Assembly: GCF_034555375.1 (NCBI RefSeq)
Contig: NZ_CP140706.1
Location: forward strand, 3,835,001 to 3,899,000
From: Pseudomonas sp. B33.4
GTDB taxonomy: Bacteria > Pseudomonadota > Gammaproteobacteria > Pseudomonadales > Pseudomonadaceae
Direction: 5' to 3'
DNA: 64,000 nucleotides
The notes beneath the pieces are model-generated. The model did not search any database. It was not told the DNA's origin and saw only the letters and a program-made list of their open reading frames with translations. Each line of letters starts with the position of its first letter. Within the stretch, counting starts at the first letter, position 1. This document shows, piece after piece, positions 1-64,000 of this stretch. The position numbers were made by a program, and so were the translations under genes.

Positions 1-1091
1 TAGCGCAGCAACAGGCTGCGGCCGATCATCGGCGTGGCGCTGTCGACGTAATACAACTGATTCAGCGCGGTGACATCGGCCGGCGTCAGGGTTTCGATGG
101 CGGCGGCACGTTTGTCGCCGTAACTGCTGCCGGGATAGACATCGATGGTGTTGCTGCCAATCGCGGCGATGTCCTTGAGCACGTAATTCTTGGCGCCCTC
201 CCCGACCGCCGAAATCGACACCACTGAGGTGATGCCAATGACGATACCAAGCATGGTCAACAAGGTGCGCATGCGATGGGAAATCAACGCCACCCACGCC
301 ATGGCGAACGCCTCTTTGAACAACCCGAGACTGGCAACAAGACGCCGGGAGGCGGTGGCTTTCGGCGTCACCGGTTCGTCGCTGAGCAGATGCGTAGTGT
401 CGCGTTCGTTGGCGCGGTCGCTGAGGATTTCGCCGTCGCTGACTTCGATGATGCGCTCGGCGTTGGCCGCGACTTTCGGGTCGTGGGTCACCAGAATCAC
501 CGTGTGCCCCGCCGCGTGCAGCTCCAGCAGGATGCGCATCACCTCTTTGCCGCTGGCGGTATCGAGGGCGCCGGTCGGTTCGTCGGCGAGGATCACTTCG
601 CCGCCATTCATCAAGGCCCGGGCGATACTCACCCGCTGCTGCTGACCGCCGGAAAGCTGGCTCGGCCGATGCGCCAGGTGTCCCTCCAGGCCCAGCCGCG
701 CCAACAATTCACGGGCACGGGCATGGCGCTGAAGCTGCGGCGTACCGGCGTAAATCGCCGGCATCTCAACGTTGTGCATCGCGCTCAAATGCGGCAGCAA
801 GTGGTAACGCTGGAAGATGAAACCGAAGTAGTCACGGCGCAGTTCAGCCAGCGCCTGATTGTCCAGATCGCGGGTTTCCTGGCCGTTGATCCTGTAGCTG
901 CCGGCGGTAGCGTAATCGAGGCAGCCGAGGATGTTCATCAGCGTCGATTTACCGGAACCCGAAGCGCCAATGATCGCGACCATTTCCCCGGCGTTGATTG
1001 TCAGGTTGATGTTTTTCAGCGCCAGAAATTCGCGGTCGCCGGCGGTGAAACTGCGGGTGATGCCGGTGAGCTGCAGCAGTGGCTCAGTCAT
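1..1091 (-). CDS. macB: MacB-type ABC exporter, ATPase-permease fusion (partial, 3' end off the left edge)
   Basis: This is the inner-membrane component of a MacAB-type tripartite efflux pump, which couples ATP hydrolysis to expulsion of a substrate through an outer-membrane factor. The N-terminal nucleotide-binding domain shows Walker A GASGSGKST near residue 42, the signature LSGGQQQR near residue 150 and a Walker B with DEPTGALD. The MacB membrane domain follows, beginning with the first transmembrane segment (MRTLLTMLGIVIGITSVVS) and the start of the periplasmic part. About 363 residues are present of roughly 650 usual, the remainder lying outside the window. The ATG at 1089-1091 is two bases past the macA stop and has a G-rich ribosome site inside the macA end, so the two are co-translated. 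Immediately downstream of a lipopeptide synthetase, it most likely exports the lipopeptide; that role is inferred from context and from characterised Pseudomonas CLP loci. Confidence 0.95.
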   Translation of the reverse strand, partial: MTEPLLQLTGITRSFTAGDREFLALKNINLTINAGEMVAIIGASGSGKSTLMNILGCLDYATAGSYRINGQETRDLDNQALAELRRDYFGFIFQRYHLLPHLSAMHNVEMPAIYAGTPQLQRHARARELLARLGLEGHLAHRPSQLSGGQQQRVSIARALMNGGEVILADEPTGALDTASGKEVMRILLELHAAGHTVILVTHDPKVAANAERIIEVSDGEILSDRANERDTTHLLSDEPVTPKATASRRLVASLGLFKEAFAMAWVALISHRMRTLLTMLGIVIGITSVVSISAVGEGAKNYVLKDIAAIGSNTIDVYPGSSYGDKRAAAIETLTPADVTALNQLYYVDSATPMIGRSLLLR

Positions 1092-1093
1092 GC

Positions 1094-2242
1094 TCAGGCC
1101 CCCGCTACATTGGTCAGCGGATCACCGATGACCACGCGATCACCTTCCGCCAAGCCGTCATTGATCTGCACTTTGACGTTGTTGTTGATCCCGGTCTGCA
1201 CATTGCGCGACTGCGCGTGGCCCTTGGCATCCAGCACCCTTACAGGGAAGCTGCCATCGGCATTGCGCGGGCCGAGCGCCGCCACCGGCACGGTCAGCAC
1301 AGCCTTGGCGGTGTCGAGGATAATGCGCACCTGCGCGGTCATCGAAATGCGCAAACGATGGTCGGGGTTCGGCACCTCGAACAAGGCGTTGTAGAACACC
1401 GCGCTGCTTTGTTTCGGCGTACCGGCGGGCGGCGTTTCGAGGAAATTCTGTGGCGCCGGGTCCGTGCCGCGCAATTTTGCGTAGTAGCGTTTGTCCTCGC
1501 CAAGAATGGTGAAATACACTTCTTGCCCCGGCGCAATGTGGATCACATCGGCCTCGGACACCTGCGCCTTGACCGTCATGGTGTCCAGATCCGCCAGTTT
1601 CAGCAGGACCGGCGCCAGTTGGCTGGCGATCACCGTTTGCCCTTCCTGCGTCACCACACCGACCACATCACCATCGATCGGCGCAACAATCCGCGTGTAG
1701 GCCAGATTGACCTTGGCCGTGTCGATCTGGATATGCGCACTTTTGATCTGCGCATCCAGCGACATCAGGTTAGCCTGCTGCACCTGATAATCCGACTCGG
1801 CGGTTTCGAAATCCTGGCGCGAGATCGACGCGTCGTCCTGCAAGTTCTTGTAGCGCTCGTAAATCGCTTTGGTCTGCCTCAGTTGAGCCTGGGTCGCGCG
1901 TCTTTGCGCTTGCAGGTTTTCCTCATCAACCTGGGCCTGACGCAGGGTGTTCTGCAACACCAGCGGATCGATTTCCGCCAGCCACTGGCCCTTCTTCACC
2001 TTGTCGCCAACCTTGACCTTGAGCGACTTCAATTGCCCGGACACCTGCGCACCGACGTCCACTTGCTTGATGCCTTCGAGCAACCCGGTGGCCAGCACCG
2101 CGTTTTCGATGTCACTGCGTTCAACCGGCGCGGTCAGGTATTGCGGCGCCTCGGCCGGTGCCTGCACCGCGTAGAACGCCAATCCTGTTACTGCCACTAA
2201 TGCCAAACCCATACCGACTTTGCGCAACTTCGACTTTTCCAT
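1094..2242 (-). CDS. macA: MacA-type periplasmic adaptor (membrane fusion protein)
   Basis: This adaptor subunit of the MacAB-type exporter links MacB to the outer-membrane factor. The sequence shows an N-terminal membrane anchor (about residues 7-25, VGMGLALVAVTGLAFYAVQ), a biotinyl-lipoyl-like half (VGAQVSGQLKSLKVKVGDKV), a long alpha-helical hairpin rich in Gln, Glu and Ala (about 90-165), and beta-barrel and membrane-proximal parts toward the C-terminus. Length is about 382 residues, normal for the family. I chose the ATG at 2240-2242; an in-frame TTG four codons upstream is possible but less likely. It lies 66 bp after the last NRPS stop, separated by two small hairpins, so it may be transcribed with the synthetase or from a local promoter. 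It is followed two bases later by macB. Confidence 0.94.
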   Translation of the reverse strand: MEKSKLRKVGMGLALVAVTGLAFYAVQAPAEAPQYLTAPVERSDIENAVLATGLLEGIKQVDVGAQVSGQLKSLKVKVGDKVKKGQWLAEIDPLVLQNTLRQAQVDEENLQAQRRATQAQLRQTKAIYERYKNLQDDASISRQDFETAESDYQVQQANLMSLDAQIKSAHIQIDTAKVNLAYTRIVAPIDGDVVGVVTQEGQTVIASQLAPVLLKLADLDTMTVKAQVSEADVIHIAPGQEVYFTILGEDKRYYAKLRGTDPAPQNFLETPPAGTPKQSSAVFYNALFEVPNPDHRLRISMTAQVRIILDTAKAVLTVPVAALGPRNADGSFPVRVLDAKGHAQSRNVQTGINNNVKVQINDGLAEGDRVVIGDPLTNVAGA

Positions 2243-2258
2243 AAATAACCACAAGTCC

Positions 2259-2288
2259 GTTCAGGGGTGAACCCGGCCAGCGGCCGGG
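2259..2288. other. Two adjacent small hairpins between NRPS C and macA
   Basis: GTTCA-GGGG-TGAAC (2259-2272) is directly followed by CCCGGCC-AGC-GGCCGGG (2272-2288). Neither is followed by a T run in the direction of transcription, so this does not look like a standard intrinsic terminator. It could act as an attenuator or an mRNA processing/stability element between the 17.8-kb synthetase gene and the exporter genes. Function is inference. Confidence 0.45.
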
Positions 2289-2308
2289 CTCTGGTAGATA
2301 AACAACAA

Positions 2309-4060
2309 TCAGGAAACCACTTGGCCGGCCGGCACTTTCAGGCCGTCATGCCACCACGCCGCGAGACTGAAGACGTTGGGTGCCTTGAGAATCGTGAAGT
2401 GGTTGCCCGGCCCGTACCACACCGCCAGATCCGCAACCTGGCGCTGCCAACCCTCGACCATCGCCGCTTGTTCGCGCTGATTGCCCCACGCGTCCAGCGT
2501 CGGGTCATCGACCAGCGCCAGCCGCACCGGCCCGGTGTAGGCCAGTGGCGGTTGATAGACCGTGCGCAAGGCTGTGGCGAAGGTGCGGACCGGGCCATGC
2601 ATCGCCTGCGCTGACGAACGCGCAGACAACACACCGGCGCGTACCATGCCCTCGTGCAGCAGGGACATTTGCATAGTGTCATCAGCCTCGGCGAACGCCA
2701 GCGGATCGATGCCCAGGGACTTGCCGCTGGACAGTTGCAGCGTCTCGATCAAGCGTTCCAGCGCGGCGGTCGTGGTGTACGGTTTGCCCGCTGTGCCATT
2801 GCCACCGGGAGATTCACTGTCGATCAGGGTCAACGACGCCACTTCACGCCCCGCCGCCTGCAACTGCACTGCCATGGCATGCGCGACCCAACCGCCGAAG
2901 GAATGCCCGATCAAGTGCACCGCACCTTGCGGATACAACTGCTCGACGGCTTGCAGATAGCACTTCGCTGCCGCTTCAACCTGGCTGTGCGGCACGCCGC
3001 TGCCATCGAGCCCGCGCGGTTGCAGACCGAAAATCGGCCATTCCGGACCCAGTGCTTCGGTCAGGTGAATAAACCCGGTGACACTGTCGCCCGCGCCCGG
3101 CACGCAGAAGATCGGCGCATGCCCGGCGTGCCCGCTCTGGATGGTCAACACCGGCTGATAAGCCTGGGGCTGCGGTGCCTGTGCTGCCGCCATTGCCTGA
3201 CTGAGGGCCTGACCGAGTGCCTCGATATCCGGCGTTTTCATCATGCTGCGGTGATCCCCCGGCACATCGATGCAACGCAGCAAATCGCTGGCGACTTTCG
3301 GCTCCCAGCCACGGGTCGGACTCGGCTGTACCTGCCCTGGCATCAGTGCCTGAGCGCGGAACAAATGCACTGGCTGGCTGGCCGGGCTGACCCGGTAATG
3401 CGCCAGCGCCAGGCCATGAGCGGCCTCACGATCAAAGTAACTCCAGACGTCCGCTGCGCTCAGTGCGGCCAGTTCCGGGTCAGGCAATTGCTGTTCGCAG
3501 CAGCGCTGGAAAAGTTCGTCGAAGCCGATCAGCTCGACTTCAGCCTCAAGCCTTTCGACGTCAGTCAATGCTTGCAACCCTTCTTGACCACGCATCTGCG
3601 AGCGCGCGCGGCAATGCTCGAGCAACTGACGTTTATCGCGATGCTCGCCGCTCCAACGCGATTTATCCTGGCTGGCCGGATGCGGTGCGTAGGTATCGAG
3701 CAGGCCGACGAACGCCACCGCCTCATCCAGACCGAGCAACTGCTGAGCGACTTCATACGCCAGCAAACCACCAAACGACCACCCGGCCAGACGATACGGC
3801 CCATGCGGCTGCACCGCCCGGATAATCCCGACCATCCGCGTGGCCATGCATTCAAGGGTGCGCAGTTGCGGCTGCCCCAGCGGCACACCGGGCAAACCGT
3901 AAATCGGAAACTGCCCCTCGATGTGCATGCCCAATGCCGGGAAATACACGTCCCGGCCGCTGAACTCATGGATCAGAAATAGCGCATTGTCGCCTTCACC
4001 CGGTCGCACCACGACCAAGCCTTCCGGCTGCGCGAGCGTTGCGCCGGACTGACTGAGCAA
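2309..4060 (-). other. Tandem thioesterase didomain TE1-TE2 of NRPS C
   Basis: TE1 (residues about 5385-5650) has nucleophile GWSFGG and a late His in PGDHRSM. TE2 (about 5675-5940) has GHSFGG and a late His in GPGNHFT. Both therefore look catalytically intact. Tandem TEs are characteristic of Pseudomonas CLP synthetases, where the first mainly releases and cyclises and the second assists; that division of labour is known for the family and is not visible here. Confidence 0.9.
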
Positions 4061-7000
4061 CGCGGCCAGCGCCTCAATGCTCGGACGCTGGAACAACTGC
4101 GCCAGCGTCACCTGTTGCCCCGCACGTTGCAGCAGGTTGACCAGCCGAATAGCCAGCAGCGAATGCCCGCCCAACTCGAAGAAGTTGTCGTGACGACCGA
4201 CCTGCTCGACCTTGAGCACCTCGCCCCACACCTGCGCGAGCAAGGTTTCAACCTCGCCTTGCGGGGCTTCGTAGTGACGGCTGAGCACGGCGTCGAGGCC
4301 CGGAGCCGGCAGCGCCTGACGGTCGATCTTGCCGTTGGGACTCAACGGCAAAACGTCGAGCGCAACAAACGCACCCGGCACCATGTATTCGGGCAATTGT
4401 TCGAGGATGAACGCGCGCAGCGCGTCGATCGCAGGCACAGCACTGCCATCAACTGCAGTGAAATACCCGACCAGACGCTCGTCGCGCATCAGCACCACCG
4501 CCTCGCGAACCAGCGGGTGCTGGATCAACCGCGCTTCGATTTCACCGAGTTCCAGACGCAAGCCATGCAGCTTGACCTGAAAGTCATTGCGCCCGAGGAA
4601 TTCAAGGTTGCCGTCAGCGCGGTAGCGCACCAGATCACCGGTGCGGTACAAGCGATCACCGGCCACAAACGGGCTGTCGATAAAGCGCTCGGCCTGCATC
4701 TGCGGCAGCGCCATGTAACCGCGCGCCACGCCGATACCGCCGATGTGCAACTGGCCAATGACGCCGAGCGGCACCGGTTGATCGTGCGCATCGAGCACAT
4801 ACAGGCGGGTGTTGCAGATGGCTTTGCCGATCGGCAATTCGGTGGACGGCACCGGCATGTGCGGTTCCAGTGTCCACGCCGTGCTGTCGACTGTGGCTTC
4901 GGTCGGGCCATACACGTTATGCAGGCGTACCCACGGCAGGCGTTGGCGCACAGCATCGGCCAGCGCCGCGGTGAGTTCGCCACCACCACAGAACACATCG
5001 GTGAGGCTGGTGCATTCACTGACCTCCTGCAGCTCAACAAACTGCTGCAACAGCGCCGGCACAAACTTGACCACCGTGATCCGTTGCTGACGAATCACTT
5101 GCGCCAGATACGCCGGTTCACGATGACCGCCGGGCCGTGCCAGCACCAGGCGTACGCCGGCCGTCAGCGGCCAGAAGAACTCCCACACCGAACCGTCGAA
5201 ACTGAATGGCGCTTTCTGCAACAACGCGCCGTTTGGGGCTGGCGGACAAATCTGCGAGCCCCAATGCACCAGATTGCACAAGCCACGGTGTTCGAGCATC
5301 ACGCCTTTTGGTGTGCCGGTCGAACCCGAGGTGTAGATCATGTAGGCCAGATTCGAGGCATTGAGGCCGGGCACCTGCGGATTGTTTTCTGATTGCTCGT
5401 GCCAGGTGCATTGGTCAAAGTCGATGACTGCTGCGTCGGTCCCGGCAAACAGCGATCGAGTCGCCGTCTGCACCAGCACTGCCACCGGCGCACAATCCCT
5501 GAGCATAAAGTCCAGGCGCTCCGCTGGGTAAGCCGGATCCAGCGGCACGTAAGCGCCACCGGCCTTGAGAATACCGAGCAACCCCACCACCAGATCGAGT
5601 CCACGCTCGACGCACAGCGCCACCCGCGCATCCGGCCCCACGCCCTGCTCGCGCAGGTGATGGGCGAGGCGGTTGGCACGCGCATTAAGTTCGCGGTAAG
5701 TCAGACAGTGTTCGTCAGTCTGCACGGCGATGGCGTCCGGCTGACGCTGCACTTGCGCTTCGAACAGGCTCTGCACCGGTTGCTCGACCGGGCAATCAAC
5801 CGCTGTCGCGTTGAAATCGCCAAGCAAACGCTGCTGTTCATCCACCGCCAGCAGGTTGATCTGCGCCAACACGGCCTGATCATCACTGACCAATACAGCC
5901 AGCAAACGCTGGAAGTAACCGACAAACCGCCGCACGGTCGCCTCATCGAACAACGCCGTGGCGTAGCGCAACGAACCGCGAACACCTTCCTGTGTATCGC
6001 CCAGGCTCAGCGACAGGTCGAACTTCACGAAGTGATTGTCCCCGGCCACGCCTTCCAGCGTCAGCCCGCCCAGCGCCAAGGCTGGCGCGACGCTGCTGTC
6101 CCAGCTCACCAGAGTCTGGAACAACGGTGTGTGGGAAAGGCTGCGCAGCGGCCGGGTGATTTCCACCACGTGTTCGAACGGCAGATCCTGATGCGCCTGC
6201 GCGGCCAGGGTCTGCGCTTTGACCCGCGCCAGCAACGCTGCGCCCGTCAGCTCACCTGAAGTGTCGACACGCAGCGCGAGGGTGTTGACGAACATGCCGA
6301 TCAGCTCTTCGATCTCGGCGCGGGTACGGTTGGCCACGGGCGAGCCGATCACCACATCGGACTGCCCGGACAGGCGAGCCAACAACATCGCCCACGCGCT
6401 CATGATCACCATGTATGGCGTCATGGCGTGGCGTTGACATAACAGCTTCAGGCCGGCGCTGGTCTGCTCGTCCAGCACTATTTCGACACTGCCGCCGTGG
6501 TGATCCTGTTGCGCCGGACGTGGCCGGTCAGTCGGCAGGCTCAGCAACGCTGGGGCGCCGGCCAGCGTCTGCTGCCAGTAATCGCTTTGGCGCTGCAGCA
6601 CCTCGCCGCTCAGCCAGCGACGTTGCCACACCGCGTAGTCGGCGTATTGCAGGGCCAGCGGTGGCAGCGGGTCGTCCTCGCCGTGACTGAACGCCTGATA
6701 CAACGCCATCAATTCACGAGTCAGCACACCCATCGACCAGCCGTCGGAGATGATGTGGTGCATCGTCAGTAACAGCACATGGTGCTCATCGGCCAGACGC
6801 ACCAGACGACCACGAATCAACGGGCCGTCTTGCAAATTGAATGGCCCGCGCGCCTCCGTGTCGAGCAATGTGCGCAACGCCTGCTCTGCCTGCGGCTGTT
6901 GCCGCCAATCTTCCTCAATCAGCGTCAGCCCACTGTCGACCGGGGCTATCAGCACCTGTGCCTGGTCGTTCAATTGCGTGAAACGGCTGCGCAGGGATTC

Positions 7001-10000
7001 GTGCCGCGCAACGATCCGCGCCAATGCCTGTTGCAGTGCCACGGCGTTCAGCGGGCCACGCAAATGCAGACCCAGAGGAATGTTGTAGGCGGTGTTGCCG
7101 CCGTCCATCTGCGCGAGGAACCACAAACGTTGCTGGGCGAACGACAACGGCAGCGCCTGATCGCGCGGTGCCGGCAGAATTTCCGGCAAGCTGCTGCGTT
7201 CGGCCTGACTCAACACTTCAGCGACCGCCGCCAGTTCCGGGTTGGCAAACAGATCCGCCAGCGCCAGCTCCACGCCCAGTTGCTGGCGCACTTGGGAGAG
7301 CATGCGCATCGCCAGCAATGAATGACCGCCAAGTTCGAAGAAGTTGTCATGGCGGCCGACCTGTTCGACCTGCAACACCTCGGCCCAGACCTGCGCAAGA
7401 GCGGCTTCCAAAGGATTGGCCGGCGCCTCGTAAACCCGACTGAGCAGCGCCTCCTGCGTCGGTGCCGGCAGTGCCTTGCGGTCGACCTTGCCGTTGTTGT
7501 TCAACGGCAATACATCGAGTTGCACCCACGCCGTCGGCACCATGTATTCCGGCAGTCGTGCGTGCATCTGCGCGTGCAGTTCGGCGCTGTCCAAGACGCT
7601 ATCCTGCGTCGTGTAGTAAGCCACCAGCCGCGTGGCGTCCTGACCGTCGCGGCGCGCCAGCACCACCGCTTCCTTGATGCCCGGGCAGTTCAGCAGGCGG
7701 TTTTCGATTTCCCCCAGTTCGATGCGGAAGCCACGGATCTTCACCTGATCGTCGTTACGCCCGATGCAATCGAGTTGCCCCGGCGCCAGCCAACGCGCGA
7801 GGTCGCCAGTGCGGTAGAGCAGCGCACCCGGTTTTTCACTGAACGGATCGCAGAGGAATTTCTCGGCGGTCAGATCCGGCCGATTCAGGTAACCCAGCGC
7901 CACGCCCTGCCCGCCGATATACAGCTCGCCGGTCACGCCCATCGGCACCGGTTGCTGATACGCGTCGAGCACGTACACCTGCGTGTTGCCGATGGGGCCA
8001 CCAATCGGCACGCTCTCGGCATTTTCAGCCACCTCCTTCACTTCGAACGTCGTTGCGTAGGTGGTGGTTTCGGTCGGGCCGTAGCAATGCACGATGCGCA
8101 ACGCCGGGGCCTCGGCCAGCAGTCGCCGGAATGCCGCTGGATCGCCACGCTCACCGCCGCACAGCAGAATCCGCAGGCCCTTGAGCGCCTGCGCAATCAG
8201 TTGCACGTACTGGTTGAACAGCGCGGTGGTGACAAACAGGATCGTCGCGCCGCTGGCACTCAGTTCACGGCCGAAGGCATTCGGATCAAGCAGGGTTTGA
8301 TGGTCGATGACCACCACGCGACCGCCGTTGAGCAGTGGCCCCCAGATGTCCATGGTGCTGGCGTCGAACGCCGGGTTCGAGGCGAACACCACACGATCCT
8401 GGGCAGTGAAATCGGCGTAACCGTTGTTGAGCACCAACCGACCGATGCCCCGATGCGGCACCATCACCCCTTTCGGCGTGCCGGTGGAACCCGAGGTGTA
8501 CATGATGTACGCCAGCGCCTCGGAAGACTGCACAAGATTCGGATTGTGCGTCGGCTGGCCGTTGAGGGTCAGGGTGTCGAGATCGATGCGCGGCGCGGCG
8601 TAGGCGATGATTTCACTGCTCAAGGTTAGCAGCGCCACTGCCTGACAGTCCTCGACCATGAACGCCTGGCGTTCGCTCGGCGCATTGATGTCCAGCGGCA
8701 CGTACGCCGCCGCACACTTGGCAATGGCCAATTGCGCCACCAGCAGCTCCAGCGAGCGCGGCAGCAGGATTGCCACGTGATCGCCCGGTTGCACGCCGTG
8801 AGCGATCAGGTGATGGGCCAAACGGTTGGCTTGGGCATTCAGCTCAAAGTAACTCAGCGAATGCGCACCATGCACCGCCGCCACAGCCTTGGGATGCGCG
8901 GCCGCCTGCTGCTGGAAAATTCCGTGCACGGTCAGGGTTTGCGGGTAATCGCGCGCCGTGGCGTTGAAGTCACGCAGCAAGCGCTTGCGCTCATCTGCTG
9001 CCAGCAACGGCACCTGTTCCAACACCGTTTGATCACTGCTGATCATCGCTTCAAGCAAGCGCTGCAAGTAGCCGATGTACCGCTCGACCGTCGACGCATC
9101 GAACAGCGCCGTGGCGTAGTTCAGCGAACCGCGAATCACTCCATTGACCTCGCCCAGTGTCAGCGTCAGGTCAAACTTGGCGACATCGCCCGACCCGGCA
9201 ATGCCCTCCAGCGTCAGATCGCCCAACGCCAGTTGCGGGCCGACGCTACTGTCCCAGTTCAATGTGGTCTGGAACAGCGGGCTCTGCGCCAGACTGCGCA
9301 GCGGTCGGGCGATTTCCACCACTTGTTCGAACGGCAGATCCTGATGCGCCTGGGCCGCCAGTGTCCGCGCCTTGACCTGCGCCAACAGCGCTTCGACGCT
9401 CACCGCGCCCGAGGTGTCGATGCGCAAGGCCAGCGTGTTGACGAACATGCCGATCAAGCCTTCGAGTTCAGCGCGGCTGCGGTTGGCCACCGGCGCACCG
9501 ATCACCACATCGGTCTGCCCGGACAGGCGACTCATCAGCGATGCCCAGGCACTCATCACGGTCATGAACAGGGTCACGCCGTGACGTTGGCTCAAGGCCT
9601 TGAGCCCTGCACTCAGGCGCGGGTCCAGCAGCACTTCGACGTTGCCGCCGGTGTAATCCTGCTGCGCCGGACGCGGGCGATCGGTCGGCAGCATCAACAA
9701 GGCCGGCGCGCCGTCGAGGGTCTGCTGCCAGTAGTCGCTTTGCTGTTGCAGCACTTCACCGCTGAGCCAGCGCCGCTGCCACACGGCGTAGTCGCCGTAT
9801 TGCAGGGTCAGGGCTGGCAGCGGATCAGGCTGCCCATGGCTGAACGCTTGATACAACGCCATCAACTCAGCGGTCAGCACACCCATCGACCAGCCATCAG
9901 CGACGATGTGATGCACGGTCAACAGCAGCACATGATGCTCGTCGGCCAGACGCACCAGTCGCCCACGAATCAACGAATCGTCCTGCAGATCAAAGGCTGT

Positions 10001-13000
10001 TGAGGCTTCTTGCGCCATCAATGCCTGCAAGGTGAGTTCGGCTTGCAAGTCTTGGCGCAGGTCTTCCACGCGCAAGAGCAAACCGCTGTCGACCGGGGCA
10101 ATCGACACCTGTGCGCCGTCGTCGAGGCGAATGAAGCGGCTGCGCAGGGTTTCGTGGCGGGCAACGATCCGCGCCAGCGCTGATTGCAGGGCATCGACGT
10201 CGAGGTGACCACGCAAGCGCAGACCGACAGGGATGTTGTACGCCGAGTTGCCACCCGCCATCTGCGCCAGGAACCACAGGCGTTGTTGGGCGAAGGACAT
10301 CGGCAGCGCTTGATCACGCGGTGCCGGCACGATGTCCGGTAGCACGCTGCGCCCGGCGCGATTCAATACTTCAGCGACTGCGCGCAATTGTGCGTCGGCA
10401 AACAAATCACTCAGCGCCAGTTCGACGCCGAGGCGCTGACGGATCAGCGAAACCATGCGCATCGCCAACAGCGAATGACCGCCGAGTTCGAAGAAGTGAT
10501 CGTGACGGCCGACCTGCTCGACTTGCAGCACTTCGCCCCAGATCTGCGCCAGCGCGGTTTCCAGTTGGCCTTGCGGCACCACGTATTCGCGGGTGGGCAG
10601 TGCGGCCAGATCCGGTTTCGGCAACGCCTTGCGGTCGACCTTGCCATTGGCGGTCAGCGGCAAAGCCTCGAGCCGGACAAACGCCGCCGGCACCATGTAG
10701 TCCGGCAACTGCGTCAACAGCTGTGCGCGCAATTCGCCCACTGCCAGTGGCTCGGCCCCGGTCTGTTCGGTGAAGTACGCCACCAGTCGCGGCTGGCCGG
10801 GTTGGTCCTCGCGGGCCAGCAGCACCGCTTCGTTGATACCGGGGAGCTGATTGAGACGGGTCTCGATTTCGCCCAATTCAATGCGCATGCCACGGATTTT
10901 CACCTGGTCGTCGTTACGCCCCAAGTAGTCGAGCAAGCCGTCTTCGCGCCAGCGGGCAAGGTCACCGGTGCGGTACATGCGCGCATTCGGCGTGCGGCTG
11001 AACGGGTCGAGCAGGAAACGTTCGGCGGTCAGATCAGCACGATTCAGATAACCCCGAGCTACTCCGGCGCCACCGACGTACAACTCGCCCATCACGCCCA
11101 TTGGTACCGGGCGTTGCTGCTCGTCGAGCAAATAGACCGCCGCGTTCGCCACCGGTTGGCCGATGTGCAACGCCGCGCCCACTTCGACATGCCCGGAAGT
11201 GGCGACCACAGTGGCCTCGGTCGGGCCGTAATTGTTGATCACGGCGAAGCGCTGCTGACGGCTGAACTGACGCAAGCGATCGCCACCAATCAGCAAGGTG
11301 CGCAAGGTCGGATGATCAAGATTCTGGCTGAAGGCGTATTCGGCGACCGGTGTCGGCAAAAAGCTCACGTCCAGCGGTTGCGCGCGCCACCAGTCGAGCA
11401 AGGCATCGACGTCTTCCGCGCCGTCGTGAGTAGGTGCCAGATGCACCGTCGCGCCCGCACACAGTGCCGGCCAGACTTCCCACGCCATGGCATCAAAGCC
11501 AAACCCGGCGAGGCTTGAGGTGTGGTTGCCGGCACGCAAGTCGAACGCCTCACAGTGCCAGTCGACCAGATTGGACAACGTCTGATGTTCGACCATGACC
11601 CCTTTGGGCAGACCAGTCGAACCCGAGGTGTAGATCACGTACGCCAGATGCGCAGCGGTCAGGCCCGGCACCGCAGGATTGTGCTGCGCCTGCGCCGGCC
11701 ACGCGCACAGGTCGACATCGATCACTGGCACAGTCAGCAGTGGCAGTCTTTCGTGCAGATCGCTTTGCGTGAGCACCGCGACCGGCGCGCTGTCGCCGAG
11801 CAAATAGCTGATCCGCTCGGCGGGATGCGCCGGGTCGATCGGCACATAACCGGCGCCAGCCTTGAGGATGGCGACCAGCCCGACCAATGTATCCAGCCCC
11901 CGGCGGGCGACGATGGCCACGCGGTCATCGGCTTTCACCCCATGTTCGATCAAGTGATGAGCCAACGCATTGGCCTGGCGATTGAGCTGCAAGTAAGTCA
12001 GTGGCTGTCCGGCAAACAGCGCTGCCACGGCCTGCGGACGCTCGGCGACCTGCGACTCGAAGCGCTGCGCAATCGTCAGCCCACGCGGGTAGTCGGCTGC
12101 GGTTGCATTGAAGCGTATCAGCAACTGCTCGCGCTCTGCTGCCGGCAGGATCGACAACCGGTCAAAACCCACATGCGGAGTATGCTCCAGCGCATCAAGC
12201 AATACGTTCAACGCAGCCTGCATGTACCCGCAAATGCGTTGCGCATCAATGCCGGCCCCGGCCAATACCTTCAGGCTGAAACCTTCACCGAGATCATCGA
12301 CGCTGAGGGTCAGGCGATAGTTGCTGTGTTCCTCGGCATTGAGCAATTGCATACCGTGCCACGCTGCCTGCACCTCGGCGGATATCGGCCCGACCGGGGC
12401 GCTGTGACGATAATTGAGCAATGTGCTGAACAGCGGCGTGCCCGCTGGCATGGCGCTGCACTGTTGCACCTGCGCCAGTTGCGCATGCTCGTGAGCGAGC
12501 AACTGACTCAGGCGTTCGTGGGTCGCCAGTGCGGCGCCTTTGACGCTATGAGCGTTCAGCTCGATGCACAACGGCAAGGTGTTGATGAACACACCGAGCG
12601 CGCGCTCCGAGCCTTCACCACCCTGCAATCGGCCGAGCAACACCGTGCCAAACACCACGGCGTCGCGCCCGGACAACTGCCCCAGCACCTGCGCCCAGGC
12701 GAGGTGCATCAGGCTGGCGGCGCTGACACCCAAGCGCCGCGCCTGCTGACGCACGCTGTGGCTCAGTGGGCTTTCCAGATTCAGTTGCGCCTCTTGTGCG
12801 GGGCCGTCGTCGGTCAGACTCTGTCCGTAGGGCAAGGTCGGCTCATCAACAGCGCCGAGCATCTCGCTGAAGAAACCGGCGTGCTCTTGCTCGGTCAGGC
12901 CGGAACGGGTGTGCGCCACATAATTGCGGTACGGCACCGGCTCGCTCAGTTGCCCGGCGTTCCCCAGCAGAAACGCCTGCATCTCGTGCTGCAACACTTC

Positions 13001-16000
13001 GAGCGCCACGTGATCCATGACCAGGTGATGGAACAGCAGTAATGCCACCACGCGTTGATTGACCTCATCGCGGCTGTACACCACGCGCATCAGTGGCGCC
13101 TCGGCAACCGGCATACGGTAGTTATCGATGGTGAATCGCGCCTGTAACTGGCTCAGCGCATCGCCTGCTTTGGTATCCGGTTCCAATGCCTCGCAGCTCA
13201 GCGAAGCCTGACGCCAGACCACTTGCACCGGCTCTTCCAGCCCCTCCCAGAACAGCGACGTGCGCAGAATGTCATGGCGTTCGATCACCCGTTGCAGCGC
13301 GTCGGTAAAGGCCTGCAATCGCTGTTCATCAGCAAAGGCAAACTGCGCCTGCAGCACATACGGATCGCCCTGTGCGGCCGACAGATGATGGAACAGGATG
13401 CCAGTCTGCAAAGGAGCCAGCGGATAGATGTCCTGAACGTTGCGCGCACCACCGGGGACGCTCGCAACGATGCGGTCGATCGTCGCCTGATCCAGCGCCA
13501 CCAGCGGCAGCAGTTCAGGCGTGATGCGCGTGCAGTCGGCTGGAATCAGGTTCGCCGGCACCGCCGCTTCAGGCTTCCCGCCCACTGCCGCCGCCAGTGC
13601 GGCCAGCGTCGGTTGGCCGAACAGCACGCGAATGTCCGCCGACAGGCCGGCCCGACGCATGCGTGCGACCAGATTGACCGCCAACAACGAATGGCCGCCC
13701 AGTTCAAAGAAATGATCAAAGCGCCCTACCCGCTCGACCTTTAGCAACTCGGCCCAGATACCGGCAATCACGGTTTCGACTTCACCGACCGGGGCTTCGT
13801 ACTCGCGGGTCAGCAGCGCCGACGGGTCAGGGGCCGGCAAGGCCTGGCGGTCCAGTTTGCCGTTGGGGCTCAGTGGCAAGGCCTGCAGATGCACAAACAC
13901 GGCAGGCACCATGTAATCCGGCGAGTGCGTGAGCAATTGGCTGCGTAGCTGATCGGTTTCCAGTAGCTCGCCGCTGTAATACGCGACCAGACGCTGATCG
14001 CCCGGCACGTCTTCACGAGCGAGCACCACCGCTTCGCGCACGCCGTCGATGTGCGCCAGATGTGCCTGAATCTCGCCCAACTCGATGCGCAAACCACGGA
14101 TTTTGACTTGATCGTCGTTGCGCCCCAGGTACTCGATGTTGCCATCAGCCAGATACCGCGCGACGTCGCCGGTGCGGTACAAACGCGCGCCGGGCTGATC
14201 ATTGAATGGATCGTCGAGGAAGCGTTCGGCCGTCAGTTCAGGTCGATTCAGATAACCCCGCGCCACCTGCACCCCGCCCAGATACATCTCGCCGACCACA
14301 CCCAACGGCGTCGGTTGCTGATGCGCATCAAGGATGTACACGCAGGTGTTGCACAGCGGTTTGCCGATTGGCGGCGTGCCGTCCGGCACCGGCGAATCTG
14401 CCTCCAGCGTCCACACGGTGCTGTCGACAGTGGCTTCGGTCGGGCCATAAACGTTATGCAGGCGCACCTGCGGCAGACGCTCGCGGACGCTGCGCACCAA
14501 CGCGGCGGTCAGCTCACCGCCACCACAGAACACATCGCTCAGGCTGCGGCACTCAACGACGTCTTCCACTTCAAGGAATTGCTGCAACAGCGCCGGTACG
14601 AACTGGACGACATTGACCTGTTGCTCACGAATCAGCTGCACCAGCGCGGCCGGATCGCGGTGGTCGTCCGGGCCGGCGAGAACCAGACGCATGCCGCTGG
14701 TCAATGGCCAGAACAGCTCCCACACCGAAGCGTCGAAGCTGAACGGGGTTTTCTGCAACAGCGCGGCGCCAGTCGGCAGCGGACACAGGCCGGTGCTCCA
14801 GTGCAGCAGATTGCCCAGGTTACGGTGCTCGACCATCACGCCTTTCGGCGTGCCGGTGGAGCCGGAGGTGTAAATCACATAGGCCAGATTCGCCGCGCTC
14901 AAGTCCGGCACCTGCGGGTTGCTTTGCGCAAGGTTTTGCCAAGTGCAATTGTCGAAATCGACCCGCACGCCCGCCCACTCGCCGATCAGCGCACGCGTCG
15001 GCGCATGCACCAGCACCGCCACGGGCGCGCTGTCCTCAAGCATGTAGGCCAGACGCTCGGCGGGATAACCCGGATCCAGCGGCACATAAGCGCCGCCAGC
15101 CTTGAGAATCGCCAGCAGCCCGACCAGCAGCTGCGGCCCGCGCTCGACGCAGATCGCCACCCGCGCATCGCTGCCCACGCCGCACTGGCGCAAGTGATGC
15201 GCGAGGCGGTTGGCGCGGCGGTTCAACTCGGCGTAGCTCAAACGCAGCTCACCGGCCACCACGGCGTCAACGTCAGGTGTGCGCAATACCTGCGCCTCGA
15301 AACGAGCATGAACGGTCTGCTGGAGATCGTGGGCGACGGCGGTTGCGTTCAGATCGAACAGCAGATGCTGACGCTCGTCATCTGCCAACAGCGCCACCTG
15401 CTCCAGTACCGCTTGATCGTTGTTGACCATTGCCTGCAACAGTCGCTGGAAGTAACCGACATAACGCTCAATGGTCGATTCGTCGAACAGGGCAACGGCG
15501 TACTCCAGTACACCGCGAATCCCGCCCGGCGCCTCAGCCAGCGTCAGCGACAGATCGAATTTGGCGAAATGGCTCGGCTCGGCGACGCTTTCCAGCGTCA
15601 GCTCGCCCAGGCTCAGGCTAGCGCCGTGGCCGCTGTCCCAACTGAACATCGCTTGAAACAACGGGCTGTGCGCCATGCTGCGCAGCGGCCGGGTGATTTC
15701 CACCACTTGCTCGAACGGCAGATCCTGATGCGCCTGCGCTTGCAGCGTCCGCGCCTTGACCCGCGCCAGCAGCGCTTCGCAGCTCAACTCGCCCGACGTA
15801 TCAATACGCAGCGCCAGGGTGTTGACGAACATGCCGATCAGGCCTTCGATCTCGGCGCGGGTACGGTTGGCCACAGGCGAGCCAATGACCACCTCGGATT
15901 GCCCGGACAACCGACTCAACAGACTCGCCCAGGCGCTGAGCATGAGCATGTACATCGTCACGCCATGACGCTGAGCCAAGGCCTTGAGTCCAGCACTCAG

Positions 16001-19000
16001 GCGTTCGTCGAGCACCACGTCGACGGTGCTGCCGGCGTAATCCTGCTGCGCCGGGCGCACGCGGTCGGTCGGCAGCGTTAACAGTGCCGGAGCGCCGGCC
16101 AGGGTCTGTTGCCAGTATTCACTTTGACGCTGTAGCACCTCACCGCTGAGCCAGCGCCGCTGCCACACCGCGTAATCGGTGTATTGCAGCGCCAGCGGCG
16201 GCAGCGGGTCCGGCTGGCCATGGCTGAACGCCTGATACAACGCCATCAGCTCACGGGTCAGAACCCCCATCGACCAGCCATCGGAGATGATGTGGTGCAG
16301 GGTCAGCAGCAATACATGATGATCGTCGGCCAGGCGCACCAACCGGCCACGAATCAGCGCATCATCCTGTAAATCGAACGGCCCCGATGCTTCGCCCTGA
16401 ATCAACGCCGCTAAGGTCTCGTCGGCTTGCGGGTGCTGGCGCAGGTCTTCAACGCGTAGTAGCAGACCGCTGTCGATCGGCGCGATCAGCACTTGCGCCT
16501 CGTCATTGAACTGGGCGAAACGGCTGCGCAGGGTTTCATGCCGCGCGACGATGCGCGCCAAGGCTTGTTGCAGGGCCGGTTCATTCAGCTGCCCACGCAG
16601 GCGCAGGCCGATAGGAATGTTGTACGCGGTGTTGGCGCCTTCCATTTGTGCGAGAAACCACAAGCGTTGCTGAGCAAATGACAGCGGCAAGGCGCCGTCT
16701 CGGGCCACCGCGACAATCTCCGGTTGCGTGCTGCGCCCGGCCTGCGCCACCGCCGCGGCAACCGCTGCCAGTTCGGCGTTGGCAAACAGATCGCCCAGTG
16801 CCAACTCCACGCCAAGGCGCTGGCGAACCTGGGACACCATGCGCATCGCCAACAGCGAATGGCCGCCGAGTTCGAAGAAATGGTCCTGACGCCCGACTCG
16901 CTCGACGTGCAGCACCTGCGCCCAGATCTGCGCCAAGGCGCTTTCCAGTTCGTTGTGCGGTGCCTCGTATTCGCGGGTGAACAGCGCCGCACGCTCAGGT
17001 TTCGGCAGGGCCCTGCGGTCGACCTTGCCATTGGCGGTCAACGGCAGCGCGTCGAGTTTGACGAAGGCCACCGGCACCATGTACTCCGGCAACTGGCTCA
17101 ACAGGTGCGTGCGCAACTCGGCTACGGCCAGCGGTTCAACCTGACTCTGCTCGGTAAAATACGCCACCAGGCGCGGCTGGCCGGGTTCATCTTCGCGGGC
17201 CAGCAACACGGCTTCCTGAATGCCGGGCAACTGATTGAGGCGAGTTTCGATTTCGCCGAGTTCGATGCGCACGCCGCGGATTTTCACCTGATCGTCGTTA
17301 CGCCCCAGGTACTCGATCGTGCCGTCCGCACGCCAGCGTGCGAGATCGCCGGTGCGATACATGCGTGCATTCGGCAAGGCGCTGAACGGGTCCTGGAGGA
17401 AGCGTTCGGCGCTCAGGTCGGCACGGTTCAAATAGCCGCGAGCGACCCCGGCGCCGCCAACGTACAACTCGCCCATAACACCAATCGGCACCGGACGCTG
17501 CTGTTCATCCAGCAGGTACACCGTGGCATTGGTCACCGGTTTGCCGATGTGCAAGGCGTCGCCCGCCTCGATTCGCCCGGAGGTCGCAACCACGGTGGCT
17601 TCGGTCGGACCGTAGTTGTTGATCACATCGAATTGCTGGTTGCGGCTGAACTGACGCAAGCGGTCGCCACCGATCAACAGCGTGCGTAGCGTCGGGTGCT
17701 CGAGGTTTTGGCTGAAGGCGTATTCGGCCACTGGCGTCGGCAGAAAACTCACGTCCAGTGGCTGCGCGCGCCACCAGTCGAGCAGCGCATCGATGTCCTC
17801 GGTGCCTTCTTGCGTCGGTGCCAGGTGCAGGGTCGCGCCGGCGCACAACGCCGGCCAGACCTCCCAGGCCATGGCGTCGAAACCGAAGCCGGCAAGGCTT
17901 GAGGTGTGGCGACCGGCGCACAGATCAAACGCGCTGCAATGCCAATCGACCAGATTCGACAAGGTGTGGTGTTCGACCATCACGCCTTTGGGCAGGCCGG
18001 TGGAACCGGAGGTGTAGATCACGTAAGCCAGATGCGCGGTGGTCAGGCCCGACACGTGCGGATCAAGGGTCTCGCTCAGCGGCCAGGAGCGCGGGTCGAG
18101 ATCGATCACCGGCACCGCCAGCGCCGGCAAGCGCTTCCGCAGAGTGTTTTGGGTCAGCACAGCGACGGGGCCGCTGTCGCTGAGCAAGTAATGCAGACGC
18201 TCGGCCGGGTGCGCCGGGTCGACCGGTACATAACCGGCGCCCGCCTTGAGAATCGCCACTAGCCCGACCAGCGTATCGAGGCCACGGCGGGCGACGATGG
18301 CGACGCGATCATCGGGCTTGACCCCCAGTGCGATCAGATGATGGGCCAAGGCATTGGCATGCCGGTTGAGTTCGGCATAACTCAGTTGCTCACCGAGGTA
18401 TTGCGCGGCCACGGCTTCGGGCCGCTGCGCCACTTGCGCTTCGAAACGTTGGGCAATGGTCAACGTTGCCGGGTAGTCAGCGTGAGTGGCATTGAACGCC
18501 AACAGCACCTGCTCACGCTCGACCGCCGGCAGAATCGGCAATTGGTTGATCGCACTATCGGGCGCCTGCTCCAGTGCCAGCACCAGACTTTCCAGGGCGC
18601 AATGCAAGTAATCGCAGATACGCTGGGGATCGACCTCGGTGGTGGCCAGCAACGTCAGGCTGAACGCATCGCCGAAATCATCGACGCTCAGGGTCAGCGG
18701 ATAGTTGGTGCGTTCTTCGGAACTGATGGTGCTGATGCCCTCCCACGCGGCCAGGGTCTCGGCACTGGCCGTCGCCGCCGTGTGGCTGTGACGGTAATTG
18801 AGCAAGGCACTGAACAACGGCGTCGGCGCGACCACGCCGCTGCAACGCTGGGCCAGTGCCAGTGGCGCGTGTTCGTGGCGCATCAGCGTGGTCAGGCGTT
18901 TGTGCGTCGCCTCCACCGCCGCACGCACGCCCTGCGCATCGACATCGACCCGCAGCGGCAAGGTGTTGATGAACATCCCCAGCGCCCGTTCGGTGGCTTC

Positions 19001-20148
19001 GGCGCCTTGCATACGGCCCATCAGCACCGTACCGAACACCACGTTTTGTTTGCCGGTGAGCACTGCCAGCACCTGTGCCCAGCCCAGATGAAACAGGCTC
19101 GCGGCACTCACGCCGAGTTGCCGCGCCTGCGCGCGCAAACGCTGGCCGAGCAACGGGTTGATCGGCTGGCTCAGCTCGCCGATGCCGAGGCCGTCACCCT
19201 GCACGTCCTGCAAACCGTACGGTAGCGTCGGCTCGGCAATGTCAGCGAGCATCTCGCGGAAAAAACCCTCGTGTTCGGCTTCGCTGATGCCCAGCCGCGC
19301 CTGCGCCACGTAATTGCGAAACGGCACCGGGCGCCCAAGCGATTGATCGTCGCCGGTGAGGCAGGCGAGCAGTTCGTGACGCACCACGTCGAGCGCCGAG
19401 TGGTCCAGGGCCATGTGATGGAACAACAACGTCGCGACCACGCGCTGACCGTCCTCGTCCCACGCGTAGGCCAGACGCATCATCGGCGCACACCGGACGT
19501 CCAGTCGGAAATGCCGTGCATCGAAACGTTCGTGCAGTTGCTGCAGCGCATCACTTTCGCCGTCTGCCAGCACGACCTCTTCCATCGGCAGCTGTGCCTG
19601 ACGCCAGACCACTTGCAGCGGCACGTCCAGCCCCTCCCAATGCACCGCTGTGCGCAGGATATCGTGGCGATCAATAACCTTTTGCAACGCCTGGGCGAAA
19701 TCCTGCAGACGCTCACGGCTGTTGAACGCGAAGTACGATTGCATGACGTAGGGATCGCCCTGCTCGTTGCTCGCATGGTGATAGAGAATGCCTTCCTGCA
19801 ACGGCGCCAGTGGGTAGATGTCCTGCACATTGGCGGCGCCGCCGGGTACCTCGGCGATCAAGCGGTCGAGGGTCGGCTGATCCACTTCGGCCAGGGTCAC
19901 CATCGCTGGCGTGATGTGCGTGCTGCCGGAAAGAATGCCGTTGGCCGGGACGTCGATCTGGCCGACGCGGCTGGCCGAGTATTGCCCGGCCTTGATCAGT
20001 TCGATCAGTGCCGGTTTGTGTTCACGCAGCGCGGCCAGCAGTGCCGGATCGCTCAAGGCCTGTTTGTTGCCGTTCACCCGCAGCTGATCATCGGTGACCG
20101 CCAGTTGGATGTCTTTAGCCTTCAATGTGGCCAACAGTTCGAGCACCT

Positions 20149-20152
<4 letters not shown>
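2309..20152 (-). CDS. Lipopeptide NRPS, third subunit: five modules (Leu7-Gln8-Leu9-Ile10-Glu/Asp11) plus tandem thioesterases
   Basis: This 5947-residue synthetase (corresponding to ArfC of arthrofactin) adds the last five residues and releases and cyclises the lipopeptide. It begins with a TubC-like docking domain (residues 1-55), then five C-A-T modules whose carrier serines lie near residues 1097, 2153, 3227, 4277 and 5329, all in intact GGHSLL motifs. Two thioesterase domains follow, with nucleophile motifs GWSFGG near 5458 and GHSFGG near 5749. Pocket residues read DAWFLGNVV (Leu), DAWQFGVVD (Gln), DAWFLGNVV (Leu), DAMFLGCTY (Ile/Val) and DGWKFGVVD (acidic). Condensation domains of modules 7 and 9 are dual condensation/epimerisation type (HHxxxxxGD after the first core motif); modules 8, 10 and 11 are LCL type (SFAQQRLWFLAQM). 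There is no stand-alone E domain. Translation starts at GTG (20150-20152), overlapping the previous stop as GTGA, with GGAG eight bases upstream. Confidence 0.97.
4060..7200 (-). other. Module 11 (LCL C - A[Glu/Asp] - T)
   Basis: The LCL-type condensation domain (SFAQQRLWFLAQM) predicts that residue 10 remains L. The A-domain pocket reads D-G-W-K-F-G-V-V-D, with Lys at position 278 as expected for an acidic side chain, but it differs from the classical Asp code DLTKxGxVG. Core A8 reads NDFQVK, whereas all modules other than 2 and 11 read NDDQVK. The carrier motif is GGHSLLAIRL, unique to this last module before the thioesterases. Confidence 0.8.
7200..10365 (-). other. Module 10 (LCL C - A[Ile/Val] - T)
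   Basis: The pocket reads D-A-M-F-L-G-C-T-Y, a branched-chain (Ile, possibly Val) code. The A4 core is FDASTMD, without the Trp seen at position 239 in every other module. The condensation domain is LCL type, so Leu9 stays L. The carrier motif is GGHSLLAMRM. Confidence 0.8.
10365..13585 (-). other. Module 9 (dual C/E - A[Leu] - T)
   Basis: The dual condensation/epimerisation domain (core LQTGILFHH followed by GDPY) predicts D-Gln8. The pocket D-A-W-F-L-G-N-V-V specifies Leu. The carrier motif GGHSLLAMRM precedes an LCL domain. Confidence 0.82.
13585..16755 (-). other. Module 8 (LCL C - A[Gln] - T)
   Basis: The LCL condensation domain predicts that Leu7 stays L. The pocket D-A-W-Q-F-G-V-V-D is a Gln-type code. 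The carrier motif GGHSLLAVNL has the Val form found before dual C/E domains. Confidence 0.8.
16755..20152 (-). other. Module 7 with N-terminal docking domain (dual C/E - A[Leu] - T)
   Basis: Residues 1-55 form a TubC-like docking domain (KVLELLATLKAKDIQL..., ending in LREHKPALIELI). The dual C/E domain (LYHHASNEQGDPY) predicts D-Ser6. The pocket D-A-W-F-L-G-N-V-V specifies Leu. Confidence 0.82.
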
Positions 20153-33159
<13,007 letters not shown>

Positions 33160-33314
33160 GAGGTAACCTGCTGTAAATACGGAAAAAAGGAGCGCGCAGC
33201 AGCGAGTCCGTGCAGACGGCGCGCAGCTTGGAAAAACTAAAACATCGGGGCGTGGGTGTCTGACATGGGAAGCGGGGACAAGCCATATCGGATATGGGCC
33301 ACACAACCGGCCCC

Positions 33315-33405
33315 CTGTAGGAGTGAGCCTGCTCGCGAAAGCGTCAGTTCAGGCGATATGTTCGTGACTGACCCACCGCAATCGCGAGCAGGCTCACTCC
33401 TACAG
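33315..33405. repeat. REPIN (REP pair in inverted orientation) between NRPS A and NRPS B
   Basis: A Pseudomonas REP sequence (core GAGTGAGCCTGCTCGC) at 33315-33338 is followed by its inverted copy at 33382-33405, 43 bp apart. The 24-bp arms match perfectly. The same arms recur at 63110-63171 in the opposite arrangement. REPINs of this core are common in P. fluorescens genomes and are mobilised by RAYT transposases, none of which is present here. Confidence 0.93.
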
Positions 33406-33420
33406 GGATTGTGGTCGCCG

Positions 33421-36400
33421 TCAGAGCCGGCGTTTGCGGTTGAGGCTCGGGATGGTGGTCTGGGCGACCTCGACCTGTTTCGCCTGCCGCGAGGTCTGTG
33501 CCGCCAGCGCGGACAGCGTCGGCTGGCTGAACAACGTCCGCGCATCGACATGCAGGCCGGCCAGACGCATGCGCGCGACCAGACTGACCGCCAGCAACGA
33601 ATGCCCGCCCAGTTCGAAGAAGTTGTCGTCGCGCCCGACCTGCTCGACCTTGAGCACCTGAGCCCAGATCTGCGCCAAGGCAATTTCCACGTCGCCTTCA
33701 GGTGCCGCATAAGGCCGACTGAGCAGCGCTTCCGCCCCCGGTTCCGGCAATGCCTTGCGATCGATTTTGTCGTTGGGCGTCAAGGGCAACGCCACCAACA
33801 TCACGTAGGCGCCAGGCACCATGAACTCCGGCAACTGCGCCAACACATGCGCTCGCAATGCTTCAAGCGTCGGCGCAGTCAGCTCGGCACGCAGGGTGTA
33901 ATAAGCCACCAGCCGCTCATCGCGCACCAGCACCACCGCCTCGCGGATCGCCGGATGTTCCAGCAGGCGCGCTTCAATCTCGCCCAGCTCAAGACGCACC
34001 CCGCGCAGCTTGACCTGAAAGTCATTGCGACCGAGAAACTCGAGATTGCCGTCAGCGCCGTAACGCACCAGATCCCCAGTGCGATATAAGCGGTCACCGG
34101 CCACGAACGGGCTGTCGATAAAGCGTTCGGCCTGCAACTGCGGCAGCCCCAAATAGCCCCGCGCCACGCCCACCCCGCCAATGTGCAAATGCCCGCTGAC
34201 GCCAACCGGCACCGGTTGATCGCCGGCATCGAGCACATACAGCCGCGTGTTGCTCAGCGCCTTGCCGATCGGCACCTGCGTCTGCGGCAGCGGTTCACCG
34301 GGTTCCAGGGTCCAGCCGCTGCTGTCGACGGTGGTTTCGGTCGGTCCATAGACGTTGTGCAGGCGCACCCACGGCAGGCGCTCACGCACTTGCCGGGTCA
34401 GCGCAACGGTCAACTCGCCGCCACCGTTGAGCACGTCGGTGAGGCTGGTGCACTGGCTGACGTCGTCCTGTTCGATGAACTGCTGCAACAGCGCCGGGAC
34501 GAACTTGACCACGGTAATGTTCTGCTCGCGGATCACTTGCGTGACATACGCCGAATCGCGATTGCCGTCGGCCCGCGCCAGCACCAAACGCATGCCTGAG
34601 CACAGTGGCCAGAAAATCTCCCACACCGAACTGTCGAAACTGTACGGGGCCTTTTGCAGCAACGCGCCGTGTTCAGTCGGCGGAGCCAGTTGCGAGCCCC
34701 AATGCACCATGTTGCAAGCGCTGCGGTGTTCGATCATCACGCCCTTCGGTGTACCGGTGGAGCCGGAGGTGTAGATCATATAGGCCAGATTCGCCGCGCC
34801 GAGGCCCGGCACCTGCGGATTGTCGAGGGGCTGGTCCTGCCAGGCACCGAGGTCGAGATCGATCAGCGGCACGCCGGGTTCGCCGAGCAGATCACGCGTG
34901 GCCCCATGCACCAGCAGCGCGACCGGTGCGCTGTCCTGCAACATGTAGTTGAGCCGTTGCAGCGGATAATCCGGATCGAGCGGCACATAAGCACCGCCAG
35001 CCTTGAGAATGCCCAGCAGACCGATCACCAGTTCCGGCCCGCGCTGGACGCAGATCGCGACCCGCGAATCCGGCTGCACGCCGAGCTCGCGCAGATGATG
35101 AGCCAGGCGGTTGGCCTGCTCGTTGAGCTGGCGATAGGTCAGGCGCTGATCGGCGAATTGCACGGCGATGGCATTCGGTTTGCGCTGCACCTGTTGTTCG
35201 AACAGCGCCTGCAGTGGCTGGTCCATCGGGCAATCGACCGCCGTATCGTTGAACTCGATCAGCAGCCGTTGCCGTTCTTCCTGCGGTAACAACGGCAGGC
35301 TGTTCAGCGGCCGCTGCGGCGTGTTCTCCAGTGCCTCGACCAAACCGTTCAGCGCCGACTGCACATAACTGCAAATCCGTTGCGCGCCGATGCTCGACAG
35401 GGTTCTGGTGGTCAGACGCAAGCCCGTGCCGAGGTCATCGACACTCAGGGTAAACGGGTAATTGGTGCGTTCCTCGTTGGCCAGCGTTTCGATGCCCTGC
35501 CAGGTTTGCCGGGAGTTCTTTTGCTCGACGTCATCGCTGTGCCGGTAGTTGAGCAAGGCACTGAACAGCGGCGCTGGCGCGGCAACGCCACTGCAACGCT
35601 GGGCCAGCGCCAAAGAGGCATGTTCATGGGCGAGCAAAGCGGTCAGGCGCGCATGGGTGGATTTCACCGCCGTACGCGCGCCTTCACCGACATCGACCCG
35701 CAGCGGCAAGGTATTGATGAATACGCCCAGCGCCCGGTCGGCCCCTGCGCCGCCCTGCATGCGCCCCATCAGCACCGTGCCGAACACCACGCTTTGCTGC
35801 CCGGATGTTGCCGCCAACACTTGCGCCCAGGCGAGGTGGATCAGGCTGGCGACGCTGACGCCAGCCAGACGCGCCTGCTGCTGCAAGCGCTGATAGAGTT
35901 CGCTGGCCAGGGTTTGCTCGGCTTCTTCGATGTTGCTGCCATCGCCCTGGACGTTCTGCAAAGCGAACGGCAAGGTCGGCTCGTCGATGTCGGCGAGCAT
36001 CTGGCGAAAGAACGCTTCGTGCTCCTGTTCACTCACGCCCAGTCGCGTCTGCGCCACGTAGTTGCGATACGGTACTGGCGGCGCCAGCGTCTCCGAGTGC
36101 CCGGACAGGCTGGCGTGAATTTCTTCGCGCATCGCCTCCAGCGCAATGTGATCCATTGCCAGATGGTGGAACAGCAAAATGCCGACCACTCGGTTGTGCG
36201 CCGGATCACGGGCATACATCAGGCGCAGCAGCGGCGCCTGACTGACATCCAGACGATAGCGCCGAGCATCGAAGCGCGCGTGCAACTGATCGATGATCGC
36301 GCCGTGGGCTGGATCAAGTTCAACCTCTTGCACCGGCAGAATTCCCTCGCGCCACACCACCTGCACTGGTGACGTCAGCCCTTCCCAGACCACGGCCGTG

Positions 36401-36720
36401 CGCAGGATGTCGTGGCGTGCCATGACCTGACGCAACGCAGCGGCGAAGGCCTCGACCCGCTCGATGCTGTCGAACGCCAGCAGTGATTGCAGCAGATACG
36501 GATCGCCCTGCGCGGCGGTGATGTGGTGATAGAGAATGCCTTCCTGCAACGGCGCCAACGGGTAGATGTCCTGCACATTGGCGGCACCGCCTGGCACGGT
36601 TGCGACGATACGCTCGATCATCGCCTGATCCAGTTGCACCAGTGGCAGCAGCTCAGGCGTGATGTGCGTGCAATCGGCAGGAATGCGGTTGGCCGGCACC
36701 TCGACTTCGCGGCCACTGCC
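33421..36720 (-). other. Module 2 (dual C/E - A[Glu/Asp] - T)
   Basis: The pocket reads D-S-W-K-L-G-V-V-D; Lys278 suggests an acidic residue, but the code is not the classical Asp code. Core A8 is NDFQVK, shared only with module 11. The dual C/E domain predicts D-Leu1. The carrier motif is GGHSLLAVSL. Confidence 0.78.
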
Positions 36721-39700
36721 CTCCGCCGCTGCCAGCGCGGCCAGTGTCGGTTGGCTGAACAGCACCCGCACATCGCTGCTCATACCGATCTGACGCATGC
36801 GCTCGATCAGCCCGACCGCCAACAATGAATGGCCGCCCAGTTCAAAGAAATGGTCGTGACGCCCTACCCGTTCGACCTGCAGGACTTCGGCCCAGATCTG
36901 TGCCAAAGCGATTTCGACGTCACCTTGTGGCGCCTCGTACGCGCGACGGATCAACGCCTCCGGTCCCGGTGCTGGCAAGGCCAGGCGATCGAGTTTGCCG
37001 TTGGCCGTCAGTGGCAACGTCGCCAAGCGCACGTAAGCCGCCGGCAACAGGGCGGACGGCAAGCGCGAGGTCAAATGCGCGTGCAGTTGCAGGATATCCA
37101 GCGCCTCATGCTCGGTGAACCATGCCAACAGCTGACCGTCGCGCACCAGCACCACGGCTTCCTGTACCGCGTCATGACTGCTGAGCGCCGCTTCGATTTC
37201 GCCCAGTTCGACACGCACACCGCGCACCTTCACCTGATCATCGTTACGACCGATGTACTCAAGGTTGCCGTCGGCGCGCCAGCGTGCGAGGTCGCCGGTG
37301 CGGTACATGCGCGCATCCGGCTGCGCAATGAACGGGTCGTCGAGGAAGCGTTCGGCGGTCAATTCCGGGCGATTCAGATAACCCCGGGCAACCCCGGCGC
37401 CGCCGACATACAGTTCGCCAATGACGCCAATCGGCACCGGGCGCTGCTGATCATCGAGCAGGTAAGCCGTGGCATTGCTCACCGGTTTGCCGATGTGCAA
37501 CGGCTGCCCCGGGGTGATCAGCCCCGAGGTCGCCACCACCGTGGCTTCGGTCGGGCCGTAGTTGTTGACCACCGCAAAAGACTGCGCACGTTTCAACTGG
37601 CGCAGACGATCGCCGCCGATCAGCAAGGTGCGCAAGGTCGGATGGTCGAGTTGTTTGCTGAAAGCGTATTCGGCAATCGGCGTTGGCAGGAAGCTGACGT
37701 CCAGCGGCTGTGCCCGCCACCAGTCGAGCAGTGCGTCGATGTCTTCGTTGCCTTCGCTTGCGGGCGACAAGTGCAGCGTTGCCCCGGCACACAGCGCCGG
37801 CCAGACCTCCCACGCCATCGCGTCGAAACCGAAGCCGGCGAGGCTCGAAGTGTGCTGGCCGGGGCCGAGACCGAATGCCGCGCAGTGCCAGTCGACCAGA
37901 TTGCCGAGTGTGCGGTGCTCGACCATCACGCCTTTGGGCAATCCGGTGGAGCCGGAGGTGTAAATCACATAAGCGAGGTTGTTCGTGGTCAACCCCGGCA
38001 CGTCGGGATCGACTAAGTTGTCGAGCGACCACTCGCGCCGATCGAGCTCGATCACCGGCAGCGCTGTGGCGGGCAAACGCTCACGCAGATCGCTTTGGCT
38101 CAGCAACGCCACTGGAGCACTGTCACTGAGCAAATAGCTCAGGCGCTCGGGCGGATGCGCCGGGTCAATCGGCACATAAGCGGCGCCAGCCTTGAGAATC
38201 GCCAGCAGCCCGACCAATGTATCGAGGCCTCTGCGGGCAACAATCGCTACCTGGTCATCCGGCCGTACGCCGAGGCCCAGCAGATGATGGGCCAGCGCAT
38301 TGGCTTGCCGGTTCAGTTCGGCGTAGCTCAGCGACCGCCCCTGATAAGTCGCGACCACGGCGTCCGGCTGTTCGGCCACGCGCGACTCGAAGCGTTGATG
38401 AATTGTCCGGTTTTGCGGATAGCTGACTCGGGTGTCATTCCACTCATTCAACCGGGCGAGTTCTGCCAGGCTGTTCAGGTTGAAATCGGCGACGATCCGC
38501 TCAGGAGACTCCAGGCCTTGCTCCAGAATCAGCAACAAGCGCTCGGTGAACGACGCTATCTCATCAGCCGTGAAACAGGCCGGCGAGTACACCAGATGCA
38601 ACCAGGCCTTGTCGTTGTACCGGTTGCTGCGCAGGTGAATGGCCAGCGGTGTCGCCTCGTGCTGGTTGGAGACCTTGACTGAGTGTCCCAACGCCTCCCC
38701 GTAGCGATATTCATGGTCGTCCTGCTCGTAGGACACCGACAGTTCGAACAGCTGCGAACGGTCTTCGCGCAACAGGCCCAGCGCGCGGTTCATCTCGCTC
38801 AGCGGGTAGCGCTGATGGCGAAAATCCTGCTTGAGGCCATCGCCGATTGCTTTGATCAACTCACCAAATGACAGTGCCCGGCCAAAGCCCATGCGCATTG
38901 CACTGACCTGGGTGAATAACCCAAGAGTGCTTTTGAAACGGGCACCGGAGCGATTGAGAATCGGCAACCCGACCACCCACTCGTCACGTTGGGCAGTGCG
39001 ACTGAAATACACATGCAGCGCCGCCAGCAAGACGTGAAAGGCCGAACCACCCCATTGCCGCGCGCAGTCCTTCATGCGCTCGTGCAGCACGGTTGGAAAA
39101 GCCTCGACGTGGATGCGACTGGGGGCGGTTTCAACGTCGAGGGATTCGCGATGGCGGGCAGTCAACAAGGGTTCGGGCAGGCTGCGGTACTTGTTCAGCC
39201 AGTAGCGTTGATCAAGCTCATAGCGCGGTGACTGCTGGTAGCGCGCGTCATCCTCGATGAAGTCGACATAGGACGGTGCCGCCCCACTCGGGCGCTCGCC
39301 ACGGCACAACGCGCTGTAGATGTCGCCCAGCGACTTGAACAGCAGAGCAAAAGCCCAGCCATCGATAATCAAGTGGTGGGCCTGCGCCGCCAACCAGTGG
39401 CGATCGCGATCGAGGCGAATCAGACTGCAGCGGAACAACGCTTGCCCGCTCAGCCCAAAGGCCTGCGCCATCTGCGCTTCGACCAACGCCCTGGCCGCCG
39501 ACTGTGGATCGGGCTGCCCGCTGACATCAAGCAGCGGCATGGCCACCGGCAACGCCTGGGCAAACCCTTGCAACGGCAGCCCGTCATGACCAACGTCCGA
39601 TAACAGAACAATGCGCAAGGCATCATTCGCTTCCACCAGAGATTCAAGCGCCGTTCGCAGCAATGCCGGATCCAGCGGCCCGGTCAGTTCGACATAACCG

Positions 39701-39831
39701 CCAATGTTATACAGCGGCGAATCTCCGCGGCTCAGTTGGTCCAGCCAGATATCCCGTTGAGCGGCAGTCAGCGCGAATGTCTCGACAGGCACGGACAGAT
39801 CGTCCGCCACGTTGGCAGAAGTAGGCTGCAT
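33421..39831 (-). CDS. Lipopeptide NRPS, first subunit: lipo-initiation and two modules (Leu1-Glu/Asp2)
   Basis: This 2136-residue synthetase (ArfA equivalent) starts the lipopeptide. Its first condensation domain (residues about 15-450) is of the C-starter type: core LTAAQRDIWLDQ, no upstream carrier domain, and active-site HHLIIDG. Such domains acylate residue 1 with a beta-hydroxy fatty acid. Module 1 has the pocket DAWFLGNVV (Leu), with its carrier Ser near 1000. Module 2 has a dual C/E domain (LQEGILYHHITAAQGDPY), so Leu1 is predicted D, and the pocket DSWKLGVVD (acidic); its carrier Ser is near 2078. The ATG at 39829-39831 has AAGGA six bases upstream. The C-terminal tail is basic (SLNRKRRL). 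The promoter must lie in the 488-bp region shared with the divergent luxR-type gene. The gene is complete and in frame, with all core motifs present. Confidence 0.96.
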   Translation of the reverse strand: MQPTSANVADDLSVPVETFALTAAQRDIWLDQLSRGDSPLYNIGGYVELTGPLDPALLRTALESLVEANDALRIVLLSDVGHDGLPLQGFAQALPVAMPLLDVSGQPDPQSAARALVEAQMAQAFGLSGQALFRCSLIRLDRDRHWLAAQAHHLIIDGWAFALLFKSLGDIYSALCRGERPSGAAPSYVDFIEDDARYQQSPRYELDQRYWLNKYRSLPEPLLTARHRESLDVETAPSRIHVEAFPTVLHERMKDCARQWGGSAFHVLLAALHVYFSRTAQRDEWVVGLPILNRSGARFKSTLGLFTQVSAMRMGFGRALSFGELIKAIGDGLKQDFRHQRYPLSEMNRALGLLREDRSQLFELSVSYEQDDHEYRYGEALGHSVKVSNQHEATPLAIHLRSNRYNDKAWLHLVYSPACFTADEIASFTERLLLILEQGLESPERIVADFNLNSLAELARLNEWNDTRVSYPQNRTIHQRFESRVAEQPDAVVATYQGRSLSYAELNRQANALAHHLLGLGVRPDDQVAIVARRGLDTLVGLLAILKAGAAYVPIDPAHPPERLSYLLSDSAPVALLSQSDLRERLPATALPVIELDRREWSLDNLVDPDVPGLTTNNLAYVIYTSGSTGLPKGVMVEHRTLGNLVDWHCAAFGLGPGQHTSSLAGFGFDAMAWEVWPALCAGATLHLSPASEGNEDIDALLDWWRAQPLDVSFLPTPIAEYAFSKQLDHPTLRTLLIGGDRLRQLKRAQSFAVVNNYGPTEATVVATSGLITPGQPLHIGKPVSNATAYLLDDQQRPVPIGVIGELYVGGAGVARGYLNRPELTAERFLDDPFIAQPDARMYRTGDLARWRADGNLEYIGRNDDQVKVRGVRVELGEIEAALSSHDAVQEAVVLVRDGQLLAWFTEHEALDILQLHAHLTSRLPSALLPAAYVRLATLPLTANGKLDRLALPAPGPEALIRRAYEAPQGDVEIALAQIWAEVLQVERVGRHDHFFELGGHSLLAVGLIERMRQIGMSSDVRVLFSQPTLAALAAAEGSGREVEVPANRIPADCTHITPELLPLVQLDQAMIERIVATVPGGAANVQDIYPLAPLQEGILYHHITAAQGDPYLLQSLLAFDSIERVEAFAAALRQVMARHDILRTAVVWEGLTSPVQVVWREGILPVQEVELDPAHGAIIDQLHARFDARRYRLDVSQAPLLRLMYARDPAHNRVVGILLFHHLAMDHIALEAMREEIHASLSGHSETLAPPVPYRNYVAQTRLGVSEQEHEAFFRQMLADIDEPTLPFALQNVQGDGSNIEEAEQTLASELYQRLQQQARLAGVSVASLIHLAWAQVLAATSGQQSVVFGTVLMGRMQGGAGADRALGVFINTLPLRVDVGEGARTAVKSTHARLTALLAHEHASLALAQRCSGVAAPAPLFSALLNYRHSDDVEQKNSRQTWQGIETLANEERTNYPFTLSVDDLGTGLRLTTRTLSSIGAQRICSYVQSALNGLVEALENTPQRPLNSLPLLPQEERQRLLIEFNDTAVDCPMDQPLQALFEQQVQRKPNAIAVQFADQRLTYRQLNEQANRLAHHLRELGVQPDSRVAICVQRGPELVIGLLGILKAGGAYVPLDPDYPLQRLNYMLQDSAPVALLVHGATRDLLGEPGVPLIDLDLGAWQDQPLDNPQVPGLGAANLAYMIYTSGSTGTPKGVMIEHRSACNMVHWGSQLAPPTEHGALLQKAPYSFDSSVWEIFWPLCSGMRLVLARADGNRDSAYVTQVIREQNITVVKFVPALLQQFIEQDDVSQCTSLTDVLNGGGELTVALTRQVRERLPWVRLHNVYGPTETTVDSSGWTLEPGEPLPQTQVPIGKALSNTRLYVLDAGDQPVPVGVSGHLHIGGVGVARGYLGLPQLQAERFIDSPFVAGDRLYRTGDLVRYGADGNLEFLGRNDFQVKLRGVRLELGEIEARLLEHPAIREAVVLVRDERLVAYYTLRAELTAPTLEALRAHVLAQLPEFMVPGAYVMLVALPLTPNDKIDRKALPEPGAEALLSRPYAAPEGDVEIALAQIWAQVLKVEQVGRDDNFFELGGHSLLAVSLVARMRLAGLHVDARTLFSQPTLSALAAQTSRQAKQVEVAQTTIPSLNRKRRL
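36720..39831 (-). other. Module 1 (C-starter - A[Leu] - T)
   Basis: A lipo-initiating condensation domain is followed by an A domain with the pocket D-A-W-F-L-G-N-V-V (Leu) and a carrier domain with GGHSLLAVGL, the Val form that precedes dual C/E domains. Confidence 0.83.
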
Positions 39832-40085
39832 AAGATCCTTCTCATGTGATTTTGCCGGTATTCAAACATCGACCCTGACGCTGACATGACACCTGAAACC
39901 CGGACAATCACTACGCTCGCAGGCGCCTGCCTGGTGCTGCTGGCGCGGTTATCGCAGGCAACGTCCAAAAGTTCGGAGAGGAAATACTGAAAAGCTTGTA
40001 GGAAAAAAACCACATAGCAGCGCCGCCATTTGCTCGAGCGTTGCCGATCAGAAATGACCATCGCCCGGGTTTCCGGGGCTTGAGT

Positions 40086-40101
40086 GTGACTGAACAGTCA
40101 C
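40086..40101. promoter_or_regulatory. Candidate operator: 7-2-7 perfect dyad
   Basis: GTGACTG-AA-CAGTCAC has perfectly complementary 7-bp arms with a 2-bp centre. It lies about 255 bp upstream of the first NRPS gene and 218 bp upstream of the luxR-type gene. Its size suits a dimeric regulator such as a LuxR- or TetR-family protein; which one is unknown. Confidence 0.45.
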
Positions 40102-40185
40102 CCAAGTCGGTACGCCTGTGTTCAGCGGCGTCAGAACCCCGGCGCCAACATTCAGAAATAGTGGCACTTTGTGTCCCTGTTTTCC

Positions 40186-40199
40186 CCTACAGACGTAGG
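40186..40199. promoter_or_regulatory. Candidate operator: CCTAC-AGAC-GTAGG dyad
   Basis: This 5-4-5 inverted repeat lies 121 bp upstream of the luxR-type start. The flanks TCCC and GACA extend the dyad imperfectly. It could be an autoregulatory site for the LuxR-type protein. Small dyads of this size can also arise by chance. Confidence 0.3.
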
Positions 40200-40303
40200 A
40201 CAAATCCATAGGCTTAAATCCCGCTCCGGATCATGTTCAAGGAGAAAGGACGGCGTGGGCGGTTTTTGCATAAACGGCAGACGATTCAGTGAGGGTTCTG
40301 AAC

Positions 40304-40320
40304 CAGGGATGACAAGGATA
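40304..40320 (+). promoter_or_regulatory. Two adjacent RsmA/RsmE-type motifs over the luxR ribosome site
   Basis: CAGGGATG (40304-40311) matches the Rsm consensus CANGGAYG exactly. CAAGGATA (40313-40320) matches it except at the last base, and it contains the Shine-Dalgarno AAGGA and the A of the start codon. Such spacing is typical of translational repression relieved by the Gac/Rsm cascade. Confidence 0.55.
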
Positions 40321-41114
40321 TGAATCTGACCGGCAGTATTCGCAATATGGAAAACCCGCATTTCTATTGGCAACTCGGTGAACTGATTGCCAGTACCGGC
40401 GATGATCATTTCGCCACGAACATGTTCCAGTTGGTCGACACACTGGTGCCGGTCAACCGGGTAGATCTCAGCGAGTGGACGCTGGATGAGCGACAGGCCA
40501 GCGTGGTCGATATCAAACCGTTGGGCAGCGCCGGTCTGACGCAGACGTGTGCCCCGCCCGACCCGCTGGAGAGTCCCGACGATCATCCGTTGTTGCAGAA
40601 AATGATCGAGATGAACGACTCGCTGCTGATTCAGCTGCGAGCCTCGCTGCAGCCTCGCCATCCGCAACACAGCGCCCATCAATGCAATCTGGTCTCGCGC
40701 ACGTCGAACCGCCGTTGCGTGATTTCGTTTTACCGACCTCATACACAACGGGTGTTTTCCCTGCCGGAGTTGTCGTTTCTCAAGCGCCTGTCGGACACCT
40801 TGCTGCCGCTGATCGAACGCCACGCGCAGATCAGCCGGCAAATCCTCGCCCGGCAACCGCGCCAGCCGTTGGCCGAGCTGGATCAGGCGCCACTGGCGCA
40901 GGTGTTCGATGAGCGGCTGGCGTTAAGCGACATCGCCCTGTCGGTGCGTGAGAAAGAGGTCTGCCTGGGTTTGTTGACCGGCGGCACCGTGCCGCAAATG
41001 GCCGAACAGCTACGAGTCAAAAACAGCTCGATCGAGACGTACCTGAAACGCGCCACGGCCAAACTCGGGGTCAGTGGTCGGCATGGTCTGGCGAAATGGA
41101 TGGCCGGGGCCTGA
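40320..41114 (+). CDS. LuxR-family transcriptional regulator, likely activator of the lipopeptide operon
   Basis: This 264-residue regulator has a C-terminal LuxR helix-turn-helix (about residues 205-260: LSVREKEVCLGLLTGG, then SSIETYLKRATAKLGVSGRHGLAKW). The N-terminal ~190 residues do not resemble the acyl-homoserine-lactone-binding domain or a receiver domain as far as I can see, which matches the stand-alone LuxR regulators that flank Pseudomonas CLP clusters. The gene is divergent from the first NRPS gene and followed, 33 bp downstream, by the outer-membrane factor gene, so it is probably co-transcribed with it. The start ATG is preceded by AAGGA. The tandem Rsm motifs over the start suggest post-transcriptional control by GacS/GacA. 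Activation of the NRPS operon is inferred from family and position. Confidence 0.9.
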   Translation: MNLTGSIRNMENPHFYWQLGELIASTGDDHFATNMFQLVDTLVPVNRVDLSEWTLDERQASVVDIKPLGSAGLTQTCAPPDPLESPDDHPLLQKMIEMNDSLLIQLRASLQPRHPQHSAHQCNLVSRTSNRRCVISFYRPHTQRVFSLPELSFLKRLSDTLLPLIERHAQISRQILARQPRQPLAELDQAPLAQVFDERLALSDIALSVREKEVCLGLLTGGTVPQMAEQLRVKNSSIETYLKRATAKLGVSGRHGLAKWMAGA

Positions 41115-41147
41115 GCACAACGCTCTTTATATGCATGAGGCAGTTTG

Positions 41148-42542
41148 ATGTTGACGTTGCGACTTTCCCTGCTGTCCATGGCGATGCTGATGGGCGGCTG
41201 TTCATTGATTCCCGAGTATCAGCGGCCCGTTTCACCTAGTGCCGCGCAGTATCCGACAGCGACGCAAGCGGCAACGAGTAGCGAGGACTGGCGCACGCTG
41301 TTCACTGATCCGGCGCTGCAACAGTTGATCGAAAGCGCACTGGTCAACAACCGCGATCTGCGCGTGGCGGCTCTCAACGTCGAAGCCTTTCAGGCGCAAT
41401 ACCGCATTCAGCGCGCCGACCTCCTGCCGGCGGTGTCGACCAATGCCAATGAGTTGCGCCAGCGCATGCCACCAAGCGTGACCCAAGGCAAAGCGCTGAT
41501 CAATTCGTCGTACTCGGTCAATCTTGGCATCAGCGCCTATGAACTGGACTTCTTCGGTCGCGTACGCAGCCTCAGCGAACAGGCGTTGCAAACCTGGCTG
41601 GCCACCGAACAGGCGCGGCGCAGTGCGCAGTTGAGTCTGGTGGCCAACGTCGCCAATGCCTACCTGACCTGGCGCGCCGATCAGGAGCTGCTGGAACTGA
41701 CCCGCGATACCCTCGCCGCCGACGTTCAGAGCCTGCACCTGACCACGCGTAACCGCGAGGCCGGCAAGTCTTCAGCGTTGGAACAGGCGCAGGCGCAGAC
41801 CAGCGTCGACAGTTCACGGGCCAATCTGGCGCGCTATCAGCGGCAGGTCGCGCAGGACTTGAACAGCTTGACCCTGCTGGTCGGCGCGCCGGTGCCGGAC
41901 TCTCTGCCGGCGCGTCCGCTGGCCAGCGATCTGGTGCAACAACTGCCCGCCGGGCTGCCTTCGGATCTGCTGCAACGGCGCCCGGACATTCTCCAGGCCG
42001 AATACAAACTCAAAGCCGCCAATGCCAACATCGGCGCGGCGCGGGCAGCGTTTTTCCCCAGCGTCAGCCTGACGGCGAATGCCGGCACCTCCAGTCGTGA
42101 CCTGTCCGGATTGTTCGGCGCCGGCTCGGGCGCGTGGACCTTTCAGCCGCAGATCAACCTGCCGATTTTCAACGCCGGCAGCCTGCGCGCGAGCCTCGAT
42201 TATTCGAAGTTGCAGAAAGACGTAGCGGTGGCTGAATACGAAAAATCGATCCAGACCGCGTTTCAGGAAGTCGCCGACGGCCTCGCCGCACGCAGCACCT
42301 ATCAGCAACAATTGCAGGCGCAACGCGATCTGGTCCAGGCCACGCAGACCTATTACAACCTGGCGCATAACCGTTATCAGAACGGTGTCGACAGCAGCCT
42401 GACGTTCCTCGATGCGCAGCGATCACTGTTCAGTTCGCAACAGGGTCTGATCACCGATCGTCTCGCGCAACTGGTCGCCGAGGTCAATCTGTACACCGCG
42501 CTGGGCGGCGGCTGGAGCGTTGAGTATTCGCAGGTGCAGTGA
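41148..42542 (+). CDS. NodT-family outer-membrane efflux lipoprotein
   Basis: This TolC/OprM-like outer-membrane channel has 464 residues. The N-terminus is a lipoprotein signal with lipobox LMGGC and the acylated Cys at residue 18. Two OEP repeats follow, with typical motifs [34 protein letters not shown] and SVSLTANAG...[11 protein letters not shown] start at ATG 41148 (GAGG seven bases upstream) rather than the adjacent TTG. The location next to the luxR-type regulator, across from the synthetase and macAB, suggests it is the third component of the lipopeptide exporter. Homologues sit at the same position in other Pseudomonas CLP clusters. Confidence 0.93.
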
Positions 42543-42699
42543 GTCCGTCGTCACTTTTTCTTACACCTTTTGTCGCTCGATCCTGCGCCGTGCGGCGATC
42601 CGTGGCCGGCCTCTGCCCTCAGTTTGGTATCATGCGCCGCTTTTACGGTTAACCCCCCGCCAGTCCTGCTGACTGACGGGCTGCAAAAGGCGGTATTAG

Positions 42700-43305
42700 A
42701 TGACGGCTTTGTTGACTCGCCGCAAGGTGCTTGCGGGAATGGGCGTGCTCGGGCTAGGCCTGCTCGCCGGCTGTGACACCCGCGGCCAACTGTCGTACAA
42801 GTACGGCAAGGATCTGAGTAACAAGATCATGGGGCGCACCTTCAAACTGAAGAACACCGACGGCGAAACCATGACGCTGTCGAGCTTTCGCGGCATGATG
42901 CCGATGGTCTTCTTCGGCTTCACCCAGTGCCCGGCTGTGTGCCCGACCACCCTCGCCCGCGCGGCAAAAATCAAGAAGCTGATGGGCGCCGATGGCGACC
43001 GTTTGCAGGTGATCTTCATCAGCCTCGATCCCGAGCGCGATACGCCAGAAATCCTCGACGCTTACATGAAAGCCTTCGACCCGACCTTCGTTGCGCTGTA
43101 CGGCACACTTGAGGAAACCGCGGCCACCGCCAAGGAATTCGACGTGTTCTACGAGAAAGTCCCGGCCGGCGACACCTATACCATCTCGCACACTGCCACC
43201 AGTTACGTTTACGACTCTAATGGCGGCTTGCGCCTGGGGCTGTCCACCTCGCTTTCGGCAGAACAATGTACTGAAGATTTGCTTACTGTTATGGAGGTTT
43301 GCTGA
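42700..43305 (+). CDS. SCO1/SenC/PrrC-family copper-delivery lipoprotein
   Basis: SCO proteins are thioredoxin-fold, membrane-anchored copper carriers or thiol reductants that help assemble the CuA site of cytochrome c oxidase. This one has 201 residues. It has a lipoprotein signal with lipobox LLAGC (Cys25), preceded by a twin Arg (TRRKVLAG), the metal-binding CPAVC motif (Cys77, Cys81) and the conserved His164 in ISHTATSYVYD. The full ligand set is therefore present. The ATG is preceded by AAGGCGG, and a promoter may lie in the 157-bp gap upstream (TATCAT near 42628). The stop overlaps the start of the PCu(A)C gene (TGATG), so the two copper proteins are coupled. Confidence 0.93.
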   Translation: MTALLTRRKVLAGMGVLGLGLLAGCDTRGQLSYKYGKDLSNKIMGRTFKLKNTDGETMTLSSFRGMMPMVFFGFTQCPAVCPTTLARAAKIKKLMGADGDRLQVIFISLDPERDTPEILDAYMKAFDPTFVALYGTLEETAATAKEFDVFYEKVPAGDTYTISHTATSYVYDSNGGLRLGLSTSLSAEQCTEDLLTVMEVC

Positions 43306-43784
43306 TGCAACCTGTTCTGAACCACATCAAACGCGCTGTCATCGGTCTGTCTCTGCTGGGCCTGGCGTTCCAGGTCTCCGCGCAGACCAAAGTCGACGAC
43401 GCCTGGGTGCGTGCCACCGTGCCGACCCAGTCCGCCAGCGGCGCGTTCATGACCCTCACCGCCGACAGCGACAGCAAGTTGCTCAGCGTCGCGACGCCAG
43501 TGGCCAAAGACGTGCAGATCCACGAAATGACCATGAAGAACGACGTCATGAGCATGGGCCCGGTGAAGTTCGTCGAGCTGCCGGCCGGCAAAGCGGTCAA
43601 GCTTGATCCGAACGGCTACCATGTGATGCTGATGGGCCTGACCGGTCAACTGAAAGAAGGCGAAACAGTGCCGCTGACCCTGACCGTGGAAAACGCCAAG
43701 GGCGAGAAAGAAACCATCGAGGTCAAAGCGCCGGTGCGCGCGCTGACCAACATGGAAGGTCACGATCACAGCAAAATGCACTGA
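43305..43784 (+). CDS. PCu(A)C-type periplasmic copper chaperone
   Basis: This 159-residue protein has a Sec signal peptide (cleavage likely after VSA, residue 26) and the complete Cu(I)-binding pattern H-x10-M-x21-H-x-M: His73, Met84, His106 and Met108. PCu(A)C proteins load copper to the oxidase CuA site, usually with a SCO partner, exactly the gene upstream. The C-terminus ends in the His/Met-rich tail GHDHSKMH, a possible additional metal site. The ATG at 43305 shares one base with the SCO stop and has GGAGG ten bases upstream. A strong terminator follows 18 bp after the stop. Confidence 0.93.
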   Translation: MQPVLNHIKRAVIGLSLLGLAFQVSAQTKVDDAWVRATVPTQSASGAFMTLTADSDSKLLSVATPVAKDVQIHEMTMKNDVMSMGPVKFVELPAGKAVKLDPNGYHVMLMGLTGQLKEGETVPLTLTVENAKGEKETIEVKAPVRALTNMEGHDHSKMH

Positions 43785-43801
43785 TCTGACTAAGCGGCAA
43801 T

Positions 43802-43844
43802 AAAAAAGGGGCGGCCTGATCGATGATCAGGCCGCCCCTTTTTT
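43802..43844. terminator. Strong bidirectional intrinsic terminator
   Basis: A perfect 14-bp stem (GGGGCGGCCTGATC / GATCAGGCCGCCCC) with loop GAT is flanked by A6 and T6, so it can end transcription from both sides. It serves the SCO/PCu(A)C operon on the plus strand and the hypothetical gene on the minus strand. Confidence 0.95.
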
Positions 43845-43858
43845 GTTTTGGGTATGCA

Positions 43859-44356
43859 CTAACGCTTGCGGGCCAAAGCCCTGCGCACGCTTTCTCGTGA
43901 CATCCCCGAGGCGGAACGGGTCACGGTTTCAACGACGGTTGCCTTGGCCAACTGTTCCTTGCGTTTTTCCACCTGACGCCACTGGTAACCGAGATATCCG
44001 CCTGCCGCCACAATCCCCAGCCAACCGAACACCGAACTGACGAAGAACCACAGCGCCAGTGTGATCCACACGGTTTTCGAGGTGAACAACTTCAAACTGT
44101 CATCGACAGGCAGCGGTTCCTCCGGTTCAACCGCTGCCTGCGACACCGGTACTCTGTGCACCCCATCCAGATCAATGCGCCAAGCGAAATCCGCCCCGGC
44201 CACCGGAATGTCTAGCTGATTACCTTCAGCACGATGCACCCGAATTTCGCCATCGACGACCGACGTGGAGCTGAAACTGATCTGGGCTTCGTAGTGAATC
44301 TCGCCGTTGACCTGGGTCACGACCGTTCGTTTTTGGTCAATGGGGGTGTCGCGCAT
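43859..44356 (-). CDS. Hypothetical membrane-anchored protein
   Basis: I do not recognise this 165-residue protein. The first ~90 residues are hydrophilic and beta-rich (HYEAQISFSSTSVVDGEIRV), followed by one or two hydrophobic segments at about 98-130 (VWITLALWFFVSSVFGWLG, IVAAGGYLGYQW). It ends in a basic tail (RRALARKR) and lacks a signal peptide. Such an arrangement suggests a membrane-tethered soluble domain. It converges with the copper pair at a shared terminator and is divergent from the membrane/XRE pair. Codon usage is similar to its neighbours. Confidence 0.75.
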   Translation of the reverse strand: MRDTPIDQKRTVVTQVNGEIHYEAQISFSSTSVVDGEIRVHRAEGNQLDIPVAGADFAWRIDLDGVHRVPVSQAAVEPEEPLPVDDSLKLFTSKTVWITLALWFFVSSVFGWLGIVAAGGYLGYQWRQVEKRKEQLAKATVVETVTRSASGMSRESVRRALARKR

Positions 44357-44531
44357 GTCGATTCCTTGAGCGTTCCACGTCGGACGACGTGCGAAGGGAT
44401 AATCCGTTGGAGTCGAATGCTACTGAGTGGTTATTACGCTGTCCAGAAAGCGTGCCCCTTAGCGGCAGACCTAGGCGAAAATCCTCCGGCATGAGTCTGT
44501 TCGAGACTACCAGCCATGATGGAAAGCGTGC

Positions 44532-44578
44532 TTTACATCGGACAAATCTTCAGCGACCATGTAAAGGGTCTTTTACAT
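44532..44578. promoter_or_regulatory. Three TTTACAT motifs (two direct, one inverted) upstream of the XRE pair
   Basis: TTTACAT occurs at 44532-44538 and 44572-44578, and its inverse ATGTAAA at 44559-44565. The inner pair forms a dyad 6 bp apart. All three lie within 60 bp of the start at 44591, where an autoregulatory repressor would bind. The downstream XRE-type protein is the obvious candidate; this is inference. Confidence 0.5.
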
Positions 44579-44590
44579 AGGAAGTGAAAA

Positions 44591-44965
44591 ATGAACCGGT
44601 ACTACCTCGAATTGGGCGCAGCATTAATCATCTACATGCTGGTCCTGACAGCCTCATTGATTGCCTCGCAATACCTGATGGACGCCCCCATCGTGCTGCG
44701 CTCGGCCGTCGCACTGACGCCGATCATTCCGGCGGGACTGATGTGCTGGGCCATTGTGCGCAATATGCGGCGCATGGACGAAATGCATTTGCGCATCCAG
44801 TTCGAAGCATTGGGGTTTGCCTTCGCCGCCTCGGCATTGTTGACCTTCAGCTACGGTTTTCTGGAAAACGTCGGCGCTCCGCACATTCCGTGGACGTGTG
44901 TGTGGCCGGTGATGGGGCTGATGTGGATTGTCGGCCTGCAAATTGCGCGACGCCGCTACCAATGA
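44591..44965 (+). CDS. Small integral membrane protein coupled to an XRE regulator
   Basis: This 124-residue protein has four apparent transmembrane helices (about residues 8-28, 37-57, 75-93 and 100-118) with a short cytoplasmic loop RNMRRMDEMHLRIQ. I do not recognise a function. It has a good ribosome site (AGGAAG, followed by TGAAAA before ATG). The stop overlaps the start of the small XRE gene by four bases (ATGA). Pairs of a small multi-pass membrane protein with a ~65-residue HTH regulator occur widely in bacteria, probably as signal-responsive modules; the signal here is unknown. Confidence 0.85.
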   Translation: MNRYYLELGAALIIYMLVLTASLIASQYLMDAPIVLRSAVALTPIIPAGLMCWAIVRNMRRMDEMHLRIQFEALGFAFAASALLTFSYGFLENVGAPHIPWTCVWPVMGLMWIVGLQIARRRYQ

Positions 44966-45159
44966 AAAACCGCCTCAAGGAATTGCGCGCCGAGCGCAAA
45001 TGGTCGCAGGTCGATCTGGCGGAACGCCTGAACGTGTCGCGCCAGACCATCAACGCGATTGAAAACGAACGCTACGACCCGAGCCTGCCGTTGGCCTTTC
45101 AGATTGCCCGGGCGTTCGAGCTATCAATCGAAAGCATTTTTGATGATGGCATGAACTAA
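44962..45159 (+). CDS. Small XRE/Cro-type transcriptional regulator
   Basis: This 65-residue protein is almost entirely one helix-turn-helix domain (LKELRAERKWSQVDLAERL, then VSRQTINAIENERYDPSL, then FELSIESIFDD). The start ATG overlaps the preceding stop as ATGA. No toxin-like partner is adjacent; the partner is a membrane protein. Autoregulation through the TTTACAT motifs upstream of the pair is a plausible guess. Confidence 0.9.
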   Translation: MKNRLKELRAERKWSQVDLAERLNVSRQTINAIENERYDPSLPLAFQIARAFELSIESIFDDGMN

Positions 45160-45260
45160 CGCTCCCCTCGCTTCCTCGCTACCTGCAAAAACGGACTACG
45201 CTCGGTGACACCACGGCATTGCGTGGCATCCGTTTTTCAATTGTCAGCGAGGACGACAAC

Positions 45261-46802
45261 ATGAGTCCCTTTGGCCCGGTTTTGAGCTTTCGCGGTATTC
45301 AGAATCAGAAATACTGTGTATCTGCCCTGCTGGTGCAAGACCTCAACGCGCCGGAACCCACCACGCAGGTCGCGCAGGCACACAATCCGACGATCAAACG
45401 GATTGCCCGGATTCCTTTGATCAAACCGCGCATGGCCGTCTGGCGACTGGACATGCAGATCCAGCAAAGTAAAACGCAGCTGAAGATCGACTACGACTTG
45501 GGCGGTGTGTCCGGTTCATTTCACGTTCCGCCTCTGGATCAGGCTCCCCGCATCGCTTACACCTCGTGCAACGGTGTGTCGGACGTCAAATACCTGAATT
45601 CACTGGCAGATCGCTATGCCGAACGCTGGAGTCATCTCGCGCAGACCCACAAACAAGCCGAGTACCATCTGTTGATCATGGGAGGCGATCAGATTTACAG
45701 CGATGAACTGTTACAGACTCAAGGCCCCTTGAATGACTGGTACAAACAGTTCTCCTGGAATCGCGATGACACTCTGTGGACTGAAGAAATGGAGGTTCAG
45801 GCAGACGAGTTTTTCGCCAGTGTTTACCCGCGATACTGGGCCAGACCTCAGATCCTGAACATGCTCAGCTGCGTTCCGACCCTGATGATGTGGGACGATC
45901 ACGACATCATCGACGGTTGGGGTTCCTATCCCCAGGCCTTGCATGAAAGTCCCGTACACCAAGGGCTGTTCCGCATTGCCAGCTATTACTTTCGTCTCTA
46001 CCAATTACAGGTCGAGGAAACCGAGAGTCGTCCGGGTGCGATTACCCGCCAAGGGCATACCTTCGCTTTTGAAGGACTCGGTGGCCTCGCCATTGTCGTT
46101 CCCGACCTGAGGTCTGAACGTGCGCCCGACATCAAGGGCAGAAACGGCCAGCTCAAACAGCCCACGCAAATCATGTCGCAAAAAAGCATCTCGCAGATGT
46201 TTACCTGGATCAAAAGCCTGACGGTCAGCAAACCTTCACACTTGCTGTTCATCTCCAGCGTTCCGGTATCGTTCGTCAACCTGGCGCTGCTTGAGGCCCT
46301 GATCGGATGGATTCCGGGAGAGATCGGGCCAGAGGATGATTTCCGCGACCACTGGCGCCACCAGCCGCACAAAAACGAACGCAAGCAACTGATCAATGGA
46401 TTGCTCGATTTCGCCAAGTTGGCGAAGTGCAAAGTCACCATTGTCTCCGGGGATGTGCACGTGGCTGCCGCTAGCGTCATTCGTTCGACCAACCCCCGAC
46501 ATATCGACAATGGTACAGAAGTCATCCATCAGTTGATTTCAACCGGCATCGTCCATCCTCCTCTGCCTGTGCTGACGATCAGAAGCCTGGAAACAATCAC
46601 CGGTACCCGGGAAAAGATCGACACTGACCTGACTGCCGAAATGCAAGCCATTGGCTACGACGGAAATTGCCTGATTGCCAGTCGTAACTGGCTGTCCATC
46701 GAGCCAGATAAAAGCTCCGACGGACGCAATCGGTTGTGGGTGAAATGGCACGTCGAGGGGCACGACCACGCCATCACGCGACTCATCGAGCCCGCAGGTT
46801 GA
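45261..46802 (+). CDS. PhoD-like metallophosphatase family protein, no signal peptide
   Basis: This 513-residue protein carries the PhoD/metallophosphatase metal-ligand blocks GGDQIYSD, MMWDDHDIIDGWG and VSGDVHVAAAS. The first ~95 residues form a separate, beta-rich N-terminal domain that ends before PRIAYTSCNGVSD. PhoD enzymes are usually Tat-exported phosphodiesterases/phosphatases; here no Tat or Sec signal is visible, so the protein should be cytoplasmic and its substrate is unknown. The start at ATG 45261 has GAGG about ten bases upstream; an in-frame upstream codon would add 14 unsupported residues. Base composition looks somewhat lower in G+C than the flanking genes, which could indicate transfer. 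It stands alone, converging with the binding-protein gene downstream. Confidence 0.82.
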   Translation: MSPFGPVLSFRGIQNQKYCVSALLVQDLNAPEPTTQVAQAHNPTIKRIARIPLIKPRMAVWRLDMQIQQSKTQLKIDYDLGGVSGSFHVPPLDQAPRIAYTSCNGVSDVKYLNSLADRYAERWSHLAQTHKQAEYHLLIMGGDQIYSDELLQTQGPLNDWYKQFSWNRDDTLWTEEMEVQADEFFASVYPRYWARPQILNMLSCVPTLMMWDDHDIIDGWGSYPQALHESPVHQGLFRIASYYFRLYQLQVEETESRPGAITRQGHTFAFEGLGGLAIVVPDLRSERAPDIKGRNGQLKQPTQIMSQKSISQMFTWIKSLTVSKPSHLLFISSVPVSFVNLALLEALIGWIPGEIGPEDDFRDHWRHQPHKNERKQLINGLLDFAKLAKCKVTIVSGDVHVAAASVIRSTNPRHIDNGTEVIHQLISTGIVHPPLPVLTIRSLETITGTREKIDTDLTAEMQAIGYDGNCLIASRNWLSIEPDKSSDGRNRLWVKWHVEGHDHAITRLIEPAG

Positions 46803-46835
46803 GTCCCGAAAGTTCCCGTTACCGGGCCGGAGCCT

Positions 46836-47852
46836 TCAGCTACCGGCCCCACCATGTGCCTCTTCAAAGAAATAATCCTTCCAGCTCCCCGCTTTGTTCT
46901 TCAGCACGCCCAGCTCCTGCAACTTCTCGGCATAGATAAACGTACGCTGCGGCACCACGGTGAAGTCGATTTCCGGGTCGTTGACGATTTGCTCGACCAA
47001 GGCCAGCGGCAACTTCGACTGCTCGACACGAATGTACGCCTGAGCCGCTGCCGGTTTGTCAGCCTTGATGATCTTCTCGGCCTCGGCCAACGCGTCGTAG
47101 AACGCCTTGTAGGTTTTCGGGTTTTCGTCGTGGAATTTTTCCGTGGTGTAGAGCACGTTGAACGTTGCCTGCCCGCCAAGCACGTCGTAAGAACTCAGCA
47201 CTTTGTGCACGTTGGGGTTCTGCAGGGCCTGGTACTGGAACGGCGGGCTGGAGAAATGCGAGTTGATTTCCGAGCCGCCGGCAATCAGCGCGGCCGTCGC
47301 ATCGGGGTGCGGCAGGCTCACCGAAATATCGTCGAATTTCTTGTACTGGGCGTCGCCGAATTCCTTGGCGGTTTCGATCTGCAAGGTGCGTGACTGGAAA
47401 CCCACGCCGGCCGCCGGCACGGCGATCCGGTCCTTGTCGCTAAAGTCCTTGAGTGTCTTGATGTTCGGGTTGTTGGTCAGCAAATAGTTGGGCATCGAAC
47501 CGAGCGCGGCGATGGCTTTGACGTTCTGTTTGCCTTTGGTGCGATCCCACACGGTGAGCATCGGCGGCACGCCCGCCGAAACCACATCGAGCGAACCGGT
47601 CAGCAGCGCCTCGTTCATCGCCGTGGCCCCGGAAATGCTGTTCCAGTCGACCTTGATGTCGAGGCCCTGCTCCTTGCCGTGTTTTTCGATGAGATTCTGG
47701 TCGCGCACCACGTCGAGAATCAGGTAGCCGATGCCGAATTGCTGCGCGATGCTGATCTTGCCTTCGGCGTGAACGACGGTACTGAACAACCCAGTCGCGG
47801 CTAGGGAAGCGGCCAATAAAGTCAGTGCGGAACGTTTGAACGGTGTGGCCAT
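46836..47852 (-). CDS. ABC-type periplasmic binding protein, sulfonate/nitrate/taurine (NMT1-like) family
   Basis: This 338-residue periplasmic protein has a clear Sec signal (residues 1-29, cleavage after VHA). It has the NMT1/SsuA/TauA-type fold: GIGYLILDVVRDQNLIEKHG near the start, ALLTGSLDVVSAGVPPMLT, and a lipid-like IAVPAAGVGFQSRTLQIE block. Such proteins bind aliphatic sulfonates, taurine, nitrate or thiamine precursors and feed an ABC permease. No permease or ATPase gene is next to it, so it must work with components elsewhere. GAGG lies seven bases upstream of the ATG. The leader is unusually A+T-rich with the dyad TTTATA-GA-TATAAA at 47894-47907. The ligand cannot be decided from sequence. 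Confidence 0.85.
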   Translation of the reverse strand: MATPFKRSALTLLAASLAATGLFSTVVHAEGKISIAQQFGIGYLILDVVRDQNLIEKHGKEQGLDIKVDWNSISGATAMNEALLTGSLDVVSAGVPPMLTVWDRTKGKQNVKAIAALGSMPNYLLTNNPNIKTLKDFSDKDRIAVPAAGVGFQSRTLQIETAKEFGDAQYKKFDDISVSLPHPDATAALIAGGSEINSHFSSPPFQYQALQNPNVHKVLSSYDVLGGQATFNVLYTTEKFHDENPKTYKAFYDALAEAEKIIKADKPAAAQAYIRVEQSKLPLALVEQIVNDPEIDFTVVPQRTFIYAEKLQELGVLKNKAGSWKDYFFEEAHGGAGS

Positions 47853-48259
47853 GACAACCTCGCAGCATGGGGTGGTTTGCTGAAAGGCCTGACTTTATAG
47901 ATATAAAAAACAGAAATTAAATATCTTTATCGCATATCGATAGCACGGGTTGTTGAGCGAAATGAGGCTGCTCGCTTTTGATTCTGAGGTTTAAAAAGAT
48001 CGCAGCGTTGCGCAGCTCCCACATTGGATAACGGTGATGGTCTGGCGGCTTAAACAGCCTGAAACAATAAATCCGGCGCTGGCCATATCGCCGATTGCCG
48101 TGCAACCCAAGGGCCGGTCAGGGCTGCAGACGCGCCATCACCTTCGAGAGCCCGCGCACCAGCGCATCAGCTGTGCGTTTAAAAGGGCGATCAGACAGCC
48201 TACCCTTGGTATCATCGCCCACACTTTTATGACGTTTTAATGGCTGGAAGGTCTTTTTT
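47853..48259. promoter_or_regulatory. Divergent intergenic region, 407 bp
   Basis: It holds an A+T-rich promoter region for the binding-protein gene (47890-47945, with the TTTATA-GA-TATAAA dyad), a decayed half-copy of the GATCGCAG...GCGCAGCTCC repeat family near 47998-48022, and a likely promoter for the sulfatase gene (TTGGTATCATC near 48206-48216). No protein-coding gene is supported. Confidence 0.5.
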
Positions 48260-50470
48260 GTGAGCGCTCTTTTTAACCGGTTGCGGCAGCCGTATGCCCG
48301 CCTCTTTTCGCTGATTTTTCTCGTGTTGATTGTGCCGGTGTGCCTGCGTGCAGCACTGGGCTGGTCGACACCGCTGGGCTATGTGTCGGATCTGGCCATC
48401 GGCAGTCTGCTGGTGGTTTTGCTGCATCGTCGGGCCTGGTGGCTGGCCTTGCCGGTGCTGCTGTTCTGGGGCTTGCTGGCCGTGGCGACCGCTGAACTGG
48501 TCAGCGCGGTTGGGCGTCTGCCGACACCTTCGGATATTCATTACCTGATCGATCCGCAGTTCGTCGAGAACTCCACCGGTGGCGGGCTGGCGCATCCGGC
48601 ATTGGGCATCACCTTGCTGCTGGCCCTGCTGTTTTGGCTGCTGACTCAATTTGCCGGCCGTGGCATGCCGCGTCCGCCCCTGCCCCGCGCAATCTGGGCC
48701 GCACCGCTGGTACTGTTCGCCGCACACTGGGGTGCGCAAAACCTGTGGCCGAGCGAAGCAGACCCGTGGCGCCAGTACAATCTGCCGCACCAGTTGCTGG
48801 CGACCGAGGTCGCCGATCTGCAGATTCGGGGCGAGGAATGGCTGGACGGTGATGTCGAAGAACCCGCGCCGGCCATGGCCGGGCTCACCGACGTCGACCT
48901 CAACGGGCAGAAACTGCTGGCTGCACCGGGTCAAGCGCGCAACGTACTGGTCATCGCCCTGGAAGGCATTCCCGGTGCCTACATCCGCGCCAACCGCGAG
49001 GCCATCGGCAGCCATTATCAGGAAGACCTGATGCCCAACCTCAGCCGCTGGGCCGAGCGCGGCATGAACACCCCGGATTACGTGCTGCATACGCACCAGA
49101 CCATTCGCGGTCTGTACGCCATGCTTTGCGGTGACTACGACAAACTCAACAACGGCACGCCCAAAGGCGTGGAGATGCTCACTCTCAACGAGCGCAATCA
49201 GGCCTGCCTGCCGGCGCAACTGCGGGAGCACGGCTTCAGCACGCACTATCTGCAAGGTGCCGGCCTGCGCTTCATGGCCAAAGACAAGATCATGCCGCAC
49301 ATCGGTTTTGATGCGACCCATGGTCTGGAGTGGTTCAGCAATAGCAACTATCTGGAATTCCCGTGGGGCAAGGATGACAAGGCGTTTTTCGAAGGCGCGC
49401 TGGATTATGTCGGCCAACTGAAAAAGCAGAAAAAGCCCTGGATGCTGACATTGCTGACCGTCGGCACCCATCAGCCCTACTCCGCGCCCGAGGAATATCT
49501 GGAGCGCTACGAAACGCCGAAACAAGCCGCCGTCGGTTATCTCGACGATGCGTTGGAACAGTTCCTCGGCGGCCTCGAGCGCCAGGGCGTTCTGAAAGAT
49601 ACGCTGGTGGTGATCACTTCCGACGAATCCCACGGCATCGATGGCGTGCGACTGGCCTCGTCGTGGGGCTTCAATCTGACCCTGGCGCCGGAGCATGAAC
49701 AACTGCCACGGCTGAACAAAGGCGTGTATGGCCACGTCGATCTGAGCACCTCGATCCTCGACTACTTCGACTTGCCGGTGCCTTCCGCGCTGAGCGGACG
49801 TTCGCTGTTTCGCGACTACGACAGCGGCCGCGAAATCATGTCGTTCACCAACGGCAAACTGCGCTATCACAACGGTCAGGGGATCTTCTCCGAGTGCGAC
49901 ATGCCGCGCCGCTGCCGTTACTACGAAAGCGCCGGTTTCATCGCCGAAACTGCCACGTACAAAGGCAACTACAGCGGTCACCCGGCCCGGCAGATCGCGG
50001 CCCGCGCCAACGCCCTCGACCTGTCGCTGCTGCGCACACCGCTCAATCATCGCTATCAATTCGGCAGCACCAACGTCATCCCGCTGCAAGCGCAGATCAA
50101 GGATGACTGGGCCGACAACCTGATCGGCGCGCAATACCTGGAAATGCCCAAAGGCTCGCACACTCGCGTGCGCCTGACCGTACGTTCAGTCGACCCGCAA
50201 CAGGCGGCGTACATTCAGCTCAAGGCCAAGGAGTTTGAACAGGACGTGCAGATCGGCTTGCCGCAGGAGATGGTCGCAACCGCCGACCAGCCACTGGAAA
50301 TGAACTTCAGCTTCGACAACCCGCAAGAGCGCAAAGCGTTTTCTTTCCATTTGCTGGGGTATGGGCTGGGCGCGGTTGAAGTGACGGACTTCAGTGTGAT
50401 CACTGAGTTGCCGGGGCAGGAGGACATTCTTGACGACGTGCCGGATGACGACACCGCCCAATCCACCTGA
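48260..50470 (+). CDS. LTA-synthase-like membrane sulfatase/phosphotransferase
   Basis: This 736-residue inner-membrane protein has about four N-terminal transmembrane helices (residues 15-150) followed by a periplasmic alkaline-phosphatase/sulfatase-superfamily domain. Visible landmarks are VLVIALEGIPGAYIR, the nucleophile region THQTIRGLYAMLCGDY (Thr in place of formylglycine Cys, as in LtaS and MdoB-type enzymes), TVGTHQPYS and VVITSDESHGIDG. Related proteins in Gram-negative bacteria transfer phosphoglycerol or phosphoethanolamine groups to glycans; which group is moved here is not evident. Start is GTG, with AAGG upstream. It ends in an acidic tail (DILDDVPDDD). A dispersed inverted repeat immediately follows and may serve as terminator. 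Confidence 0.88.
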   Translation: MSALFNRLRQPYARLFSLIFLVLIVPVCLRAALGWSTPLGYVSDLAIGSLLVVLLHRRAWWLALPVLLFWGLLAVATAELVSAVGRLPTPSDIHYLIDPQFVENSTGGGLAHPALGITLLLALLFWLLTQFAGRGMPRPPLPRAIWAAPLVLFAAHWGAQNLWPSEADPWRQYNLPHQLLATEVADLQIRGEEWLDGDVEEPAPAMAGLTDVDLNGQKLLAAPGQARNVLVIALEGIPGAYIRANREAIGSHYQEDLMPNLSRWAERGMNTPDYVLHTHQTIRGLYAMLCGDYDKLNNGTPKGVEMLTLNERNQACLPAQLREHGFSTHYLQGAGLRFMAKDKIMPHIGFDATHGLEWFSNSNYLEFPWGKDDKAFFEGALDYVGQLKKQKKPWMLTLLTVGTHQPYSAPEEYLERYETPKQAAVGYLDDALEQFLGGLERQGVLKDTLVVITSDESHGIDGVRLASSWGFNLTLAPEHEQLPRLNKGVYGHVDLSTSILDYFDLPVPSALSGRSLFRDYDSGREIMSFTNGKLRYHNGQGIFSECDMPRRCRYYESAGFIAETATYKGNYSGHPARQIAARANALDLSLLRTPLNHRYQFGSTNVIPLQAQIKDDWADNLIGAQYLEMPKGSHTRVRLTVRSVDPQQAAYIQLKAKEFEQDVQIGLPQEMVATADQPLEMNFSFDNPQERKAFSFHLLGYGLGAVEVTDFSVITELPGQEDILDDVPDDDTAQST

Positions 50471-50480
50471 TGGGTTCCGT

Positions 50481-50555
50481 GCAGGAGCTGCCGCAGGCCG
50501 CGATCTTTGCTTTTAAAATGGGGATCAAAAGATCGCAGCCTGCGGCAGTTCCTGC
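50481..50555. repeat. Dispersed inverted repeat (CTGCCGCAGG...GATC family)
   Basis: The arm GCAGGAGCTGCCGCAGGC plus GCGATCTTT (50481-50508) is mirrored by AAAGATCGCAGCCTGCGGCAG and TTCCTGC (50528-50555), with a short A+T loop. It lies between convergent genes and can fold as a long hairpin. A degraded half-copy lies near 47998-48022. It resembles abundant Pseudomonas extragenic palindromes. Confidence 0.85.
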
Positions 50556-50573
50556 AGTGGGAATGAGTGTTTA

Positions 50574-52610
50574 TCAGAACGTCGTGCGCAACCCGACCTG
50601 AATGCTGCGCCCTTCCGCCGGCGCAATGTCGCGCAGGATCGAACTGGCGTAACGCACGGTTTGATTGGTCAGGTTCTCGGCATTGACGAAGGCCAGCCAT
50701 TGGCTCTGGCCGACATCGAAGTGATAGCCCACATTGGCGCCCAGTGTCGTGTAGCCGTCGGTGCTGCTTTCGTTATCCGGCACGCGATGTTGTGAACTGG
50801 CGTGTTCGATATCGATGCGTGCCTGCCACTTGTCCAGTTTCCACAGCAGCCCGGTGTTGAGCCGCAGCGGTGCGATGCGTGGCAAGTCTTCGCCGGTGTC
50901 GAGGTTCTTCGCTCGGGTGTAATCGCCAGACACTTCCAGGGCAAATTTGCCGTAAGCGCTTTCGCCAAGCTTCCAGTGATCCTGCGCTTCAATGCCGCTG
51001 AAGCGCGCCCGCACGCCGGAATAGGTGTATTCAGGAATACCGTCAGCGTCCTCTTCGCCCTCGTCATTCAGCGTTCGGCCCGTGCCGAGCAAGCCGATGT
51101 AATTGGAGAAGTGGCTGTAGAACACCCCCACACTGCCCTTGTGCGTGCCGTTGTCAAAACGCAATGCCAGGTCGCTGGACACGGCTTTTTCCTTCGACAG
51201 CCCGGCATCGCCGACTTCATAGGTGCCGGTCGCGACGTGGGCACCGTTTGCGTAAAGCTCATAGAACGTCGGTGCGCGCTCGGTGTAGCCCAGCGTCGCG
51301 GCCACCGACCAGATCGGCGTCAGGGTGTACACCGCACCGGAGGAAAGACTGCCGGCGGTAAAGCTGCTGGAGCGGTCGGCGCCGGCGAAGCGCTCATTAC
51401 CCTTCGCATCCGGATCGACCGTAGTGTGCTCCAGGCGTCCGCCGAGGGTGAACAGCAGTCGGTCGGTGGCTTGCAACTCCTCCAGAACGAACAACGCAGC
51501 GGCATCGGTATCGGTCTGCGGCACGAACGCCTCTTCACCCAGTGCCGAAAACTCGTTGCGGCTGACCTGCGCACCGATCACGCCATTGAACGGCCCTAAT
51601 GGCTGATGCCGCGCCTCGACCCGCGCCTCGTAACCTTTGTTCTTGAACGTCGTGCCAACCTCGCCGCCTTCGATTTCGCGATGCTCGTAATCGGTGTAAC
51701 CGGCATCCAGTTTGATCGAACTGAACGGCCCGTCGAGATTGCGGATCTCCGAGGCGAAGGCGTAGTGCTCCTGTTGCATGCGGATGCGCACGTCTTGTTC
51801 TGCGGGCGAACCATAGTTGGAGTCGTAGTTGCTGTAGGACAGACCGGCATAACCGTCATCCCAGGTGTACGACCCGCCGACCGCGCCGCCATCCTGCCGA
51901 CCATCACTGTTGCCCAGACGATGCTTTTTCGAGTCGCCGTCGTCGTTTGCGCGTTCTCGGCTGGTTTTCGCGTAACCGGGGATTTTCAGATCATTGAATT
52001 CACGGGCGCTGGCGTCCAGGTGCAATGCGAACTCACCGTTACCGGCCTCAAGCTTGCCGGCACTGCTGCGCGTAGTATCGGCACCACCGTAGCGCAACTC
52101 ACCAGCGCCATGGATACCGTCGATAGCCTCGGTCGGAATGCGGTTATCGAAGGTGTTGACCACCCCGCCAATGGCACTGCCGCCGTACAACAGCGCCGCC
52201 GGACCACGAACGATTTCAACGCGCTCGACGTTGACCGGGTCCAGCGGCACTGCGTGGTCGTAAGACAGCGACGAGGCATCCAGTGCGCCGACACCGTTGC
52301 GCAAGATGCGGATGCGGTCACCGTCCTGGCCGCGAATGATCGGCCGGCTCGCCCCCGGGCCGAAGTACGACGAGGACACACCGGGTTGCTTGTTCAGGGT
52401 CTCACCGAGGCTGCCCTTCTGTTGAAACGTGAGGTCGTCGCCGCTGAGCACCGTCGATGGCGAAGCGAGTGTCTGGCTGCCGAGCGGATTGCCAGTGATG
52501 ACTTGCGGTTGCAGTTCGAGGGTGTCGGCGGCGAACACCGGCGCAGCAAAAAGCAGCGCGGCGGCCAACGGATTCAGGCGTCGTTGCAGGAGGTGGGAAC
52601 GGGCAGGCAT
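50574..52610 (-). CDS. TonB-dependent receptor, ZnuD-like, probably zinc uptake
   Basis: This 678-residue outer-membrane receptor has a signal peptide ending near VFA|ADTLELQPQVITG, a plug domain (about 45-165, with RGQDGDRIRILRNGVGALDAS and NVERVEIVRGPAALLYGGSAIGGVVN) and a 22-strand barrel ending in Phe (VGLRTTF). The HPGVSS-type plug and the charged, His/Asp-containing loop ERANDDGDSKKHRLG resemble ZnuD and related zinc/copper receptors. The decisive clue is a Zur-box-like palindrome 84 bp upstream of the ATG, so synthesis should rise in zinc limitation. The gene stands alone. Copper or another metal cannot be excluded from the protein alone. Confidence 0.88.
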   Translation of the reverse strand: MPARSHLLQRRLNPLAAALLFAAPVFAADTLELQPQVITGNPLGSQTLASPSTVLSGDDLTFQQKGSLGETLNKQPGVSSSYFGPGASRPIIRGQDGDRIRILRNGVGALDASSLSYDHAVPLDPVNVERVEIVRGPAALLYGGSAIGGVVNTFDNRIPTEAIDGIHGAGELRYGGADTTRSSAGKLEAGNGEFALHLDASAREFNDLKIPGYAKTSRERANDDGDSKKHRLGNSDGRQDGGAVGGSYTWDDGYAGLSYSNYDSNYGSPAEQDVRIRMQQEHYAFASEIRNLDGPFSSIKLDAGYTDYEHREIEGGEVGTTFKNKGYEARVEARHQPLGPFNGVIGAQVSRNEFSALGEEAFVPQTDTDAAALFVLEELQATDRLLFTLGGRLEHTTVDPDAKGNERFAGADRSSSFTAGSLSSGAVYTLTPIWSVAATLGYTERAPTFYELYANGAHVATGTYEVGDAGLSKEKAVSSDLALRFDNGTHKGSVGVFYSHFSNYIGLLGTGRTLNDEGEEDADGIPEYTYSGVRARFSGIEAQDHWKLGESAYGKFALEVSGDYTRAKNLDTGEDLPRIAPLRLNTGLLWKLDKWQARIDIEHASSQHRVPDNESSTDGYTTLGANVGYHFDVGQSQWLAFVNAENLTNQTVRYASSILRDIAPAEGRSIQVGLRTTF

Positions 52611-52693
52611 TGCAGAATTTCCATGCGCTGAAAAGTGAAGATCGCTGCCAGCGTTTGTAGATAACGCAGACAGAAACAGAATGAAACGAATTT

Positions 52694-52712
52694 AATGTTA
52701 TACAATAACATT
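52694..52712. promoter_or_regulatory. Zur box
   Basis: AATGTTA-TACAA-TAACATT is a perfect 7-5-7 palindrome and matches the proteobacterial Zur consensus (GAAATGTTATAnTATAACATTTC) at nearly every position; the right flank TTC also fits. It lies 84 bp before the TonB receptor start. Confidence 0.85.
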
Positions 52713-52849
52713 TCTTCCTGTCACCCCGATTTTCACTTTTGTTTTTTTGCAGAGGCTCAACAACGCGTGTTTCCAGCAAGCAGACGCTATCTACTCATCG
52801 GTGGAGAGCTCCGAAAAACACTGAAAGACTTTACCTATCAGCCTCCAAT

Positions 52850-55215
<2,366 letters not shown>

Positions 55216-55230
55216 CTTTTAGTCGATAAA

Positions 55231-55260
55231 AACGCCGCATTGATTAATGCGGCGTTTTTT
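55231..55260 (+). terminator. Intrinsic terminator of katG
   Basis: The stem AACGCCGCATT / AATGCGGCGTT (11 bp, loop GATT) is followed by a T run and starts 15 bp after the katG stop. Confidence 0.95.
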
Positions 55261-55303
55261 TATGTGTACGGCTTGGAGTTTGTGGTGAGGCCTGGATCTT
55301 ACC

Positions 55304-55462
55304 CCCTCACCCCAGCCCTCTCCCCCAGGGGGGCGAGGGGGAAAGGGAGCAGATCGGGGGCCGTTCAAAACCTGAGTTCGACGCCGGACTTTCAGGTCGG
55401 CGTATAGCGCAAAGACACCTCGGTCAGTCCCCTCTCCCACTGGGAGAGGGTTAGGGTGAGGG
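55304..55462. repeat. Inverted pair of CCCTCACCC-type dispersed repeats
   Basis: CCCTCACCCCAGCCCTCTCC begins at 55304 and its inverted counterpart GAGAGGGTTAGGGTGAGGG ends at 55462, about 120 bp apart. Each arm also has its own local hairpin (CCCCCAGGGGGG; CTCTCCCACTGGGAGAG). It fills the katG-pepN gap between convergent genes. It is a different family from the REPs and is seen in many Pseudomonas genomes. Confidence 0.85.
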
Positions 55463-55498
55463 CCAGTCCACAGCTGGAACACCGACTCCAATCCACCA

Positions 55499-58156
55499 TC
55501 AAGCCAGGCTCTTGCTCACCACCTCAAACACGTCACTCGACAACTGCCCCGACGCCCGAATCCGCTCCAGCTCGCCCTTCATCAACGCCTGACGGGCGCT
55601 GTCGTATTTACGCCAGCGAGTCAGCGGCGCCAGTTGGCGCGAAGCGATCTGCGGGTTGAAGCCGTTCAACTCAATCACCAGATCCGCGAGGAAGCGATAA
55701 CCCGAGCCATCCGCCGCGTGGAAGTTGATCAGGTTCTGCCCGGCAAACGCGCCGACCAGTGCACGCACCTTGTTCGGGTTCTTGATGTTGAACGCCGGGT
55801 GCTGCATCAGCGCTTTCACCCGCTCCAGACCGCCTGGCAAAGTGCTGCCGGCCTGCACGCTGAACCACTGATCCATAACCAGCGGGTTGTCCTTGAAGTG
55901 CTCGGCGAAACTCGCCAGCGCCAAGGCTTTCTGCTCTTCAAATGGCGAGTTCACCAACACGGCCAGCGCCGTCAGGCGTTCGGTCATGTTGTCGGCTGCT
56001 TCGAATTGCTCCAGCGCCGCCGCCAGTACTTCCGGCTTGCCGCTGAGCATCAGGTACGACAGCGCAATGTTCTGCAACGCGCGACGAGCGAAATGTTCGG
56101 CTTCGGCCACGTACGGAGTTTGCTTCGACAGGTCACGGTTGGCCTGATAACGCAGCCACAGCGCTTCGAACAGACCTTCCGCCAGTTGCTGACGGGCGAA
56201 CTCACGGGCGATATGAATCGCATCGACATCCGCCACTTCGCTGATTTCAGTGAGGTACGCCTCACCCGGCAACGAAAGCATTTCGGCGACCATCGCCTGA
56301 TCCAGCGATTCATCCGACAGCACCGTGCGCAGTGCCGAGACCAGACGCGGATCAAGCTTCAGGCTCTCGCCCTTCTGCTGCTGGCCAATCAGTTCTTGCA
56401 GCACTTGCACCGACAGTTGCTGACCGGCATCCCAGCGGTTGAAACCGTCGCTGTCGTGCTGCATCAGGAACATCAGTTGATCGCGGTTGTACGGGAAGCT
56501 CAGTTTCACCGGTGCCGAGAAGCCGCGCAGCAGCGATGGCAGCGGCTGTTCAGCGATATCAACGAAGGTGAAAGTCTGCTCGGCTTCGGTCACCGATATC
56601 ACGCGGGTGGTGCCTTGTGCCGTCGCTTCACCGCTCAGACGCAGAGCAATCTCGTTGCCTTTGCTATCCAACAGGCCGAGTTCGACCGGGATCACGAACG
56701 GCAGTTTTTCAACCTTGTCCGGGGTTTCCGGGCAGCTCTGGCGGAAGGTCAGGCTGTAGGTTTTCGCGGCAGCGTCGTAAGACTCGCTCACCGCCAGACG
56801 TGGCGTGCCGGCCTGGCAGTACCAGCGCTTGAACTGGGTCAGATCGACGCCGTTGGCATCTTCCATCGCCTTGATGAAGTCATCGCAAGTCACTGCCTGA
56901 CCATCGTGACGCTCGAAGTACAGATCGCTGCCTTTACGGAAGCCTTCGGCGCCGAGCAAGGTGTGGATCATGCCGACCACTTCCGAACCCTTTTCGTACA
57001 CGGTCAGGGTGTAGAAGTTGGAGATTTCGATAAAGCTGTCCGGGCGCACAGCGTGAGCCATCGGGCCGGCATCTTCGGCGAACTGGTGGGTACGCAGGTA
57101 AGCCACGTCCTGAATCCGCTTGACCGTGGCCGAGTTCATGTCGGCGGAGAAGCCGGAATCACGGAACACTGTGAAGCCTTCCTTCAGCGACAGCTGGAAC
57201 CAGTCGCGGCAGGTCACGCGGTTGCCCGACCAGTTGTGGAAGTATTCGTGGGCGACGATCGCTTCAACGCGCTGGTGGGCGGCATCGGTAGCGGTTTCGG
57301 CGCGGGCCAGTACGGCGCTGGAGTTGAAGATGTTGAGACCCTTGTTCTCCATCGCGCCCATGTTGAAGTCATTCACGGCGACGATCATGAAGATGTCCAG
57401 ATCGTACTCGCGACCGTAGACCTCTTCGTCCCAGCGCATCGACTTCTTCAGGCTGGTCATCGCGTGCTGGCACTTGTCGATGTTTTCCGGCTCGACGTAA
57501 ATGCGCAGCGCGACGTTGCGGTCGGTCATGGTGGTAAAGGTGTCTTCGACGCACCACAAGTCACCGGCCACCAGCGCAAACAGGTACGCCGGTTTCATGA
57601 ACGGGTCTTCCCACGTCGCCCAGTGCCGGCCGTCTTCGCCCGGGCCTGAGGCAATCGGGTTGCCGTTCGAGAGCAGCACCGGGTAGCTGTGCTGTTCGGC
57701 GACCACGGTGGTGGTGAACTTGCTCATCACGTCCGGGCGGTCGAGGTAGTAAGTGATCTTGCGGAAACCTTCGGCCTCGCACTGGGTGCAGAACATCGTG
57801 CCGGATTTGTACAGGCCTTCCAGTGCGGTGTTGGTTTCCGGGTGGATCCTGACGCTGGTGTCGAGCGTGAAGGTTTCGCTGGCCGGCTGCAGGGTCAGGT
57901 GGTTTTCCGTCAGTTGATACTCGCCATCAGACAGCGCCTGATCGGCCAGACTCACAGACAGCAATTCCAGCTGCTGGCCGTCGAGCACCAGCGGCGGCAG
58001 GCCCGGGCCACGTGCCGGGTTGCGGCGCATCACCAACTGCGTGTGCACCAGGCTGTGATCCTCGAACAACTCGAAGGTCAGGTGTGTTTCGTCGATCAGG
58101 TACTCGGGCGCCTGATAGTCCTTGAGGTAAATCATCTTCGGTTGTTCGGTGCGCAT
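55499..58156 (-). CDS. pepN: Aminopeptidase N
   Basis: This 885-residue M1-family zinc aminopeptidase removes N-terminal residues from peptides in the cytoplasm during protein turnover. The exopeptidase motif GAMEN is near residue 266; the zinc site HEYFHNW is near residues 302-308, followed by the third ligand Glu in LKEGFTVFRD. Length and the N-terminal start (TEQPKMIYLKDYQAPEYLIDETHL) match the E. coli-type PepN. The ATG has AAGGA about nine bases upstream. It lies only 10 bp downstream of the DUF2797 gene in the same direction, so it is probably part of a yeaC-DUF2797-pepN transcript. It converges with katG across a dispersed repeat. Confidence 0.97.
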   Translation of the reverse strand: MRTEQPKMIYLKDYQAPEYLIDETHLTFELFEDHSLVHTQLVMRRNPARGPGLPPLVLDGQQLELLSVSLADQALSDGEYQLTENHLTLQPASETFTLDTSVRIHPETNTALEGLYKSGTMFCTQCEAEGFRKITYYLDRPDVMSKFTTTVVAEQHSYPVLLSNGNPIASGPGEDGRHWATWEDPFMKPAYLFALVAGDLWCVEDTFTTMTDRNVALRIYVEPENIDKCQHAMTSLKKSMRWDEEVYGREYDLDIFMIVAVNDFNMGAMENKGLNIFNSSAVLARAETATDAAHQRVEAIVAHEYFHNWSGNRVTCRDWFQLSLKEGFTVFRDSGFSADMNSATVKRIQDVAYLRTHQFAEDAGPMAHAVRPDSFIEISNFYTLTVYEKGSEVVGMIHTLLGAEGFRKGSDLYFERHDGQAVTCDDFIKAMEDANGVDLTQFKRWYCQAGTPRLAVSESYDAAAKTYSLTFRQSCPETPDKVEKLPFVIPVELGLLDSKGNEIALRLSGEATAQGTTRVISVTEAEQTFTFVDIAEQPLPSLLRGFSAPVKLSFPYNRDQLMFLMQHDSDGFNRWDAGQQLSVQVLQELIGQQQKGESLKLDPRLVSALRTVLSDESLDQAMVAEMLSLPGEAYLTEISEVADVDAIHIAREFARQQLAEGLFEALWLRYQANRDLSKQTPYVAEAEHFARRALQNIALSYLMLSGKPEVLAAALEQFEAADNMTERLTALAVLVNSPFEEQKALALASFAEHFKDNPLVMDQWFSVQAGSTLPGGLERVKALMQHPAFNIKNPNKVRALVGAFAGQNLINFHAADGSGYRFLADLVIELNGFNPQIASRQLAPLTRWRKYDSARQALMKGELERIRASGQLSSDVFEVVSKSLA

Positions 58157-58166
58157 GCTGGAGTCC

Positions 58167-58997
58167 TTATTGATGCACGGCGAGCTGATAAGCCGTGTAC
58201 TTGCGAATATTGATCACGCCGGTATCGAAGATCAGGTACTGGCCCTTGATCCCCAACAACGTGCCTTCGGCAATCGGGTTCTTGTCCAGGTTGAAGCTGA
58301 CGATTTTGGCCGGGTATTGCTCGACCGGGTAGCGGATTTCCAGCGGTTCGACGTCGGCAATGGTCTGAATCGCCTGCAGGCCGAATCGCTCTTGCAGGCC
58401 TTGCAGGCCTTCGGCGCAACTCTCGAACAGTTGATCGCGCACTTGTGCCAGATCGACCGCCACCGCATCGCCCTTGAGCAACGCGCGCCAGTTGGTTTTG
58501 TCGGCCACTTGGCTGCGGAACAAATCTTCAACGAAGCCCGATTGCTGCCGCGTCGAAACACGCATGATCGGTAACGCCTGACATGCACCCTGATCGATCC
58601 AGCGAGTCGGCAGTTGCGTAGCACGAGTGATGCCAACCTTGATGCCCGACGAATTGGACAGGTAAACCACGTGATCGGTCATGCAGAACTGCTCGCCCCA
58701 CGCTGGATCGCGGCAGGTGCCGGCGTCATAGTGGCAACGCTCCGGGCTCATGATGCACAGGTCGCACTGCGCCAGCTTGGTCATGCACGGATAGCAGTAA
58801 CCCTGACTGAAACTGGTTTTGGTCTTGCGCCCGCAATGGGTGCAGTGGATCGCCCCGAGGTATTCCAGACGCACCGTAGTGCCGATCAACGGGTTGACCG
58901 GCACCTCGACGTCATCCAGACGAAACGCGTATTGCACATTCGGCCCGTCCAGGCGCGCCGACATTTTGCTGATTGCACCGCGGCCAATCTCGATCAA
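58167..58997 (-). CDS. DUF2797 family protein with Cys-rich zinc-binding motifs
   Basis: This conserved protein of unknown function has about 276 residues. It shows paired Cys motifs CTHC, CYPC, CDLC and C(x6)C (CHYDAGTC), which suggest zinc binding, followed by the family block VVYLSNSSGIKVGITRATQLPTRWIDQGA. That block resembles GIY-YIG nuclease-like strands (YLSNS...KVGIT), but no clear catalytic set is visible. I choose a TTG start at 58995-58997: it overlaps the yeaC stop as TTGA, mirrors normal ATGA coupling, and gives MIEIGRGAISKMSARLD, the expected family start. An upstream in-frame Met would add 19 residues read through the yeaC end. It lies between yeaC and pepN in one probable operon. 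Confidence 0.86.
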   Translation of the reverse strand: MIEIGRGAISKMSARLDGPNVQYAFRLDDVEVPVNPLIGTTVRLEYLGAIHCTHCGRKTKTSFSQGYCYPCMTKLAQCDLCIMSPERCHYDAGTCRDPAWGEQFCMTDHVVYLSNSSGIKVGITRATQLPTRWIDQGACQALPIMRVSTRQQSGFVEDLFRSQVADKTNWRALLKGDAVAVDLAQVRDQLFESCAEGLQGLQERFGLQAIQTIADVEPLEIRYPVEQYPAKIVSFNLDKNPIAEGTLLGIKGQYLIFDTGVINIRKYTAYQLAVHQ

Positions 58998-59254
58998 TGG
59001 ATGGCATCCGACTTGAACAGGATGTTCGGCACTTCGATCGACTTCGATGCACATTCCTGCGGGCCCATGTAACCGGTGCGCTGGTCTTCAGGCAGGTTCT
59101 GGATTTCCCAGGCGATCATCGCCTGCAACGACAGTTCGCGCTGCTCGGCGGTGAGCTTGCCACCGTCGGACCACTTGCCGATTTCCACGGCCAGTTTCAG
59201 GCTCTCGTAGATGTCCGGGGTAATGTTGTTGATCATGTCGTTAAAAGAGGACAT
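58994..59254 (-). CDS. yeaC: YeaC-like DUF1315 protein
   Basis: This 86-residue protein has the DUF1315 pattern: N-terminal MINNITPDIYESLKLAVEIGKWSDGGKLTAEQRELSLQAMIAWE, and later LPEDQRTGYM. It is small, soluble and acidic; its function is not known. The gene is first in the minus-strand yeaC-DUF2797-pepN series, with a four-base overlap with the next gene. GGAGACCCTG-like purine-rich sequence lies upstream of the ATG. Confidence 0.88.
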   Translation of the reverse strand: MSSFNDMINNITPDIYESLKLAVEIGKWSDGGKLTAEQRELSLQAMIAWEIQNLPEDQRTGYMGPQECASKSIEVPNILFKSDAIH

Positions 59255-59287
59255 CAGGGTCTCCGTGCTCTTTATCTACAAAAAAAT

Positions 59288-60157
59288 TCAGGCGGCCAGT
59301 TTACGGCGGTTATACAAACCACCCAACAAACCGGTGAAGCATCCGATGAGTAACCCGCCGACGTGGGCGGCGTTGGCGATTTCGCCGAAACCGATCATCG
59401 AGATCAGCCCGGACATGCATACCAGCAACCACACCAGCATCATCACCAGCACGCCGCGCGGCAGGCGATAGGCCGGGTTCGGTGCCAGCAGCTGGAAGAT
59501 CCAGCAATGCCCGAGCAAACCGTACAGCACGCCGGACAGACCACCGAACAAGGTCGGGCCGCTCCAGACAAACTGTGCGTAGTTGGACACCAGGCTGAAC
59601 AGCAGCGTCAGACCGATCAGGTTGATACTGCCCTGGCGCGACTCGATGCGCCGGCCCAGTTCCCAGTACCACATGCCGTTCATGGCCAGGTGCAGGATGC
59701 CGAAGTGGATCAGCATCGGTGTGACCAGACGCCACCACTGCCCCGCCGCCAGGCTGTCGGCCAACGGTGTGAAATGGATGTACTCGCCGACCACCTGAAA
59801 ATCGAGGAACGTCAGCCAGCGCAAGGTCTGCAGGTTCTCACCTAGGTACGTCAGCCCGCCAACGATCAGGCACAACAACAGGATGAATCCGGTGGCCTTG
59901 GCGTATTTCAGTTGCTCGGCGAAGCTCGGCCGCTTGAAGGTTGGCGCGACGGGGATGTCCAGCGTTTGCTCGGGATCGCCCGCCGGGAAGCGTTCGTACA
60001 AGGAACGCACGTCTTCGCTGATTTCTGCCGGTGCCCATAACACTTGTTCGCCGGCCTCCTCGCTGACGCGATGTGGCACTTGCATGCGTTGCAGCAGTTT
60101 GACGAAACCGCTCAAGTCCACCGCCAACGGCAGACGCAATACCGCTATCGCACTCAT
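59288..60157 (-). CDS. Rhomboid-family intramembrane serine protease (GlpG-like)
   Basis: This 289-residue protein has a cytoplasmic N-terminal domain (about 1-85, as in GlpG) and six transmembrane helices. The catalytic dyad is Ser208 (FGGLSGVLYG) and His265 (NAAHVGGLLIG). The oxyanion-side residues HFxxxHxxxN are present (His151, His156, Asn160), so it should be active in cleaving transmembrane proteins in the inner membrane. The start ATG overlaps the stop of the upstream phosphoesterase as ATGA. It is the last gene of the nadK-phosphoesterase-rhomboid operon. The natural substrate is not evident. Confidence 0.93.
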   Translation of the reverse strand: MSAIAVLRLPLAVDLSGFVKLLQRMQVPHRVSEEAGEQVLWAPAEISEDVRSLYERFPAGDPEQTLDIPVAPTFKRPSFAEQLKYAKATGFILLLCLIVGGLTYLGENLQTLRWLTFLDFQVVGEYIHFTPLADSLAAGQWWRLVTPMLIHFGILHLAMNGMWYWELGRRIESRQGSINLIGLTLLFSLVSNYAQFVWSGPTLFGGLSGVLYGLLGHCWIFQLLAPNPAYRLPRGVLVMMLVWLLVCMSGLISMIGFGEIANAAHVGGLLIGCFTGLLGGLYNRRKLAA

Positions 60158-61125
60158 TGCAGCACCTCCGGCCGCTCGACATCGACCCAGACAAATTTAT
60201 GCGGATCCAGACGTGTTTCCTGATCCAGACGATAGGCCACCAGTTTGCCGTAGAGCACCGCGCTGTAATCCAGGCACGCGAGGTTCGGGCGGATCGGCGC
60301 CGGTTTGCCGCTGCGCCAGTAGTGGCCGACGAACAGCAACGGCTCATCGACGCCGTAGCGCAGCAGGGAATTCTTTTCCGTGGAGGTCAACGGTGTTTGC
60401 GCCACCGGCTCCGGCAGTGCATCGGGCTGGAAGACGATGTCGCCGTAGGTTTTCGGGTCATCTTCCCAGAACTTGGTGCGGAAGAACGAGCGCACCAGGC
60501 CGTCGCCGCTGGTCATGGTCAAACCGTGTGGCAAGCGCATGTCGGTGCCGCGCAGCAGGCGGTCGAATACGGTGCAGGCGAAACTGTCCGGCACGGCCGA
60601 AGCCTGCAGGAAGTGTTCGTCGATGCAGCCATTGGGGAACAGCGCGCGCAGCGGTTCGATCAGGCCGGCATCCCAACACGCATGCACGACGCGGAAACGC
60701 CCGGCGTCGACAAACAGCGGCAACTCATAGAACCAGCGCTGGAAATCGTGCCAGTCGCCGGGATGGTCTTCGAATTGCGTCAGGGTTTCGTGCAGCAGGC
60801 GCGCATGGCGCGGCGTGTGTTCGCGGACGAACTGCTTGCCGCTGCCCGGTGGCGCCGGTGTGCTCCAGCCCAGTGCATTGAATTCGTGGTTGCCCATGAT
60901 GCACAAGGCCTGACCGGCCTCGACCATGTCGTGGACAATGTGCAGCGCCTCGCGAATGCGCGGGCCACGGTCGATGATGTCGCCGACAAACACGGCCATG
61001 CGCGATGGATGCCGCCAGACCCCGCCCTGCTTGTGATAACCGAGTCGGTCAAGCAAGTGTTCGAGGGTCAGAGCGCATCCGTGCACGTCACCAATCAGGT
61101 CATAACTGCGCGCGGGATCGAGCAT
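60154..61125 (-). CDS. Calcineurin-like metallophosphoesterase
   Basis: This 323-residue cytoplasmic protein belongs to the Ser/Thr phosphatase-like (PP2A/ApaH-type) family. Metal-binding motifs are GDVHGC (residues 12-17), GDIIDRGP, GNHEFNALGW and a later FVGHYW. Related enzymes hydrolyse phosphoproteins or diadenosine tetraphosphate; the substrate here cannot be set. Of two in-frame starts I prefer ATG 61123-61125, with GGAGG nine bases upstream inside the end of nadK and a one-base overlap with its stop (TGATG). The stop overlaps the rhomboid start. The three-gene arrangement is tightly coupled. Confidence 0.9.
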   Translation of the reverse strand: MLDPARSYDLIGDVHGCALTLEHLLDRLGYHKQGGVWRHPSRMAVFVGDIIDRGPRIREALHIVHDMVEAGQALCIMGNHEFNALGWSTPAPPGSGKQFVREHTPRHARLLHETLTQFEDHPGDWHDFQRWFYELPLFVDAGRFRVVHACWDAGLIEPLRALFPNGCIDEHFLQASAVPDSFACTVFDRLLRGTDMRLPHGLTMTSGDGLVRSFFRTKFWEDDPKTYGDIVFQPDALPEPVAQTPLTSTEKNSLLRYGVDEPLLFVGHYWRSGKPAPIRPNLACLDYSAVLYGKLVAYRLDQETRLDPHKFVWVDVERPEVLQ

Positions 61126-62015
61126 CAGTCGCCTCCACCGCCCAGCTTGCTGCCCCAACCGAGCTTGGTGCGGCAGACTTCGTAGTAGTTATGGTCGAGC
61201 GGATGAATCAGTCGCAGTTTCTGCGCTTTCTTGCTGACGGTGATGGTGTCGCCCGGCGCGCAGGTGAAGTGGTTCTGCCCGTCGCAGGAGACTTGCGGGT
61301 AAATCTGCATGTTTTTCGACACGACGATTTTCAGCTCACTGTTGCCATCGACCACAATTGGCCTGCTCGACAACATATGGGGGTACATCGGCACGATCAC
61401 AATGGCATCGAGCTTGGGATGCATGATCGGCCCGCCGGCGGACAGCGCATAGGCCGTGGAACCGGTCGGCGTGGCGACGATCAGGCCGTCGGCCTTCTGG
61501 CTGCAGACGAACTGGCCGTCGATGTACAGCTCGAACTCGATCATCCGCGTCGATTTGCCCGGGTGCAGCACCACATCGTTGAGTGCATCGCCCTGGCCGA
61601 TAGCCTCGGCGTGGCGGCGCACTTCGGCTTGCAGCAGGAAGCGGTTTTCCACCAGATAGTGGCCGTCGAGCACTTTGGCGACTTCGACTTCCAGCTCGTC
61701 CGGGCGAATGTCGGTGAGGAAACCGAGGCTGCCACGGTTGATGCCCAGCACCGGAATATTGTGTTTGGCCAGAGCCCGCGCGGCGCCGAGCAGGCTGCCG
61801 TCACCGCCGACGACGATGACCATGTCGCAGACTTCGCCGAGCATCTTGCGCGACGAGGTTTGCAGGCCGTGGCCCGGCAGGACTTCGGCGATGGTGTCTT
61901 CGAGGATCACATGCAGGTGACGATCGAGCAGAAACCGTTTCAGTCGGCGGACGGTATCCAGCACCTGGGAACTGCCCAGGCGACCGATGATGCCGATATT
62001 ACGAAATTGCTCCAT
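61125..62015 (-). CDS. nadK: NAD kinase
   Basis: This 296-residue enzyme phosphorylates NAD to NADP using ATP or polyphosphate. The signature GGDGSLLGAAR (Gly70-Asp72) near the N-terminus and the family blocks GINRGSLGFLTD, KADGLIVATPTGSTAYALSAGGP and VPMYPHMLSSRP are all present. Cytoplasmic. It is first in the minus-strand operon with the metallophosphoesterase and the rhomboid, and divergent from the DUF1853 gene, with their promoters in the 115-bp gap (a TATGCT-like -10 lies on the plus-strand side near 62118). Confidence 0.97.
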   Translation of the reverse strand: MEQFRNIGIIGRLGSSQVLDTVRRLKRFLLDRHLHVILEDTIAEVLPGHGLQTSSRKMLGEVCDMVIVVGGDGSLLGAARALAKHNIPVLGINRGSLGFLTDIRPDELEVEVAKVLDGHYLVENRFLLQAEVRRHAEAIGQGDALNDVVLHPGKSTRMIEFELYIDGQFVCSQKADGLIVATPTGSTAYALSAGGPIMHPKLDAIVIVPMYPHMLSSRPIVVDGNSELKIVVSKNMQIYPQVSCDGQNHFTCAPGDTITVSKKAQKLRLIHPLDHNYYEVCRTKLGWGSKLGGGGD

Positions 62016-62130
62016 GAGACCTCTGCGGACAATCGAAAACGCGAAAAACCCGATTATGGGCGAAAGCGCCGGTTAGACAAAATCCTTTCAGCCTCAAGGG
62101 TGTGCTCGTGTTTACGGCTATGCTCGCAAG

Positions 62131-63081
62131 ATGATCCTATTTCCCGACTTGCTCCAGTTGCCTCACCAATTACGCCACCCGGAAGTGCGCGATCTGGCGT
62201 GGGTGATCCTCGCCCCGCCGATGCTCGGCACTACGCCGTGGCCGCAGCGCCATCCGTTGGCCGGCAGTGATTGGGTACACGACCCGCAACGCCTGGAACA
62301 CTGGTTGCGCCAGCTCGACCGCGACAGCTATGGCTTGCTGCATTGGTTGTCGCAGGCACGCACGCGACGTCTGGGCCTGTATTACGAACGGCTGTGGCAG
62401 TTTGCCGTGGAGCATGCGCCGGGGATTGAGCTGATTGCCGCCAACCTGCCGATCCGCCGCGAGGGCCACACACTTGGCGAGCTGGACATGCTTCTGCGTG
62501 ACCGCGACGGCGTGCATCACCTGGAATTGGCGATCAAGCTCTACCTCGGCCCGCAGGATGGCGATGGTCGTGATTCGGCGCAGTGGTTGGGGCCGGGTTG
62601 TCATGATCGACTGGACCGTAAACTGGCGCATCTGGCCGAGCATCAATTGCCGATATCGGCGCGCCCGGAAAGCCGCGAAGTGCTGGCGGCGCTGGATATC
62701 GAGGTGTTCAGCGCGCAACTGTGGCTCGGTGGTTATTTGCTGTACCCGTGGCCCGGTCATTCCGAATCACCGAATGGCGCGCACCCGCAGCATTTGCGCG
62801 GCAGTTGGCTGCATCAGAAGGATTGGCCTGCGTTTGTGGCGCACCGTCCGGCGGGACGCTGGCAGCCGCTGCCCCGGCATGCCTGGCTGGCGCCGGCGCA
62901 TTATCCGGCTGATCAGACCTGGTCTCTGGAGCATTTACGGATGTGGCTGGAAGATCTCGAGCCGCTGGCCCCGGCGCAGCTGATGGTGCGCCTGATCGAA
63001 AATGCGCGAGGGGAATGGGAAGAGGCGGAGCGGTTGTTTCTGGTGTCCGATCTTTGGCCGAATGTCCCCGGCCAGGCCTGA
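62131..63081 (+). CDS. DUF1853 family protein
   Basis: This 316-residue conserved protein of unknown function has the DUF1853 features: N-terminal [19 protein letters not shown], central [15 protein letters not shown], and [25 protein letters not shown]. The last block resembles a PD-(D/E)xK nuclease-like core (ExD...ExxxKxY), a fold similarity that I infer from spacing only. There is no signal peptide or membrane segment. It is divergent from nadK and followed by a REPIN. Confidence 0.88.
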
Positions 63082-63109
63082 AGTTTTTGTGGCGTTTGTA
63101 CCGGCCCCA

Positions 63110-63171
63110 TCGCGAGCAGGCTCACTCCTACAGGGGAACGCATTCCAATGTAGGAGTGAGCCTGCTCGCGA
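63110..63171. repeat. REPIN, inverted REP pair downstream of the DUF1853 gene
   Basis: The REP core GCGAGCAGGCTCACTCC (63110-63133) is followed by its inverse (63149-63171), spaced 15 bp. The arms are identical to those of the REPIN at 33315-33405 but in the opposite order. It lies between convergent genes (DUF1853 and arsB) and may act as a transcript-end hairpin for both. Confidence 0.93.
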
Positions 63172-63186
63172 TAGGGCCGACTCGGT

Positions 63187-64000
<814 letters not shown>

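Follow-up and report, generated by a model that had tools for sequence, protein, structure and literature searches.

Which lipopeptide is built by the large nonribosomal peptide synthetase (NRPS) locus of Pseudomonas sp. B33.4, and to which of the known families does it belong? The window analysed here, a stretch of 64,000 nucleotides, carries on its minus strand, at 2309-39831, three NRPS genes with eleven C-A-T modules divided 2+4+5 among them (11 domains each of C, A and T type; Table 1). The listed start of the second gene, S2, is a TTG, with an alternative ATG at about 33159 that is the likelier true start, and the stop codon of S2 overlaps the GTG with which S3 begins. Two thioesterase (TE) motifs, GWSFG and GHSFG, stand at the C-terminal end of S3. 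In all eight within-protein gaps, 193 or 226 residues separate a T motif from the C motif that follows it, and therefore there is no space for an E domain in any of them. Domain counts, motifs and spacing thus bear out a preliminary description of the locus, which had proposed eleven modules arranged 2+4+5, tandem TEs and no E domains. An Rfam scan at the gathering threshold and a tRNA scan of the window gave no matches, and a phage collection searched with one NRPS piece gave none either. The locus is very probably an Amphisin-family lipopeptide cluster, complete and of the tensin sequence type.

Table 1. Position and reading of the features discussed in the text (coordinates in the window unless prefixed L134).
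Feature	Position	Strand	Size or extent	Motif, pocket or Pfam match	Reading
NRPS A (S1)	33421..39831	-	2136 aa	starter C domain	modules 1-2, predicted Leu1-Asp2
NRPS B (S2)	20149..33306	-	4385 aa as listed		modules 3-6, predicted Thr3-Leu4-Leu5-Ser6
NRPS C (S3)	2309..20152	-	5947 aa	GTG start; tandem TE	modules 7-11, predicted Leu7-Gln8-Leu9-Ile10-Glu11
C1	38461..39780	-		HHLIIDG	fatty-acyl starter C domain
C2	35260..36576	-		HHLAMDH, HHITAAQGD	dual C/E; residue 1 predicted D
C7	18506..19828	-		HHMALDH, variant elongated motif HHASNEQGD	dual C/E type; residue 6 predicted D
C8	15359..16693	-		HHIISDG	LCL type; residue 7 predicted L
C9	12119..13438	-		HHLVMDH, HHLSAAQGD	dual C/E; residue 8 predicted D
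A2-T2	33615..35307	-		DSWKLGVVDK	predicted Asp; code of milkisin producer A2 (Asp2), A-domain tree
A8-T8	13705..15406	-		DAWQFGVVDK	predicted Gln; code of milkisin producer A8 (Gln8), A-domain tree
A9-T9	10489..12166	-		DAWFLGNVVK	predicted Leu
A10-T10	7336..9034	-		DAMFLGCTYK	predicted Ile
A11-T11	4177..5869	-		DGWKFGVVDK	predicted Glu; code of milkisin producer A11 (Glu11), A-domain tree
Tandem thioesterases	2309..4100	-	outer bounds approximate	GWSFG about 3784-3770; GHSFG about 2908-2894	
MacB/PleB-like ABC exporter	3..1091	-	cut by window edge; complete 652 aa in L134:8133-10091		
MacA/PleA-like membrane fusion protein	1094..2254	-		HlyD_3, HlyD_D23	
LuxR-type regulator	40320..41114	+		GerE	luxR1 position
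OprM/PleC-like outer membrane efflux protein	41145..42542	+		OEP	
Second luxR (luxR2)	L134:5749-6522		beyond window		

The pocket residues of the adenylation domains were read with motif anchors, the final K of each code being assumed; the numbering of pocket positions is what we take to be that of PheA, and the codes were calibrated on the milkisin cluster. The pocket DAWFLGNVVK, read as Leu, is found in A1, A4, A5, A7 and A9, DFWNIGMVHK (Thr) in A3 and DVWHMSLVDK (Ser) in A6, and the eleven codes together predict the peptide Leu-Asp-Thr-Leu-Leu-Ser-Leu-Gln-Leu-Ile-Glu, the sequence of tensin, milkisin and stechlisin. The preliminary description had arrived at the same order with residues 2 and 11 given as "acidic"; the order stands, and this pair can now be assigned as Asp and Glu because the same pockets occupy the same positions in the milkisin cluster, the one named and chemically characterised cluster on which the Asp/Glu calibration is based. 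The product of its host, Pseudomonas crudilactis UCMA 17988, has been chemically determined to have these same eleven residues (PMC8788793, PMC5985324), milkisin C being reported at about m/z 1409 (PMC5985324), and at A10 minor congeners with Val or Leu instead of Ile are possible, as described for the stechlisins (PMC8788793). The pocket code strings do not occur in the open-access full texts searched; subscription papers and supplements may print them. Reading DSWKLGVVDK as Asp and DGWKFGVVDK as Glu in the Amphisin family separates amphisin-type from tensin-type clusters, and calibration on a characterised relative is a way to assign acidic residues in such clusters.

Related clusters show how widely this set of pockets is shared: among 22 that were read, seven, the window included, have identical codes at all eleven positions, and in four further clusters the sole code difference is one A3 pocket position. 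Ten genomes were taken in from among the A11 matches listed (72-93%, frames of 5,963-5,996 aa), G242, G241, G210, G067, G407 and G173 being coordinates of loci already included and counted once, and G030, G381, G346, G078 and G158 being left out (65-67% A11 matches, frames of 5,938-5,954 aa). Relatives of S3 came from the best 120 of 949 scored proteins, 51 of them of 5,000-6,000 aa; 47 of these were read, P0052, P0057, P0058 and P0079 (5,350-5,434 aa) being left out, and whole-S3 identities were compared for 14 of the 47.

The Amphisin family (11:9) is characterised by eleven modules split 2+4+5 across three consecutive genes, by the residues Leu1-Asp2-Thr3-Leu4-Leu5-Ser6-Leu7 with variation at positions 8, 9 and 11, by dual C/E domains and a tandem TE without E domains, and by flanking luxR1, oprM-like and macA-macB genes, often with luxR2. 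Each of these is found here, the residues as predicted from the pockets and luxR2 outside the window, and the genes for regulation and transport correspond to the set published for this family (PMC8788793). The tensin/milkisin/stechlisin subtype, with Gln8, Leu9, Ile10 and Glu11, is likewise indicated by the A8-A11 codes and by the placement of A2, A6, A8 and A11 in the A-domain tree.

Seven C domains, C2-C7 and C9, belong to the dual C/E subtype, with a C3 motif HHxxxDH and PF00668 scores of 153-178 bits; the elongated His motif HH[IL]xxxxGD is present in six of these seven, C7 being the exception. C8, C10 and C11 carry HHxxxDG and score 358-388 bits, and C1 scores 248 bits. From these subtypes the residue configuration is predicted to be D,D,D,D,D,D,L,D,L,L,L, so the configuration put forward in the preliminary description holds as a prediction from C3 motifs, His motifs and PF00668 scores. 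C/E domains do not always lead to D residues: orfamide is reported to have six for five D residues (PMC3039948). The comparison of C motifs across clusters was made without C10 of G010 and C5 of G265 and G311; the C2 motif of G311 is HHLINDA. A PDB search with C2 returned five chains at E up to 1e-30, all from microcystin synthetase B or PvdL, with no Amphisin-family structure among them.

Within the tensin sequence type, the molecule may be the milkisin isomer, or another isomer, instead of tensin itself; this is a sub-case of the preferred reading, its probability overlapping with that of the whole, and we regard it as rather unlikely. Milkisin has the residue sequence of tensin and a different NMR spectrum (PMC8788793), its cluster is as near to the window (93.1/93.0/93.6% identity for S1/S2/S3) as is that of P. 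zeae (92.8%, an S3 comparison only), and the milkisin cluster and the window share their C-domain motif types. On the other side, the pattern of C domains in the window agrees with amphisin's printed configuration and, over the part compared, with tensin's (PMC3039948). The motif types of the window and the milkisin cluster show no difference that would separate tensin from milkisin; the two compounds differ by NMR despite milkisin's window-like motif types, and the configuration is therefore not settled by sequence.

Amphisin proper (Gln8, Leu9, Ile10, Asp11) is improbable as the product. In its favour, a single CH2 at residue 11 separates it from tensin. A domains can be promiscuous, those for Asp and Glu are reported to cocluster within the family, and both amino acids are said there to be recruited by arthrofactin A11 and stechlisin A2 (PMC9948697). 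Against it, A11 of the window has the same pocket as A11 in the Glu11-type milkisin cluster, and the Asp pocket DSWKLGVVDK stands at module 11 in clusters of amphisin and lokisin pattern. The A-domain tree places A11 of the window among 16 A11 domains with DGWKFGVVDK (SH-aLRT 93), in a six-row fork with that of milkisin (81), whereas seven A11 domains with DSWKLGVVDK group with A2 domains (99). The Gln8-Leu9-Ile10-Asp11 pattern occurs in four of the 47 S3 proteins (P0075, P0076, P0080 and P0082, amphisin-like by code alone), all with DSWKLGVVDK in A11; three of them are 84.5-88.8% identical to the window's S3, as against 90.3-93.4% for four tensin-pattern proteins, P0076 lying outside the set compared. 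The tensin/milkisin/stechlisin sequence is favoured over amphisin because module 11 carries the Glu and not the Asp pocket.

A product of eleven residues from outside the Amphisin family, such as gacamide, is barely credible: the gacamide synthetase of Pf0-1 is similar in its eleven residues, Koreensis subgroup and several homologous A domains (PMC9948697), but gacamide is rejected because its published residue order is reshuffled, its ring has five residues (PMC9948697) and its first two synthetases, NRPS-A plus NRPS-B, hold seven modules (PMC12948218), against six in the window, whose pocket codes follow the Amphisin family position by position. The preliminary description had offered an amphisin/tensin/gacamide-type product; it was right about the Amphisin family and the Gln8-Leu9 branch, and its grouping was too wide, given the Glu pocket of A11 and the separate Gacamide family (11:5).

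With the tensin-type sequence as the preferred reading, Leu1 would be acylated by the starter C domain, by analogy with a 3-OH C10 fatty acid, and the eleven modules would load their substrates in line. Residues 1-6 and 8 would be inverted by the dual C/E domains of the modules that follow them (2-7 and 9), and the tandem TE would release the chain and form an ester between the C-terminal acid and the Thr3 hydroxyl, closing a nine-residue ring as in arthrofactin. Export probably proceeds through a pump of the MacA-MacB/OprM type, and the LuxR-type regulators would control the cluster.

How the family varies at positions 8, 9 and 11 can also be considered. We speculate, a little short of even confidence, that these positions were switched by copying of A domains within an assembly line, the putative direction being A6 into A8 (Gln to Ser), A10 into A9 (Leu to Ile) and A2 into A11 (Glu to Asp), in which case the window would represent the uncopied state at all three. 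The signs are identities of A-domain cores, and DNA matches also: the A11 core is nearest its own A2 in G265 (96.0% versus 91.3% for the best A11 of another cluster) and in G311 (94.5% versus 91.6%), the A8 core of G265 is nearest its own A6 (95.7% versus 89.9%) and the A9 core of P. atagonensis (G006) is nearest its own A10 (94.2% versus 91.0%). An own-copy signal is not clear in the remaining clusters with switched residues (five of seven for A11, five of six for A8, five of six for A9), perhaps because an older event was inherited, an outcome also expected without copying. Gene conversion may also merely have evened out sequences between modules.

Taken against known systems, the cluster is of an ordinary, already known kind. 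The milkisin cluster of P. crudilactis (L009, G001) has the same eleven pocket codes, the same 2+4+5 modules, C-domain motif types and tandem TE motifs, and sequence divergence is the only difference. The protein P0037, which we equate, from its name SteC, with the FhG100052 stechlisin enzyme, is 90.3% identical over S3, the only part compared, and has the same codes in modules 7-11; so does P0044 of P. zeae, likewise compared over S3 only, and the S3 length of 5947 aa is common to all three. The P. zeae type strain is described as a proven tensin producer (PMC8788793). The synthetases of arthrofactin (MIS38) and of lokisin and anikasin share 2+4+5 modules and dual C/E domains with the window, that of arthrofactin also the tandem TE (PMC3039948), and MacAB export, as predicted for this locus, is described for the group (PMC8788793); by their descriptions, however, their products have Ser8 and Asp11, and arthrofactin also Ile9, where the window is predicted to place Gln8, Leu9 and Glu11.

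The three minus-strand genes, which a preliminary description had correctly placed at 2309..39831, make up a genuine and complete cluster of the Amphisin family. It is an ordinary one and very probably belongs to the tensin/milkisin sequence type, Leu-Asp-Thr-Leu-Leu-Ser-Leu-Gln-Leu-Ile-Glu. Motif and Pfam searches bear out the eleven modules, with 2, 4 and 5 C-A-T (condensation-adenylation-carrier) modules in S1, S2 and S3, and the two thioesterase motifs at the C-terminus; eleven modules over three open frames are no chance pattern. Within each protein, the stretch separating a carrier motif from the condensation motif that follows is 193 or 226 residues long. This leaves no space for an epimerase domain between modules, and the claim that such domains are absent holds.

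Features of the cluster, its surroundings and the rest of the genome
Feature	Location	Strand	Remarks
S1 (modules 1-2)	window 33421-39831	minus	open frame
S2 (modules 3-6)	window 20149-33306	minus	open frame
S3 (modules 7-11)	window 2309-20152	minus	open frame
macA-like and macB-like genes	downstream of synthetases		macB completed outside window
LuxR-type gene	~1.6 kb past macB, downstream
LuxR-type and OprM-like genes	upstream of synthetases		divergent
DUF6124 protein gene	L134 (a locus of this genome):7088-7453		downstream of macB, outside window
Isochorismatase-like gene	L134:4825-5775		downstream of macB, outside window
SCO1/SenC, PhoD-like phosphatase, NMT1-like protein, TonB-dependent receptor, two-domain peroxidase, M1 aminopeptidase	window 42700-58156		ordinary neighbours
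Frame	window 48227-50161	minus	no Pfam match
Longer frame	window 48260-50470	plus	opposite the preceding frame
Other condensation-domain genes	C1:2109514-2145524 and 4577586-4586690		frames include 4107, 4514 and 4348 aa

The luxR, oprM-like and macA/macB neighbours are genes reported for such clusters in PMC8788793. The second luxR is flanked by the DUF6124 protein gene on one side and the isochorismatase-like gene on the other. The other condensation-domain genes of the genome are possibly, at a guess, pyoverdine synthetases.

The nine variable positions of each pocket were located through sequence-motif anchors, on what we take to be the PheA numbering, and the tenth (K) was assumed. This reading gives Leu-type codes at A1, A4, A5, A7 and A9, and codes for Thr, Ser, Gln and Ile at A3, A6, A8 and A10, respectively, with DSWKLGVVDK at A2 and DGWKFGVVDK at A11, in agreement with the earlier residue calls, which had left positions 2 and 11 as acidic. 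All eleven codes recur exactly in the cluster of P. crudilactis UCMA 17988, whose product milkisin has the sequence given above in a table of PMC8788793; an excerpt of PMC5985324 gives Asp2, Gln8 and Glu11 from fragmentation, with Leu and Ile undistinguished. Milkisin's known Asp2 thus corresponds to DSWKLGVVDK and its known Glu11 to DGWKFGVVDK, a calibration based on this one named cluster. That the product is instead amphisin, whose pattern Gln8-Leu9-Ile10-Asp11 shares three residues with the window and has Asp where the A11 code points to Glu, is very improbable. The suggested amphisin/tensin/gacamide grouping stands for the Amphisin family, tensin/milkisin type, but not for gacamide, which we rejected: published work assigns it to a separate family, 11:5, in which the sequence is reshuffled (PMC9948697), and its first two synthetases hold 7 modules (PMC12948218) against the window's 6.

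Scanning named genomes yielded 21 loci, 12 of which, P. crudilactis UCMA 17988 included, match the whole 1216-residue query (one over 1215) at 85-93% identity; these and 10 among the matches listed in a 398-genome genus search were read as 22 whole clusters. All eleven codes are as in the window in 7 of them (milkisin cluster counted), one A3 position differs in 4, A9 carries an Ile-type code in 3, and P. atagonensis PS14 (G006; L014/L025) combines an Ile-type A9 with the A2 pocket DGWQFGVVDK in place of the family's Asp code; the predicted product would be a congener whose second residue is Glu or Gln. DSWKLGVVDK stands at A11 in 7 of the 22, six of them with a Ser code at A8; G265, one of these six genomes, has an Ile-type A9, and G311, the seventh, combines Gln8 and an Ile-type A9 with differing codes at A4 and A10. 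Asp11 in such products is itself a prediction. Pockets for Gln8-Ile9-Ile10-Glu11 were seen at L010, L018 and L019 (G002, G010, G011), a combination not found among named compounds in the excerpted literature on the family. In a quick tree of 92 A2, A6, A8 and A11 domains, with 31 of 89 inner forks open, the window's A11 falls among 16 DGWKFGVVDK A11 domains (support 93) and shares a six-row fork with milkisin's (81), and the seven DSWKLGVVDK A11 domains group with A2 domains (99).

We tentatively suggest that in some lineages A domains may have been copied, in one direction or the other, between modules of one synthetase, at positions 8, 9 and 11. Beyond the A3 region of module 11 in G265, five of six 60-residue bins match module 2 of that cluster at 95-100% identity and the sixth at 87%, against 60-83% for window module 11, while the preceding C domain follows window module 11 (68-93%) and not G265 module 2 (22-41%). 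Module 8 of G265 likewise resembles its own module 6 (87-98%). At the DNA level, over some 1.7 kb, the identity of A2 to A11 is 86.7% for G265 and 88.2% for G311, whose longest exact runs are 65 and 92 bases, respectively; it is 78.9-80.2% for three further clusters whose A11 has the Asp pocket, 75.7% for the window and 76.5% for the milkisin cluster. In a comparison of each domain core against the full set of 23 clusters, the clear best match came from the own donor module for A11/A2 in 2 of 7 cases, A8/A6 in 1 of 6 and A9/A10 in 1 of 6, and not in the remainder. As controls, four DGWKFGVVDK A11 cores match the A2 of the same cluster at 74-81%, and three Gln8 cores match the A6 of theirs at 64-65%. 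We hold the idea with reserve because this comparison backs four domains without support in others, though it extends to position 9. By appearance, A11 is a copy of A2 in G265 (L114-L115) and G311 (L126-L127), A8 of A6 in G265 and A9 of A10 in G006 (L100-L101), in each case within one synthetase. Section 18 and excerpts of PMC9948697 describe family members varying at positions 8, 9 and 11 and already discuss module/domain duplication and the Gln/Ser switch; A2/A11 or A10/A9 copying was not found there.

By motif and profile score, C2-C7 and C9 are dual C/E domains and C8, C10 and C11 are not, the elongated His motif of C7 being a variant; on this basis residues 1-6 and 8 are predicted to be D, and residues 7 and 9-11 to be L, as previously proposed. 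The pattern is the configuration printed for amphisin in an excerpt of PMC3039948 and agrees with that of tensin over the part printed there. It stays a prediction because C/E domains outnumber D residues in orfamide (same excerpt) and the NMR of milkisin differs from that of tensin (PMC8788793), although C-domain motif types are the same in the milkisin cluster and the window.

Among the 120 matches listed in the protein collection, 47 of 51 proteins of 5,000-6,000 aa were read for S3. Gln8-Leu9-Ile10-Glu11 occurs in 16 (the window's own included; two with only four A domains), and in one more with a variant Gln code; Ser8-Leu9-Ile10-Asp11 in 17, plus one with a variant A11; Gln8-Ile9-Ile10-Glu11 in 4; the amphisin pattern in 4, plus one with a variant A11; and the arthrofactin pattern Ser8-Ile9-Ile10-Asp11 and a combination of Gln8, Ile9 and Asp11 whose A10 code is a variant in one each. 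One, P0085 from Pseudomonas sp. NPDC087346, has the Gln-type pocket DAWQFGVVDK at module 11, and its product is possibly an Amphisin-family peptide ending in Gln. P. zeae OE 48.2 is a proven tensin producer (PMC8788793), and P0044 is a protein named from this species. P0044 and the protein named SteC carry the window's codes at modules 7-11 and are 92.8% and 90.3% identical to it over S3; three amphisin-pattern proteins are 84.5-88.8% identical.
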